Notes under the pieces: model-generated
Database searches by the model: none
What the model was told of the DNA's origin: nothing
Seen by the model: the letters and a program-made list of their open reading frames with translations, nothing else
Program-made: the position numbers and the translations under genes
Shown here: in pieces, positions 1 to 53,294 of the stretch
Layout of the letters: the number at the start of each line of letters is the position of its first letter
Position numbering within the stretch: the stretch's first letter is position 1
From: Candidatus Acidiferrales bacterium
Lineage (GTDB): Bacteria; Acidobacteriota; Terriglobia; Acidoferrales; UBA7541
Length of the DNA: 53,294 nucleotides
NCBI GenBank assembly: GCA_030043155.1
Contig: JASHYE010000326.1
Coordinates: forward strand, 1 to 53,294
Reading direction: 5' to 3'

Positions 1-731
1 CCCGGTTCGAGGTATTCATAAAAATGCTGAATGAGAGAATTCCGGCGCATTGCTGAAAAATAGATCATGACGTTCATGCAAAAAATGCAATCCAGCCTTC
101 CCAGATAGACGGCCTGCGCCAAATTCATTGGCGCAAACGAAACCATGCGCCGGATCCTTGGCTTGATTGCATAGTCATTCCCGGCTGCCGAAAAATAAGC
201 ATCGAGCTGACGCGGCGAAACGTGACCCAGGTTCCGGCGTCGATAGACTCCTTCCTGCGCAATCTTCAGCGCATTCTTGCTTATGTCCGTAGCCAGAATC
301 TCGACGTTCCACGCCTCCGAGAACATCAGCGCGTCCGCAACAGAGATCGCGATCGAGTATGGCTCCTCGCCAGTAGCGCAGCCGGCGCTCCAAATGCGCA
401 GGGAGCGCGGATTTTCCCAAAACTTCTTCATATGCAATTCGGGAAGGACCTTACGCTGAAAGGCTTCAAAAACCGCCGGGTATCGGAAGAACGACGTTTC
501 CTGGGTGAGTAGCCGCTCCACTACCGTTTCATACTCAACGTTTGAGTTATGCATTCGACGCAGCAAATCTGTTCCGTTGGCAAGGTGTTTTGACGCCATA
601 TAGTCTCGCACCCTGCTCGAGAAAAACCGCTCGCGCGAGGCGTCGAACAGAATTCCAGATCGACGCTCAATGAGCGCACGAATCTCTCCCAATTCATACT
701 CGCTGATCGAAACCGTCATCGGGTCTTTCAT
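1..731 (-). CDS. cheR: CheR-type chemoreceptor methyltransferase, 3' end off the left edge
   Basis: About 243 residues are visible by translating the minus strand from ATG at 731. The protein would methylate glutamates of the adjacent chemoreceptor using S-adenosylmethionine. Visible features are an N-terminal helical domain (ETSFFRYP near residue 80), the SAM-binding stretch IWSAGCATGEEPYSIA, the ATDIS motif and FCMNVMIYF, all diagnostic of CheR. The C-terminus is missing because the window ends. It lies 28 bases downstream of the MCP gene on the same strand, so it is in that operon. A second, complete CheR is encoded at 11951-12856; the two are clearly different sequences serving two chemosensory clusters. 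Confidence 0.92.
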   Translation of the reverse strand, partial: MKDPMTVSISEYELGEIRALIERRSGILFDASRERFFSSRVRDYMASKHLANGTDLLRRMHNSNVEYETVVERLLTQETSFFRYPAVFEAFQRKVLPELHMKKFWENPRSLRIWSAGCATGEEPYSIAISVADALMFSEAWNVEILATDISKNALKIAQEGVYRRRNLGHVSPRQLDAYFSAAGNDYAIKPRIRRMVSFAPMNLAQAVYLGRLDCIFCMNVMIYFSAMRRNSLIQHFYEYLEP

Positions 732-759
732 ATTCCGCCATCAGGGAATTGCAATGAGA

Positions 760-2214
760 CTACCGCCGGGCGCCCGCCGGTACAGGTTCAGGCCGCGATT
801 CGTCCGCTGCCATCGAATCCGACCCGTTCTTTGACCCAGAGCGGAATTGAGCGAGAGCTTCATTCAGTTGTTCGGAGAGTTTGACCATGTTACCGACGGT
901 CGCCACTGTCTGGCGCGCGCCCTGAGAGGTCTGCCGGGTGATACCAGAAATAATCTGCATCGCATTCGCTACACCTTCTGTGCCACGCACCTGCTGTTTT
1001 GAAGCGAGCGAGATTTCCTGTACAAGCTCGGCGGACTGGCGCACAACACTTGATATAGCTTCCAAAGCCTTCCCGGCTTGATCCGCGAGACCAGCGCCAA
1101 CTTCCACTTCCTTTGTGCCCTCCTCCATCACTACGACTGCTTCATTCGTCTCGGCCTGAATCGCCTTGATAAGCGCGGCAATATCCTTGGTGGCGCTCCT
1201 CGAGTGTTCCGCGAGCTTACGGACTTCGTCAGCGACGACAGCGAACCCGCGTCCTGCCTCTCCTGCCCGTGCCGCCTCAATCGCAGCGTTGAGTGCGAGC
1301 AAGTTGGTCTGTTCGGTGATGTCGTTGATGACGTTGATAATTTCTGAAATTTCCAATGAACGGTCGCCGAGAGACTTGATCTTTTTCGCCGTCGCCTGCA
1401 CCGAAGCGCGAATTCGCTGCATGCCGTCAAGCGTATCGTGCACCGCGCGGTTGCCTTGCTCAGCGGCATCAAGGGCGCGTCTCGCTGCTTCAGCGCTCGC
1501 TTCGGCGTTGTTTGATACTTGCTTCATCGACACTGTGAGTTCTTCCACGGCCGATGACGTGTTCGTGATTTCCTGATCTTGCTGTGTCGCCCCGGTGGTC
1601 ATTTCGTCTGCGGCAAAAAGGATGTGGCTTGCGCTGGTGCTGACATCAATCGCGGCCTTGCGTACTCGCTCGATGACTTTCGTGAAGTTGTCGAGCATCA
1701 GGTTCACTGAATCGGTGACGTTGCCGAGAGCGTCATTGGTGACCTTTCCGCGCATTGTCAGGTCACCGCGGGACACTTGATTGATCAGGTTGAGCAAGTC
1801 AGTGATGCTTCGCTGCAGCGATTCTGACGCTTCCTGGTTTACAGAAGTACGCGCCAGCTTGGCCGCGCTGCGGCTCAGGTTTTCCGCAATGAAACCGAAT
1901 TCATCCCTCGCGGAAATCTCTGCCTTCGCACGCACGTCACCGGCTGCCAGCTTCTCGGAAAAACTCGCCAGCTCAGTAAGAGGTGCAATTACGCGCTTAG
2001 GTAGCAGGATTACATGCAGCAGAAATGTTGCAATTACGAGTCCCGCGGCCATCATCAGGCTCGATGACGACCCACTGGGTAACGACGAAAAGTTTGCGAG
2101 CGATTGTCCGTTTGCGACAGCTCCGGCATGAAATGCGAAACCGAGGACTCCCCCGAGCGCTGCCAGATCCCACAGAATCAAAACCCATATTATCGAACTA
2201 AGACGCGATTTCAT
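760..2214 (-). CDS. Methyl-accepting chemotaxis protein with almost no periplasmic domain
   Basis: The protein has 484 residues. Two membrane segments (about residues 5-28 and 53-72) enclose only about 25 periplasmic residues, followed by HAMP-like segments (about 75-190) and a full cytoplasmic signalling domain with the hairpin tip [19 protein letters not shown]...[14 protein letters not shown] chose ATG at 2214 because GGAGGA sits just upstream; a longer TTG start at 2226 would translate the ribosome-binding site. With so little outside the membrane, sensing is probably within the membrane, in the HAMP region or through a partner. Gene order (receiver, CheW, MCP, CheR) recalls pilG/H-pilI-pilJ-pilK of Pil-Chp systems. 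Confidence 0.93.
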
Positions 2215-2286
2215 AACTTCCTCCAAATTCTCGAACCGGATAGCCGCATCTCCGGGCGGCGGTCTCTGAAAATGAGCTCTCGCGTT

Positions 2287-2859
2287 TCATATAACAGGCA
2301 CGGGGAACACTTCGATCATCTTGTTAAGATCGAGTACAAGCGCGAGTCGATCATCGTGACGCAACATGCCACGGCAGTGCGGGATCTCGCTCGGCATTTG
2401 GTCGAGCAATAAATCATCCGTTGCGCTGTACGTGCCCAACACCTCATCAGCCGCTATGCCGAATCGAAGACTGGTTGCGCTAGACTCATCAGGTAATGCC
2501 GCCACAACGACGTGTCGGGGCAGCAAACCCGACCGACGCCCTTCTGTAAATGCAATATCCACCAGTGGCACAATCGAACCCCGCAGATTGAAAACCCCCA
2601 TCAAAAATGACGGGGTCAGCGGAATGCGCGTCACTGCAGGCCAATCGATAACCTCTTCAATCGTGAGAACCGACAAGCAGAAACGTTCGCGACCTGATCG
2701 GAAAACACAATATTGGCTCTCGGGCAGACGCTCGCTGAGAGAATCTTCATCCATAGGCTCGATCGTTTCTGACAAATCGAGCATCTCGCCTCCACTTGGC
2801 TCCGCCGAGCTACTGTTCACTTCGTGTGGGACTTCGAACTCATCACCCTTTCGAATCAT
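2287..2859 (-). CDS. cheW: CheW-like coupling protein
   Basis: The protein has 190 residues. After about 45 acidic, low-complexity residues comes one CheW domain: FRSGRERFCLSVLTIEEVIDWPAVTRIPLTPSFLMGVFNLRGSIVPLVDI is split here only by description, and shows the family signature of a hydrophobic strand followed by GVFNLRGSIVPLVD. It should couple the neighbouring MCP to a CheA kinase that is not in the window on this side. Its ATG overlaps the TGA of the upstream receiver gene (ATGA), showing translational coupling. The extra N-terminal acidic arm is unusual for a minimal CheW. Confidence 0.9.
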   Translation of the reverse strand: MIRKGDEFEVPHEVNSSSAEPSGGEMLDLSETIEPMDEDSLSERLPESQYCVFRSGRERFCLSVLTIEEVIDWPAVTRIPLTPSFLMGVFNLRGSIVPLVDIAFTEGRRSGLLPRHVVVAALPDESSATSLRFGIAADEVLGTYSATDDLLLDQMPSEIPHCRGMLRHDDRLALVLDLNKMIEVFPVPVI

Positions 2860-3215
2860 GCAAATCTCCGCACCGTCTCCAGAAGTTCTTCAGCGGTAAA
2901 AGGCTTGCCAATGTACGCGTCAGCGCCTTGTTGCTGTCCCCAGAACTTGTCACTCGAAGTATTCTTTGAACTGACGAGAATTACAGGAATGCCGCCGAAC
3001 AACGCATTCCCTTTCAGGTCACGGCAAATCTGAAAGCCATTCCGCTGGGGCATGACAACATCCAACAAAATCAATCCTGGGTGCTCGGTCGTTATCGTCT
3101 CTTCAATCCGCAGGGGATCACTCAGCCCAACTGAGAGAAAACCGCCCTCATCGAGTATTCCCTGCATCATTTTCACGGCTGCGATTGAGTCATCGACGAC
3201 GAGAATTTTTTTCAC
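2856..3215 (-). CDS. Single-domain receiver (CheY/PilG-like response regulator)
   Basis: The protein has about 119 residues and is a lone receiver domain: KKILVVDDS at the N-terminus (acidic pocket), LILLDVVMPQRNG holding the phospho-acceptor aspartate, a serine pair in VILVSSK and the conserved lysine in IGKPFT. There is no output domain, so it should act by protein-protein contact. The start is a GTG: GGAGGA ends seven bases before GTG at 3215; another GTG at 3218 is possible. A longer in-frame opening to 3305 would run through that ribosome-binding site and overlap the upstream gene. Its stop overlaps the CheW start. Confidence 0.9.
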   Translation of the reverse strand: MKKILVVDDSIAAVKMMQGILDEGGFLSVGLSDPLRIEETITTEHPGLILLDVVMPQRNGFQICRDLKGNALFGGIPVILVSSKNTSSDKFWGQQQGADAYIGKPFTAEELLETVRRFA

Positions 3216-3252
3216 CACAACATCCTCCAGCGTCCGCCTGTTCTCTGCCCGC

Positions 3253-4968
3253 CTAAGATTGAGCTTCTTCAATTGTCGAGAGAAGCCGCCGAGCACTGAT
3301 GCCAAGGTTCACCGCTGCCTCGGTATTCTTTGTGCGCTGCGCCTGATCCACACGGCTCTGCAGGTATTTCATTTCCTCGCGACCTAGTGCGATTGCATCG
3401 TTCAGGTTTGCAGAATCGCCTGATGCTCTTTGCTCCTCGCGCGATATGGCAATTAGCGCGCGAGCCGCCACTGCGCGCCGAAGGTCTTCCGAAAGCTGAC
3501 CACCATCGCTTATAAATGCATTTACTTCCCACGCCGAAAGAAGGATTCTTGCCTCTCCGAGTGTTACCGTGCTCATTGAGCGTCCGCGCGCTGGCGGCGC
3601 TTCGATCAATTGCTCCCATACGCTTTCGAGGCACTTCTCGAGAGCCGGTGAAAGTATGGCGTTGCTAGCGCTCACAACAGAACCCGCACTACGCTCTGGG
3701 GGCCGCACAGCCGATGCACTAGTCATTGTTCGTGTTGCCGGAGGCGGTGCCGGCGATGATTGACTACTTGGCTTTGCCAGAGCCGGAGCCGAAGGTGCAA
3801 CCGGAATCGGAGGATCCGTTGCCGTAGGCAGAGGTGTGCTTGCTGCGGGAACCGAGGTAGCGGGTACCGGAGCTCGATTCGGCAATGTAACCAGTTTTGG
3901 CTTTGCTGAAACAGGGGGGGCTTTCACCGCGCTTGGCTCGGCTGAGCGTCTGTCAGCAATCGGTGCTGGCCTGATCGGTGGCTGCGCAGTTTTTGATGTT
4001 TCTGCCGGGCCGGTCGTGGATACTTTGACTTCGGCGGTAGGAATTCCCAAGGCACGCTCCACAGCCGACCGGATCGCGAGGAGCTGCTCGAAAGTCCGAT
4101 TTGCCGATTCTGCCGCGTAATCGGAAGAGATCGGCTGTCGCCAAGCAAGCGAAATCTCCCGCAGATGCGTAATCGCCTCCTGCTGACTCAGCCCCGCCGT
4201 GCGGCAATCAACCGTGGAAATCCCGCGACGTTCGAGTTCAGTTAGTCCTTCACGGATGGCGCGTAGGTCTGCATGCAGCAGCCGGAAAAACGAACGCCGC
4301 ACCAAAAAATTGAAGCGTGTGAACGCCACTAGAGCCGCCGGATCGTAAAACATGAAACCTGCCGCATCTTTCAATTCACGGCCCTTCTCCAAAAGCCTTC
4401 CTGTGAAAACTTCGCGCAATCCACAGCACTCTTTCATGGCGTCTAGTACTTGGTTGAGCGGACCACACCATTCGAGTTCCGTCGGGTCAGCGTCCGCCAA
4501 AACACCCTGTAGCACCTGCGCCACATCGGCCAGCGTAATTTCGCATGCGTATAAGTCTTCCGGAGCGCACAGCGCGAAATACGTTGCCAACAGCAAGTCG
4601 ATATTGTCCCGATCGGTCGCCGACTTTTCCTTGTGCCGAAGTAATCGCAGAATCAGCGCTCGCAGGCTTTCCGGACGTACATCCTTCAAAGAGTGCAAGA
4701 GCTGCCGCAGTTGGTTTGTCCGTATCTGCGTATCCATCTCATCGAGCCAGCGAATAACTTGCTCAAAAAGATCGGCGGCCGGACAAGCGGACGGCAGTGA
4801 GGCATCATGAATGGGCGGAAGGGCCAAATGAAAATGCGTGGCAAGATAAAAATAGAGTGGGTACACCAGTCGTGCTTCTGCCCAAGCTCCGGCAATAGCT
4901 TCAGCTCTCTCGCTCAGTGATGCGGATGTGAGATTGGAATCCGTGGATTTTCCAGCAAGCTTTGCCAT
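3253..4968 (-). CDS. Unknown 571-aa protein with proline-rich linker, first gene of the chemosensory operon
   Basis: I do not recognise this protein. The N-terminal 310 residues are mostly helical and leucine-rich with no signal peptide or membrane segment. Residues about 315-430 form a low-complexity linker rich in Pro, Ala, Ser and Thr, and the last 130 residues are again helical. This looks like two soluble domains on a flexible tether, a common plan for scaffolds. It ends 37 bases before the receiver gene and reads the same way, so it is likely co-transcribed with the chemosensory genes. No enzyme motif is visible. I am sure it is a real gene but not of any function. Confidence 0.75.
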   Translation of the reverse strand: MAKLAGKSTDSNLTSASLSERAEAIAGAWAEARLVYPLYFYLATHFHLALPPIHDASLPSACPAADLFEQVIRWLDEMDTQIRTNQLRQLLHSLKDVRPESLRALILRLLRHKEKSATDRDNIDLLLATYFALCAPEDLYACEITLADVAQVLQGVLADADPTELEWCGPLNQVLDAMKECCGLREVFTGRLLEKGRELKDAAGFMFYDPAALVAFTRFNFLVRRSFFRLLHADLRAIREGLTELERRGISTVDCRTAGLSQQEAITHLREISLAWRQPISSDYAAESANRTFEQLLAIRSAVERALGIPTAEVKVSTTGPAETSKTAQPPIRPAPIADRRSAEPSAVKAPPVSAKPKLVTLPNRAPVPATSVPAASTPLPTATDPPIPVAPSAPALAKPSSQSSPAPPPATRTMTSASAVRPPERSAGSVVSASNAILSPALEKCLESVWEQLIEAPPARGRSMSTVTLGEARILLSAWEVNAFISDGGQLSEDLRRAVAARALIAISREEQRASGDSANLNDAIALGREEMKYLQSRVDQAQRTKNTEAAVNLGISARRLLSTIEEAQS

Positions 4969-5155
4969 TTTCGCTTTAGGACCTCTTCGTTTACCGGCGC
5001 TTTCGGCCCCAAGTACACCCTACCCTTCAGCCTAGAGGGAAAGCACGCCCGCAGCCAAAGATCAATCGTGCAGGGGTCAGCTTAAGTGGCTTGTATGGTG
5101 GGGATTACAGATCAACACAAGGAATTGCGTACACTGCGTCTCAGTATGCGACGAA

Positions 5156-5200
5156 TTTGTCTCATCTTTCGAGCTGATCTCCCTGCTCGCATGAGACGAA
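5156..5200 (-). terminator. Hairpin downstream of the NtrC-type regulator gene, possible terminator
   Basis: TTTGTCTCAT (5156-5165) and ATGAGACGAA (5191-5200) pair at nine of ten positions, and an inner CGAGC/GCTCG stem extends the hairpin. It lies 15 bases past the stop of the response regulator gene at 5215. There is no clear run of T after the stem, so it is at best a weak intrinsic terminator or a transcript-end stabiliser. Confidence 0.35.
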
Positions 5201-5214
5201 TCTTGAAGCAAGTA

Positions 5215-6621
5215 CTATTGTTCGGGTGTGACGACGAGCGCTGTCTTCCGCGGGTTCCTTAACGGAATTTGGTAGCGCTTCAATTTTCGATAAAGTGTTG
5301 CACGACTAATTCCTAGCATCCTCCCGGCAAGCGCTTTATCTCCCGCGACTTGCTCAAACACCCGAAGTATCGTCATGCGTTCCATATCTGCCAGCGCCAT
5401 CGACTCAAGCGCGCTTGACTCATCGCTGGAAAGGTGTCGTTCCTGTGCTGAACGCACTGCCGGCGGCAGATCGCTCAACCCGATTGACTGGTGGTCGCCA
5501 AGCGCAAGAGCTCGTGCGATGCAGTTTTCCAACTCACGGATATTGCCGGGCCAATCGTATTGCAGAAGCGCCCTCATTGCCTCCGCTCCGACTTGCACGT
5601 TTTCGCTTGGCGCATGGCGTTCCAGGAAACACCGGATAAGTGCCGGAATATCCGATCGCCGCTCACGCAATGGCGGCATATGCACCACGACTACGTTGAG
5701 TCGGAAGAATAAATCCTTCCGAAATGCCCCCGATCTGTATGCGGCTTCGAGGTCTCGATTCGTTGCCGCGATCACCCGCACCTCCACGGGCACTCTCTGA
5801 TTGCTGCCTACGGGGCGGACTTCCTTTTCCTGCAAAACGCGCAAGAGCTTCGCCTGCATTTCCAGCGGCAGCTCGCCAATCTCATCGAGGAAAATCGTTC
5901 CGCTGTTAGCTGTCTGGAAGAGGCCGGGCTTTGACTTCAGCGCCCCCGTAAACGCGCCCTTCTCGTGCCCGAATAGCTCGCTTTCCATCAACGTCGGAAC
6001 CAGCGCTCCACAGTCAACCGCAACGAAGGGTCTATGCGCGAGCGGGCCGCGAAAGTGGATTGCCCGCGCAACCAACTCTTTTCCGGTGCCACTCTCGCCC
6101 ACGATCAGCACTGGTGCCGAGGAATCTTTCAATCGTGCAATCATGCGCAGCACTTCTTGGATTTTCATAGATGTGCCAACAATTCCGTCCAAACGCGTCT
6201 CCGCATCCACTCGCTCTCTTAGAAACTGATTCTCCGCCGTCAGCTGCACCTTTTCCGCCATACGTTGCAGCAATGACCTCATCTTCTCGACACGGAACGG
6301 CTTTTCGATGTAATCGTACGCTCCAAGCTTCATCGCATCCACCGCCGACTCCACCGTCCCGTGCCCAGTCATAATCGCAACTTCCGTTCCTGGAAGCAGC
6401 TGCTTAATCCGCCGCAGCAGCTCCACTCCGTTCATCTGTGGCAACTTAAAATCAGCTACCACCAATTCCGGCAAGTGCTCCTCTGCGTGCGTCAGAGCTG
6501 TCTCCGCATTTTCAGCCTCCATTGCAGCAAAACCGAGCCGTTCCCCAATGGCAATGCAAAGTTTTCGGATTGACGATTCGTCATCAACCACCAAGAATCG
6601 AATTCGCATATCATTGGCCAT
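5215..6621 (-). CDS. NtrC-family sigma-54-dependent response regulator
   Basis: The protein has 468 residues in three parts. The receiver (about 7-120) has VVDDES and the phospho-acceptor Asp57 in VVADFKLPQMNG. The AAA+ domain (about 140-370) has Walker A GESGTGKE, the sigma-54 contact loop GAFTGA and a GNIRELENCIARA segment. The C-terminus is a Fis-type helix-turn-helix (LAGRMLGISRATLYRKLKRY). It should activate sigma-54 promoters when phosphorylated by the kinase gene that precedes it by 43 bases. The very good sigma-54 promoter at 8911-8926 is an obvious candidate target. Confidence 0.96.
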   Translation of the reverse strand: MANDMRIRFLVVDDESSIRKLCIAIGERLGFAAMEAENAETALTHAEEHLPELVVADFKLPQMNGVELLRRIKQLLPGTEVAIMTGHGTVESAVDAMKLGAYDYIEKPFRVEKMRSLLQRMAEKVQLTAENQFLRERVDAETRLDGIVGTSMKIQEVLRMIARLKDSSAPVLIVGESGTGKELVARAIHFRGPLAHRPFVAVDCGALVPTLMESELFGHEKGAFTGALKSKPGLFQTANSGTIFLDEIGELPLEMQAKLLRVLQEKEVRPVGSNQRVPVEVRVIAATNRDLEAAYRSGAFRKDLFFRLNVVVVHMPPLRERRSDIPALIRCFLERHAPSENVQVGAEAMRALLQYDWPGNIRELENCIARALALGDHQSIGLSDLPPAVRSAQERHLSSDESSALESMALADMERMTILRVFEQVAGDKALAGRMLGISRATLYRKLKRYQIPLRNPRKTALVVTPEQ

Positions 6622-6664
6622 GTCGAGTTTGCCTGTCTGCGGCTGCTTTGTGCCTCACGTTCTG

Positions 6665-8575
6665 CTAAAGCTCAGTCGATCCTGCCAAAACGGCCTCCGC
6701 TGCTTTCGCTTTCACCGCCGGAAGTTGAATCACGAAAGTGCATCCGATTCCGTCGCTATTGTTCATGCAAACAATCTCCCCGCCGTGTTCCTTCACTATT
6801 CCGTAGCAAATGCTCAGCCCTAATCCCGTCCCTTTTCCGACGTCTTTCGTCGTGTAAAACGGCTCGAAAATTCGCGCTGGGTCGCTCACCCCCGTGCCAT
6901 TGTCTCGCACAGCAATCTCTATCTTTCCGCCGCATTCGCGCGTTGTAATCTGGATGTTGCCAGAGCGCCCGGATTCGCTGATTGCGTCGTGTGCATTGTT
7001 CAAAATATTCAGGAATACCTGTTGCAGCTGATGTGCATCGCCGAAAACATGCGGAATCGATCTATCGAAACTCTTTATGATCTCCAAGGTATCGCCTGAA
7101 CTACCGTACGTGCGAAGCTGCAATACCTCCGCCAGGACCACATGAATATCGACGTCTTCGCGCCTGGGCGGCATCTGGCGTGCGAATCTGAGCAGGTTTT
7201 GCACGATTTCTTTGGTGCGTTCTGCTTCCTTCAATACGATGCGCAACTCTTCTTTCGCAATCTCGGGTATTCCTTCGTTCTCCAGCAGCAGGTCCGAGTA
7301 CCCCACGATCGCCGCGAGGGGATTGTTGATTTCGTGCGCCACGCCCGCAACTAGTTGCCCTACGGCCGCCATCTTCTCGCTGTGTCGAAGCTGCGCCTGA
7401 AGTATCGCAGCATCCGTAACGTCGGTAAGCACGACCACGATACTATTGACGTGACCCTCCTCATCGCGCATCGGGCTTATCGTGATTGAGAATTGTCCTG
7501 TGCTGCGATTCCCTCGCAGAACGGGGAGCTCGATTTGTTCTGATGCCACGCCCCGCAATGCGCTCCGAAAAGCCTGGTCAAAACGAGTCTTGCCACTGCC
7601 GGGAATAAATTCTCGAAGTGCGCACCCAACGAGGTCGCTCTTCCCGTACCCGGCCTCGTAGCATCTTCGATTCGCATAGCTGACGAGGCCCGCTGTGTCG
7701 ACTACGAGAATCATGCTTTGTGTGTTGTTCAGAATTTTTGTATTAAAATCGCGCTCGCGCTGAAGCTGCGTCTGATACCTGCGCTGCTCCGTAATATCCT
7801 TCAACACATGAATCGTGCGCGACCCTTCCTCTCCCGCACCGATTCGCGAGTTCGAGATCAAGAACGCGCGCGCTCCTGAAGCGAGCACCGATTCCTGCTG
7901 AGCGGATCCAGGTTCTCCGCAAAACGGGCAATCCAGCTGCCTCTCATGGGCGGCGATCACGCTCAGCGCCCGCGTGCTCTTTCCCACCAGTTCTGAGGGA
8001 CGCGCGCCGATCGTATCTGCGAGCGAACGATTGACTCGCACGATCACATTGGCGGGGTCATGGACCACGATCAAATCGCTAATGGCATCAAAATCCTCTA
8101 CCCACTGCCGTTTTGAATGCTCAATGCGCGAAAAGAGCCTCGAATTTTCCAGCGCCATCGAAGCGTGCTCTGCGAGCGCTTCAATCAAACCGCGATCTTT
8201 CTTGGATATTTCCTTCTCCCAATCTACGAGGCACAACGCGCCCAGCAAATCTCCTTCGGTTCCGGTCAGCCGGACAAGGCATAACTTTTGCCATCCTAGC
8301 TTCCGCGCCAATTCCACCCCGATGAACTGCCGTGCTCGGCCTGACAGTATCGGCTCAGAACCCTTCTGATTAAGCTGGACGAGAGCTGCATTCAATAGGG
8401 TCCGATCTGTCTTTCGTTCGGGACCGTGACAAGTGTTTTCCAGGACTATCTCAAGCCCTGCTCCACGGGTAAGTGCCAGAATCGCAGCACGAGCGTCTAG
8501 AATCTCGCTCGCTTGGCGCGTAACTCGCGCTACGAATTCCGGCAAACGAAGGGAAACCTTCAGCGCCGAACTCAT
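6665..8575 (-). CDS. Soluble GAF-PAS-PAS histidine kinase, partner of the NtrC-type regulator
   Basis: The protein has about 636 residues from ATG at 8575 (MSSALKVSLRLPEF), which has a weak purine-rich stretch upstream; an ATG at 8635 would add 20 residues and cannot be excluded. No membrane segment is seen, so it is cytoplasmic. Order: a GAF-like domain (about 1-155), a PAS domain holding CPFCGEPGSAQQ (two cysteines that could bind a metal or sense redox), a second PAS domain, a HisKA domain with phospho-acceptor His in VAGVAHEINNPLAAIVGYSD, and an HATPase domain (DNGTGV, GKGTGLGLSICYGIVKEHGG). It is transcribed just ahead of the response regulator. The signal it detects is unknown. Confidence 0.94.
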   Translation of the reverse strand: MSSALKVSLRLPEFVARVTRQASEILDARAAILALTRGAGLEIVLENTCHGPERKTDRTLLNAALVQLNQKGSEPILSGRARQFIGVELARKLGWQKLCLVRLTGTEGDLLGALCLVDWEKEISKKDRGLIEALAEHASMALENSRLFSRIEHSKRQWVEDFDAISDLIVVHDPANVIVRVNRSLADTIGARPSELVGKSTRALSVIAAHERQLDCPFCGEPGSAQQESVLASGARAFLISNSRIGAGEEGSRTIHVLKDITEQRRYQTQLQRERDFNTKILNNTQSMILVVDTAGLVSYANRRCYEAGYGKSDLVGCALREFIPGSGKTRFDQAFRSALRGVASEQIELPVLRGNRSTGQFSITISPMRDEEGHVNSIVVVLTDVTDAAILQAQLRHSEKMAAVGQLVAGVAHEINNPLAAIVGYSDLLLENEGIPEIAKEELRIVLKEAERTKEIVQNLLRFARQMPPRREDVDIHVVLAEVLQLRTYGSSGDTLEIIKSFDRSIPHVFGDAHQLQQVFLNILNNAHDAISESGRSGNIQITTRECGGKIEIAVRDNGTGVSDPARIFEPFYTTKDVGKGTGLGLSICYGIVKEHGGEIVCMNNSDGIGCTFVIQLPAVKAKAAEAVLAGSTEL

Positions 8576-8910
8576 GGGAGTTCCGCCCTGAAAACGTGAT
8601 GCCGTCGTACTTCGTCGTGCTTTTTGAGCACGCATGGAGGTGTAGGCCTGCGCGCCTATCTGACAGCTAGGACAACTTAACGGTAAGTCGGCATCTCATT
8701 TTGAGTCAAGGAATGCAGATTCAGGCGTGCCGTACTGTGCATCAGTCATGGGCGAGTTCTCAACATGAGACGATCGGCCAGCCCTTGTGCGGCCAGTGAG
8801 ACGAGTACCAGGGCATTTTCCCCTTCGCCGTGGAGAGTGGTGTCGGCGTAACTTACTGCAAAAGCTAAGCTTATCTCTGGACGGAAAATGAAAATTCACA
8901 GTGCTAGAAC
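8576..8910. other. Intergenic stretch between divergent units, no gene seen
   Basis: This 335-base stretch separates the minus-strand kinase/regulator pair from the plus-strand TonB-domain and chemotaxis genes. If the longer kinase start at 8635 is used, the gap shortens to 275 bases. It must carry the promoter of the kinase gene, but I see no convincing -35/-10 or -24/-12 pair on the minus strand. No RNA gene or repeat is visible. Confidence 0.6.
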
Positions 8911-8926
8911 TGGTACACACGTTGCA
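8911..8926 (+). promoter_or_regulatory. Sigma-54 (-24/-12) promoter
   Basis: TGGTACACACGTTGCA matches the sigma-54 consensus TGGCACG-N4-TTGCA with the obligatory GG and GC doublets exactly ten bases apart. Transcription should start about 8937, 33 bases before the GTG of the TonB-domain gene. A divergently transcribed sigma-54 activator gene is the neighbour, which fits. This placement also shows the downstream gene cannot start at the earlier in-frame codon at 8901, which lies inside the promoter. Confidence 0.8.
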
Positions 8927-8969
8927 CTTACTGCAGTTGGAAATTCAGGCCTATTCGAGGAGAAAGTCT

Positions 8970-9314
8970 GTGAGGAAAGTAAACAGGGTGTTTAGATCCA
9001 TTCTTTTAGCTCTAGGCGTGGCAATCCTACTGTTACCCGCCGTTTCAATGGCTCAGGACTCGACGGCCAAACGCAAGGTTAGCCATCACGTGGTACCCGA
9101 TTATCCCTTGATCGCCCGGCAGATGAACATAACCGGTAAGGTGAAGATTGAGGCCATCGTCGAGCCGGATGGTCACGTTAAATCCACGCGCGCCGTCGGT
9201 GGCAGTCCTCTGCTGGTGGAATCAGCTGAGAAAGCTCTGAAGAACTGGAAATTTGAGCCGGGCCCGAAAGAAACCACTGAAATTATTGAATTTGACTTCG
9301 ATGGCCAGCAGTAG
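8970..9314 (+). CDS. Small secreted TonB C-terminal-domain protein
   Basis: The protein has 114 residues from a GTG start preceded by GAGGAG at a seven-base spacing. Residues about 1-28 form a signal peptide (basic start, then ILLALGVAILLLPAVSMA, cleavage after AMA/AQ). The rest is one TonB-type energy-transducer domain: DYPLIARQMNITGKVKIEAIVEPDGHV...ESAEKALKNWKFEPG. The proline-rich spacer and stable membrane anchor of true TonB are missing, so it is either a free periplasmic protein or held only by its signal. It sits under the sigma-54 promoter and directly ahead of the chemotaxis operon; its role there is unknown. Confidence 0.85.
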   Translation: MRKVNRVFRSILLALGVAILLLPAVSMAQDSTAKRKVSHHVVPDYPLIARQMNITGKVKIEAIVEPDGHVKSTRAVGGSPLLVESAEKALKNWKFEPGPKETTEIIEFDFDGQQ

Positions 9315-9315
9315 T

Positions 9316-9331
9316 CGGCACTTATTCCGCT
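9316..9331 (+). promoter_or_regulatory. Possible second sigma-54 promoter before the chemotaxis operon
   Basis: CGGCACTTATTCCGCT keeps the GG and GC doublets at ten-base spacing and the GGCAC core, but the -12 element has CC in place of TT. The predicted start is about 30 bases before the MCP start codon. It is weaker than the site at 8911 and may be chance. Confidence 0.3.
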
Positions 9332-9372
9332 GAGCATGAGCGGTTTCTCTGGCGCGGGGGAGGCAGCACGCA

Positions 9373-11379
9373 ATGACCATTGGAAAAAAGCTCTATTGGG
9401 GATTCGGATCTATTCTCCTGATTCTGTCCATTGTCTTCGCGGTGAATTTCACTGCGCTGCTGCGCGAGCATTCCGTCCGCAAGCAGGCCGCCGCGACCCT
9501 CGCAAGTGTTCAGGTCATTGAGTCCGTTCGCTACGACATGATGGAGGCCCGGCTGGATCTTCGCAATTTTCTGCTGAGCGGTGATCCTCGCATCGAAGCC
9601 GCAACAAACAAACAAGAAAATGACCTGATGGACTACATTGCGAAGGCCAAGGCCACCACTGACAATGACGTTCTGCGAAGCGCTCTCGCTCAGGTCGAAA
9701 CCGGCGAACAGGAGTGGAACCAGAACTTCGCGCAGCCGCTGATCGCAAAGCGCCATCAAGTCGACTCTGGTGATGCTACCGTTTCGGATTTACAGGTTTT
9801 CTATCTTGAGAAAAATCCCGGCGCATGGATCGACAAATCGATTGAAGTGCTAGACGACGCCGGAACGCAAATCCGCCACTCCCTTGACGCTGCAAATGAA
9901 TCTGCCGCACGCGACAGCACCATCAGCAGTGTCGGAAGCTCATTCGGAATGATTCTGGCCATTCTGCTTGGCCTTGCGATTGCCTACTACACAGCCAAAT
10001 CGATCACGGATCCACTGGATCATCTGATCGAAGTCGCTCATGAAATTGGCAGCGCTGGCGACTTGGACCATAATATCGATATCCGTCGCGAAGACGAGGT
10101 CGGCAGACTTGCCGACAATTTCCGCTCCATGGTCAGTCATCTCAAGCGAATGGCTGGCGTTTCTGCTGCCGTTGCCGAAGGCGAACTCACCTTGGAAATC
10201 GAGCCGCTCTCGAAGCGCGACACCATGGCTACAGCGTTTTCGCGTATGGCGCGTGGCCTGCGCGAAATGGTGCGCCGCGTCCGAGACACCGCGTCCCAGG
10301 TGGCCGCCGGCGCAAGCCAGATGGCTGCCGCGTCGGAAGAATCCGCAAAGATCAGTGTCCAAGCAGCGTCCGCCATCGACGAAGTCACCAGCACGATGCA
10401 CGAGATGAGCATAAATGTTCAAAACGTCGTCAGAAACACTCAGGTCCAGGCCTCCAGCGTCGCGGAAACATCCGCCTCCATCGAACAAATGGTTGCATCG
10501 ATTCAGCGCGTCGCGGATACGGCAAAAATCCTGCTCGACATCTGCCATCGTTCGCGCGTCGAAGTAGAAACCGGCATCACGACCATGGAGAAAGCTACCG
10601 AGGGACTGAATCGCACGAGCACTGCGATTCAGTCCTCCTCCGAAATCATTGGCCTGCTCGGTAAGCGCGCGGACAACATTGGCAAGATCATCGAAGTCAT
10701 CGACGATCTGGCGGAACAAACCAACCTTCTCGCATTGAATGCGGCCATCGAAGCCGCTCGCGCCGGAGAGCACGGGCTCGGTTTCGCCGTAGTCGCTGAC
10801 GAAGTGCGAAAGCTCGCCGAAAAATCCACCCAATCCACCAAGGAAATTGCTGAGCTTATCCAGGGCATTCAGGAAGAGGCGCGCCAAGCCGTCAATAATA
10901 TGGCCACCAGCACGCAAATGGTGCAGGACGGTCTCTTGCTCGGCCTCGACCTCAACAAAGCCTTCGGCAAGATCTCCAACGTGGTCAGCGAAGTCTACAA
11001 ATTCGCGCAGGAGATCGGCGCCGCGACAAATGAACAATCCGGTGGCTCTTCGCAAATTGCCAAGGCCACCTCACGCCTTACTGAAATCACGCAGGAGATC
11101 AACTCGTCGGTCGAAGAGCAAGCCTCCGGCGCGCAGGGTGTCGTCCGTGCAATGGAGAAAATGCGCGAGATTGTTCAGCAGTCGACGTCGAGCTCGACTG
11201 AGCTCGCCGCAGCCGCCGAGCAAATGTCCAAGCTTTCACGCGCGCTGCTGGAGAGCATGGGCCGCTTCCGGATTGACGAGGATCCGCGCGAATCGAAGCG
11301 AAGCTCTTCCTGGCGCTCCAACACCGTGCGTGAGGGAGCTTCTGAAGACTCATATCGTGATGTCCTTGTCAAGGCATAA
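9373..11379 (+). CDS. Methyl-accepting chemotaxis protein with CHASE3-like sensor
   Basis: The protein has 668 residues. TM1 is about residues 10-29 and TM2 about 193-212; between them lies a helical periplasmic domain with a CHASE3-like pattern ([21 protein letters not shown]). A HAMP domain follows (about 213-270), and the cytoplasmic bundle has the tip [38 protein letters not shown]. The start is supported by GGGGGAGG eight bases upstream. It heads a seven-gene chemotaxis operon. Candidate methylation helices flank the tip, consistent with CheR and CheB further along. The ligand cannot be told from sequence. Confidence 0.94.
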
Positions 11380-11436
11380 GACAAATAGTATTGGCCGATA
11401 TCTGATGACACCCAAACTGAACACCGCGAAGCAAAG

Positions 11437-11919
11437 ATGACGCGAGACCTCCAGATCGTCGGCTTACGCGTTGGTCGCGAGACATATGGTGTCCCCATCT
11501 CCGTCGTTCGCGAGATCGTTCGCGTGCCTGACATTACTGCGGTCCCTAATTCCCAGAAACATGTCGAGGGAGTCATCAACCTTCGCGGCAAAATCATTTC
11601 TGTGATTGATCTGCGTAAGCGCTTTGGGGAAACTGAGATTGAAGCCAGCAAGAAAAACCGCATCGTTGTCGTCGAGCTCGAAAATCGCACTGTTGGGCTC
11701 ATCGTGAACGCCGCATCAGAGGTCCTCAAGATCCCCCCTTCTGATATCGAGCCACCCAACTCCGTCTTCCTGAATGGCGAAGTGGATTATGTGACCGGCG
11801 TCGGAAAACTAAAGGATCGGTTGGTTATTCTTATCGATTTGAACAAGCTGCTCAGTAGCAACGAATCGCAGCGCCTCGATGACGTCACATCGCCCGTCGA
11901 GCATTTGGTTCAGCAGTGA
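11437..11919 (+). CDS. cheW: CheW coupling protein
   Basis: The protein has 160 residues and is essentially one CheW domain: QIVGLRVGRETYGVPISVVREIVRVPDITAVPNSQKHVEGVINLRGKIISVIDLRKRFG is its first half, with the family signature GVINLRGKIISVIDLRKRFG, and DYVTGVGKLKDRLVILIDLNKLL near the end. It should bridge the upstream MCP and CheA (12853). It is a plainer CheW than the one at 2287, with a standard length and no acidic arm. Confidence 0.95.
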   Translation: MTRDLQIVGLRVGRETYGVPISVVREIVRVPDITAVPNSQKHVEGVINLRGKIISVIDLRKRFGETEIEASKKNRIVVVELENRTVGLIVNAASEVLKIPPSDIEPPNSVFLNGEVDYVTGVGKLKDRLVILIDLNKLLSSNESQRLDDVTSPVEHLVQQ

Positions 11920-11950
11920 CCGGGCTGCGGATAGCGAGAAAGCAATCAAA

Positions 11951-12856
11951 ATGGCGACCCTAACACTTCCAGTCCCGCTCACAGAACCTGAGCTTAAGCT
12001 CCTCCAGACTCTTGTCTACCAAGAATGCGGAATGTGCTTCGATGAACATCGCATCCATTTCCTTTGTGACCGCCTGCAGCGCCGGCTCAAGGCCTGCAAT
12101 ATGGATTCTTTTTATAACTACTACCGCTTGCTCACCAGTCACAACGGGAAAAAAGAACTGGCGGCCTTGCTTGAGAACCTTACCGTGAATGAAACGAGTT
12201 TCTTCCGCAACTTGCCGCAGCTCGAACTATTCTCCAAAGTCATCCTGGAAAATCTGCTTCACCGCAAACAAGAGCGTCGTGATTTTTCGCTCCGTCTCTG
12301 GAGTGCTGGTTGCTCCACGGGTCAAGAACCCTACACAATGGCCATCGAAGTATGCAATGCACTCGCTTACTACTACTTGCGCAATCCGCTGCCCCTCGAT
12401 ATGCCCTCACCCAAGCCGCTGGTCCCGCCGCCATGGAAAGTCGAAGTCGTTGCTTCGGATATCAGTTATTCCGCATTGCTGCAAGGCGAGCAAGCGCTCT
12501 ATTCGGAACCACAGATGGAAACTGTCGACTACACTTGCCGTTTGCGATACTTCGATAAGCAAGGCGACAAATATGCCGTCAAACCTGCGCTAAAGAGCCT
12601 CGTACAGTTTGACTTCCACAATCTCAAAACAGAATTCCTGCCGCAGCATAACGACATTATTTTCTGCCGCAACGTCATGATCTATTTCGATGAAGCCGAA
12701 CAGAAGCGCCTTATCGAAAAATTCTATCGCTGCTTGAATCCCGAGGGTTTTTTGTTCGTCGGCCACGCGGAGAGCCTTTTTGGACTCACCACCAAATTCA
12801 AAATGGTTCATCAGAATAACGGTACCGCCTATCAGCGCGTCGAGGTCCCCGCATGA
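11951..12856 (+). CDS. cheR: CheR chemoreceptor methyltransferase
   Basis: The protein has 301 residues from ATG at 11951; the in-frame extension back to 11879 overlaps the CheW gene and adds residues unlike the family. The N-terminal domain has ENLTVNETSFFRN, the SAM site is LWSAGCSTGQEPYTMAIE, and ASDIS, FDFHNL and IFCRNVMIYFDEAEQ follow. Residues about 145-170 (AYYYLRNPLPLDMPSPKPLVPPP) form a proline-rich insertion not found in most CheR proteins. Its TGA overlaps the cheA ATG. Confidence 0.95.
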   Translation: MATLTLPVPLTEPELKLLQTLVYQECGMCFDEHRIHFLCDRLQRRLKACNMDSFYNYYRLLTSHNGKKELAALLENLTVNETSFFRNLPQLELFSKVILENLLHRKQERRDFSLRLWSAGCSTGQEPYTMAIEVCNALAYYYLRNPLPLDMPSPKPLVPPPWKVEVVASDISYSALLQGEQALYSEPQMETVDYTCRLRYFDKQGDKYAVKPALKSLVQFDFHNLKTEFLPQHNDIIFCRNVMIYFDEAEQKRLIEKFYRCLNPEGFLFVGHAESLFGLTTKFKMVHQNNGTAYQRVEVPA

Positions 12857-14949
12857 ACTTCTTCGACGAGGATCGAGCCGCCGAGTTGCGCGACCTGTTC
12901 TTCGAAAGTGCGGAGGAATTGCTTCAGCAGCTAAATGAGGCCGGTCTAGCGCTCGAATCCCGTCCTGATGACGCCGAAATCATTCGCCGCATACGGCGGA
13001 CTGTCCACACGCTCAAGGGCGATTCAGCCGCATGCGGCTTCCGCGAACTAAGCACTCTGGCGCATGAAATGGAAGATGCGCTCCACCCCGATGCCTTGCA
13101 TAGCATACAGGGCTCGATTGTCGAGATTGTGTTCAGCGCAGCCGATACATTTCAAGCAATGCTCGCTGCATACCGCCTGAATGTACCCCCTCCCCTTGGT
13201 GAAGAGCTTCGCGATCACATCCGTCAAATCGCTAAAGGTCCCAGAGAAGCGCCGGCCAGAGCTGCCGCGCTTCCGGAATCTGACCGGAAATTTGACTGGA
13301 GTGAAGTTCAGCGCCAACGCATTGCCGAATCCCTCGGTCGCGATCTTCCTGTCTACAATATCGGACTGGAAATTGACCCGGCGATCGGCATGCACGCCGC
13401 TGGTTTTCAGCTCGTGCGCAATGTTCTTCAAAACGTCGGCGCGATACTCGCAATCTATCCCGTTGATGCTGCCGCTGCGGAATACGCCTCCCACATTGAG
13501 GCCGCTCTCGCTACCGACGTTCCTGAGCAGGTACTCGCCACAAAATGCAAGATCCCTTCGGTTGTCTCTCGTGTAACCTTGGAACGCATTTCCGAGGCGC
13601 AACAGCCCTCGCAGGATGTCTTGGATGTGCTCCTTCAGGCCGAAGCGAGAGCTTCTGGATCGGCAATCCCTGCGCGGACGAATGTCTCGGTGGAGAAACC
13701 GGAAGAACATGAGGGGCACGAACGGCCTGCCACAACGGTATCTCGATTGGCTTCGGACCAGACTCTACGTGTAGACGCCGACCGCATCGATACCGTTCTC
13801 AATCTCATCGGCGAATTGATCATTGGGAAGTCAATGCTTCATCGCACGATCATCGAGTTCGACAAGAGTCATGCCAAAGATCCGCTGCGCAGTCGTTTTG
13901 CGGATGCACTTGCACTCCAATCCCGCGTTCTCGAAGAGCTTCAGCGCTCCGTAATGAAAATTCGCATGGTCCCCGTAGAACATCTCTTTCGTCGTTTTCC
14001 AAGGTTAGTTCGAGATGTTGCAAAAGCCCTCGATCGAGAGGTTGTGTTGACTTTTTCGGGTGAAGACACTGATCTGGATAAGGGCATTCTCGACGCGCTT
14101 GCTGAACCACTCGCCCACCTGGTTCGTAACGCTGTCAGCCACGGCATCGAGACTCCAAGTGAGCGCCAAGCGGCCGGCAAAAAACCGTGTGGGACCGTGC
14201 ACCTCAGTGCCTACCATCAAGGAAATCAGATGGTCATAGAAGTTTCCGATGATGGCCGAGGCATCCGGCGCGAGAAACTTGTTCAACGAGCGATTGAGCG
14301 TGGCACGATTTCGGCAGCCGATGCTGCCAAGCTCAGTGAGGCTGAGGCGGCACGATTAATTTTCGAGCCCGGCCTCAGCACCGCCGATCAAGTCAGTGAG
14401 GTCAGCGGCCGTGGTGTCGGCATGGACATTGTCGCAACGGCAATCGAGCGTCTGAAGGGCACAATAGAGCTGGAAAGTACACCCGGCTCCGGTACGAAAT
14501 TCCGGATACTCGTACCCCTGACCCTCGCCAGCATTCAGGCCCTCCTTTTCCGCGTTAGCGGACGCCTCTACGCCGCGCCCATCGCCAACGTGGTCGAGAT
14601 CACCCGCATTACGCGTGCTGAAATCCATCACGTGGACAACAAGAGTGTAATTCGTCTTCGAGACCAGTTGCTTACATTGATCTATCTTGACGATGCTCAT
14701 CCTGCTCTGGCAGCTAACAAGCTTTTTGTCGTTGTGATTGGGGCTGGTGAACGGAAATTCGGCCTCGTTGTGGATGCCCTCATGGGTGAGGAGGAGTTGG
14801 TCATTAAAGCTCTCGATGACAGGCTTGCTTCATCTGATGTAATTACCGGGGCTTCGATTCTCGGCGATGGCACCGTTGTCCTGATTCTCAATATTTCCGC
14901 CCTCGCCGGCCGTCTCGGTCGTCAGCCTGCCCTGGGAGCCATCGCATGA
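12853..14949 (+). CDS. cheA: CheA chemotaxis histidine kinase
   Basis: The protein has 698 residues. The Hpt domain (about 1-110) has the phosphorylation site VHTLKGDSAACGF with His52. A middle region (about 135-290) probably holds the P2/CheY-docking part. Then come the dimerisation helices (LNLIGELIIGKSMLHRTI), the HATPase domain (HLVRNAVSHGIETP, DDGRGI, GRGVGMDIV) and a C-terminal CheW-like regulatory domain. It autophosphorylates in response to the MCP and passes phosphate to CheY and CheB. It overlaps cheR and cheB by ATGA, so production of the three is coupled. Confidence 0.96.
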   Translation: MNFFDEDRAAELRDLFFESAEELLQQLNEAGLALESRPDDAEIIRRIRRTVHTLKGDSAACGFRELSTLAHEMEDALHPDALHSIQGSIVEIVFSAADTFQAMLAAYRLNVPPPLGEELRDHIRQIAKGPREAPARAAALPESDRKFDWSEVQRQRIAESLGRDLPVYNIGLEIDPAIGMHAAGFQLVRNVLQNVGAILAIYPVDAAAAEYASHIEAALATDVPEQVLATKCKIPSVVSRVTLERISEAQQPSQDVLDVLLQAEARASGSAIPARTNVSVEKPEEHEGHERPATTVSRLASDQTLRVDADRIDTVLNLIGELIIGKSMLHRTIIEFDKSHAKDPLRSRFADALALQSRVLEELQRSVMKIRMVPVEHLFRRFPRLVRDVAKALDREVVLTFSGEDTDLDKGILDALAEPLAHLVRNAVSHGIETPSERQAAGKKPCGTVHLSAYHQGNQMVIEVSDDGRGIRREKLVQRAIERGTISAADAAKLSEAEAARLIFEPGLSTADQVSEVSGRGVGMDIVATAIERLKGTIELESTPGSGTKFRILVPLTLASIQALLFRVSGRLYAAPIANVVEITRITRAEIHHVDNKSVIRLRDQLLTLIYLDDAHPALAANKLFVVVIGAGERKFGLVVDALMGEEELVIKALDDRLASSDVITGASILGDGTVVLILNISALAGRLGRQPALGAIA

Positions 14950-16046
14950 GCCAACCCGTTCGCGTACTTGTTGTGGATGATTCCGCATTGATGCGGAAAC
15001 TCATTCCGCAAGTCCTGGAAAAGGATGGCTCCATAAAGGTTATCGGCACAGCCATGGATGGTTCCTTTGGACTGAAGAAAATCGAGGAGCTGAAACCGAA
15101 TGTCGTCACGCTCGATCTTGAGATGCCGCGAATGAATGGCATCGAAATGATGCGCGAAATTACCCGCCGCTATCGTGTGCCCGTAATTCTCTTCAGCGCC
15201 CACTCCCGCGATGGTGCGCAAGAGACACTGAAGGCGCTGGCGCTCGGCGCATTTGACTTCGTCACCAAACCCGCCAATGCCGCTGCGGGGAATTTGCAAG
15301 CCATTGCTCAGGAGCTCGCCCTCAAAATCAAGGCCGCTGCAATTTCTGGTATTCCGAAGATGATTGCAGAGATTCCGCCCGCTCGCTTGAAAGCGCGCCT
15401 GCCGAAAGGCCAGCAGTTTCGGCCACCCTCGCGTGTCGTTGCCATTGGAGTTTCCACGGGCGGGCCTAATGCGCTCGAATATTTGCTTTCGCAACTACCG
15501 GCGGATTTTGCGGGTTGTTTGCTGATCGCTCAGCACATGCCCGCAGGTTTCACCGAAATGCTTGCCAAGCGCCTCGACGAATGTTCCCCCCTTCAAGTGC
15601 GTGAAGCTTGTTCTGGAGATCAACTCTTTGCCGGACAGGTGCTCGTCTGCCCTGGCAATCGCCACCTGCTCGTTCGCAATACTCCTCATGGGTACATCGC
15701 CGTAGTTTCCGATTCTCCCCGCATCAACGGACATCGCCCATCCGCCGATATTCTCTTCCGCTCGATTGCCAAGGAATTCAGCTCCCGAGCTATTGCTTTG
15801 TTGATGACCGGCATGGGCGACGACGGCGCCGAAGCAATCGGCATGGTCAAAGACGCTGGAGGATTGGCGCTCGTGCAGGATTTCACCTCGTGTGTCGTCG
15901 ACAGCATGCCGCGCAGCGCCGTTGCGCGGGGGCACATCAATCGCGTCGTCGATCTTGAGGCGCTGCCCAATTTTCTTTATGCCCAGTGCGCGGAAGACTT
16001 TTCCGGTACTGCGCAACATCGAGGGACGGTCGCTCAGACCCATTAG
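14946..16046 (+). CDS. cheB: CheB protein-glutamate methylesterase
   Basis: The protein has 366 residues. The receiver (about 5-120) has VVDDSALMRK, Asp57 in VVTLDLEMPRMNG and FVTKP. A linker of about 45 residues follows. The methylesterase domain has the catalytic serine in AIGVSTGGPNALE, the histidine in IAQHMPAGFT and the aspartate region MTGMGDDGAEA. It removes methyl groups added by CheR. It overlaps cheA by ATGA. Confidence 0.96.
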   Translation: MSQPVRVLVVDDSALMRKLIPQVLEKDGSIKVIGTAMDGSFGLKKIEELKPNVVTLDLEMPRMNGIEMMREITRRYRVPVILFSAHSRDGAQETLKALALGAFDFVTKPANAAAGNLQAIAQELALKIKAAAISGIPKMIAEIPPARLKARLPKGQQFRPPSRVVAIGVSTGGPNALEYLLSQLPADFAGCLLIAQHMPAGFTEMLAKRLDECSPLQVREACSGDQLFAGQVLVCPGNRHLLVRNTPHGYIAVVSDSPRINGHRPSADILFRSIAKEFSSRAIALLMTGMGDDGAEAIGMVKDAGGLALVQDFTSCVVDSMPRSAVARGHINRVVDLEALPNFLYAQCAEDFSGTAQHRGTVAQTH

Positions 16047-16081
16047 CAATGCCAAGCGAAATTAGTTGGAAGGAGATGGCC

Positions 16082-16531
16082 ATGAAATCATTTGCTCCAT
16101 TGACGCGAAGAGAGGATAGCCAGCCGGTCCGCTATCTCGTTGTGGACGATTCCGTCTTCGCCAGAAAAAACCTCGGGAAGATGATCAACACTTTTGGCGG
16201 TGAAGTTGCCGGCGAGGCTGGCGACGGCTGCACCGCCATCACCGAATTCGAACGCACGAGGCCCGACATCGTCCTGATGGATATCACTATGCCGCAGATG
16301 GAGGGCATCGAGGCCGTCGAGCGCATCGTGCGCCAGCATCCTGAGGCGCGCATCGTGATGGTCTCGTCGGTCGGCTATCAGGATAACATTCTAGCCGCAC
16401 TCCAAAAAGGCGCCCGCCACTTTGTACAGAAGCCCGTAAAGCCTGATGTCCTGTATGAAATCATTCGCTATGTACTCACGGACGAAGACGCGCACAAACA
16501 ACCCGCGCCTGCAGGAGAAGCACGCTCATGA
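16082..16531 (+). CDS. cheY: CheY-like receiver protein
   Basis: The protein has 149 residues from ATG at 16082, chosen because GGAAGGAG ends six bases before it; an in-frame opening back to 15986 overlaps cheB. The receiver has YLVVDDSVFARKNL, the phospho-acceptor Asp in IVLMDITMPQMEG, VSS and VQKPVKPD. There is no output domain. About 15 residues precede the first strand, slightly more than in a minimal CheY. It is probably the output of the CheA above, and CheX next door would dephosphorylate it. Confidence 0.93.
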   Translation: MKSFAPLTRREDSQPVRYLVVDDSVFARKNLGKMINTFGGEVAGEAGDGCTAITEFERTRPDIVLMDITMPQMEGIEAVERIVRQHPEARIVMVSSVGYQDNILAALQKGARHFVQKPVKPDVLYEIIRYVLTDEDAHKQPAPAGEARS

Positions 16532-17028
16532 AGATGCAGCTCATTCAACCTTTCATCAGCGCCGCAGACTGCGTCTTGGCATCCGCGCTTCAGGGTCCGG
16601 CAAAGATCGGCGACTTGAGCATGGACGAAGGCGGCTCCCTTCTGCATGGACCTGCAGTTCGCATCGTCATTCACGGCGAAATCGAAGGCTGCATTATTGT
16701 CGATATGGCACCGGAGACCGCCGCCCGCGTTGCGACTACGCTCGCTGGCGAAGACATTGAACCTTCCGATCAACTCATCAGCGAAACTGTCTTCGAGTTG
16801 GCGAACATGATGATCGGAAATGCCGTTACCCTCCTGAATGACCACGGCTATCAATTCAAGGTTCTGCCGCCTGAAAAGCACACCGAAAACAAGAATGTGC
16901 AAAACCGGACCGACATGGAGGAGACCGCCATTTATTTCGAGACTTCCTGTGGCCGCATTTTCCTGAATATCTGCATGCGCTACAACCCTCGCCCACGGAG
17001 CGAACGCATGCCCATGTTGACTCACTAA
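16528..17028 (+). CDS. cheX: CheX-type CheY phosphatase
   Basis: The protein has 166 residues and matches the CheX/CheC fold. SETVFELANMMIGNAV carries the E-x2-N active-site helix typical of CheX phosphatases, and glycine-rich strands (IVIHGEIEGCIIVDM) precede it. It should remove phosphate from the CheY made just before it; the two genes overlap by ATGA. The C-terminal stretch after ICMRYNPRP is short and basic. It closes the chemotaxis operon and meets the PilZ gene head-on five bases later. Confidence 0.85.
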   Translation: MKMQLIQPFISAADCVLASALQGPAKIGDLSMDEGGSLLHGPAVRIVIHGEIEGCIIVDMAPETAARVATTLAGEDIEPSDQLISETVFELANMMIGNAVTLLNDHGYQFKVLPPEKHTENKNVQNRTDMEETAIYFETSCGRIFLNICMRYNPRPRSERMPMLTH

Positions 17029-17033
17029 AGACT

Positions 17034-17876
17034 CTAAGCCGGCGCATCTTTCCGCAAGTATTTCGCCCCGTGCCGGTAAAGTCCCGCCGTCGGCAGCGCC
17101 CGAACGTGCACCACAATTGCCGGCACGAACACGTTCGCCATTCCCGGTGTGTACGGCACGGCAACTTCCACCTGTGCCCCCTCCTGATAGCGATTCTTCG
17201 TGCGAAACGCAATCCCCTGCCGCGAAACGTTCTCGCACACGGCCATCTCCTCCGTGCCCGGCTTTTCCCGCACGCAGGCTGTCAGCCGCGTATCGTACCG
17301 CGTCGTCTCCCGCTCTGGCGTGGCGAGTGCTGATCCTCCGGCTTCACGCTGTTTCTCTGAACCGTTGCCGCGCACCATCGATTCCAGTGGCTGCTTCCAT
17401 ATCGTTGGAGCTTCGCAGATCCGGCACTGCCGCGCGAATAAGTGATTCGCTTCAAATTCCTTCAGCTCCCGCGAATCCAAATATGCCAGCTCCTGACTCC
17501 TGCAGTGCGAGCATTCCACCAAAAGCCTCACTACCGCATCAATCGATCGTTCCGGCGCCGGAAATTCGATCCCCCAAAAATCCAGATCGGGATCCACAAA
17601 CGAAACTCCATATTCACCGCCGCTCGATGTTTCTTTCTCGCATGCCACCACTCTCACGTCCGCCTGCCGGATTGAGCCGTCAGTCGCTCGCCGCCGCACG
17701 GTCACGGTCTGTCCAGCGCGCAGTTTATGGTTAAGTGCAACCAGCGCCCCATGACGGTTCACCACCACAGTTCTGGCGGTTTCGAGAAATGGCCGTCCTT
17801 GTGCGTCGGTACCCATCGTTTCGAGTGTAAACGAGATAGAAATCCGGTCACTACGGCGGTTGCTGCGCGAATCCAT
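17034..17876 (-). CDS. Protein with two PilZ-like domains and a zinc-ribbon-like middle
   Basis: The protein has 280 residues from ATG at 17876 (GAGG five bases upstream); a GTG at 17906 would add ten residues. The N-terminal third resembles a PilZ domain (RSNRRSDRISISFTLE, later YGVSFVDPDLDFWG), though the usual RxxxR and D/NxSxxG residues are only partly kept. The middle has CSHC...CRIC spaced like a zinc ribbon (about residues 133-172). The C-terminal domain is a better PilZ match (TRYDTRLTACVREKPG...ENVSRQGIAFRTKNRYQEGAQVEV). PilZ domains often bind cyclic di-GMP; whether this one does is unclear. Confidence 0.75.
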   Translation of the reverse strand: MDSRSNRRSDRISISFTLETMGTDAQGRPFLETARTVVVNRHGALVALNHKLRAGQTVTVRRRATDGSIRQADVRVVACEKETSSGGEYGVSFVDPDLDFWGIEFPAPERSIDAVVRLLVECSHCRSQELAYLDSRELKEFEANHLFARQCRICEAPTIWKQPLESMVRGNGSEKQREAGGSALATPERETTRYDTRLTACVREKPGTEEMAVCENVSRQGIAFRTKNRYQEGAQVEVAVPYTPGMANVFVPAIVVHVRALPTAGLYRHGAKYLRKDAPA

Positions 17877-18074
17877 GCAGTCCTCGGTTGAGTTCAACTC
17901 TCTCACGGTAAGCTAGCACAGCGAATCGTTTCTGCTGCAGCGTGCAGCTATGCTGTTTCCCAAAGCGCACTATATTGATTTTCATGCTCCCACCGCATCA
18001 CTTGCGAGCAGGCACACGAGCGTGCGAAAATCAGCATGAACATCTGCGACTTAGAACGATTTGTATCCATTCCT

Positions 18075-18146
18075 TGGCGATATCGTCTAAAGGTTAGGAC
18101 GGAGCCCTCTCAAGGCTCAAATCCGGGTTCGAGTCCCGGTATCGCT
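18075..18146 (+). tRNA. tRNA-Glu (anticodon CTC)
   Basis: A cloverleaf folds by hand: acceptor GGCGATA/TATCGCT with one G-T pair, D arm GTCTAAAGGTTAGGAC, anticodon stem GAGCC/GGCTC with loop CTCTCAA giving anticodon CTC, a four-base variable loop and T arm CCGGG-TTCGAGT-CCCGG. The discriminator is A and CCA is not encoded. A broken integrase gene starts about 50 bases downstream, the usual arrangement for an element inserted at a tRNA. Confidence 0.93.
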
Positions 18147-18199
18147 AATCCCCTCAAAAAAGCCCCGTAAAACCGCAAGTGGCACAAGAATAGGGCAAA

Positions 18200-19337
18200 T
18201 TGGCACTGCTCTCCTGCCGGAATCCAGAGAAACCCGGTATTAGACCGGGAGGAGGACGACATGGGAAGCCGTCGATCTGGCAGAGGACGAAGGAAGGAAA
18301 CAAGTACCCGTGGAGAAAAGTGGCCGAGTTCCACGGGAACGGGCAGCCGAAGGTTGACCCGTCCGCCACGCAGCTCGCCGTGCGCTATCATCTGCGGGGC
18401 GAGGCGAGGTGGGAGACCTGCCGGAGCGCGGAGGACGCCGTTCTCGCCGTCCGCAAGGCGGAGGCACAGATAATGGCGGCGAAGAACGGGCTGAAACTCG
18501 CCGACGAATCGGCCCCAGCGCCAGTCGTGCGGAGGGCGGAAAACGGCACGCTGCGGGCCGCCGCGGACGAGTAGCTCGACGAGATCAGGCGGCACAGGCG
18601 ACCGAGGACTTACGCCGCGTATGCGTGCGCTCTCAACACGTTCGTGACGGGTTGCGGCTTGCGAGGGGGCCTCAACCAGACCACGGTCTACCACCGATTC
18701 AGCATGCTGCTCACGTTCCTAATGAAAAATGGCATCGATGTCACGCTGCCGAAAGGCGAGCGACCGAAGCCTCGCGTCTTGAGCAAGGATGGCACCGACA
18801 TCGAAACGTATAGCGACATCGATATCAGGAAGTTGCTCGCGATGTGCAGGGATGAGCTGGACCGCCTGATCGTGCTGGTCGCCAGCGAGAGCGGCATGCG
18901 CCGCGCCGAGGTGGCGCACTTGGAGCGAGAACATATACGACGGCACGATCGTCGTGCGGGCGGAGAAAACGAAATACGATTTCACTACGAAGAAATGGAA
19001 GGGTCGCACGGTCGGCGTGCCAAGCTGGCTCACCGACAAGCTCCACGCCTACGCGGCCACACTTCCAGCCAAGCAGACGCTCTTGTTCCCGAGCAGGAAC
19101 GGGCGACCGTCCGGCAAGGCGCTGAACGGCTTGGCGAATCACCTCTGCCGCAACGCCAGGGTCAAGGTGCCACGGACGATGAGCGGCGAGCGTCAGCCGT
19201 TCCACGGCTTCCGCAGCTACGCAGCCATCAAACGCTTGCGCGAGGGCCGCACGATTTACGAGGTGATGGAATGGCAAGGTGGGCAGCGTCGTCCCGATGC
19301 GGCGCTAAACCTTGACATTTCATGCGAAGTTCTTTAG
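18200..19337 (+). pseudogene. Decayed tyrosine recombinase (phage-type integrase)
   Basis: One reading frame gives the N-terminal part, then a TAG stop at 18572-18574 where relatives would carry a tyrosine (ADE-stop-LDEIRRHRRPRTYAAYACALNTF). The frame continues through TVYHRFSMLLTFLMKNGI and SGMRRAEVAHLE, which holds the first catalytic arginine. Around 18925 the frame shifts, and the match resumes as IYDGTIVVRAEKTKYDFTTKKWKGR... with FHGFRSYAAIKRL carrying the H-x-x-R motif. The final tyrosine region is not recognisable. About 20 residues also seem lost between CGLRG and GLNQTTVYH. It sits beside tRNA-Glu and is the remnant of an integrative element; it cannot be active. Confidence 0.8.
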
Positions 19338-19608
19338 CTCGTGTCGGCCCGGCGATTCCTCATCGCGGATTCTGGAGAATGGTTAAGCTCACGCACAGAT
19401 TTGATTGTGCTGGGAGTTCAAATCCTCGACGAACCCTTGGGTGCAGCTACTATCTGCGAAAGGCAATGGCACATAACGTTGTTGTGCATGCTCGGTGCCT
19501 TGTATTGACCGCGCGGGCAGGAAGATAATCCCGGCCCACAAAAACTGCATCACCAGCTAACCAATCCGGCCATCGGTTTCTTAGCTCTCCTGTGAGAACA
19601 CGTCAAGA
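19338..19608. other. Intergenic stretch between integrase relic and the first fluoride unit
   Basis: About 270 bases with no supportable gene. The part 19371-19435 has tRNA-like fragments (a GGTTAAGC D-loop-like piece, a GCACA/TGTGC stem and GTTCAAATC), but the T stem does not pair, so it is not called as a tRNA. No clear copy of the tRNA-Glu 3' end (expected att repeat) is seen here. Confidence 0.4.
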
Positions 19609-19637
19609 TTGACACAAAGTCTGTAGAGCCTCAGAAT
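19609..19637 (+). promoter_or_regulatory. Promoter of fluoride unit A
   Basis: A perfect -35 TTGACA (19609-19614), a 17-base spacer and -10 CAGAAT (19632-19637). Transcription should begin near 19644, about seven bases before the fluoride aptamer. The same promoter-aptamer spacing is seen at the other three riboswitches, which raises confidence. Confidence 0.65.
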
Positions 19638-19650
19638 ATCGCTTGAGATT

Positions 19651-19723
19651 GGGTGTTGGAGTTCGCCTTAAACCGCCCTATCGGGCAAATAACTCCTACA
19701 AGGGGATTTTCCTGGTAGGGGTT
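19651..19723 (+). promoter_or_regulatory. Fluoride riboswitch A (crcB motif) controlling the MutS-like pair
   Basis: The aptamer is 19651-19700. It matches the crcB motif: P1 GGTG/CGCC, loop strand GGAGTT that forms the pseudoknot with AACTCC (19691-19696), the TTAAACCGC joining region, and a GCCC/GGGC stem-loop. Downstream GTAGGGGTT (19715-19723) can instead pair with AACTCCTAC (19691-19699), extended by AGG/CCT, which would break the pseudoknot. Fluoride binding should therefore prevent this hairpin and switch the unit on. No U tract follows, so the mechanism may not be simple termination. The first gene starts at 19791. Confidence 0.85.
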
Positions 19724-19790
19724 GCTGCTTACAACGATTTCTCCCGCTAGGTTTCAAATCCCCTTTGAATGGCCAAGTCGAGGCTTGCCA

Positions 19791-21332
19791 ATGCACTTTG
19801 AAAGCATCTTATTTCCCCATTCAGGCGAGGACATCCTAAAAACTCAAACTCACGAACTGCCCGACTTCTTCCATGACCTGAATCTCGATCAGATCGTCGT
19901 AGCTATCGCGGCGTTATCGAAGGATTACGACATTGCACCTTTCTACCAGGTGCCCGCCGGCGATTTCGAGACGGTTGTGTATCGGCAAGAAGTCATGCGA
20001 GACCTCGAAGACAAGCTCCTGATGCAAGCGATCAAGGGCTTTTCCGAGGCAATGCGCAAGGTGCGCGAGCGGCTCGCACAGGCAAAGCAAGTCGAATATT
20101 ACAAATACAGCAAAGAGCGCCGTTTCCTCTCCGCAGTCCAGATCTACTGCGAGGCCGTCGAGCAACTGTCCGGCCAATTATGCGCGCTCGAAGTCAAATC
20201 GGAAGGCATGCGACTGTTTTTTGAGTATTTGAAGGACTATACGGCAGCCTCTCCATTTCGCACGCTCCTTACTGACACGACAGAACTGAATTCCCGCCTT
20301 TCGGCCATTCGTTACAGCGTGCTGATTCGGAATCGCGGTGTCACGGTATGCGACGACGATATCGAGAGCGATTACAGCGATGCGGTGGAAATGGCATTTG
20401 AAAAATTCAGGCATGAAGCGGCCCGCCACTATCGGCTCGAAGACCTGATGTGGGAAGGCATGAACCACATCGAAGCACAAGTTCTGGATCGCGTGGCGCT
20501 CCTACATCCAGACGTTTTCCAGTCGCTTGATGAATTCTGTGAAGCACATGCCGATTATCTGGATGCGACCATCTCGCGTTTCGACAAGGAAGTGCAGTTC
20601 TACGTTTCGTATCTCACGTTTATCGAACAGTTTCGGCGAATCGGATTGAGCTTCTGTTTTCCGGAAATCTTGGAAACATCAAAAGAGATCGCCGGCAGCA
20701 ATGCCTTCGATCTTGCATTAGCCAATAAGTTGATTAAAGAAAAGGGGGTCGTCGTCCCAAACGACTTCTTTCTTAGTGGGCCGGAACGCATTTTCGTCGT
20801 TTCTGGGCCAAACCAGGGCGGTAAGACGACGTTCGCACGGATGATCGGCCAGTTGCATTATCTCGCGTGCCTCGGCTGCCCCGTTCCGGGTACTGAGGCG
20901 CGACTTTTCCTTTTTGACCAGCTTTTCACGCATTTCGAACGGCAAGAGAAGATTGCCAGCTTGCGCGGCAAACTACAGGACGACCTGTTTCGTATCCACC
21001 GAATTCTCGATGACGCAACCACCAACAGCCTGATTATCATGAACGAGATGTTCTCCTCGACCGCCGTTAAGGATGCCCTTTATTTGAGCAAAGAGGTGAT
21101 GACAAGAATTTCTGACCTCGATCCGCTCTGCGTGTGGGTTACGTTTCTCGATGAGCTGGCCTCATTCAATCAGAAAACAGTGAGCATGGTCAGCACAGTG
21201 AATCCAGAAAATCCCACCAGTCGCACGTTCCGCCTGGAGCGGCGGTCCGCCGACGGACTTGCCTATGCGATGGCAGTCGCTCAGAAACATCGCATCACTT
21301 ATGAGTCCTTGATGGAGCGAATCAAAGCGTGA
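19791..21332 (+). CDS. MutS-family ATPase, first of a pair, without mismatch-recognition domain
   Basis: The protein has 513 residues from ATG at 19791 (GAGG nearby); a TTG at 19722 in the riboswitch hairpin is unlikely. It has a long helical lever/clamp region (about 1-340) and an ABC-type ATPase domain with Walker A GPNQGGKTTFARMIG and a Walker B-like strand SLIIMNEMFSSTAVKDA, where the usual Asp-Glu is Asn-Glu. It lacks MutS domain I and its Phe-x-Glu mismatch wedge. MutS-like proteins are, to my memory, among genes reported downstream of crcB-motif RNAs. The cellular role is unknown; it could sense or repair damaged nucleic acid, or act like MutS2 on other structures. Confidence 0.88.
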   Translation: MHFESILFPHSGEDILKTQTHELPDFFHDLNLDQIVVAIAALSKDYDIAPFYQVPAGDFETVVYRQEVMRDLEDKLLMQAIKGFSEAMRKVRERLAQAKQVEYYKYSKERRFLSAVQIYCEAVEQLSGQLCALEVKSEGMRLFFEYLKDYTAASPFRTLLTDTTELNSRLSAIRYSVLIRNRGVTVCDDDIESDYSDAVEMAFEKFRHEAARHYRLEDLMWEGMNHIEAQVLDRVALLHPDVFQSLDEFCEAHADYLDATISRFDKEVQFYVSYLTFIEQFRRIGLSFCFPEILETSKEIAGSNAFDLALANKLIKEKGVVVPNDFFLSGPERIFVVSGPNQGGKTTFARMIGQLHYLACLGCPVPGTEARLFLFDQLFTHFERQEKIASLRGKLQDDLFRIHRILDDATTNSLIIMNEMFSSTAVKDALYLSKEVMTRISDLDPLCVWVTFLDELASFNQKTVSMVSTVNPENPTSRTFRLERRSADGLAYAMAVAQKHRITYESLMERIKA

Positions 21333-22894
21333 GACCGCATTTGATGTTTCGCAGCCGCGATTTTGATATCGGTGAATTCCCACGATTCGTGCCGCATCGG
21401 GACCGAAATGTCCCATGGCAGCGATTTTTGACCTCCCATGAGCGCGAACTTGTAGAGGATTTGGAATTACCGACTATGCTGCACGCCATGGCCGGTGGCG
21501 ATGAGTTCCTTTTTGAAGTAGCACGAACGGCAGTCCTGAGTGGTCTGTCGAACGATGCGGAAACGATCCTTTATCGACACGAGGCTTTGCGAGATTGTCT
21601 CAACAATTCTGGCGGAGTTAGGCAACTTTACGACATCGCTGTCTTAGCCCTCGAACGCGCGAGAGACCGGTCTTGGGGCATGTCCAGCCACTACTCCTCT
21701 TCACTTCTATACGGCGCGGTTGGATTACTTGAGGGGTTATCCCACATCCTTAGGCAACTGCGAATATTCTCCGAATCACTGGCTGATCGATTCGACTCAG
21801 AAGCATTCAGGAACCTCTTTGCAATACTGCGTACCGAACTGAGCGACGACTATTTGAAGCTCATTCAGACCCACCTGACAGAATTGAAATTCCGTAAGGG
21901 AACCCTGCTCGGAGCACAGCTTGGTGAATGGAACGAAAGTGCCAACTTAATCCTTCACAGCATGCCTGCTAAGAAACGGAACATCCTGGAGAGGCTTGTC
22001 ACGAGGACGCCCCGGACTTACAGCTTCCGAATAGCTCAGGAGGACGCAACTGGAGCGCGGATTATATCCGATATGACACATCGCGGGATAAGTCGCGTGG
22101 CAATTGCTCTCGCGCAATCCGCTGACCACGTCCTGAGCTTTTTCAAGGTGCTTCGCGCGGAATTGGGTTTTTACGTTTGCTGCTTGAACCTACATGATCG
22201 CCTTGCGGCGCTCCAAGAGCCGGTGTGTTTCCCGAAGCCTGTTTCCGCAGGCTCAAGACAGGCTAGCTTCAGCGCTTTGTACGACGTATGCCTCTCGCTT
22301 CAAATGAAGCGCACAGTTGTGGGCAACACCTGCAATCTGGATGGTAAAAATCTCGTAGTCATAACCGGCCCCAATCAAGGTGGGAAATCGAGCTTCTTGC
22401 GAAGCATTGGCCTGGCGCAGTTAATGATGCAATCTGGAATGTTCGTCGGCGCAGAAGATTTTCGTGCGGAGATATGCCCGGCGTTGTTCACGCATTATAA
22501 ACGGGAAGAAGATGCTTCGATGGAGAGCGGTAAGTTCGATGAAGAACTGGCCAGAATGAGCGAAATCGCCGACCACATCATTCCAGACTCCATGCTGCTC
22601 CTCAACGAGTCGTTCACCGCCACCAACGAGCGCGAAGGATCGGAAATCGCACGGCAGATTGTCTCCGCCCTCTTGGAAAAACGAATCAAGATATTCTTCG
22701 TGACGCACCTCTACGGATTTGCGCGACAGGCGTTCGAGCGAAATTCAGGCCACGCCATTTTCTTGCGCGCCGAGCGTCAGCCGGACGGCGTCAGAACATT
22801 CAAAATGCTCGAAGGCGAGCCTCTCGAAACCAGCTATGGGGCTGACCTTTATCGCGAGATTTTTACTCCCAGTGCAGAACGTCAAGAAGCGTAG
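21329..22894 (+). CDS. MutS-family ATPase, second of the pair
   Basis: The protein has 521 residues and starts at a GTG that overlaps the stop of the first gene (GTGA), so the two are translated together and may form a heterodimer. The layout is the same: about 350 helical residues and an ABC ATPase domain with GPNQGGKSSFLRSIG and SMLLLNESFTATNEREGSEIA, again Asn-Glu in place of Asp-Glu, followed by IFFVTHLYGFARQAF (the conserved histidine loop). No mismatch-recognition domain is present. The pair is similar in plan but clearly diverged, not a recent duplicate. It converges on the pyrophosphatase gene. Confidence 0.88.
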   Translation: MRPHLMFRSRDFDIGEFPRFVPHRDRNVPWQRFLTSHERELVEDLELPTMLHAMAGGDEFLFEVARTAVLSGLSNDAETILYRHEALRDCLNNSGGVRQLYDIAVLALERARDRSWGMSSHYSSSLLYGAVGLLEGLSHILRQLRIFSESLADRFDSEAFRNLFAILRTELSDDYLKLIQTHLTELKFRKGTLLGAQLGEWNESANLILHSMPAKKRNILERLVTRTPRTYSFRIAQEDATGARIISDMTHRGISRVAIALAQSADHVLSFFKVLRAELGFYVCCLNLHDRLAALQEPVCFPKPVSAGSRQASFSALYDVCLSLQMKRTVVGNTCNLDGKNLVVITGPNQGGKSSFLRSIGLAQLMMQSGMFVGAEDFRAEICPALFTHYKREEDASMESGKFDEELARMSEIADHIIPDSMLLLNESFTATNEREGSEIARQIVSALLEKRIKIFFVTHLYGFARQAFERNSGHAIFLRAERQPDGVRTFKMLEGEPLETSYGADLYREIFTPSAERQEA

Positions 22895-22973
22895 TAGGGT
22901 CGTCATTTGGGACCTCAGGTTCGAAACATCACTTTTGCCCGGTAGCGGCGCGATAACATTTTTCTGTCCGGGT

Positions 22974-23519
22974 TTAGACCGCGCGGGCGCTGCTGTATTT
23001 AGCGGCATAGCGCTTCAGCGCAGAGTCAATAATCGGGTACGCATCCTTCGCTGGGCAAATATCCTCGACATCGACTATCTTCTTTTCCAGTTGTTTGTAA
23101 TCCTGAAAAAAACGCCTCAGCATCAAGAGGTAATGTGCGGGAATCTCGGAAGCTTCGTGATACCCGTTGAATTCCGGGTCGCCCGTCGCGACGGCAATGA
23201 TTTTGTGATCGAGAACTCCGGCATCCGTCATAATCATCATCCCAATCGCACGCGCATTTATCACCACCAGAGGAAGAACTGACTCTTGGCAGAGCACAAG
23301 CACGTCCAGGGGATCACCATCTTCCGCAAGCGTGCGGGGTATGAAACCGTAGTTCGCCGGGTAGTACACAGCGGAATACAGAACACGGTCCAGCTTGATT
23401 AAGCCGGTTTCCTTTTCGAGTTCGTATTTCACGTTTGAACCGAGCGGAATTTCAACCACCGCATCAAATTGCTGCGGCACTTTTTTGCCCGGACTAATGT
23501 CGTGCCACGGATGAACCAT
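22974..23519 (-). CDS. ppa: Inorganic pyrophosphatase, family I
   Basis: The protein has 181 residues, the standard length for a soluble bacterial enzyme that splits pyrophosphate to phosphate and drives biosynthesis. Recognised features are VVEIPLGSNVKYELEKETGLIKLDRVLYS, YPANYGFIPRTLAEDGDPLDVLVL with the metal-binding acidic D-x-D-x-x-D pattern, and the DPEFNGY segment. It is the last gene of fluoride unit B. Fluoride is a classical strong inhibitor of this enzyme through the metal site, so making more of it under fluoride makes sense as target replacement. Confidence 0.96.
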   Translation of the reverse strand: MVHPWHDISPGKKVPQQFDAVVEIPLGSNVKYELEKETGLIKLDRVLYSAVYYPANYGFIPRTLAEDGDPLDVLVLCQESVLPLVVINARAIGMMIMTDAGVLDHKIIAVATGDPEFNGYHEASEIPAHYLLMLRRFFQDYKQLEKKIVDVEDICPAKDAYPIIDSALKRYAAKYSSARAV

Positions 23520-23566
23520 CTCAATCCCTACAGATAGATGCCGGCACTAGCTTTTACGCGGCATTT

Positions 23567-25297
23567 TCAATCGCGCAGCTTGAGGACTTCATTCTCCACA
23601 ATTCCGAGGCGTCCAAGGGCAGCCTGCACAGCGGCGGCGCCCGAAGCTTGCGCAGCTTTGGCTCTTGCCAGTGCGCGCTCCGCGACCGCAATCGTTTCAC
23701 GCAGAAGGGTTTTGATATTCGATTCCAGTTTCCTCCGGCTCTCGCGAATGCGCTCGTCCACATCGCTTTGCACCCGAGCGCTGTTGATCTCGAGAAGATT
23801 ATCCAAGAACTCTCGCGCATCGTTCACGATAGCACGCCTCAGGTGCAGGAGACCGCGCACATAGTCAGCAACCAGCAACAAGGGTGATGCGGGTGCAGCC
23901 ACATGTTCCATCACGTGAAAATAAAAGTGAGACTCTGACTGAAATCCCTGTTCCGAGCCGATCTCTTCCGGCAGACCGCCGAAATCAGGTGTGCCTGTAT
24001 TAGCCAGGCGTCGTATAAAATCGTTTCCCATCTCGACAAAACGGCGAACCGTTCGTGTGAACGCATCTTCAGCATGTTTTGCCTCACTATCCAGCCATGG
24101 AACGAGTTCCGCACGAGCTACGTCCTGTGCCAAATGATTCAGCGCGCGGCGATAGCGCGGGCCATTGGACGTAGGAGCTACATGAGCGAGACGTTCTCCA
24201 AAGGCGTGCTGCGCATTCTTTGCCGATGTCTTGAGAAAGACTCTTCGATGTTCCGCGAACATCTCCGATAAGCGCTGTTGCTCGGCGGTTAAAAGCGCAC
24301 CGAGGTCGCGCATCGCCCGCTCCCCATCCGCGACCGCAGTTCGCAAATCAGCCATGCGACGCTCGGATTCCTCTACCGGCCGCAGCAATGCGTTACGCTC
24401 TTCGGCGACAATTGCGAGTAGCTGCTCAGCAGTGCGCCGCAGTCCCCGTTTTGCGGCTGCACGGACCAGGGTGCGCCCGGAGCGCTCAACGAGGCAGGTG
24501 AGCGACTCGATCAGTTCAGGCCAATCTCTCGCTGGGCCGCGATTCTCCAAACGCTCCAATGCGCTAACTTGAAAGATTACGGGCAGGGGTCGTCCCAATC
24601 GCTGCTCCAAGACTTTCCGTGCAAAGGCGACCGCTTCCACGCGCTCGGACTCACTTGTTCGATCTGCCTTGTTCAAAACGAAGATCAGCTCATGCACTTC
24701 CTGGCTCACGGATTGAACCAGTTGAAGTTCGTCGCCCGAAAGCGGCGGGTCCGCTCCGACCAGCACGATTGCGGCGTCAATGTGAGGGATGAACGCACGA
24801 GTCGCCTCGGTATTTCCAGCGTGAACAGAGCCGAGTCCTGGCGTATCCACCAAACACATTCCCGTTTTCAGCAGCGCGTTTGGTGCAAATATTTCCAGCC
24901 CCGAAACTCGTTTTTCATTTCCGGGATTCTTCTCCTCAGAAACATACTCTGCAGTTGCACTGACCGGAATATCTGTCCAATCCGCGCTTTCAAAGCGAAC
25001 CCGCGCGGCAACGGATTCACCGTAGCGGATAATAGTGGGTACCGCGGTGACTGGAACAACACCCATTGGAAGCACTGGCGAGCCGACCAGTGCGTTCAGC
25101 AGAGTTGATTTGCCGCGCTTGAACTGCCCAACGCAGGCAAGATAGAACCTTCCTTCGTATACTCGCTCCGCTATGGATCGCGCGGTCGCGGCGAGTTGGT
25201 CCGCGCCAAAGTCACTCGCGATTTCCGCAACTCTGAGAAGGCCGTCCTCACCGATCACGGCTTGCGGTGTGCTTTGATGAGAATCGGGCAGGTTCAT
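23567..25297 (-). CDS. Dynamin-like GTPase (unit B, second)
   Basis: The protein has 576 residues. G1 is GQFKRGKST (about residues 57-65), the switch region has GVVPVTAVPT, G3 is DTPGLGS and G4 is NKAD. The G domain is followed by a long helical stalk-like region (about 270-576) and no clear transmembrane helix. This matches bacterial dynamin-like proteins, which bind and remodel membranes and often work as unlike pairs. The start lies two bases after the ATPase gene stop, so the two are coupled. Other dynamin-like genes at 28266 and 30552 are diverged paralogs. Confidence 0.88.
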   Translation of the reverse strand: MNLPDSHQSTPQAVIGEDGLLRVAEIASDFGADQLAATARSIAERVYEGRFYLACVGQFKRGKSTLLNALVGSPVLPMGVVPVTAVPTIIRYGESVAARVRFESADWTDIPVSATAEYVSEEKNPGNEKRVSGLEIFAPNALLKTGMCLVDTPGLGSVHAGNTEATRAFIPHIDAAIVLVGADPPLSGDELQLVQSVSQEVHELIFVLNKADRTSESERVEAVAFARKVLEQRLGRPLPVIFQVSALERLENRGPARDWPELIESLTCLVERSGRTLVRAAAKRGLRRTAEQLLAIVAEERNALLRPVEESERRMADLRTAVADGERAMRDLGALLTAEQQRLSEMFAEHRRVFLKTSAKNAQHAFGERLAHVAPTSNGPRYRRALNHLAQDVARAELVPWLDSEAKHAEDAFTRTVRRFVEMGNDFIRRLANTGTPDFGGLPEEIGSEQGFQSESHFYFHVMEHVAAPASPLLLVADYVRGLLHLRRAIVNDAREFLDNLLEINSARVQSDVDERIRESRRKLESNIKTLLRETIAVAERALARAKAAQASGAAAVQAALGRLGIVENEVLKLRD

Positions 25298-25299
25298 TG

Positions 25300-26109
25300 C
25301 TAAAAATTCATCGGGTGGGCGAAACGATTCGCGCCCAATTTCATGACGTAGTCCACATGCACGAGTTTCGTTTTAATCTGCTCGCCGTAGTGGTACCGCC
25401 GATCGGCGGCCAATTCACACATCCCCACTATGGCTCCAGGCAGTCGTTCGCTCATTTGCAGAATCTCTTCGCGAAAACCATCCAAGTCCATAGTGTCGAG
25501 ACCAAATCTGCGGATGCAGGTTTCAAGCAACTCCCGCGCGGCTGATTCCGTCACCGGCCCTAAATGGATTCGATATTCATCCGTCCAGTAGAGGCTCCAG
25601 GCATAACCGATTTCGCGCTGAGTAAATCCTTCTCCGGTGAGATACACCGGTGTTTTGCAGCGGTACATGAACTCCTTCATCGTCCGCACCAACTTCGGTC
25701 CCGACGGTGGAAGATGGTCCAGAAAGAAACGGTATTGACCCTGTTCGGCCGCCGTGAATAGTATCCCGCGTAGTCGCATTGTGGACTGCCTGTTGAGCCA
25801 AGACCGGACAGAACTTGCACGTACTCCGTCTGCATGCACTTTCGTTTGAACAAAAACATCGCCTGCCTCATACAGCTTGCCAACGATATGCTGAACCAGT
25901 TCCCGTCCGGTTCCCACTCCACTCCAGCAGATGCATGACTGATTTTCTTGTCTCGGAAGCTCTTCCACCGCTGTTTTGACCAGGAATGTTTTCCCGGCGC
26001 CTATCGGCCCCCAGATCAGCCGACTCTCGCGCCGATGAATGGCATTCTTCAGTCGGCTGAGTTCGGAATCCCGGCCAATCAGCGAACTGACTGAAATAGC
26101 CACTGGCAT
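25300..26109 (-). CDS. AAA/STAND-like P-loop ATPase
   Basis: The protein has 269 residues. FIGRDSE-like start (SLIGRDSELSRLKNAI) and Walker A GPIGAGKTFLVK (about residues 34-45) match ATPases of the AAA16/Orc1-Cdc6-like type; RFFLDHLPPSG looks like the Walker B strand. GPVTESAARELLETCIRRFG resembles the lid domain start. There is no attached effector domain, so it likely works on a partner, perhaps the dynamin-like GTPase encoded two bases downstream. AGGAGGCAGCG before the ATG supports the start. I do not know its substrate. Confidence 0.75.
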   Translation of the reverse strand: MPVAISVSSLIGRDSELSRLKNAIHRRESRLIWGPIGAGKTFLVKTAVEELPRQENQSCICWSGVGTGRELVQHIVGKLYEAGDVFVQTKVHADGVRASSVRSWLNRQSTMRLRGILFTAAEQGQYRFFLDHLPPSGPKLVRTMKEFMYRCKTPVYLTGEGFTQREIGYAWSLYWTDEYRIHLGPVTESAARELLETCIRRFGLDTMDLDGFREEILQMSERLPGAIVGMCELAADRRYHYGEQIKTKLVHVDYVMKLGANRFAHPMNF

Positions 26110-26159
26110 CGCTGCCTCCTGCCGAACGAGATCGGCACCGTCCCCCTAAACCTTTCACA

Positions 26160-26510
26160 TTAAACCGAGCGGACGCCCTGCTGATGTACATACTTGATAA
26201 CTTCGACTTCCGACATGGCGATCAATCCTTCGTCAACCATTCGATCCAAGATCGGAAGCAGCTTTTCAATCTTTTCTTCGGAATCGATTACGCTGACCAT
26301 CACGGGCGCGTCATGCGAGAACGACAGATGATGCGAGCGCCGAATCAGCGTACTGGCGCCGTATCCCTCGATGCCTCGCAGGACAGTCGCACCCGCAATA
26401 TCTAGTTCCTTGCACTTTTCGATGATCGCGCGATACAGGGGTCGGTTCTCGAATTTGTCATTTTCTCCAAAATGGATTCGCAGCATTCGTGCTCTTCCTT
26501 CGAGCTTCAT
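26160..26510 (-). CDS. DUF190 protein
   Basis: The protein has 116 residues and is one DUF190 domain: LRIHFGENDKFENRPLYRAIIEKCKELDIAGATVLRGIEGYGA, then a strand-helix-strand half ending MSEVEVIKY. The fold is expected to be ferredoxin-like and trimeric, similar to PII signalling proteins. DUF190 genes commonly sit beside crcB, as here. Its start overlaps the stop of the double-DUF190 gene (ATGA). Its function is unknown; a small regulator or ligand-binding partner of CrcB is a reasonable guess. Confidence 0.85.
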   Translation of the reverse strand: MKLEGRARMLRIHFGENDKFENRPLYRAIIEKCKELDIAGATVLRGIEGYGASTLIRRSHHLSFSHDAPVMVSVIDSEEKIEKLLPILDRMVDEGLIAMSEVEVIKYVHQQGVRSV

Positions 26511-27241
26511 TGCCGGGCCTCCTTGCGCCTCTCCTCGGCCTCGAAGTTATGGGTGTACTTGATTATGTCCACGTCGGAAAGCACGACCAGCCCTTGCTGC
26601 ACCATGTCATCCAAGATTGGAAAGAAAGCGCGTAGTTTTTCTTCTGTCTCCACCACCGACAGCAAGACTGGGCGGTCGTGGGACACCTCCCATGCGCCAC
26701 TTGCCGTGAGACGCCGATTCGCACCATAACCCAGCAGGCACTGATAAACGGTGACTCCCGCGATGTCGTTGGCTCGCATGCTTTCAACAAGGGCTTTATA
26801 GAGCGGTTTATCACGCCATTTGTCTTTTTCGCCGACATAGATGCGCATCAATTTGGCTTTTCCCTGGCGCCTTAGCGCAGGCATTGTCGGTTGGGGGCTT
26901 CCTTTTGAGGAGACTGAGGAAGGCTTTTCCACCGTGGTGTCCTGAATCTCGATCAGACCCGTTCCGACCATGTCGTGAAGCTTGGGAAGAAGCTCCTGCA
27001 CCTTTTCTGGCGATTCAATGAACTCGACCTTTATGGGTAGATTCTCCGTCAGCCGAAGGATACGAGTGCTATGAAGATGGTGGTCCGCACCGAACCCTGC
27101 AATCCCGCGAACCACGTTTGCCCCGGAGACGCCACGGTAGAACAGGTAATCCAGAATGGCCGAATAGACGGAGTGGCCGTGATAGTGGTGATCCTCGCCT
27201 ACGTAAATGCTTACCTTTTTTGCCGGTCCCGATTTGAGCAT
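26507..27241 (-). CDS. Protein with two fused DUF190 domains
   Basis: The protein has 244 residues. The first DUF190 domain (about 6-100) has VSIYVGEDHHYHGHSVYSAILDYLFYRGVSGANVVRGIAGFGA in outline, and the second (about 128-232) has LMRIYVGEKDKWRDKPLYKALVESMRANDIAGVTVYQCLLGYGA in outline. A 25-residue Ser/Pro-rich linker joins them. With the single-domain protein encoded next, the operon carries three DUF190 units. The start has GAGGAG four bases upstream and lies inside the end of the Cys-rich gene, overlapping it by 31 bases. Confidence 0.85.
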   Translation of the reverse strand: MLKSGPAKKVSIYVGEDHHYHGHSVYSAILDYLFYRGVSGANVVRGIAGFGADHHLHSTRILRLTENLPIKVEFIESPEKVQELLPKLHDMVGTGLIEIQDTTVEKPSSVSSKGSPQPTMPALRRQGKAKLMRIYVGEKDKWRDKPLYKALVESMRANDIAGVTVYQCLLGYGANRRLTASGAWEVSHDRPVLLSVVETEEKLRAFFPILDDMVQQGLVVLSDVDIIKYTHNFEAEERRKEARQ

Positions 27242-27819
27242 GGGGCCTCCTCATGAGAGATGCCGCGCTGGGAAAAGAGAAATTCTGCTGCGTGCCCGAG
27301 AACACCACCTCCGACGTGGTTGCCTGCTTCTGCGATCTTTGCGAAGGCAGCCAGATCTGCTTCCAAGTCGCGGGACCTTCTCGCAACAATGCGTGCGAGA
27401 GTGCCTTGCGACGAGGCTGGTAAACGCGTCGAAAGCTCGATTCCATGTGCAAGGCAGACAGTTCCGTGCCCCTCCATAAGCTCGGTGACTGTTGAATTGC
27501 TAAATTGCTCGGCAAAATCCGCAAGGACTGTCTTCTCCTCCTCGCAAATTTCTCGACAAAAATCGCACGGAACCGGCGCAACCGTTTTTGCGTCTTTCCA
27601 GAGCTGAAGCAAATTGCGAAAAACTCCTGCCGCGACATCGGCACGCGCTGCTCTAGCGAGAAGCCAACCGTGGTAATTACAGAAATGCGCCGCCTCACGC
27701 GCTCTCGCGCTTTCAAGCAAGGAAGACTCAAAATCCTTCAGCGCATTACAAACGGGGCACCTGTTTTTTTCGACAGCATGTGCTATTCCGGCATACGATA
27801 TGGCTCTAACGGCTTTCAT
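27211..27819 (-). CDS. Cysteine-rich protein with CxxC and CxxH motifs
   Basis: The protein has 202 residues from ATG at 27819, which overlaps the crcB stop (ATGA) and has GGGAGAG upstream; an extension to 27852 lies inside crcB. It carries RCPVCNALKDFE, AHFCNYHGWLL, CDFCREICEEE and TVCLAHGIEL, a repeated C-x2-C...C-x2-H pattern that should bind zinc or another metal. The same pattern is at the C-terminus of the GTPase at 30552 (CPICERV, FCAWHTW, CPVCKVA, LCVPHLEIL). The two may interact or share a ligand. No enzymatic motif is seen. Confidence 0.75.
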   Translation of the reverse strand: MKAVRAISYAGIAHAVEKNRCPVCNALKDFESSLLESARAREAAHFCNYHGWLLARAARADVAAGVFRNLLQLWKDAKTVAPVPCDFCREICEEEKTVLADFAEQFSNSTVTELMEGHGTVCLAHGIELSTRLPASSQGTLARIVARRSRDLEADLAAFAKIAEAGNHVGGGVLGHAAEFLFSQRGISHEEAPCSNRDRQKR

Positions 27820-28193
27820 GGCACCACTCTCCCTGTAACAACGCCGAGCCAAACAGAGACGAAGCCAACGGCTACGCTTAAGACGACGTATAAGCCGGCA
27901 ATAAGAAACTCGCTTTGCTGTAAACTGCGAAACGTCTCAAATTCGAATGTCGAAAATGTTGTGTATGCACCGATGAAGCCAATCGGAATCAAATATCTCC
28001 AGTTCGCGCTCCAGTGAGTCCGTTCCGCAAGGAGCGTAATAATGAAGCCAATAAAGAAAGAGCCTGAACAATTGATGATGAACGTCCCGTAGGGAAAGCC
28101 GGTTCCGAGCCGCTCACTGACGTATCCTCCAAGCCAAAACCTCGCGATAGCTCCTAAGAAGCCTCCGATTCCCACCATCAAATACTTGACCAT
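27816..28193 (-). CDS. crcB: CrcB/Fluc fluoride channel
   Basis: The protein has 125 residues with four predicted membrane helices, the usual size of Fluc. Diagnostic segments are GIGGFLGAIARFWLGG, INCSGSFFIGF (the conserved asparagine and phenylalanine of the pore) and GFIGAYTTFSTFEFE (the TTFSTF polar track). As known for the family, two antiparallel subunits form a fluoride-selective channel that lets fluoride leave the cell. It lies in fluoride unit B between the first dynamin-like gene and the Cys-rich gene. It is the clearest functional anchor for the island. Confidence 0.96.
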   Translation of the reverse strand: MVKYLMVGIGGFLGAIARFWLGGYVSERLGTGFPYGTFIINCSGSFFIGFIITLLAERTHWSANWRYLIPIGFIGAYTTFSTFEFETFRSLQQSEFLIAGLYVVLSVAVGFVSVWLGVVTGRVVP

Positions 28194-28265
28194 AGGTTCT
28201 GTTTGGGATTCTCCTTTTGCTGAGCGCTCCTCGCTCGATTGAGTAACTCTTTTCCATCGTCTTTC

Positions 28266-30380
28266 TCAAGCGAAAGCAACTGCACCTTCACCAAGCAACT
28301 TCAAGTCCTCGACGATCCCCTCGGCTTCACCTGCTTCCGTGAATCCAGCCGCGAGATTTCTCTCGACGTGTGCACGATAGCTGTCTGCATAAGCATCGAA
28401 AGCGCGCTTCAGTTGATTCAAGACGGACATTACCCAGCTTCGGAGCAATCCTCCATAGGTGGCAAGGTTCTGATCGAGCGCTGGGCCGATTTTGTCAGCC
28501 AAGTGTTGCCCCATGCGTTTCGACGCGAAACGAGCGCCAAAGAGAGAGTCAATCTTTGGTCGCGGTACTTCGATCTCTTGAGCCAAGTCGAAGATCGGCT
28601 CCGCGCGAACGAGCGCTTCGAACTCGTTCTCCGCAGGCGTATTCGACTGACCTAATTCGCTCGCGACCGCTCTGAGTTCCGCCCCACAAGAGACAGCAAG
28701 CTCGTGAAGTCGCTTATGAAATGAGCTTGTGAGGTCGTGAACAGCATTCACGACCATGCTGCGAACTGCCGTATCACTGGATGCCGGTCTCTCGCCACTG
28801 CCAGAGGTCATTTGCGCGGCCACATGGTCAAGAATCTGTCGGCCCGCATACGGCAGGACATCCAGTTCGCGATCCACCGTCATCCTTAATCCTTCGATTT
28901 TCCCTGTGGCTTGCCGGAGTCTCGCCTCTACTTCTCGAAGCTGTTTCTCATCATGGCCTGATTCCCCATGCTCCCGTTGCAGAGTTACCTTTAAGGCTGC
29001 GATGACCGATTCTCGTAACGCGCCAATCTTTCGCCGTAGCGATGCAGCTTTCAATTCTTGCGCTCGCGTGTACAACGGCAGAATTTCAGCCTGAAACCAC
29101 TGATCCAGCATGGCCCGATGACTTGCCAAAGCACTCACCGGATGAACGGGCAAATCCAAACCACATTCGGTGGAAATATGCTCTTTCACGTAGGCAATCA
29201 TCCGTTCACGATCTGACGATGCGAGCAAGTCGGCCTTGCTCAAAAGCACATGCACCGGAATGGCAGCCTCCTGCAACATCTCAATAGTTCGCAAGTCCTC
29301 CGGCGCAAGCGTCGTACCGCCGTCAATCAACACAACGCCCAAATCGCACCGGGGCAGATAGGCCAGAGTCTCCGCCGCACCGCTCGTCGCCAGCGATCCG
29401 AGGCCAGGCGTGTCAACGAAGGTCACGCCCTCACGCAGACGCTCCGCGGGCAAGCTCAATATAATTCGCGTCACGTGTTTTGTGTTGCCAGGGTTGCGCT
29501 GCTCCGTGGCGAACTCCGCCAGTTGGCCAGCTTCGTAGGTTTGTGGTGAACGCTCCGCGAACCAGACCGCGATTGAACGAGAAAGTGCGTATCTAATCCG
29601 TGTCGGGACAGCCGTAATTGGTGTGACCCCAACCGGAAGAATATCTGAGCCGAGTATCCCGTTCAGCAGCGAGGATTTACCGGAACTAACACGGCCAAAC
29701 ACAGCAATCTCGAAACTCTTGTCCTCGACGCGATCCAAAATCGCCGCAATGGGAGAACGGAATTCGACCAGACCGCGCTTTGTGACGACGCTTTCAATTC
29801 GGTTCAGAAGATCGAATTCATTCGAAGTGCGCTCCAATCGTTGCAAGCGCGACCGCAAGTCCTGTCCTTGCCCTTCCAGCACGTAACGATTGAGACGCGA
29901 TACGAGACCCTGTAACTCTCCGACGATTCCGTTAAGGTCCAATGCGGCCGCTTCAGGTACTTCGCCGTAGCCGCGCATGTTTTTCGGCTTCAGCTCATCC
30001 ACGGCGATATCAATGGAACCTAGGGTGACAGAGATCGCACGAATATCCGGGATGTCCGCCTTCTCCCGCTGTATGTGCTGCCCATCGAGAATGCGAATCA
30101 ACTGGGCGCGAATGCGCGCGATGTAATCCTCAATGGTTCGGCGATTAGCAGGAGAAATTTGGGAGATGTATCTTGGAAACGCGGACTTCGCGGTGGAACT
30201 GTTTAGGATAGATTCAATTTCGGAGAGGAGCTTATCGACGTACTGGCAGCTTACACGGAGGTGCCGCTGCTGAAATTCGTTAAGCCTATCTGCGGAGCCA
30301 CCCCTCTCGGCATTCATCTGACCCTCGACGATTAAACGCCCAAACTGATTCGTGAAATCAGTTCGACCGTTCGCATACAT
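28266..30380 (-). CDS. Dynamin-like GTPase (first gene of fluoride unit B)
   Basis: The protein has 704 residues. About 220 helical residues come first, then G1 GRVSSGKSSLL (about 229-239), GVTPITAVPTRIRY (switch), DTPGLGSLATSG (G3) and LLSKADLL (G4), followed by about 300 helical residues. The long N-terminal helical part is distinctive among the three paralogs. ATG at 30380 lies 48 bases after the aptamer; it has little ribosome-binding sequence, and ATG at 30317 with GAGGG upstream is an alternative. It is the first gene after riboswitch B and so should respond most directly to fluoride. Confidence 0.86.
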   Translation of the reverse strand: MYANGRTDFTNQFGRLIVEGQMNAERGGSADRLNEFQQRHLRVSCQYVDKLLSEIESILNSSTAKSAFPRYISQISPANRRTIEDYIARIRAQLIRILDGQHIQREKADIPDIRAISVTLGSIDIAVDELKPKNMRGYGEVPEAAALDLNGIVGELQGLVSRLNRYVLEGQGQDLRSRLQRLERTSNEFDLLNRIESVVTKRGLVEFRSPIAAILDRVEDKSFEIAVFGRVSSGKSSLLNGILGSDILPVGVTPITAVPTRIRYALSRSIAVWFAERSPQTYEAGQLAEFATEQRNPGNTKHVTRIILSLPAERLREGVTFVDTPGLGSLATSGAAETLAYLPRCDLGVVLIDGGTTLAPEDLRTIEMLQEAAIPVHVLLSKADLLASSDRERMIAYVKEHISTECGLDLPVHPVSALASHRAMLDQWFQAEILPLYTRAQELKAASLRRKIGALRESVIAALKVTLQREHGESGHDEKQLREVEARLRQATGKIEGLRMTVDRELDVLPYAGRQILDHVAAQMTSGSGERPASSDTAVRSMVVNAVHDLTSSFHKRLHELAVSCGAELRAVASELGQSNTPAENEFEALVRAEPIFDLAQEIEVPRPKIDSLFGARFASKRMGQHLADKIGPALDQNLATYGGLLRSWVMSVLNQLKRAFDAYADSYRAHVERNLAAGFTEAGEAEGIVEDLKLLGEGAVAFA

Positions 30381-30409
30381 CGTTTAACAGATCGACCCCG
30401 AAGAAACAC

Positions 30410-30475
30410 AACTCTTCGAGACCTCTCGCAGGAGTCATCTGCCCGGAGGGGCGATTTAGGGTGAACTCCAACACC
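30410..30475 (-). promoter_or_regulatory. Fluoride riboswitch B (crcB motif) controlling the crcB operon
   Basis: The aptamer is 30428-30475, read on the minus strand: P1 GGTG/CACC, GGAGTT in the loop pairing with GACTCC for the pseudoknot, CTAAATCGC joining region and a GCCC/GGGC stem-loop. The platform contains CGAGA-GG-TCTCG capped on GACTC/GAGTT (30432-30436 with 30410-30414), which would compete with the pseudoknot. It lies between two dynamin-like genes and controls the one that leads into crcB. Its sequence is closest to riboswitch A. Confidence 0.87.
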
Positions 30476-30483
30476 GCAGTACG

Positions 30484-30512
30484 ATTATCAATAGATTTCC
30501 CGCGTAAGTCAA
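30484..30512 (-). promoter_or_regulatory. Promoter of fluoride unit B
   Basis: On the minus strand -35 TTGACT (30507-30512), 17-base spacer and -10 GATAAT (30484-30489), a strong match. The predicted start is about 30477, two bases before the aptamer. It makes unit B independent of the GTPase gene that ends at 30552. Confidence 0.75.
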
Positions 30513-30551
30513 CCCAAAGCAGCGTGGTTCGATGCTTCCTGGCAGCGCGCG

Positions 30552-32276
30552 TCATTTCGCCGCTTCAATACGACTGTTTGGGTGCCCCACGAGCAATGTC
30601 AATGCCTGCCTGGGAGCTTTGCGCTCCTCTTCTTTCGCAAGGTGCATGCTGAGACCTTCATGCTTCAGAGCAAATCGCTGCATACTTTCTGCAAGCTGCT
30701 CAAGGACTCTGGCCTCATGCAAGAACAACTCCCGAAAGGCAGCTTTGTCTTGAACCTTTGAACCTAAAATCTCCAAATGCGGTACGCACAGATTCGGCAG
30801 TGCTGAACCATGGGATTCCTCGTCTTCGATTTCGAGAAGAACGCGTTGAAGAGCTTCATTCTCCGCTTCGCTCGCTACCTTGCAAACCGGGCAATGCGGC
30901 CCTGCAAACAATCGCCAACTCGAAGATTGTCCGGTCCGGGCGTTTTCGACTCCCTTACTCGCGACCTCTCTGCACCTTTCCGCGAACCTCTGAATTGTTT
31001 TTGGATAGCCGCTACCGATCCCCTGGGGCGAAGCAATTCGCTCGTACTGCCACGTGTGCCAAGCACAAAACCCGTTGCGCTCTGCATGCGCGGTTTGTAC
31101 GTCAGCCCTCGTGCACAGGTCGTATTGATATTGGCTAAGGAAATCGAACGAGGCGTTCACCACGCGCTCGCAAATAGGACAGGGCCCCAGGGCTTCCAAC
31201 GGGGAGAACCGCGAGGATGCTACGCCTGAGCGCGTCTCTACATTTGCAACCTTCAGTCCCCCTTGCGATACTTGCAACCGAGCCCGGGTCAATCTCGATG
31301 CCAAGTTCGCGCGCAGGTCATCAGGCATCGCAATGAGAAATGCGCCTGCCCGGTCGCACATCAAGAGTAAAAAATCCTCGGACTTCCGTACGGTCAGAAA
31401 CTCCGTCAACGCCCGTTCGATTTCCGGCAGCCCCGTGTGACATAGCCTTTGCTCATCATTCGCCAGTTTGCTTAGAAGCGCCTCTTGCGCCGATACCGGG
31501 AATATCTCAACATCTGAAGCAACTTGTGTTCTGGCAACCTGCTGATGCACGAATCTGACAACCTGATCACGTTGATCGAAGGAAACCAAATCCATCTTGT
31601 TGATAATCAGAAACACCTTTCGGACATACCGCGCCACATCTTCAAATGACGCCAGTTCTTCGGCGGTAAGCGGGGACTCGAACGTTGTAACAAAAATCAC
31701 TGCATCACACTGTGGGAAGAACTCGCGTGTTGTTTCGGTATTCGCGAGGATGGCAGAGCCAAGACCGGGAGTATCGACGAAGTAAAAACCGCGCTGCAAA
31801 AGCTCGGCGGGCAATTGCACCTCCGCGACCTGGATTTTCATTTTATTGCCAGGATTGCCTTGCTCCGTGACGTAACGGGCCAATTCCTCTAATTGTACTT
31901 CGCTCGTCAGATTGCTATTAGGGAAGTGCAGGACGACACGCTCTCGCGTTCCGTAACTCACGCTGGTGATAACCGAAGTAACGGGCACGATGCCAGTTGG
32001 CAGCCGGTTCATGCCAAGCAGCGCATTCATTAGCGTGCTTTTTCCCCGGCTGAACTGGCCGATTACGGCAAGATTGAACCGATCTGCCGCGAGGCGCACC
32101 TGAAGCTCACGCGCCCGCCGCTCCAAACTCTGATCGCGCCGCTCGCGCGCGAAGGCCATAATCTCGCGAATCACTTCCGCAAGATTAAACTTCTGTTGTT
32201 CATATCCACGCAGTTCGTTGCGCGAACTGGAGGCGGAGGCAGCCGCTTGCTCGGAATCTTGGCCCTCACTTCTCAT
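30552..32276 (-). CDS. Dynamin-like GTPase with Cys-rich C-terminal domain
   Basis: The protein has 574 residues. G1 is GQFSRGKSTLMN (about 73-84), the switch is GIVPVTSVITSV, G3 is DTPGLGSA and G4 is INKMDL. From about residue 360 the stalk gives way to a cysteine-histidine-rich part: CPIC at 365, FCAWHTW, CPVC and LCVPH. The standalone protein at 27211 has the same pattern. A metal-binding tail on a dynamin-like protein is unusual. The gene overlaps the end of the HEAT-like repeat gene by 11 bases and belongs to fluoride unit C. Confidence 0.85.
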   Translation of the reverse strand: MRSEGQDSEQAAASASSSRNELRGYEQQKFNLAEVIREIMAFARERRDQSLERRARELQVRLAADRFNLAVIGQFSRGKSTLMNALLGMNRLPTGIVPVTSVITSVSYGTRERVVLHFPNSNLTSEVQLEELARYVTEQGNPGNKMKIQVAEVQLPAELLQRGFYFVDTPGLGSAILANTETTREFFPQCDAVIFVTTFESPLTAEELASFEDVARYVRKVFLIINKMDLVSFDQRDQVVRFVHQQVARTQVASDVEIFPVSAQEALLSKLANDEQRLCHTGLPEIERALTEFLTVRKSEDFLLLMCDRAGAFLIAMPDDLRANLASRLTRARLQVSQGGLKVANVETRSGVASSRFSPLEALGPCPICERVVNASFDFLSQYQYDLCTRADVQTAHAERNGFCAWHTWQYERIASPQGIGSGYPKTIQRFAERCREVASKGVENARTGQSSSWRLFAGPHCPVCKVASEAENEALQRVLLEIEDEESHGSALPNLCVPHLEILGSKVQDKAAFRELFLHEARVLEQLAESMQRFALKHEGLSMHLAKEEERKAPRQALTLLVGHPNSRIEAAK

Positions 32277-33234
32277 GGCTCGGCATCTTCTCGTGGCCCC
32301 GTCCTTCTATTTGCCACTCCAAATTAACCAGAAGGCGCAGGACACCGTCCATTGCTTGCTCTTTCGGGCTCGCTTTTTGTCGCCGATTAACCTCCATCTC
32401 GATGAACGACCGCGCCACAGCATAGTTTTCAGCCAAACAGGTTTTGACCTCTGCCCGAATTAAAGAATCCGTGGCGGGTAATACCTCAATCAGGCGCTTG
32501 ATTGCAAATTCCCGCTCATCGTGCGGACATATTTTCAAGGCCATCCGCACCACTCTCACTACGACCTCGGCGTCCTTGTCCTCAAGCAGTGCGCGAAGCT
32601 CCTTCCACTCGCTCGATCGCGGTGGTAAGTCCGCCAGAATTTTGAGAGAGGTTCTGCGCCTTTGCAGGCTCGATGAAATTTCGTTTCCCTCCGGGGCATT
32701 GGGGGTGCTAGCCGCTTCGAGCAGATACGGCCGCGCCACGTCTCCGATATTGCGGAGCGCCTCCTCCGCGGCTTCTCGGCAAACTCCATCACCAAGCGCC
32801 CAGAGGAGATATGGCACGGCGCTTTCACGGCCAAATTTTCCTAGGCTTTCGACAATGCCCGGTAGCAACCGATCCTGAGACAGCTTTTGCAGAGCGTCGA
32901 AGACGTCTTCTGTTTTCCAGCGTGATAGTTCTCTTGCTGCTGTACTCAAAACGGCGTCCTCTCCAAACCGAATCACGGGATCGTTTGGTTTTGTGGCGCG
33001 CAGAAGATACTCGATCAAAACATCTCTTGCACCGAGTTCCGCAAGCGTCTCAACGGCCAATTGCCGAGGCTGGAAGATGCTGTTAGGCGCGCCCTCAAGC
33101 AAAAACTGCCGCAGCGGTCCAATCGCTCGCTCTCCGCAGCCAACAAGAGCGGCAGCCGCACCACTTCCCCCTCGCAGCGATTCCAAATCTCGAACGAGCG
33201 ATTCGATCTCCGCAGCTGTCCAATCATGCGACAT
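32266..33234 (-). CDS. HEAT-like repeat protein
   Basis: The protein has 322 residues built from helical repeats of about 30-40 residues: GCGERAIGPLRQFLLE, LAVETLAELGARDVLIEYL, LGKFGRESAVPYLLWALGD, AAEEALRNIGDVARPYLLEA. These are typical of HEAT/PBS-lyase-type repeats, which act as protein-binding scaffolds. There is no signal peptide. It lies between the phosphoesterase and the Cys-tailed GTPase and overlaps the latter, suggesting a joint function. The ribosome-binding site is poor at ATG 33234, and 180 non-coding bases separate it from the phosphoesterase. Confidence 0.78.
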   Translation of the reverse strand: MSHDWTAAEIESLVRDLESLRGGSGAAAALVGCGERAIGPLRQFLLEGAPNSIFQPRQLAVETLAELGARDVLIEYLLRATKPNDPVIRFGEDAVLSTAARELSRWKTEDVFDALQKLSQDRLLPGIVESLGKFGRESAVPYLLWALGDGVCREAAEEALRNIGDVARPYLLEAASTPNAPEGNEISSSLQRRRTSLKILADLPPRSSEWKELRALLEDKDAEVVVRVVRMALKICPHDEREFAIKRLIEVLPATDSLIRAEVKTCLAENYAVARSFIEMEVNRRQKASPKEQAMDGVLRLLVNLEWQIEGRGHEKMPSHEK

Positions 33235-33413
33235 GGTTTATTTAACCGTGTTTTGCCTCGCTGGTTTCTAGCCCGCTCTCAAGTCGCCGTCTTCCAGCGA
33301 GAGTTCGCTGAGCGGCCTTCATAAGCAGTCGCTGAACCGAGTCGTGTTCGATTTCCAGCCGCACCATGACTTCAAGTGTTGGATTTCCTCAGGAATCTAG
33401 GATTTCAAGCGCG

Positions 33414-34151
33414 TCAATCTCCGCGATTTTCGATATGAGCTTCCCTCTGATTTTCCGCAACTGAGCCTGTTCTCAATACCGAAATCAGAGCCCCTTGAAT
33501 ATTCGCAGCAATCGGCATCGCCCGAATTTTTGCGACTGTTTTCTCCACCGGGTAAGACAAGGACCGAAAACTGACCTTCCAGTCTCTCAGTACAGCGTAG
33601 CAGGCGCGCGGCGCGCCCGATTTTGGCTGGCCCAAGCTCCCCGGGTTGACAAGTAAAGTTTTTCCGACATGAGAGCCGAATGGGACGTGCGTATGTCCGA
33701 CGAGCAGGACATCCGCCCCGACGCGACTGCATTCCTCCGTCCAACGATCCGATTCTGGCAGACAGTAAGTAAACAGCGGATCAGAAGGCACAGCATGGCA
33801 AAGGTAGCACCGCATGTTGCCGATTCGCACGTCGGCTTGCAGAGGCAAATTCCTCAGAAATTCCTTCTCTCCATCATTCAAGATCGCATTCGTGTACTTT
33901 CGCGTAGCATCAGCCATTTCTCTGAATCGTGGTGAGCAACGCGGATCCTCATCGAAGCCAATGCAGTTGTCATGATTACCACGAACAATGTACGTCGCGT
34001 GCTTCCGCACAAACGCAATCACCTCCGAAGGTTGCGGGCCGTAGTTCACCAGGTCGCCAAGCACCCAGAGCTGATCGTAATCTTCGATCTCAGCCAGAGC
34101 GGAGAGGGCGTCAAAGTTCCCGTGGATATCAGAGATCACGACGATTTTCAT
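33414..34151 (-). CDS. Metallophosphoesterase of the YfcE/MJ0936-like group
   Basis: The protein has 245 residues. The calcineurin-like metal site is complete: D-x-H in ISDIHGNFDAL, GDLVNYGP, GNHDN, the histidine in LCHAVP and GHTHVPF. Such enzymes split phosphodiesters or phosphomonoesters with two metal ions. It is the first gene after riboswitch C. Bimetallic phosphatases are often sensitive to fluoride, so target replacement is one possible reason for the riboswitch; the substrate is unknown. Confidence 0.88.
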   Translation of the reverse strand: MKIVVISDIHGNFDALSALAEIEDYDQLWVLGDLVNYGPQPSEVIAFVRKHATYIVRGNHDNCIGFDEDPRCSPRFREMADATRKYTNAILNDGEKEFLRNLPLQADVRIGNMRCYLCHAVPSDPLFTYCLPESDRWTEECSRVGADVLLVGHTHVPFGSHVGKTLLVNPGSLGQPKSGAPRACYAVLRDWKVSFRSLSYPVEKTVAKIRAMPIAANIQGALISVLRTGSVAENQREAHIENRGD

Positions 34152-34264
34152 TGCTTTGCCAAAGCCTCCGGGCAGGGCCCTCGTAATTTCCGCGAATCCG
34201 GTAAGCCGTGAGGTGCCCTCACGATCAAATCATTCCAAATTGTCTGGATTTTGCCGGGCCGTCA

Positions 34265-34344
34265 ACTCCCGACAAGATCCTCGTCAGGAGTCATCATCTG
34301 CCCGGCGTATGGTGGGCAGCGGTTAGGGTGGAACTCCTTCGCCC
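34265..34344 (-). promoter_or_regulatory. Fluoride riboswitch C (crcB motif) controlling the phosphoesterase unit
   Basis: The aptamer is 34284-34344 on the minus strand: GGGCG/CACCC P1 (one mismatch), GGAGTT in the loop with GACTCC for the pseudoknot, CTAACCGC joining region, and a CTGCCC/GGGCAG stem-loop, then GATGATGACTCC. Downstream GTCGGGAGT (34265-34273) pairs with ACTCCTGAC (34283-34291) over nine bases, competing with the pseudoknot. The first gene starts 114 bases after this hairpin. This copy and copy D share the longer GATGATG(A/G)CTCC end. Confidence 0.85.
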
Positions 34345-34351
34345 TAAATCA

Positions 34352-34380
34352 AATCTGCATGACCAGCACTAAAAAGTCAA
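34352..34380 (-). promoter_or_regulatory. Promoter of fluoride unit C
   Basis: On the minus strand -35 TTGACT (34375-34380), 17-base spacer and -10 CAGATT (34352-34357). The expected start is about 34345, directly at the aptamer. The -10 is weak but resembles that of unit A (CAGAAT). Confidence 0.6.
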
Positions 34381-34403
34381 TGGCCGCGTCGCGAGCAGCA
34401 GAA

Positions 34404-36557
34404 TCAAAATCCGCCAACTCCAATCAGCAAAACAAGCAAGAGGCTGAGCAACACGTACGCGGCATACACATTGACTTGGCCGCGATGCATCTTCCGAAAC
34501 TGGTTGGCCAGCCAGAGCAAACCTGCGAGCATCGGCCGTGTCAGCAGCCGGTCCAGAATATGCTCTTGCGTTTCCTCCACGCGAATCGCAGTTCGGAAAT
34601 GCCCTCCGACCGTCTCAACCGTGCGCTGTCTTACGGGCTTAAAAATCGTGTCAAACACAACACGGACTGGCGCTGACAGTCCCGTGAAATTGTAGGTCAT
34701 CTGAGGCAACAGTTTTGGCAGACCGCCCGCCCACGCATTTTGTCTCTTTGTGTTTCGCCCTTGCGTTATGAACCGAAAAACGATGTACGTAACGAAAAGC
34801 ACCAGCACAAACACAGCAAGCGTGTACGTTGTGGACATTGCGAAAACCACGGGATTGCTGCTTCCGCCTTGATGTAAGACCACGAGGCCGCGCCCCGGCA
34901 CAACTCGGTGTCCCAACTGCGCGCCCAAGTCATGGAAATCGGAAACAAACCCTGGAGTCAGATGGCCCGGAGCGCGCGGCGTAACGTGAAAGAAATCCGG
35001 CACCAGCGCCTCCGCTGACGACGTATGCGTAATGGGCAAAATCACGCGATCCAGGCTCGGAATAACGTATGTCGGCCCGATGCCCAGAAGCAGGCACAGC
35101 ACGGCGAGCGCACCCATTCCCCACATCGCAGAACGTGGCGCACGGCGTGCGGTTTGCGCAGGCTCGGAGTGCGGCATTCCGAGGAACCCGGACGCGTAGA
35201 TCATCAGAAAGCATGTGAGGGCGAGACCAGCAGCCAAAGCCAGCAGCGCGCCGGTGAACACAAAGCAAAGTCGAACGGCACGGGATGACAACTCAACCGA
35301 GCGCAACACCGATTGGAGGGTTAGCCACTCACTCACAAATCCGTTAAATGGCGGCACCGCGGCTATGGACAGCGATCCCACCAGGAAAAACAGTCCGAAT
35401 GCGGGCAAGCGCTTCAGCAATCCACCAAGCCGATTCAAGTCATGAGTGCCAACTGTCTCTTCGATTGTCCCCACACCGAGGAAAAGCAGCGCCTTTGAAA
35501 TGGAATGGTTTGCCATGTGGTACAGAGCAGCCACGAACGCCATTGCGCCAAGCACGTCATGGCCTGTTTGCAAAAATATGAATCCCGCGCCGATTCCTGC
35601 CGTAATGATGCCCATATTCTCAATGGAGCTGTGCGCCAGAGCACGCTTCAGATTTCTTTGCGTGGCTGCGTAGACGATTCCGACAATTGCCCCCACTCCA
35701 CCTGTCAGTAATGCCACCACGCCCATGCCGGACCGATTTACTGCAAGCAGATTTGCATTTACAAGGAGAATGGCGTAGATGCCCAGGTTTGAGGCTGCTC
35801 CGGCAAGCACTGGGCTAAAAGACCGCGGCGAAGATGTGTAGGTATCCGCGAGCCACTGGTTCACAGGAACCAAACCAGCTTTGACGCCAAAGCCATAGAA
35901 TGTGAGGAGAAAAATCAGCCAGCGCACGCCCTCGGCAGGACCGGTTTTGTCTCCCGCGATCTCCGCAAAAGTCATGTGTCCCGTCGATGCCGCGAGTAGG
36001 AACAAGCCAAGGATGCCAGCGAGCGAGCCAACCTCGCTCATAGCCAAGCTCGAATAGGCGGCCCGCGCCGACTTTAAATTTCCACGCTCGAAAAGAACCA
36101 ATGTATAAATCAGCACCGCAACAAGCTCCCACCAGAACGCAAACGTCAGCACATCTCCGGCGGCAATTACCATGACGATCGCGATATAGAACAGTTGAAA
36201 CAATGCAAGGAATATACGATTACCGCCACGCTCTCCTTTGACAGTTTCTGTCCGATCAGCATTGGAAAACGCGACGAAGGGGTAGCATGCTGCAAAGACA
36301 ATCGCAGTTATAATGACGAACAGGCTTCCAAGCGGAGTCAAGTAGAGGGACAGCTTTACAGGGCCGAGTTGCGAGAGTTCCGCGTGCACTGGCGCCTGAT
36401 GAACCAAAATCAAGACGCCACAGGCAAGAAGCCCTGCCGACTGAAGCAGAGCCAGCGCTGTAATCACCCTGGCACGCAATTGGTCTCCTTGCACGGCGCA
36501 CGCGATCAGGCCGAGCACGGCAAGCGCTAGAAAGAGAATAAAGAGATTTCCCTCCAT
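34404..36557 (-). CDS. hyfB: HyfB/NuoL-like proton-pumping-type membrane subunit, second copy
   Basis: The protein has 717 residues from ATG at 36557 (GAGGAG nine bases upstream; an earlier TTG would translate that site). It has about 14-16 membrane helices. Antiporter-type channel residues are seen: lysine in NLKRALAHSSIENMG, the GVKAGLVPVNQWLADTY segment and lysine in NHSISKALLFLGVG. It is a paralog of the gene at 36622 and closes fluoride unit D. As known for complex I and hydrogenase-4, such subunits conduct protons or sodium when driven by the soluble arm. Confidence 0.9.
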   Translation of the reverse strand: MEGNLFILFLALAVLGLIACAVQGDQLRARVITALALLQSAGLLACGVLILVHQAPVHAELSQLGPVKLSLYLTPLGSLFVIITAIVFAACYPFVAFSNADRTETVKGERGGNRIFLALFQLFYIAIVMVIAAGDVLTFAFWWELVAVLIYTLVLFERGNLKSARAAYSSLAMSEVGSLAGILGLFLLAASTGHMTFAEIAGDKTGPAEGVRWLIFLLTFYGFGVKAGLVPVNQWLADTYTSSPRSFSPVLAGAASNLGIYAILLVNANLLAVNRSGMGVVALLTGGVGAIVGIVYAATQRNLKRALAHSSIENMGIITAGIGAGFIFLQTGHDVLGAMAFVAALYHMANHSISKALLFLGVGTIEETVGTHDLNRLGGLLKRLPAFGLFFLVGSLSIAAVPPFNGFVSEWLTLQSVLRSVELSSRAVRLCFVFTGALLALAAGLALTCFLMIYASGFLGMPHSEPAQTARRAPRSAMWGMGALAVLCLLLGIGPTYVIPSLDRVILPITHTSSAEALVPDFFHVTPRAPGHLTPGFVSDFHDLGAQLGHRVVPGRGLVVLHQGGSSNPVVFAMSTTYTLAVFVLVLFVTYIVFRFITQGRNTKRQNAWAGGLPKLLPQMTYNFTGLSAPVRVVFDTIFKPVRQRTVETVGGHFRTAIRVEETQEHILDRLLTRPMLAGLLWLANQFRKMHRGQVNVYAAYVLLSLLLVLLIGVGGF
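36126..36342 (-). repeat. Near-identical patch shared by the two HyfB-like genes (copy 1)
   Basis: This stretch matches 38386-38602 with only about five differences in 217 bases, while the rest of the two genes has diverged clearly. It encodes the membrane segments around VIITAIVFAACYPFVAFSNADRT and the following helix. The pattern suggests recent gene conversion between the tandem paralogs. Confidence 0.85.
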
Positions 36558-36621
36558 CAAAACCCACTCCTCTCTTCCCAAATCGCTGCGTTGCTGCTAT
36601 TAGGATTTCGAATTATGCCGA

Positions 36622-38817
36622 TCATCCAGGAAAGATTCCTCTGAAGAGAAAGTCGCGCGCCGCACCGATCCTGCCGGTTCCGATAAGTAGGACTGCAAGA
36701 AGACTGAGGAGCACATATGCTGCATAGACATTTACGCGGCCACGATGCATCTTACGGAACTGGTTGGCCATCCAAAGAACGCCGGCAAGAATCGGCCGCG
36801 TCAGCATCCGGTCCAGGATGTGCTCCTGAACTTCTTCCAGGCGAATGGAGGTTCGAAAGTGCCCTCCGACAGTTTGCACCGTCTGACTCTTGACAGGTTT
36901 GAAAACGTTCTCAAAGAGCACACGGACGGGCGCGGAGAGTCCGGTGAAATTGTAGGTCATCTGCGGCAAAAGCCTTGGCAGCCCCCCTGCCCATGCGTTC
37001 TGTTTCTTCGCCTTTCTCTTTTGCGTGACGATGCGAAATACGATGTAGGTAAGTAAAAGAATCAGAGCGAACACGACAAGCATATACGTTGTGGACATGG
37101 CGAAGACCACTGGATTGCTGCTCCCGCCTTGATGCAACACCACGAGGCCGCGCCCTGGAAGAACTCGATGCCCCACCTGCGCGCCCAGATCATGGAAATC
37201 CGAAACGAACCCGCGGCTCAGATTCCCCGGAGCAAGCGGTGTTACATGGAAAAAATCCGGTACCAGTGCCTTCGCCGAGAACGTGTGGGTAATGGGTGAA
37301 ACAACACGATCAAGACTTGGAATGACGTATGTCGGAGCGATGCCGAGGAGCAGGCACAGTATCGCTAGCGCACCCATTCCCCACGTCGCAGAACGAGGTG
37401 CGGGTCGCGCATCTCGCGCGACGGCAGAATGAGGCATGCCAAGAAAACCAGAGGCGTAGATCATCAGGAAGCATGTTAAAGCGAGACCTGCAGCCAAGGT
37501 CAACATTGCTCCTGTGAACACAAAACAAAGCCGAACAGAGCCCGATGAGAGCTCCACAGAACGCAAAATCGATTGCAGTGTCAGCCACTCACTAACGAAT
37601 CCATTAAAGGGCGGAACGGAGCCAATGGACAATATTCCCACAAAGAACAGGAACGCCATCGCCGGCATTTGCCGTGACAAACCGCCGAGTTTGTTCAAAT
37701 CATGCGTGCCAGTCGAAGCTTCGATTCCTCCCGCACCTACGAACAGCAACGCCTTGTAAAGCGAGTGATTCGTCATGTGGTACAGGGAAGCGACGAACGC
37801 CATTCCCGCAAGGACGCTGTGTCCCGACTGCCAAAAAACGAGTCCCGCTCCCATTCCTGCGATAACAATGCCCATATTTTCGATCGAACTATGGGCCAGG
37901 GCACGCTTAAGATCTGTCTGTGTCGCTGCATAAACGATCCCCAAGATTGCTCCGAGAGCGCCTACTACAAGAGCGACAACCCCTGGCCCCGCTTCGGTGA
38001 CGGGAGCGAGTTTTGTATTCACAAGGAAGATTGCGTAAATCCCTAAATTAAGGGTGGCTCCAGAAAGCACGGGAGACAACGAGCGCGGGGCCACGGTGTG
38101 CGTATCAGGGAGCCATTGGTTCACAGGAACTAAGCCAGCTTTCACCCCAAAGCCGTAAAACGTCAGAAGAAAAATCAACCAGCGAGCCAGTTCACCGGCT
38201 CTATTGTTATCTGCCGCAATCGCTGCGAATGATGTATGTCCAGAATAGGCCGAGAGAATAAGCAAACCTATTATTCCAGCCAGCGAACCAACCTCGCTCA
38301 GCACCAGTGTAGAAAGGGCAGCTCGCATCGATCGATCACTCCCCGTCCCGAAAAGCACGAGGCCGTAAATCAAGGCTGAAACCACCTCCCACCAGAACGC
38401 AAACGTCAGCACATCTCCGGCGGCAATTACCATGACGATCGCGATATAGAACAGTTGAAACAATGCAAGGAATATACGATTACCGCCACGCTCTCCTTCG
38501 ACAGTTTTTGTCCGATCAGCATTGGAAAACGCGACGAAGGGGTAGCATGCTGCAAAGACGACCGCAGTTATAATGACGAACAGGCTTCCAAGCGGAGTCA
38601 GGTAGAGAGACAATGTTTCAGGGCCGAGTCTCCATAAACCGATCTGAAAGCCGGTCTGATGAACTAGCACCAGAACACCGCACGCCAGCAATACCGCCGA
38701 TTGGCCGAGCGTTAGTACCGTAATGACAAGGGCGCGCACATGACTTCGCCGGTTCACACAGACGACGATTCCGCAAGCACTCAGGAACAGAAACAGAATG
38801 AGAAGTCTGCCGGCCAT
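36622..38817 (-). CDS. hyfB: HyfB/NuoL-like membrane subunit, first copy
   Basis: The protein has 731 residues from ATG at 38817 (AAGGA six bases upstream; the TTG just before it is less likely). About 14-16 membrane helices; conserved channel parts include DLKRALAHSSIENMGIVIAG, GVKAGLVPVNQWLPDTH and NHSLYKALLFVGAGG. C-terminal residues (about 600-680) include a cytoplasmic stretch WAGGLPRLLPQMTYNFTGLSAPVRV typical of HyfB. Two such subunits in tandem, together with a HyfF-like one, give three antiporter-like channels in one complex, as in respiratory complex I. Confidence 0.9.
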   Translation of the reverse strand: MAGRLLILFLFLSACGIVVCVNRRSHVRALVITVLTLGQSAVLLACGVLVLVHQTGFQIGLWRLGPETLSLYLTPLGSLFVIITAVVFAACYPFVAFSNADRTKTVEGERGGNRIFLALFQLFYIAIVMVIAAGDVLTFAFWWEVVSALIYGLVLFGTGSDRSMRAALSTLVLSEVGSLAGIIGLLILSAYSGHTSFAAIAADNNRAGELARWLIFLLTFYGFGVKAGLVPVNQWLPDTHTVAPRSLSPVLSGATLNLGIYAIFLVNTKLAPVTEAGPGVVALVVGALGAILGIVYAATQTDLKRALAHSSIENMGIVIAGMGAGLVFWQSGHSVLAGMAFVASLYHMTNHSLYKALLFVGAGGIEASTGTHDLNKLGGLSRQMPAMAFLFFVGILSIGSVPPFNGFVSEWLTLQSILRSVELSSGSVRLCFVFTGAMLTLAAGLALTCFLMIYASGFLGMPHSAVARDARPAPRSATWGMGALAILCLLLGIAPTYVIPSLDRVVSPITHTFSAKALVPDFFHVTPLAPGNLSRGFVSDFHDLGAQVGHRVLPGRGLVVLHQGGSSNPVVFAMSTTYMLVVFALILLLTYIVFRIVTQKRKAKKQNAWAGGLPRLLPQMTYNFTGLSAPVRVLFENVFKPVKSQTVQTVGGHFRTSIRLEEVQEHILDRMLTRPILAGVLWMANQFRKMHRGRVNVYAAYVLLSLLAVLLIGTGRIGAARDFLFRGIFPG
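38386..38602 (-). repeat. Near-identical patch shared by the two HyfB-like genes (copy 2)
   Basis: Partner of 36126-36342, at an offset of 2260 bases. See that entry for the comparison. Confidence 0.85.
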
Positions 38818-38860
38818 CAATATTCCTTAGTTCTTCAAAAATCGAGATTAAAAGTGTGTC

Positions 38861-39604
38861 CTAGCCAAGCTCGCTCGTTATCGAGCGAGGCGGAACTCGC
38901 TCAACTGCAAGCAAAATCCCATGAAGAATCGCCAATGGCGGAGGCGGGCATCCCGGAACCACCACATCCACTGGAATGCATTTGTCAATCCCGCCCGCTG
39001 AGGCGAACGATGTTCCGAAAACTCCTCCCGAGATCGCGCAGACTCCCATTGCAATGACCCGCTTCGGTTCAGGCATCGCCTCGTAGACTTCCCGAAGCGG
39101 CTTTCTCATTGCATCCGAGAGCGGCCCCGCTGCAAGCAAAATGTCCGCTTGTCGCGGCGTAGCGGTCGTGAAGAACCCGAGGCGGTGCATGTTGTAGTAG
39201 GGATTGTTCAGCAAGCGTGCCTCACTCATGCACGCTCCGCATGCACCTGCATCCACAAACCGGATATGCAGCGACCGGCCAAATGCGCTCTTCAGGCGGC
39301 GATGAATATCTTCGGGCGCAAGTCGCGCGCCCCACTCGTATCCTTCGTTCCAATCCACAACTGCCGGTCCGTCTCGACGGCAGCGGCTGCAGAGAATGCA
39401 AGTGTGATAATCGACGTTCACCCCGCCAGCCGTCGGCGTGAAACAATCTTGCGGACAACGCTGCGCAACACTCTCCGCTAAATCTTGTGCCATTCTTGTT
39501 GCGACTGGACGGCCGGGACTCACGCCAGGATTCTCATCCGCAGCGGCGGGATAGCGGCTGCTCTTCAATCCTGTCGCCAATCCTCTTCCTAACCAATGCA
39601 GCAC
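38861..39604 (-). CDS. hyfI: HyfI/NuoB-like small subunit fused to a short ferredoxin-like domain
   Basis: The protein has 247 residues, GTG start with GGGGAG seven bases upstream. The N-terminal 95 residues hold RCPQDCF and CILCSRC, enough cysteines for one [4Fe-4S] cluster, and resemble a cut-down HycF/HyfH ferredoxin. The C-terminal 150 residues are NuoB-like, with the four cluster cysteines kept in CGACMSE, GVCAISGG and VPGCPPPP. So electron-carrying clusters remain although the neighbouring large subunit has no Ni-Fe site. I see no separate HyfH-type ferredoxin gene, which fits the fusion. Confidence 0.85.
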   Translation of the reverse strand: MLHWLGRGLATGLKSSRYPAAADENPGVSPGRPVATRMAQDLAESVAQRCPQDCFTPTAGGVNVDYHTCILCSRCRRDGPAVVDWNEGYEWGARLAPEDIHRRLKSAFGRSLHIRFVDAGACGACMSEARLLNNPYYNMHRLGFFTTATPRQADILLAAGPLSDAMRKPLREVYEAMPEPKRVIAMGVCAISGGVFGTSFASAGGIDKCIPVDVVVPGCPPPPLAILHGILLAVERVPPRSITSELG

Positions 39605-39616
39605 GAAAATTCTCCC

Positions 39617-41218
39617 CTAACGATCACACTCCGCATTCGACAAGCCAAACGTAGCCAGGATGATCGGAAAGTCCTGAAACCCAAACCCCTCTAGCGCAAT
39701 CCGAAAGGCCATCCAGTTCCGAAAGGATGGAGTCCGCACCCGATACCGCAAAACGCGACCCTCTTCATCCAAGCGCACCCAGTGCAAGGCCGCACCGATT
39801 GGCGCTTCGACCGCTCCGAAGCCTACCCCTCGTTTCACATTAACGGGTGCCCGGACCTCCCCAGCCTCCAACGACCCCGCTACTTTACGGATGAGCCGGA
39901 CCGATTCTGCTGCTTCTCTGAACAGAATCCGTAGCCGAGCATATCCGTCGCCTTCTGCTTCTGTGGGCACTTCAACCCTGAGCGCTTCATATTCCGCATA
40001 AGGAAACAGCACGCGAAAATCGCCCGCGCACCCTGAAGCTCGCGCGATAGGGCCAACCAATCCGTAGGCGCGTGCACTTTTCGCAGTGACGATTCCCACC
40101 TCTTCGATCCGATCCAAGAAGCTGCTCGAAAAGCGAAGTCCTTTCTCCAGTTCTGCGAGTCGCTTCTCTGCACCACTAACTTGCCCCGTGATCTCATGCG
40201 CTTCCGCTTCACTGATATCGATAGCAGTCCCTCCGGGACACACGGCGCCGAACAGGTAACGATGTCCCGTCACAACACAGGACAACCGAAGCAGTTCCTC
40301 ATCGACGATGGCGGCTTGGGCTTCTGCGACATCTAGTCCCGTCGAATGGCAAATAGCAGCAATATGTCCTACGTGATGCCGCAACCGTTCCAGTTCCGCA
40401 AACAGACACCGCAACTGGGCCGCGCGCCGGGGAACAGAACAGTTCGTGATGGCCTCGACAGCCTGACAAAACGCAAGCCCGTGGGCAAAAGCCGAGCTTC
40501 CCGAAAACCGTTCAGCCAACAGCAGCGCATCTTCTGCCCTTCGTCCTTCCGCGATCTTTTCGACGGCCCGATACTTATAAAAGAACCGCGGAACCACACG
40601 GATCATCTCTTCCCCAGTCGTTTCCAGGATGTATTGCGCCGATTCCGCGAAATCCGAAAATACCGGACCTATCGGCAACGCCATTGCACCGGGTGCTTCG
40701 ACAATAGGAGAAGGATATGCGGGCATGGGCGATCTGGATTCCGGCGCGCCTTGCGTAGTCGCAAATTCGCGGCGCATGGGGTTGACGCCTTCGGGCCAAT
40801 GCTCATGCAATACGAATTCGCCGAGTTTTGGGTGCCCGGAGAAACGCAATCCGAACAGATCCTCGGCTTCCCGCTCCTCCCAATCCGCTCCGTAGACGAG
40901 ATCGCTGATCGAAGGCGCCGGATCACTTCTCTCCGGCAGTCCGACAATGATTTGTGCCCGCCCCCTCCCGTGTGATTCGTGAAACAGGTAGGCAAGCTCC
41001 CATCCGTCCGTGGTTTGCTCCGGCACGATCGTGTCGAAGGCGCACCCCAAATCGTTTTGTAGCCATCCGACCAACTCTCTCAACCGGCTCGCAGGGCAAT
41101 CAAATCGGAAGTTCGTACGACTGTCGCGGCGGTCTTGTTTTGCCGCGACAGCAAATCGCTCTCGGGCAGCATCCCCGAGGAAGTTCCAGTTAATCGTCTC
41201 TGTCTGCACTTCACTCAT
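39617..41218 (-). CDS. hyfG: HyfG/HycE-like large subunit lacking Ni-Fe cysteines (Ehr type)
   Basis: The protein has 533 residues. The N-terminal part (about 1-150) is like NuoC (YGADWEEREAEDLFGLRFSGHP), and the rest is like the NuoD/hydrogenase large subunit (RVVPRFFYKYRAVEKIAEGR, HNVGH-like RHHVGHIA). Where hydrogenases have R-x-C-G-x-C, this protein reads RFSGSS (about 237-242); the C-terminal D-P-C-x-x-C is also absent (ends FPIILATFGLSNAECDR). It therefore cannot hold a Ni-Fe centre. It belongs with energy-converting-hydrogenase-related complexes, whose reaction is unknown. Confidence 0.9.
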   Translation of the reverse strand: MSEVQTETINWNFLGDAARERFAVAAKQDRRDSRTNFRFDCPASRLRELVGWLQNDLGCAFDTIVPEQTTDGWELAYLFHESHGRGRAQIIVGLPERSDPAPSISDLVYGADWEEREAEDLFGLRFSGHPKLGEFVLHEHWPEGVNPMRREFATTQGAPESRSPMPAYPSPIVEAPGAMALPIGPVFSDFAESAQYILETTGEEMIRVVPRFFYKYRAVEKIAEGRRAEDALLLAERFSGSSAFAHGLAFCQAVEAITNCSVPRRAAQLRCLFAELERLRHHVGHIAAICHSTGLDVAEAQAAIVDEELLRLSCVVTGHRYLFGAVCPGGTAIDISEAEAHEITGQVSGAEKRLAELEKGLRFSSSFLDRIEEVGIVTAKSARAYGLVGPIARASGCAGDFRVLFPYAEYEALRVEVPTEAEGDGYARLRILFREAAESVRLIRKVAGSLEAGEVRAPVNVKRGVGFGAVEAPIGAALHWVRLDEEGRVLRYRVRTPSFRNWMAFRIALEGFGFQDFPIILATFGLSNAECDR

Positions 41219-41232
41219 GTTCAGTCGGAACC

Positions 41233-42684
41233 TTAAATTCCTAATGCCCTGGCCGCGCCTTCAAACAAGCTTTGCAGCGAACTCGGGAGGTAAAAACCGA
41301 GAACTAGCATAGGGATAAATGCAATCACAATCGCCAAACCGCAAATGGTTGGGGATTTGTGCCCATTGAACTCGCCGCCTGAACCAAATACCATCGCCGT
41401 GATATGGAACGTAATTGCGCAAAAGGCTATCGCCACAAACAAAGCAAGCAAACCAACGACGATGTAGTGCTTCGAAAATACGGCGGCTCGAAAGATGAAG
41501 AATTCGCTAATGAAAACGGCGAACGGCGGCGCTCCGGCTATGCCAAGCCCGCCCAAAAGAAGGGCCACGGCAGTTCCGGGCGATCTGTGCATAATGCCTC
41601 TTACCTTCGCTACTTCCTGAGTTCCCGTTAAAATCAAAACCGCTCCTGCCGCGAAAAAGCACAGCGATTTTGTGAGCGTGTGCGCTGCGACCTGATAGAC
41701 GGCCGCAAAGTGAGCAGGAAAGCCTCCGAGTCCAACCGCGACCATGATGATTCCCATCTGCTCCACCGTTGAAGCGCCGAACATTCGTTTGTAGTCATGA
41801 ACGCGGATCAACACGAAAGCCGCCACTCCAACGGATACAAGTCCCACCGCGCAAAACCATGCCGACTGATTGGCAACATGGCTCGCCTGAAGCACCGGAA
41901 AAAGCCGCATCAGCACGTACAAGACAGTCGTGGTCTCGATCCCGGAAAGCAGCGCGCACACAGGCGCTGGCGCTTGGCTATGCGCGTCGGGAAGCCACGT
42001 GTGCAGCGGAACCAGTCCTACTTTCGTTCCAAACCCGACCAGACACAGAAGGAAGCCGAGCCACAGAATGGCAGGAGGAACGTGCGACGCTCCTTGCGAC
42101 AATCCTTGCCATGTGAAAGGCAGCTCTCCGCCAGCTTGCGTTCCCCAATAAAGCAGGAGAAAACCAAAAAGCCCAATGATTGCGCCCGCGCTTGTCAAAA
42201 TCACGTATTTCCACGCCGCTTCGAGTGCTTCTGGTGTATCCACGTACGCCACCAGATAAGCGGACATCAGCGTCGTGAGTTCAATCGCAACCCACACAAG
42301 CGTCAAATGTGCTAGCACCGGAGCGGACAGCATGGACAGGACGAACAGGTTGTAAAGCACGAAATAGCTTTGTACGCGGCGAACGCTATCCTCAGTCCCT
42401 CGATGAATCACGATATATCCATAGGAAAACAGGCTGGCGGTAAACGCAACAAATGCCACGAGCAGCACGATCACCGCTGACAAACTGTCGGCCACGAGGA
42501 AACCACGAACCGCTGTTATTGCTCCGAATCGCAGCACGAGTCGCGCGATATCCGCTGTGAGAATCAGCTCCGCCACGCATGCCGCAATCGTGATTTTTCC
42601 CGCGAAGCGCCCGGATTTTAGAGGTGTGGCAGATAAGATCGCGCCAGCGATCGGAACGAGCAACAAGAGAGCAAGAGGATTCAT
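41233..42684 (-). CDS. hyfF: HyfF/NuoN-like antiporter-type membrane subunit
   Basis: The protein has 483 residues with about 14 membrane helices. WVAIELTTLMSAYLVAY has the conserved glutamate, GTKVGLVPLHTWLPDAHSQAPAPV and the TLTKSLCFFAAGAV lysine are typical of proton-channel subunits of complex I and hydrogenase-4. It lies between hyfE and hyfG in unit D. It is of standard length with no visible defect. Confidence 0.92.
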   Translation of the reverse strand: MNPLALLLLVPIAGAILSATPLKSGRFAGKITIAACVAELILTADIARLVLRFGAITAVRGFLVADSLSAVIVLLVAFVAFTASLFSYGYIVIHRGTEDSVRRVQSYFVLYNLFVLSMLSAPVLAHLTLVWVAIELTTLMSAYLVAYVDTPEALEAAWKYVILTSAGAIIGLFGFLLLYWGTQAGGELPFTWQGLSQGASHVPPAILWLGFLLCLVGFGTKVGLVPLHTWLPDAHSQAPAPVCALLSGIETTTVLYVLMRLFPVLQASHVANQSAWFCAVGLVSVGVAAFVLIRVHDYKRMFGASTVEQMGIIMVAVGLGGFPAHFAAVYQVAAHTLTKSLCFFAAGAVLILTGTQEVAKVRGIMHRSPGTAVALLLGGLGIAGAPPFAVFISEFFIFRAAVFSKHYIVVGLLALFVAIAFCAITFHITAMVFGSGGEFNGHKSPTICGLAIVIAFIPMLVLGFYLPSSLQSLFEGAARALGI

Positions 42685-42687
42685 GGT

Positions 42688-43365
42688 CTAACGCTCTCCC
42701 AGCGCGGAAAGTTCCCCCACGCGCGTCGTTCCAAGCTTGCGATGAATTTGACGGATCAATAGCCCGAACACCAGAGCCATGATCGGCAAATCGACCGCAG
42801 CGGCAATTTCGGCCAGCGCCGGTAAGTGCGATGCGATAGCTGCTCCCGCAAAGAACACCGAGTTTTCCATCACAAGCAGACCCATCAGTTGCGCAATCGC
42901 TTCCCGGCGAACCGTCACTGTGAACATGCCAAGCAATACGCAAGCAATTCCCACGGGAAGATTCAGAATCGTAAACTCCGGCGCAGTGACCATGAAAAAC
43001 AGCCGTTCTGAAATAAAGAACCCAAAGAACACTAATCCCGCAGCCAGGATCAGTGACGTAGGGATCGTGACGACCTGATCGACTTCGCGCCTGCCGTAGA
43101 TTTCATCTCCCACCGTCAGTTTCAACACCCACGGCACACCAATGACTTTCGTCACGATCACGATTCCCGCGACGATGAGCAAATGCACGGAGTGAGTTCC
43201 GATCCCGATGGCAACGGCCGATGCCGCGAGCAATAAAGATTCCAGCACAAACAATCGCAACGTCGCCAGCATCTGCCGAGTCGCAACAATCGCCAGAGAT
43301 ACGAGGAAAAACAGGGCGCTCGCAAGAGCGTCAAATCCGACCAAAGCCTGATGTGGCGTCTGCAT
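42688..43365 (-). CDS. hyfE: HyfE-like small membrane subunit
   Basis: The protein has 225 residues and about six membrane helices. It resembles HyfE, which corresponds to the NuoK region of complex I in its C-terminal part (GLLVMENSVFFAGAAIASHLPALAEIAAAVDLP, with the glutamate in a membrane helix). It starts three bases after the hyfC-like stop, so the genes are tightly coupled. Hydrogenase-4-type operons carry this subunit, while the shorter formate hydrogenlyase-1 does not. Confidence 0.88.
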   Translation of the reverse strand: MQTPHQALVGFDALASALFFLVSLAIVATRQMLATLRLFVLESLLLAASAVAIGIGTHSVHLLIVAGIVIVTKVIGVPWVLKLTVGDEIYGRREVDQVVTIPTSLILAAGLVFFGFFISERLFFMVTAPEFTILNLPVGIACVLLGMFTVTVRREAIAQLMGLLVMENSVFFAGAAIASHLPALAEIAAAVDLPIMALVFGLLIRQIHRKLGTTRVGELSALGER

Positions 43366-43368
43366 TTC

Positions 43369-44319
43369 CTAAATCCCCACGAGGCTCGCGACCATCGCCA
43401 TCACACAAACAACAAATGAAGCTCCGAGAAATTCGTTGATCCGAAACAAGCGCAGTTTGGAGAGGTTCGATTCAATCGTGACCAGCAAGAGCACGAATAT
43501 GAGGAGCTTCACGAACACGAGTGGAATCGCAACCAGAATATCGGCGAAGCCTTTTCCGGACGCCAACCCCCAGGGCGTAACCAGCACATTGCAAAAAACG
43601 ACGGCTAGCACCATGAACTTCATCGCTCCAGCCCATTTCATCAGCGCAGCGCCTCGCCCGGAATATTCCAGGAACTTTGATTTTCCGATCATGGCCAACT
43701 CGAAATTCCCGTGCGGATTGTCAACGGGAATGCGGTTCTCGTCCGCAAGAAAGAGCATCAGAAACGCAATTACCGCGAGGATATGAGCAGGCCCCCAAAA
43801 AATCTGGCTCGAAAAAGACCAGCTTTTCTGAACGATGTAGGGAATCGTTGATCCCGCAACAAATGAGACCGTAAAGAACACCATCATGAACACGGGTTCA
43901 GCCAGAAAGCTCACCATGCGTGACCGGCTTGCGCCAATCGAGCCGTAAGGATTCGTCGTATCAACCGCCGCAAATGTCGTCAGCGCACCGCTCAGGGCAA
44001 ACAGAAAACCGACCGCCAGCATGTCGCCCATAAACGCGAAGAACAGAGGATAGTCCGTCAGCACCGGTATCAGCAGCGCGACAAAGATGGGCATTGCGAA
44101 TGCGAAATAGGGAGCGGCGCGAAATATCCATGAACTATGCGACGAGACAATCTCGTCTTTTTGAAGCAGCTTCCAAATATCTCTGTAAATCTGAAAGATG
44201 CTCGGGCCGCGTTTCGACTGCACCATCTCTTCCAGCCGCGCAAGAATGCCTTCGAGCAGCGGCGAAAGAAAGAGAACCGCTGTCACTTGGACCAAATTGA
44301 AAAGCAGGCTACGCCCCAT
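43369..44319 (-). CDS. hyfC: HyfC/NuoH-like membrane anchor subunit (first main gene of unit D)
   Basis: The protein has 316 residues and about eight membrane helices. It matches HyfC/HycD: LEEMVQSKRGPSIFQIYRDIWKLLQKDEIV near the N-terminus and ENRIPVDNPHGNFELAMIGKSKFLEYSGR in the middle, which in complex I line the quinone/soluble-arm junction. GGAGGAG ends three bases before ATG. It lies about 165 bases after riboswitch D. The connection between the cluster-bearing arm and the channel subunits should pass through this protein. Confidence 0.92.
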   Translation of the reverse strand: MGRSLLFNLVQVTAVLFLSPLLEGILARLEEMVQSKRGPSIFQIYRDIWKLLQKDEIVSSHSSWIFRAAPYFAFAMPIFVALLIPVLTDYPLFFAFMGDMLAVGFLFALSGALTTFAAVDTTNPYGSIGASRSRMVSFLAEPVFMMVFFTVSFVAGSTIPYIVQKSWSFSSQIFWGPAHILAVIAFLMLFLADENRIPVDNPHGNFELAMIGKSKFLEYSGRGAALMKWAGAMKFMVLAVVFCNVLVTPWGLASGKGFADILVAIPLVFVKLLIFVLLLVTIESNLSKLRLFRINEFLGASFVVCVMAMVASLVGI

Positions 44320-44461
44320 GCGCTCCTCCGAATGGCGCGATGTGCGCTACCGTTGAAATTCTGTGGGTAAATGCAGAATCGTTTGCGTCAGGAAAAGGCC
44401 GGAACACCGAAGGCCAACTTCTGTTGAGGCGCTGTTTTCCCTTTTGATTCACACCTATCAC
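44309..44461 (-). CDS. Possible 50-codon leader ORF in the 5' leader of fluoride unit D
   Basis: A GTG at 44461 opens an unbroken frame of 50 codons ending in TAG at 44309-44311, overlapping the HyfC-like start by 11 bases. AGGAG stands six bases before the GTG and lies in the 3' arm of the riboswitch hairpin, so it would be hidden without fluoride and free with fluoride. The peptide (begins VIGVNQKGKQRLNRS) matches nothing I know. It could serve only to couple translation to hyfC, or be chance. Confidence 0.3.
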   Translation of the reverse strand: MIGVNQKGKQRLNRSWPSVFRPFPDANDSAFTHRISTVAHIAPFGGAHGA

Positions 44462-44466
44462 GGCAT

Positions 44467-44544
44467 GCTCCTAGCCAAAACTTAACTAGGAGCCATCATC
44501 TGCCGGTAGTGCAAGGCAGCGGTTTAGGGCGGGACTCCTTCGCC
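44467..44544 (-). promoter_or_regulatory. Fluoride riboswitch D (crcB motif) controlling the Ehr-type complex
   Basis: The aptamer is 44486-44544 on the minus strand: P1 GGCG/CGCC, GGAGTC pairing with GGCTCC for the pseudoknot, CCTAAACCGC joining region, CTGCC/GGCAG stem-loop and GATGATGGCTCC. Downstream CTAGGAGC (44467-44474) is a perfect eight-base match to GCTCCTAG (44486-44493), an alternative hairpin that would break the pseudoknot. No U tract follows; instead the hairpin arm contains AGGAG. To my memory, formate-hydrogenlyase-like genes are among those reported downstream of crcB-motif RNAs. Confidence 0.88.
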
Positions 44545-44553
44545 ACTCGTCGT

Positions 44554-44581
44554 ATGATACTTACATCAGCCGCAAAGTCAA
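44554..44581 (-). promoter_or_regulatory. Promoter of fluoride unit D
   Basis: On the minus strand -35 TTGACT (44576-44581), 16-base spacer and -10 TATCAT (44554-44559). The predicted start near 44547 is three bases before the aptamer. The remaining 44582-44729 bases, to the NnrS stop, show no further feature. Confidence 0.75.
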
Positions 44582-44729
44582 ACGTGGTGATTTTTGGTTG
44601 ATTTCAATCCGCCACCAGGACCGCACGATTCCCTTAAGTCCGAGGCCACACCTTATCCCGAGTCCACAAACTCATGTCTGAGTATCGGCCCCAAACCTAA
44701 CAGGGAGTCGGCTCTAAAAAAATTTCGGC

Positions 44730-46097
44730 TCACTTTGGAATTTCGATGATGAGCGTCTGATGTTGTGTATGGCTGGGCTCAAGAAGGAATGTGCCGAAAA
44801 TATTTATTGCGAAGGCCGCAATGCCGGCGAGTTCGAGCATCGCGGAAGGCGGTAACACTGACCAAGCCCATTGCGCATATCCCTGATATGCCAGAATTTC
44901 GCACGAGACGCGAAGAACGCATCCACCCATCAGCAAGGCTACGCTCGTAAACATCAACCGCGTGCTCCAAAGCGCACGCATTCCTGCGAAGGCCGGAAGA
45001 ATTCTTTGTCCCACGCAGAGCACCATTGCGGCGATGAATCCGACAGTTAAAGCATGACGCGACGCTCCCCAAATCCCGCCGGAGCTATCCCACTTTTCCG
45101 CAGCGATGCTCAGCATCGCAGCAATTAGCAGCCATACATAGGCCATGCGGACAAAGTACGGAAAACTTGGATGAAGACCGCGAGTCTTTGGTTCGCGAAT
45201 TGCCGGTTCGAACATCCGCAACCCGACGCTGGCGAGGATCGCGCCTGCAAGGAACAATGCCCCGCCCACCGCATAGAATCCGAAAAGGATCAGTACGACG
45301 CCGGGAAGATTCGCGAGAACTGCGGCGAGCAAAACTGGGAAGCGCACGGCCTTCAGGCCGAGAAATACGTGCATCCATCGCGCACTGAATCCCCAAACGA
45401 ATGGGACCAGGAAACCCCAGGTGAGCAGTGCCAGATAGCGCTGATCGAGCACGTGAGGCAATGCGGGGCCCGCGCCTTGCAGGACTACATAAAAACATCC
45501 AGCGATGTTTCCGAGGAGCGCGAGCAGAAAACCGAAAGCTGCGCTGATGACAATCCAAATCCAAGGATCCAACCCTTCTTTGCCTGCATCCTCCGGGCGA
45601 TGGCGCGAAACGGTGTTTGCGAAAAACAGGAAGGCAGAGAATTCAAGCATGCTTGAAAGGGGCAACAATACACGCCAGTGCCACAGATAGATGTTTGCCA
45701 TCCAGCGCATTGCAACTCCAACAGTCCAGAGCACCCAGCACACCCATGCTGCAATGATCGGTGGCTTCATTGCTCCGCGCCGCTTCGGAATCGAGTGAAA
45801 GCCAATTCCGAGAATGAAACTGCCAATCCAACCAAACACTTGTGCGTGACCGTGCGCCTGAAGCCACGCCGCAGAAACAGCGCCTGCACTTTCGTTGCCG
45901 CTAATTTGGAGCAGGTTCCAGACACCCAGGAAGGTACCAGGGAGCAACATGAAAATCAGTCCGCTTGTAACATACGCCATCAGCACGCGCGAGAGGGCAT
46001 TTTCTCTCGCTTGCGCAATCTTCATCACGCTTGCGGGGTTTGCGGCGATTGCCTGCAACTCCACGAGTGATTTCTTTTCGTTAATAAGACTCCTCAT
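44730..46097 (-). CDS. nnrS: NnrS-family membrane protein
   Basis: The protein has 455 residues and about 12 membrane helices. AAWLQAHGHAQVFGWIGSFILGIGFHSIPKRRG has the conserved histidines of NnrS, a haem- and copper-binding protein linked to tolerance of nitric oxide; GASRHALTVGFIAAMVLCVGQRILPAF is the second typical segment. GGGAG precedes the ATG. It is the last gene of a unit with RIC and the small Cys protein, under a Crp/Fnr-type site at 47195. Confidence 0.9.
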   Translation of the reverse strand: MRSLINEKKSLVELQAIAANPASVMKIAQARENALSRVLMAYVTSGLIFMLLPGTFLGVWNLLQISGNESAGAVSAAWLQAHGHAQVFGWIGSFILGIGFHSIPKRRGAMKPPIIAAWVCWVLWTVGVAMRWMANIYLWHWRVLLPLSSMLEFSAFLFFANTVSRHRPEDAGKEGLDPWIWIVISAAFGFLLALLGNIAGCFYVVLQGAGPALPHVLDQRYLALLTWGFLVPFVWGFSARWMHVFLGLKAVRFPVLLAAVLANLPGVVLILFGFYAVGGALFLAGAILASVGLRMFEPAIREPKTRGLHPSFPYFVRMAYVWLLIAAMLSIAAEKWDSSGGIWGASRHALTVGFIAAMVLCVGQRILPAFAGMRALWSTRLMFTSVALLMGGCVLRVSCEILAYQGYAQWAWSVLPPSAMLELAGIAAFAINIFGTFLLEPSHTQHQTLIIEIPK

Positions 46098-46103
46098 TGC
46101 TCC

Positions 46104-46400
46104 CTATTCGCTCCCTATTCCAGCCCTCGAACGCGCACTCTCCTCCGCCAGAAGCTTTAATTCCCCGCCTGCCTTGTGCACACACTCTTCCAACTGGCTC
46201 CAAACACTCTGCAATTGGCGCACGATCGTTTCGTCCACAATGCGCGCCCAAAACAGTGGCGGGCACTCTCTCTCGTCGGAAACAGGACAGCCGTCATTCA
46301 ACATTTGATGCGAAAGCAAAACCTGTTTCAGAGTTAGCTCATATCGAGCCGAACAGGCCATGCATGGCATCGTTACTGCAAATGCATCTAAGACATCCAT
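46104..46400 (-). CDS. Unknown 98-aa protein with CxxC near the N-terminus
   Basis: I chose ATG at 46400 because AAAGGGAG precedes it; the frame is open further upstream but runs into the RIC gene. The protein has MPCMACSARYELTLKQVLLSHQMLNDGCPVSDERECPPLF, that is cysteines in a CMAC pair and two singles, then a helical tail. I do not recognise it. It stands between RIC and NnrS in the NO-response unit, so it may handle metal or nitrosative stress. It has no signal peptide. Confidence 0.6.
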   Translation of the reverse strand: MDVLDAFAVTMPCMACSARYELTLKQVLLSHQMLNDGCPVSDERECPPLFWARIVDETIVRQLQSVWSQLEECVHKAGGELKLLAEESARSRAGIGSE

Positions 46401-46422
46401 GGACTCCCTTTCTAGCCGGCGC

Positions 46423-47145
46423 TTAACGCGGCGCCACTTCGAGCTCGATTGCACGCGGGAAGAGGATGTTATTTTCCAGATGCACATGTTCATGTAAATC
46501 GGCCTCGAACTCTTCCAGCTCGCGATAAAGAGTTTGAAAGCTGAAGCATGCATCGGGAGGGGCTTTGTACTCAGATGTTTTACGCCGAATCTGCCGCATC
46601 AGTTCGCCGGCAGAATCGTGCTCCTTCATCATCGTGCGAATTGGATTGCGCACAGTGCGGAAGAACGGTGGCTCAATCGCTCGGTTCTCAGCCACCGAGA
46701 GAACCAGGGCGTTGATATAAGGGAACAAAACTTGTTCTTCTTTTTGCATGTGGGCGATCATCTCTTCGGAAGTTTGGTAAAACAGCGCTTCGATATTGGC
46801 GATCTCAGGGTGTCGCTCGCCATGCTTCCCTTTCACCTTTGCCAGTAATGGTTCAATGCGGCGGATCGCCTCACGAACGTATGAATGATGACGATTCACG
46901 ATGTGGCGAGTTAGTTCGTGCAGGGGCGCAAGCGTCCACTGCGCGTCCTGGCTGGACAGCGGCTCCTCAGCAGTTCGCAACCGCTCCATGATTTCATCCA
47001 ACGACGCATCTGATTGCGTGCACGCATCGCGCAGCGATTTATCGCCACCGCAACAGTAATCAACGCCTGCCTGCTCCAGAATCTTGCGCGCAGTTGCATT
47101 TGAAACTGCGATTTCCTTTACTTTCGTTTCTTCGCTCATATTCAT
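46423..47145 (-). CDS. ric: RIC family di-iron protein (ScdA/YtfE), repair of iron-sulfur clusters
   Basis: The protein has 240 residues. The N-terminal ScdA domain has the CCGG motif in GVDYCCGGDKSL. The haemerythrin-like domain supplies the di-iron ligands in HELTRHIVNRHHSYV, AHMQKEEQVLFPYI, MMKEHDSAGELM and HEHVHLENNILFPRAI. Such proteins restore iron-sulfur clusters damaged by nitric oxide or oxidants. It heads the unit RIC - 98-aa protein - NnrS. A perfect GTGAC-N4-GTCAC palindrome lies 50 bases upstream. Confidence 0.94.
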   Translation of the reverse strand: MNMSEETKVKEIAVSNATARKILEQAGVDYCCGGDKSLRDACTQSDASLDEIMERLRTAEEPLSSQDAQWTLAPLHELTRHIVNRHHSYVREAIRRIEPLLAKVKGKHGERHPEIANIEALFYQTSEEMIAHMQKEEQVLFPYINALVLSVAENRAIEPPFFRTVRNPIRTMMKEHDSAGELMRQIRRKTSEYKAPPDACFSFQTLYRELEEFEADLHEHVHLENNILFPRAIELEVAPR

Positions 47146-47194
47146 CGCGATCCAGCCTCCATGATCATTGTCCGGACGCCGTTTTCTCTAGGCA

Positions 47195-47208
47195 GTGACT
47201 AAAGTCAC
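47195..47208. promoter_or_regulatory. Crp/Fnr-type operator upstream of RIC
   Basis: GTGACTAAAGTCAC is a perfect GTGAC-N4-GTCAC palindrome with the 14-base geometry of Fnr/Dnr-type sites. The centre is about 41 bases upstream of a possible start with a -10 at GACAAT (47167-47172, minus), as expected for class II activation. The regulator gene follows directly at 47259-47960. Confidence 0.7.
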
Positions 47209-47258
47209 ATGGAACGAGGCTGAATCAATGGTGGGTCAAAAGGCTCAATCTAAAGAGA

Positions 47259-47960
47259 CTACTCTGAACTCTGACCCTCATTTTTGAGAGCGGGCAAATC
47301 TTTAATCAGAATTTTGCGACCATCCACGTGAAGGAAGCCTTCAGCTTGCAAGCGGCTCAGATTTCGAGAGACAAGTTCCCGAACAGTCCCAAGCTCAGCC
47401 GCAAGTTCCTGATGGCTCATTGTCATTTGTAATATCAAACCATCCTTCGAAGGCTTACCTGATTGTTCAGCGAGACGCAGGATCACCGCGATGAGCCTTT
47501 GGCGGACAGTCGTGAACGACAACTCTTCGATGATCTCAACGAGTCGCCGCAAACGTGAGCCTACGACAGCGATCACTTTCAAACTGACTTCGGGATGCTC
47601 GCGGCACAAATTCTGAAAATCCTTGCGCGATATAAACAGTACCTCCGTGTCACCAACTGCCGATGCGGACGCCGGATAATTCCCACCATCAAAGACCGGA
47701 AGCTCCGCAAAGGAATTGCCCGGCCCTTCAACAGCCAGGATTTGTTCGCGCCCGGAGAGCGAGAGCTTAAAAATGCGGACCGCTCCTGCTGCCACTATGA
47801 AAAGCCCCGAACAGGCATCGCCTTCGGCGAAAAGCATTTCACCCGGCTGAAAGTGTTTCTTGCTGACACGGGTCGCCAGCGACTCCATTTCCTTCGGCGT
47901 GAGGTTTGCGAACAAGGGCGTTTCTCGCAGTACGGCTTCGCTATTCAAAGATGACCTCAT
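47259..47960 (-). CDS. Crp/Fnr-family regulator, probably Dnr/NnrR-like
   Basis: The protein has 233 residues: a cyclic-nucleotide-type sensor domain (about 15-125), a dimer helix and a winged helix-turn-helix with MSHQELAAELGTVRELVSRNLSRLQAEG. It has no N-terminal cysteine cluster, so it is not an oxygen-sensing FNR. The location between the RIC and nirK units and the two operator groups of the same sequence suggest a nitric-oxide-responsive activator, which in related cases uses haem. It is an inference that the boxes at 47195 and 50863 are its sites. Confidence 0.88.
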   Translation of the reverse strand: MRSSLNSEAVLRETPLFANLTPKEMESLATRVSKKHFQPGEMLFAEGDACSGLFIVAAGAVRIFKLSLSGREQILAVEGPGNSFAELPVFDGGNYPASASAVGDTEVLFISRKDFQNLCREHPEVSLKVIAVVGSRLRRLVEIIEELSFTTVRQRLIAVILRLAEQSGKPSKDGLILQMTMSHQELAAELGTVRELVSRNLSRLQAEGFLHVDGRKILIKDLPALKNEGQSSE

Positions 47961-48049
47961 AGGGTTCGCCCGACCGGTTCCCCGATGACACGTGGTTCAG
48001 GCCACGCAATTTTACAAGGGTTTCAGGGCGAATTAAATCGAGGTGACTG

Positions 48050-48883
48050 CTAGAATGCAAGACGGCTTGTGACAATCAACCCGTGGCTGTAGGAATGATA
48101 TTGCGATGTAGCGATCTGCATTCCCGCTCCCAACGTGACACCGAGCCGGCTCTTGGAATCGTGAGTCACATTAAGCTTGCTGACCATTAAGCCCGGCGTG
48201 ATGAAGTTCTGAGTTTTTCCGGTGCTGGGGCCGCCACGAAAAAAGTTGGAGTTATCTTCAACTTCGGGCCAGAAAATCTTGGCGATCTTATACTGGCCAA
48301 CGACATTCCAGGCAATCGGGCGGCCCAGTTTTGACGTGTCGCCAGCGGGCAGAGTAATCGAGACGTTTGATTGCACATCGAATCTGCCGAAACCCTTGCC
48401 TCCGTATAGCGAAGGCACAAGCGTGGCTGCAACGCTCCCGTTTTTGTAACTCCCCGTGGGTATTGTCCCGCCAATGGAGACGCTTATGGAATACGCGCCA
48501 TGCTGTTCATTGGCGGATTCAATCCGGTATTTCAGCAGCATGGCCATGTCGCCAAAGCCGTCTGTGGCCGCAGAGTTATGTTGGATATAAGGCGGGACGG
48601 CAATGTCCAATTCTGTTTTGTACCACGGGATGACATCCAAGCCTTTGCTGTTTCCACAATTCCAGGTTGTGGTCTCACTCGGTGTGATCTGACGAACGAA
48701 ATCGCTGCGAAAAAGCTGCACAAGCCCTGAAGAAGGGGTCACCAGAGGTACGGACCATCCGGGTTGTTCGGCAACGGTCGTTCGGACGCGATTCTCCCAG
48801 GAAGAGAAGAAATTATCCTGTGCAACGGCGAGACCTGGGAAACCAAGAACAACCGCTGCCGCAATGATGTAGAACCGCCTCAT
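48050..48883 (-). CDS. Outer-membrane beta-barrel protein (phenol-degradation MetA-like)
   Basis: The protein has 277 residues with a signal peptide (MRRFYIIAAAVVLGFPGLAVAQ). The mature part has alternating strands with glycines and aromatics (YSISVSIGGTIPTGSYKNGS, GRFDVQSNVSITLPAGD) and ends in a phenylalanine, VTSRLAF, as outer-membrane barrels do. GGAGG is four bases before the ATG. It lies directly downstream of nirK; its function in that context is unknown. Confidence 0.7.
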   Translation of the reverse strand: MRRFYIIAAAVVLGFPGLAVAQDNFFSSWENRVRTTVAEQPGWSVPLVTPSSGLVQLFRSDFVRQITPSETTTWNCGNSKGLDVIPWYKTELDIAVPPYIQHNSAATDGFGDMAMLLKYRIESANEQHGAYSISVSIGGTIPTGSYKNGSVAATLVPSLYGGKGFGRFDVQSNVSITLPAGDTSKLGRPIAWNVVGQYKIAKIFWPEVEDNSNFFRGGPSTGKTQNFITPGLMVSKLNVTHDSKSRLGVTLGAGMQIATSQYHSYSHGLIVTSRLAF

Positions 48884-48908
48884 GTATCCTCCTTGGGAAT
48901 GCAGTTCA

Positions 48909-49958
48909 CTATTTCAGTTTGTTGTAGATGAGCGGTGCGTCTGCCCCATCCACGTTGAGCATTCCCATCGCTCCGCGTTCCGTACGGAAAATGCTGTGAT
49001 CCAACAGCGTGTAATGTCCGGGAACAAGCACCTGAAATTCCGCAATGGCTGCTGAACCGGGGGCGACCAATGCTGTTTGAATATTTTCATCGGGATGTTT
49101 CATGCCGCCGTCGCGATAAATGCGGTCGAAAGACGTACCCACCACATGAAAGGCTGAAATCTTATTTGGACCGGCATTTCCGAAGAAAATTCGTACTGTT
49201 TCTCCGACTTTCGCTTGCAGCATATTCATTCCCATCAGCGAGCCCGTGTTACCATTGAAAACAATGTATTCAGGAGTTTCGGCAGCGGCTTTGCTTGAGG
49301 AATACGCCTGCAAGCCTTGTTGGCCGACTGTGCCCTCTGTGTAGAACTCGCTCTGCATCACGTAGTACTCACGATCCACTTTGGCGAGGCCGCCTCCAGG
49401 TTCTACGAGAATCATCCCGTAAAGACCGTTCGACATGTGCGCAGGCATTGGATTAGCGGCGCAGTGATACACGAACAACCCGGGATGCAGCATTTTGAAT
49501 TGGCCCACAGTTTCTTGGCCCGGATTGGCCATGAGAACGGGTGCACCACCTCCCGGACCCGTTACCGCATGGAAATCAACCGTGTGAGTTTTGTCAGGAG
49601 AGAGGTTCTTCAGATGAACTTCAAGGATGTCGCCAACGCGCACACGGATAAATGGTCCGGGCACGTGCCCGTTGTACATCCAGAAGTTGTAACTGACACC
49701 GGGAGCAAGCTCCCCAGTTCTTTCTTCCGAGACAAGATTCACAATTACGCGCGCTGGCGACGTGCGCGTCACCGGCGGCGGAACATTCGGAGCGTACGTT
49801 AGATCGGCAGTAATGGTCTGTTGATGTTCCGTTGAACCGGATTGGGTTTCAGTCTCCCTCTGGCAGCCCGAAAGAGCTGCCAGGAGGAGAACTGCTGAGA
49901 GGGCTGGTAGCGCCCAGGCGAAGAAGCCATGTCGTTGGAGTTTTTCGCAAGAGCGCAT
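48909..49958 (-). CDS. nirK: Copper nitrite reductase, lipoprotein, type-1 axial Met replaced by Leu
   Basis: The protein has 349 residues with a lipoprotein signal (LLLAALSGC, lipid on Cys32). It reduces nitrite to nitric oxide. Two cupredoxin domains are present. Type-1 copper ligands are His125, Cys166 and His174; type-2 ligands are His130, His165 and His321; catalytic Asp128 and His271 are kept. The fourth type-1 ligand, a Met in HIANGM of AniA-like enzymes, is Leu179 here (HMSNGLYGM). That should raise the copper potential, as in laccases with Leu. It lies two bases after the cupredoxin lipoprotein gene. Confidence 0.92.
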   Translation of the reverse strand: MRSCEKLQRHGFFAWALPALSAVLLLAALSGCQRETETQSGSTEHQQTITADLTYAPNVPPPVTRTSPARVIVNLVSEERTGELAPGVSYNFWMYNGHVPGPFIRVRVGDILEVHLKNLSPDKTHTVDFHAVTGPGGGAPVLMANPGQETVGQFKMLHPGLFVYHCAANPMPAHMSNGLYGMILVEPGGGLAKVDREYYVMQSEFYTEGTVGQQGLQAYSSSKAAAETPEYIVFNGNTGSLMGMNMLQAKVGETVRIFFGNAGPNKISAFHVVGTSFDRIYRDGGMKHPDENIQTALVAPGSAAIAEFQVLVPGHYTLLDHSIFRTERGAMGMLNVDGADAPLIYNKLK

Positions 49959-49960
49959 GG

Positions 49961-50797
49961 CTATTGGACCTCCGCTCTCTCAGGGGCTGGCGAATTCAGA
50001 CGGAAGTTCACTTTCGTTGCTTTTCCTGCTTGCACAGTGACAGTCTGACTCGATTCGCCAAGAGTCTCCTGCCAGACCTTAAGCTGGTACGTGCCTGCAG
50101 GAACATCGCGAAGCTGAAAAGCGCCCGCATTCTTTGTGAGTGTGTAATACGGATTTGCTGCCACAACCACGTACGCTTGCATCCATCCGTGCAAATCGCA
50201 TTTCACACTGATGCGTTCCGGCCGCGCGAAATGGAGACTTACCTCGCGATTCAGTGAATTCATTGACTCGTTATAAGTGCGATTTGCTTCTGAATAGCTG
50301 TGGATGTTATGCGGAATCGGATCGTCCGTTGTCACCTTAAGGTCGCCCGGCTGCATGAGGACGATGTGCGGATCGTAGGTGCACTTTTGCTGATTCAAGA
50401 CGGCAGGCGCAAAGTCATAGGCTTTGCCGTGATGGATATCGTCGATCCAAACAACCGCATCTTCGATTCCATTGCCATCAAGCTTTACGGGGTAGGCGAG
50501 CCGCCGCGCTCCGCAAACGCTTGCATCCTGGCTCACGAGAACGGGTCGCGGGGGAATCGGCTTGCCGTTCAAGGTGATTTGGCCCTCGATATTGCCGCCG
50601 TTCGTTACAGCATCAACCTGATACGCGATACCAGTGACCTGAGCAGGTTGACTATTTACTGCTGGGATCGAATCGTTTGTAACCGCAGGTTTGTTTGCAC
50701 TGCATCCTGCAAACATGCTCGCCAATGAAAAGAGAACAATCGCTGCCAAAGCTGATTTCCGATTGCCTTGAGTGCTACGAATGAGACCGTTCGACAT
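49961..50797 (-). CDS. Cupredoxin-like lipoprotein with type-1 copper motif
   Basis: The protein has 278 residues. A lipoprotein signal ends at LASMFAGC. The middle (about 65-220) is plastocyanin-like: PIPHNIHSYSEA offers the first His, and VKCDLHGWMQAY has Cys-x2-His-x-Trp-Met, a full type-1 copper set. The C-terminal 55 residues are a carboxypeptidase-regulatory-like beta domain (GAFQLRDVPAGTYQLKVWQE). It probably hands electrons to the nitrite reductase encoded next. GGAGGAG precedes the ATG, and two Crp/Fnr-type sites lie upstream. Confidence 0.85.
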   Translation of the reverse strand: MSNGLIRSTQGNRKSALAAIVLFSLASMFAGCSANKPAVTNDSIPAVNSQPAQVTGIAYQVDAVTNGGNIEGQITLNGKPIPPRPVLVSQDASVCGARRLAYPVKLDGNGIEDAVVWIDDIHHGKAYDFAPAVLNQQKCTYDPHIVLMQPGDLKVTTDDPIPHNIHSYSEANRTYNESMNSLNREVSLHFARPERISVKCDLHGWMQAYVVVAANPYYTLTKNAGAFQLRDVPAGTYQLKVWQETLGESSQTVTVQAGKATKVNFRLNSPAPERAEVQ

Positions 50798-50862
50798 GGC
50801 TCCTCCAAAAAATGCAGGATGAATTTTCGTGGTCAGTATGAAAGACAGAGATGTGCTGCGCA

Positions 50863-50898
50863 GTGACCAAAGTCACCGGGTCGTGTGTCCTACGTCAC
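50863..50898. promoter_or_regulatory. Two Crp/Fnr-type operators upstream of the nirK unit
   Basis: GTGACCAAAGTCAC (50863-50876) is a perfect GTGAC-N4-GTCAC palindrome, and GTGTCCTACGTCAC (50885-50898) has one mismatch. Their centres are 22 bases apart, two helical turns. The first is about 41 bases upstream of a start with -10 CATACT (50835-50840). They match the box before RIC, indicating shared control. Confidence 0.7.
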
Positions 50899-50962
50899 AG
50901 TTTCAGAGTGAAACAGCAAGACGGAAAGCGCGTGTTTCGAGAATATTTTGCAGTTGGCCGAT

Positions 50963-51157
50963 TTAGCGCGGCCTTGCGATGAAAACGAGCGAGGCTAAGT
51001 AGACAAGAATCCCGAGAGCGGTCAAAGACGCGCTGATGAACACAAAGAGAACGAAGGCGAGCGGATGAAACCATAGCAGGCTTGCAATCTCCACGAGCAA
51101 ACCGGCGATAATCAGTACGCTCGCGATTTGTAGCAATCGGTCCATCACCAATTTCAT
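50963..51157 (-). CDS. Small membrane protein with two helices
   Basis: The protein has 64 residues from ATG at 51157, whose start overlaps the stop of the NapC-like gene (ATGA). Two hydrophobic segments, IASVLIIAGLLVEIASLLWF and FVLFVFISASLTALGILVYLASLVFI (by position about 8-27 and 30-58), would span the membrane. No motif is known to me. The coupling suggests a partner of the multihaem cytochrome. Confidence 0.65.
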   Translation of the reverse strand: MKLVMDRLLQIASVLIIAGLLVEIASLLWFHPLAFVLFVFISASLTALGILVYLASLVFIARPR

Positions 51158-51771
51158 TGCGCAGGCCTCCACAATTTCACGTGATCGAGCGCCGCGACAT
51201 TGTGGATTGTGTCATGGCAGCCGCTCGATATGCAGGACATCTGATTTGAAATCAATGTATCCATGACCGCCGAATGTATCGCGTTTCCCTCAAAACTGCG
51301 CGCCCCCTGATGGCAGCGTAAGCATTGAGCGTTACTGTACCCTCCGGGAATGCGGATTGGATTCGGCGGTGTGCTCACATACTGGAAGTAAATACGAGTT
51401 ACACCGCGTAACTTATCCTTCAGAGGGCCAAACAACGTGTAATCGGCATGACACGCATAACACGCTTCGTTTGCGGGCACTCGATGGTTCTGGAAATGAG
51501 CGGCAGGAATGTAATTGGGATCATCCACATAGAGGCTTCTTCCGAAAGGCTGCATCGAGTGGCAGGAAACGCAGAATTGCGTCTGCTCGGACCGTTGAAC
51601 GTGTGCATTCATGCCTCCAATGAGACAAAGGCACGGAAGAACCCCCAGCGCGATAAACGCTACAGTTTTACCAGTAGCCCCTGCCGTCACTGAAGGTCGA
51701 ATGAGAAACACTAATGCCAGCAAAATGGTGACAACAATCTGCACAATCAGCAGCCCGACCAGCCCAGTCAC
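51154..51771 (-). CDS. NapC/NirT-like multihaem cytochrome, with an unusual fourth haem motif
   Basis: The protein has 205 residues, GTG start with GGGAG upstream. Two hydrophobic segments (about 1-25 and 34-52) anchor it. Haem motifs are CVSCH, CYACH and CLRCH, and a fourth, CISSGCH, has four residues between the cysteines instead of two. Such proteins carry electrons from quinol to periplasmic partners. It is upstream of the nirK unit and downstream of a small cytochrome c. Confidence 0.88.
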   Translation of the reverse strand: MTGLVGLLIVQIVVTILLALVFLIRPSVTAGATGKTVAFIALGVLPCLCLIGGMNAHVQRSEQTQFCVSCHSMQPFGRSLYVDDPNYIPAAHFQNHRVPANEACYACHADYTLFGPLKDKLRGVTRIYFQYVSTPPNPIRIPGGYSNAQCLRCHQGARSFEGNAIHSAVMDTLISNQMSCISSGCHDTIHNVAALDHVKLWRPAQ

Positions 51772-51796
51772 GAAGTCTCCCGATAATCCTAAAACT

Positions 51797-52138
51797 CTAT
51801 TTCTTCGTCGCTAGCTCCCGAATGTAGGCCACGAGCCCTTTGATCTGGTCCGCAGTCAGCTTGTCCTTGTAGGCCGGCATCGTCTTGCCCACACCATTGG
51901 CGATAAGGTCATTCAACTCCGCGTCTGATTTCTTCTGCACTTCGTCTGACCGCAGGTCTTTCGCGCCTAACTTTTTGCCCATCACGCTACTGCCGCTTCC
52001 ATCCGGTGCGTGGCACACGGCGCACTTGGTCTTGTAGACGTTCGCGGAATCATCCGCGTGAGCAGCGCCATTGCCCAACACTGTCAGTACTCCGACCATC
52101 AGACATCCCCGCACCGAAGCTCTAATCCATCCGTTCAT
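51797..52138 (-). CDS. Small periplasmic class I cytochrome c
   Basis: The protein has 113 residues: signal peptide to about 28 (ending AAHA), then a single haem motif CAVCH at about 39-43, MPAYKDKLTADQIKGLVAYIREL with the axial Met. GGAGG stands nine bases before the ATG. It probably exchanges electrons with the NapC-like protein and the nitrite reductase. It is followed 25 bases later by the NapC-like gene. Confidence 0.92.
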   Translation of the reverse strand: MNGWIRASVRGCLMVGVLTVLGNGAAHADDSANVYKTKCAVCHAPDGSGSSVMGKKLGAKDLRSDEVQKKSDAELNDLIANGVGKTMPAYKDKLTADQIKGLVAYIRELATKK

Positions 52139-52169
52139 TTTGAATAGCCTCCATGAAAATCTTTGGCGT

Positions 52170-53294
52170 CTAGAACGAATATCGAAGCGAAAAAGTAATG
52201 TTGTTGCCGTTAAAATCCTGCAACGGCAGTGGGGCTAATCCCACAGGGTTCGCGATTCCGTGATCGTTGTATCCATAGTAGTTCCACGCGGTTTTGTACG
52301 AAACGCCTTTGTAAAGATCAATCATCAAGCTCGCGGAAGGCTTCAGGTAATTGAAATCGAGCGGGCCGGTTGGCTGAAGGGCGTTGAGGAACAACGTGTT
52401 GCCGCGAGCAATAGTTCCCGAGTAGCCCAATGACGCGGTGACACGCTTATAAGGCTTCCACATCATGTCCCCGTACGCGTAATGGTCTGTATTCGAGTAG
52501 AACGCAAGCGCTCCTAGCGGACCCGTAGCGCCCGCAACGGGACACGGTGTTGTAAACACTGTTGACCCTGGCTCCGCGAAGCAAATCTCGGTCTGCGTGA
52601 AGATATCGACATAGCTATAACCGAAATCAATCCACAGGTGCACATTGGGCGCTAGAGTGGCGCCAAAGCTATAAGTACGGCCGTGTTCAAGGTTATCCAC
52701 GGTGAACACATTGTCGCGGTTTTCGTGGATGTCAATGGCACCATCCACCGTGGCCCACGGCTTCGGCGTGTATGTGGCATGAATTTTGTAACTCTGCACC
52801 TGTCGCGGGCTGATCCGTGTAAACGAATTGTCGTTGTAGCCGAACATAAAATCGGCCCCGATGCGAAAAGTATCGGTGGGACGTGCCGACACGCCCAAGA
52901 GCAATTCGTTCTCATGGATGTCCGTCAGGTTTCGCGAAGTATCATTGCCAGCTTCGGGTACAGGGTTCGTTGGCGATCCTTCGATGATGGAGCCGTCGGC
53001 ATTCAGTGTGCAACCTGCCGGCAGAGCGCCGGAAACTAGCGCACAATCACCGCGTGCAGCAAGGAAATCATTCCCGGCGTTCGCGGTAGCGCCGCCTGGA
53101 AAATAAACTTCGCCCGTATCGAACGTGGCACTAAAATCCGCGATGGTTCGGTCCGTATACGAGTACCCGATTCGCGCATTGACCCGGCGCGAAACCCGAT
53201 ACTGAAGCTCGACTATGTTCGACTTCATGTTCTGCCCCAGGAATTGCGAGACAAGCTCATTCACAATGTCCGCAGCAGATCCCGATGTGTGCTG
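52170..53294 (-). CDS. Outer-membrane barrel of the MtrB/PioB-like type, 5' end off the right edge
   Basis: About 374 residues are visible and the frame stays open to the last base, so the start is outside the window. The sequence is a series of amphipathic strands with repeated aromatics (RIGYSYTDRTIADFSATF, HLWIDFGYSYVDIF, NITFSLRYSF) and ends in Phe. In MtrB-like proteins such barrels hold a multihaem cytochrome across the outer membrane for extracellular electron transfer. The neighbouring cytochromes fit this, but a plain porin cannot be ruled out. Confidence 0.7.
   Translation of the reverse strand, partial: QHTSGSAADIVNELVSQFLGQNMKSNIVELQYRVSRRVNARIGYSYTDRTIADFSATFDTGEVYFPGGATANAGNDFLAARGDCALVSGALPAGCTLNADGSIIEGSPTNPVPEAGNDTSRNLTDIHENELLLGVSARPTDTFRIGADFMFGYNDNSFTRISPRQVQSYKIHATYTPKPWATVDGAIDIHENRDNVFTVDNLEHGRTYSFGATLAPNVHLWIDFGYSYVDIFTQTEICFAEPGSTVFTTPCPVAGATGPLGALAFYSNTDHYAYGDMMWKPYKRVTASLGYSGTIARGNTLFLNALQPTGPLDFNYLKPSASLMIDLYKGVSYKTAWNYYGYNDHGIANPVGLAPLPLQDFNGNNITFSLRYSF

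Follow-up and report, generated by a model that had tools for sequence, protein, structure and literature searches.

The locus raises the question of why four fluoride riboswitches, each heading its own gene set, should lie within 25 kb of a probably acidobacterial genome, and what a hydrogenase-like membrane complex does among the 20 genes that they head. The analysis covered the window, by which we mean the whole stretch of 53,294 nucleotides. We consider it probable, from the sequence features described below, that the locus is a fluoride-defence island whose four units would be induced together by fluoride and whose Ehr complex would act as a nickel-less ion pump aiding fluoride export.

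Four riboswitches and their predicted switching elements

The four copies (A to D) were scored with the Rfam model RF01734, which has a curated gathering score of 34 bits, and were mapped together with the predicted promoters and competing pairings.

19609–19637, + strand: predicted promoter of unit A (TTGACA-17-CAGAAT; 10/12 consensus matches)
19643–19705, + strand: fluoride riboswitch aptamer A (37.5 bits)
19692–19723, + strand: predicted anti-pseudoknot pairing of switch A (duplex −16.4 versus shuffled −10.5 kcal/mol, z −2.5)
30422–30484, − strand: fluoride riboswitch aptamer B (36.2 bits)
30484–30512, − strand: predicted promoter of unit B (TTGACT-17-GATAAT)
34265–34291, − strand: predicted anti-pseudoknot hairpin of switch C (12 bp, z −5.0)
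34278–34352, − strand: fluoride riboswitch aptamer C (30.5 bits, E 7.4e-5, below the gathering score)
34352–34380, − strand: weak predicted promoter of unit C (TTGACT-17-CAGATT; 8/12 consensus matches)
44467–44493, − strand: predicted anti-pseudoknot hairpin of switch D (12 bp, z −3.9)
44480–44553, − strand: fluoride riboswitch aptamer D (36.3 bits)
44554–44581, − strand: predicted promoter of unit D (TTGACT-16-TATCAT)

The original prediction expected all four copies to score well against RF01734, which proved right for A, B and D, while copy C stayed under the threshold. A second model, trained on 35 sequences among which are the four window copies, gave scores of 56.5 (A), 60.7 (B), 53.3 (C) and 45.8 bits (D). 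The covariation that had been claimed among the copies was thin on these four and was borne out on the 35 sequences, where 90.7% of the cells were paired and 7 of 12 pairs changed on both sides. The pseudoknot was paired in 97.8% of cells with double-sided changes at two of its four pairs, and sliding the pairing partners by 1–3 columns as a control left 45–63% paired. Chance matches were rejected as the origin of the four copies, which are supported by the sequence-and-structure model with covariation; the four fluoride riboswitches are real. A weak match to mir-434 (E 4.2) was judged to be a chance hit.

A TTGAC[A/T] box starts 28–34 nt 5' of the aptamer in all four copies, compared with 2.7% of random window positions, and in relatives a TTGAC box was found at 60 of 115 sites against a background of 2.3%. 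In three copies (A, C and D), the sequence 3' of the aptamer could base-pair with the pseudoknot strand; such pairing was looked for and not found in copy B (z +0.4). Over 138 distinct sites (142 minus four repeats), the competing pairing had a mean z of −2.05, with 75 sites below −2 and 21 above 0. A clear intrinsic terminator was sought 3' of the aptamers and was not found, so the switches may act through termination, translation or Rho.

Gene sets of the island and their recurrence

The description of four units with 20 genes was confirmed from the ORF and domain annotation.

19722–21332, + strand: MutSa, MutS domain V ATPase only (PF00488; start probably ATG at 19791, read from the sequence)
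21329–22894, + strand: MutSb, second MutS domain V ATPase (PF00488; alignment of 11)
22974–23519, − strand: inorganic pyrophosphatase, last gene of unit B (PF00719)
23567–25297, − strand: DLP2, dynamin-like GTPase (PF00350)
25300–26109, − strand: AAA_16 ATPase (PF13191)
26160–26510, − strand: DUF190 protein (PF02641)
26507–27241, − strand: tandem DUF190 protein (PF02641, two stretches)
27211–27852, − strand: CPxC-type protein (no Pfam or NCBIfam family at E 0.001)
27816–28193, − strand: CrcB (Fluc) fluoride channel (PF02537)
28266–30380, − strand: DLP1, dynamin-like GTPase, first gene of unit B (PF00350; matches chains of IniA and bacterial dynamin-like protein)
30552–32276, − strand: DLP3, dynamin-like GTPase with a cysteine-rich C-terminal part (PF00350; weak DUF6062 match in that part, PF19538 E 0.022, below cut-off)
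32266–33234, − strand: HEAT-repeat protein (PF13646)
33414–34151, − strand: calcineurin-like metallophosphoesterase, first gene of unit C (PF12850)
34404–36581, − strand: EhrB2, antiporter-like membrane subunit (PF00361)
36622–38820, − strand: EhrB1, antiporter-like membrane subunit, HyfB-like paralogue of EhrB2 (PF00361; match to NF005086, hydrogenase 4 subunit B, below cut-off)
38861–39604, − strand: EhrI, NuoB-like small subunit with an N-terminal ferredoxin-like Cys motif (PF01058; Cys conservation)
39617–41218, − strand: EhrG, fused 30-kDa/49-kDa large subunit without nickel ligands (PF00329, PF00346, PF00374)
41233–42684, − strand: EhrF, antiporter-like membrane subunit (PF00361)
42688–43365, − strand: EhrE, NuoK-like membrane subunit (PF00420)
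43369–44319, − strand: EhrC, NuoH-like membrane subunit, first gene of unit D (PF00146)

The dynamin-type GTPase domain was found in the three DLP proteins with E-values from 8.1e-23 to 4.5e-30. A recent insertion of the island at the tRNA-Glu gene (18075–18148) was rejected, the 3' end of the tRNA having no second copy in the window and the GC content being flat at 53–57%.

Three modules, in which a riboswitch precedes MutSa and MutSb, the phosphoesterase, HEAT and DLP3 genes, or the DUF190/CrcB genes, recur in several phyla. Each module was found with its own switch in other Acidobacteriota and several other phyla, sometimes on plasmids, and this recurrence in independent genomes supports the prediction that the four riboswitch-headed units form an island responding to fluoride. 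In Caballeronia sp. SBC1, a cultivable soil bacterium, a plasmid carries units of the MutS pair and of Ehr, each headed by a riboswitch. Ehr often shares its island with CrcB or DUF190 genes. At least 17 of 44 genomes, searched for being Ehr carriers (six of nine in one set and at least 11 of 35 in the other), had four or more riboswitch matches on one contig within about 36 kb, so the novelty claimed for four riboswitches in one locus did not hold. It had also been held that most of the genes have no known fluoride role; the published or review-listed classes together with crcB make up 11 of the 20. According to Weinberg 2010 (PMC2864571), mutS and formate hydrogen lyase genes already lie downstream of the crcB motif RNA, and a 2024 review (PMC11139923) names pyrophosphatase and formate hydrogen lyase among the common fluoride-riboswitch-associated genes. 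What is new here is the riboswitch link of Ehr and its missing nickel site, the mutS and ‘formate hydrogen lyase’ association having been known since 2010. In the literature searched, dynamin-like GTPases, HEAT, AAA and CPxC proteins were not found as fluoride riboswitch targets.

The window copies are like the known fluoride riboswitch (crcB RNA motif, RF01734) in aptamer sequence, helices and pseudoknot and in heading mutS-like, ‘formate hydrogen lyase’ (PMC2864571) and crcB genes, but differ in that four of them lie in 25 kb, each with a promoter-like box and gene set. The operon of genomic island GI3 in Enterobacter cloacae FRM, a six-gene fluoride operon that gives fluoride resistance as judged by knockout and that its authors regard as horizontally acquired, likewise has riboswitch-headed crcB and pyrophosphatase genes and an enolase gene, the last found in the window's relatives (PMC5533749). 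One riboswitch and six genes are described for it; in the window there are four riboswitches and 20 genes, among them those for Ehr and the MutS-like pair. The recurrent fluoride-regulon list comprises the MutS-like pair, dynamin-like GTPases, phosphoesterase, HEAT, CPxC and AAA proteins, and the recurrence of these genes in several phyla and partly on plasmids hints at targets of fluoride toxicity that are perhaps not yet recognised.

The nickel-less Ehr complex and its riboswitch

Unit D shows the hallmarks of Ehr, namely NuoB-, NuoD- and NuoH-like together with antiporter-like subunits and no nickel CxxC, as in the published complexes that combine group-4-hydrogenase-like and antiporter-like membrane subunits without this motif (PMC6349859, PMC10284858). 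In EhrG, RFSGSSAFAH and LSNAECDR stand where the CxxC motifs would be, and the alignment places Ser in the window large subunit at the nickel-site Cys of HycE. The nickel-binding CxxC motifs were absent by eye from all 28 large subunits inspected, and the CGxC motif was present in none of the 82 large subunits of loci L001–L080. Judged by its missing nickel-binding cysteines, the unit D complex is not a hydrogenase, and its identity as a hydrogenase or formate hydrogenlyase was rejected. The earlier label ‘hydrogenase-4-like’ is apt for the architecture, but with the nickel site lost it gives a wrong idea of the function. For bacterial Ehr, the function was called unknown by a 2023 paper, or a coupling to formate dehydrogenase was proposed (PMC6349859, PMC10284858); fluoride is absent from the accessible text of these accounts, whereas the present analysis connects one clade with fluoride riboswitches.

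This tie was measured on the best 80 of 198 relatives, more distant ones lying outside the set. Sixty-six of these loci have at least 3.7 kb upstream; the 14 dropped comprise two with a riboswitch (L034 and L058) and 12 without. A same-strand riboswitch was found 2.5–6.2 kb upstream of the Ehr large subunit in 65 of the 66 loci (64 of 65 without L025, a duplicate of L024), and 59 of these 65 lie at 3.1–3.7 kb, i.e. in front of EhrC. The upstream match reached 30 bits at 55 of 66 loci; ten of the 65 matches score 20–30 bits only, and the E-values of the model are rough. When the nine model-source genomes and one duplicate were taken out, a riboswitch was present at 55 of 56 loci at any reported score and at 46 of 56 at 30 bits.

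No riboswitch was found at 20 control loci, and 16 nickel-less control ORFs outside the riboswitch-linked clade had no riboswitch link, two of them with too little upstream sequence to judge. The riboswitch-linked Ehr relatives form one clade, and the label changes once on a tree of 71 of 111 rows, 11 short-upstream rows being left out of this count. The tree omits roughly one in two of the riboswitch-linked or short rows from L001–L080, and rows with fewer than 330 aligned residues and two ORFs repeating L139 and L150 were dropped beforehand. Complex I was rejected as the riboswitch target, as none of the best 40 NuoD-type matches (at least 263 bits) lies within 28 kb of the 150 listed riboswitches. 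Among 396 Acidobacteriota genomes, the Ehr type (>700 bits) was found in five, all with a riboswitch 3.3–3.4 kb upstream; four of the five were already among the nine starting genomes and one (G021) is new. None of the other 80 matches in these genomes lies within 55 kb of the 139 riboswitches compared, which are a part of those in the set. Among 299 Pseudomonadota genomes, the Ehr type was found in the sample's centre genome (G407) alone at >700 bits, and therefore the type is rare there. One Ehr carrier (L003) has a Na+/H+ exchanger also behind a riboswitch; thus, Ehr is no simple replacement for such exchangers.

The tight riboswitch–Ehr link ties the ‘formate hydrogen lyase’ listed since 2010 without clear reason to the Ehr complex that had no function in print, and turns these two loose ends into testable questions on fluoride, acid and pumping.

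A possible role in fluoride defence and the alternatives

Because Ehr stands behind a riboswitch in nearly every close relative examined, it is likely an ion pump that helps fluoride survival. Ion pumping itself is likely, judging from conserved residues: K221, K299, K339 and E394 of EhrF are kept in 65 of 65 rows, and K227, K356 and E411 of EhrB in 76 of 76, with K305 in 97%. In the proposed mechanism, fluoride would enter as HF and release H+ and F− in the cytoplasm. F− would bind each aptamer, hold the pseudoknot and block the competing downstream pairing (copies A, C and D), and each unit would therefore be expressed. CrcB would provide the exit route for F− down the membrane potential. 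Ehr would accept electrons from ferredoxin or another carrier and hand them on by way of its iron–sulphur centres to an acceptor, and its antiporter-like subunits would move H+ (or Na+) outward, restoring both the pH of the cytoplasm and the potential driving CrcB. Pyrophosphatase, and enolase in relatives, would be additional copies of metal enzymes sensitive to fluoride, and the same may hold for S-adenosylmethionine synthetase. It could also be, as we put forward tentatively, that the whole nickel-less Ehr clade is a dedicated riboswitch-controlled ion pump powering fluoride expulsion; the ‘formate hydrogenlyase’ of the regulon would then be no hydrogenase and would form a third arm of defence beside exporters and spare enzymes.

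Ehr might instead be mainly a redox valve that does not support export, a role that we consider unlikely. As in the archaeal membrane-bound sulfane sulfur reductase (MBS), a proximal cluster with an open iron site would then pass electrons to a small acceptor once glycolysis is blocked by fluoride and the electron carriers fall out of balance. Like MBS (PMC7684303), the Ehr type lacks a full nickel site and the complex I quinone residues, has three sure Cys at the proximal cluster and keeps the pump module. Where the Aquifex subunit has the quinone-site Tyr and His, the aligned window EhrG has Gly and Phe/Ala (for the roles of these residues, see PMC7684303). Three Cys of the proximal cluster are invariant in 77 of 77 rows. 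The fourth position is Cys in 36 rows, and of the 41 remaining ones 38 have Asn, Asp, His, Gln or Ser there; the ferredoxin-like Cys motif is kept in 75–76 of 77 rows; a non-Cys fourth ligand may alter the chemistry of the cluster. The open site of MBS, however, comes from a shortened Cys loop, whereas the Ehr loop is not shortened and keeps the CxxC spacing, and the residue replaced, in roughly half the members, is a different Cys. All four Cys are retained in the remaining half or so, including the window copy. The window Ehr type differs further from MBS in the ferredoxin-like motif fused to its small subunit and in its riboswitch control. The ion-path residues of the antiporter-like subunits are kept, so pumping would still occur if Ehr served as such a valve.

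The preferred reading of four fluoride-induced units would be narrowed if several copies were decayed duplicates and the response were limited to one or two units. The sub-threshold score of copy C and the missing competing pairing of copy B would fit such decay, but the core letters and pairings are kept in all four copies, each owns a TTGAC box, and the copies resemble those heading the same modules in other genomes, which makes it improbable. Still less probable is that Ehr itself extrudes fluoride as a redox-driven primary pump of F− (or HF). No other riboswitch partner is as constant in the islands (64 of 136 switches head EhrC, in loci chosen for Ehr), and the complex contains several antiporter-like subunits, including a paralogous pair in the window. 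Against this, CrcB or DUF190 genes are often present in the same island, no sequence feature points to an anion path, and the ion paths of the complex I/Ehr superfamily are known to carry H+ or Na+. That unit D is a true formate hydrogenlyase or hydrogenase-4 shifting metabolism to fermentation under fluoride, as database names and the riboswitch literature have it, is hardly credible, given the loss of both cysteine pairs noted above, a Pfam scan of 40 window ORFs without formate dehydrogenase (a partner may lie elsewhere in the genome) and three nickel-motif control loci (L174–L176) without a riboswitch.

In the fluoride-defence reading that we prefer, the weakest step concerns the MutS-like pair and the dynamin-like GTPases, which might serve in the upkeep or reactivation of proteins and membranes and not in DNA repair. 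The mismatch-binding domain I was not found in the MutS-like proteins, domain V being their sole MutS domain at E up to 1, and they scored 68–70 bits with the MutS1 model against a cut-off of 642. The 508-position model of KamC (MutS-like reactivase ATPase, NF052383) aligns with the domain V part of the two proteins at 49.8 and 73.3 bits, far under its 300-bit equivalog cut-off, a match too weak to decide anything. No aminomutase was found among the 40 window ORFs scanned, and a literature search for KamC found no paper. The AlphaFold model of MutSb had a mean pLDDT of 52. An E. coli plasmid with three riboswitch matches carries the MutS pair and a cation:proton antiporter in one riboswitch-headed stretch, and there the pair adjoins a gene set matching the six-gene fluoride operon of Enterobacter cloacae FRM.

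Riboswitch copies and gene units of the island

Four RF01734 fluoride riboswitches had been predicted in the window, and cmscan placed copies A, B and D above the gathering score, whereas copy C fell below it.

Fluoride riboswitches and the units that they head
19643-19705, + strand, riboswitch A, RF01734, above the gathering score
19722-21332 and 21329-22894, + strand, unit A, two MutS domain V ATPases (MutSa, MutSb)
30422-30484, - strand, riboswitch B, RF01734, above the gathering score
Unit B, - strand, dynamin-like GTPase (DLP), CrcB, CPxC protein, tandem DUF190, DUF190, AAA_16 ATPase, dynamin-like GTPase, pyrophosphatase
34278-34352, - strand, riboswitch C, RF01734, 30.5 bits, E 7.4e-5, below the gathering score
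Unit C, - strand, metallophosphoesterase, HEAT protein, dynamin-like GTPase
44480-44553, - strand, riboswitch D, RF01734, above the gathering score
Unit D, - strand, NuoH-, NuoK- and antiporter-like subunits, fused 30/49-kDa subunit, NuoB-like subunit, two paralogous antiporter-like subunits

The helix pairing and covariation originally read from the four copies were upheld in an alignment with 31 relatives. All three helices were supported, with 90.7% of cells paired and both-sided changes in 7 of 12 pairs. The covariation score was reached by none of 500 shuffles of this 35-sequence alignment, and sliding the pair partners sharply reduced the pairing. A TTGAC[A/T] box begins 28-34 nt 5' of all four copies (2.7% at random window positions) and was found at 60 of 115 riboswitches of relatives against a background of 2.3%; a fair -10 box accompanies three of the window copies. 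The pseudoknot strand can pair with near-downstream sequence in A (z -2.5), C (z -5.0) and D (z -3.9), and no such competing pairing was found downstream of B (z +0.4). Across 138 distinct sites, z averaged -2.05, falling below -2 at 75 of them and lying above 0 at 21. Switches that use fluoride binding to block a rival fold have this layout. No convincing T-run terminator was found after the window riboswitches; a strong hairpin lies 3' of copy B, clear of the aptamer.

The CPxC protein (27211-27852) and the C-terminal part of DLP3 (30552-32276), which gives a weak DUF6062 match, share by eye a Cys/His-rich pattern, and because of this they may belong to one zinc-binding domain family. Proteins of similar appearance also lie 3' of riboswitches at loci L024, L046, L061 and L068.

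Association of the Ehr complex with riboswitches

When an alignment of EhrG, the large subunit of the nickel-less, complex I-like Ehr complex of unit D, was scanned against 84,980 species genomes, 198 relatives were obtained and the best 80 were kept. Among these, 65 of the 66 loci having at least 3.7 kb upstream contain a riboswitch on the same strand as EhrG and 2.5-6.2 kb before it; in 59 of the 65 it lies at 3.1-3.7 kb, that is, before the first gene, EhrC. The sole exception, L028, has a same-strand riboswitch 6.55 kb upstream. The upstream riboswitch scored at least 30 bits in 55 of the 66 loci. Once a duplicate and the nine genomes used in building the model are left out, 56 loci remain, of which 55 have a riboswitch of any reported score and 46 have one of at least 30 bits. 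Second Ehr copies in these genomes also have their own riboswitches, at L143, L145 and L147 for the same type and at nine loci (L139-L142, L146, L148-L151) for a more distant one, L144 being cut too short to judge. The L151 riboswitch was found by Rfam (31.8 bits) and missed by R1, our model built from 35 sequences including the four window copies.

No riboswitch was found at 20 control loci with other 49-kDa homologues from the same genomes (L159-L178); 19 contain a large-subunit ORF, 16 without the nickel motif and three with it. Likewise, none of the 40 best NuoD-type matches of complex I lay within 28 kb of any riboswitch among those listed. In a quick 71-row tree with some long branches, including 18 control rows (16 with at least 3.8 kb upstream), the riboswitch-linked large subunits formed one clade (SH-aLRT 96), and with short-upstream rows excluded the riboswitch label changed once. 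The host is likely an acidobacterium of the Acidiferrales: among 120 homologues listed for the nearby CheA, most of them without an organism name, all names given are Candidatus Acidiferrales or Acidoferrales. The window EhrG, however, clusters with seven proteobacterial rows, which hints at acquisition of the module by transfer. Among 396 Acidobacteriota genomes, 133 have a riboswitch, mostly single, and only two have four or more. This Ehr type occurs in five of them, four already in the starting set, with a riboswitch 3.3-3.4 kb upstream in all five; of the 80 weaker matches, none came within 55 kb of any of the 139 riboswitches used in the comparison.

In the proximal iron-sulphur cluster (window 38861-39604 and relatives), three ligands are invariant over 77 rows, and the fourth varies among Cys, Asn, Asp, His, Gln and Ser. 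Nickel-less Ehr-like proteins without riboswitches (L159-L173, L177, L182-L186), many ending in KSFNLSYxG or similar, form a second orphan group beside the riboswitch-linked Ehr; L182-L186 have a different gene order with the antiporter subunit first.

Modular islands and plasmids

The search of Acidobacteriota for the same neighbourhood bore out its recurrence, with largely the same gene set; six of nine genomes searched whole contain four to seven riboswitches on one contig within about 36 kb. Among the matches listed, at least 11 of 35 further Ehr genomes have four or more on one contig. Gene content is largely alike, order and strand are shuffled, and each module has its own switch.

Recurrent modules
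Riboswitch-MutSa-MutSb
Riboswitch-phosphoesterase-HEAT-DLP3
Riboswitch-DLP1-CrcB-CPxC-DUF190-DLP2
Riboswitch-pyrophosphatase-AAA
Riboswitch-Ehr

Island parts were also found in Proteobacteria, Binataceae, Nitrospirota, Planctomycetota, Limisphaerales and Thermoleophilia (28 of 80 loci listed). A same-strand riboswitch lies within 7 kb upstream of, for example, MutSa in 11 of 13 matches, DLP3 in 10 of 13, HEAT in 8 of 10, CrcB in 7 of 13, DLP2 in 6 of 12 and CPxC in none of three; thus not all copies are riboswitch-headed. The first recognised gene after 136 riboswitches, from 79 loci picked for Ehr, was EhrC (64), a dynamin-like GTPase (16), MutS (11), DUF190/CrcB (6), pyrophosphatase (5), phosphoesterase (3), HEAT (1), something else (27) or none (3). 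Other riboswitch-headed genes, pooled with island loci and with one member per cluster named by Pfam, include an enolase cluster (seven matches, six distinct places), an S-adenosylmethionine synthetase cluster of three, and cyclopropane synthase, MFS and Na+/H+ exchanger proteins.

The Caballeronia SBC1 plasmid carries a MutS-pair unit and an Ehr unit, both riboswitch-headed, and MutSb relatives are present in 50 plasmid records, including 20 from Klebsiella. The mobilizable E. coli plasmid p027_SK3a (L180, 10372-25172) has three riboswitches.

Riboswitch-headed sets of p027_SK3a
Set 1, antiporter-USP-MutS-MutS
Set 2 (middle), DHHA2 protein-USP-enolase-phosphoglycerate mutase-CrcB-P-type ATPase
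Set 3, CLC-DUF190

The middle set matches in content the six-gene fluoride operon of Enterobacter cloacae FRM, proven by knockout (PMC5533749), if the DHHA2 protein corresponds to its pyrophosphatase; by this likeness, the MutS-like pair would stand directly beside genes with a tested role in fluoride resistance. In the Alicyclobacillus ALC3 plasmid (L181), which comes from acid mine drainage, six riboswitches score above the gathering threshold; one of them heads, at 13588-15290, a lone EhrG-like gene, with no other Ehr subunit in the 29-kb stretch examined. Because this gene stands alone behind its riboswitch, the large subunit may also have a separate role.

Proposed working of the island

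As stated in PMC11139923, fluoride passes through membranes in the form of HF and lowers cytoplasmic pH, export needs proton-motive force, and common riboswitch-associated genes include Na+/H+ antiporters, pyrophosphatase and formate hydrogen lyase. Ehr acting as an ion pump would restore pH and potential, by which F- could be driven out through CrcB. Such a pump would fit the logic of fluoride export better than a hydrogenase; the main rival is an MBS-like role of Ehr in redox disposal. The riboswitches, gene content, absent nickel site, retained ion path and tight riboswitch association are observed; we infer induction of the units and pumping by Ehr, with its direction and electron donor.

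No MutS domain other than domain V was found in MutSa or MutSb, and in the alignment MutSb has NES at Walker B, where MutS-type ATPases usually have DE. Among models outside repair, the closest is that of the reactivase KamC, with scores far under its cut-off, and a reactivase-like role of the pair would be a guess.

The riboswitch class was already described, with partners that include crcB, mutS, pyrophosphatase and formate hydrogen lyase, as were riboswitch-headed multi-gene fluoride operons (PMC5533749). In the open-licence literature searched, we found no paper that connects fluoride riboswitches with Ehr complexes or with dynamin-like proteins, and no description of islands with four such switches. 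Within the reach of these searches, three things are new: the riboswitch-linked Ehr clade, the modular island with several switches that recurs across phyla, and the added members of the regulon.

Left of the island (760-17906) lies a chemotaxis cluster (two MCPs, CheR, CheA, CheB, CheX), accompanied by a PilZ protein, a histidine kinase and a sigma-54 regulator. A 77% EhrG homologue (P0003) and a 77% CheA homologue (P0130) each lie on a contig of 180,979 bases, and because of this shared length the linkage of the chemotaxis cluster to Ehr may be conserved. On the right (44730-53264), an NnrS-like protein (below cut-off), hemerythrin/ScdA, a Crp-family regulator, a multicopper oxidase and a NapC-type cytochrome likely form a nitric-oxide or nitrite block.
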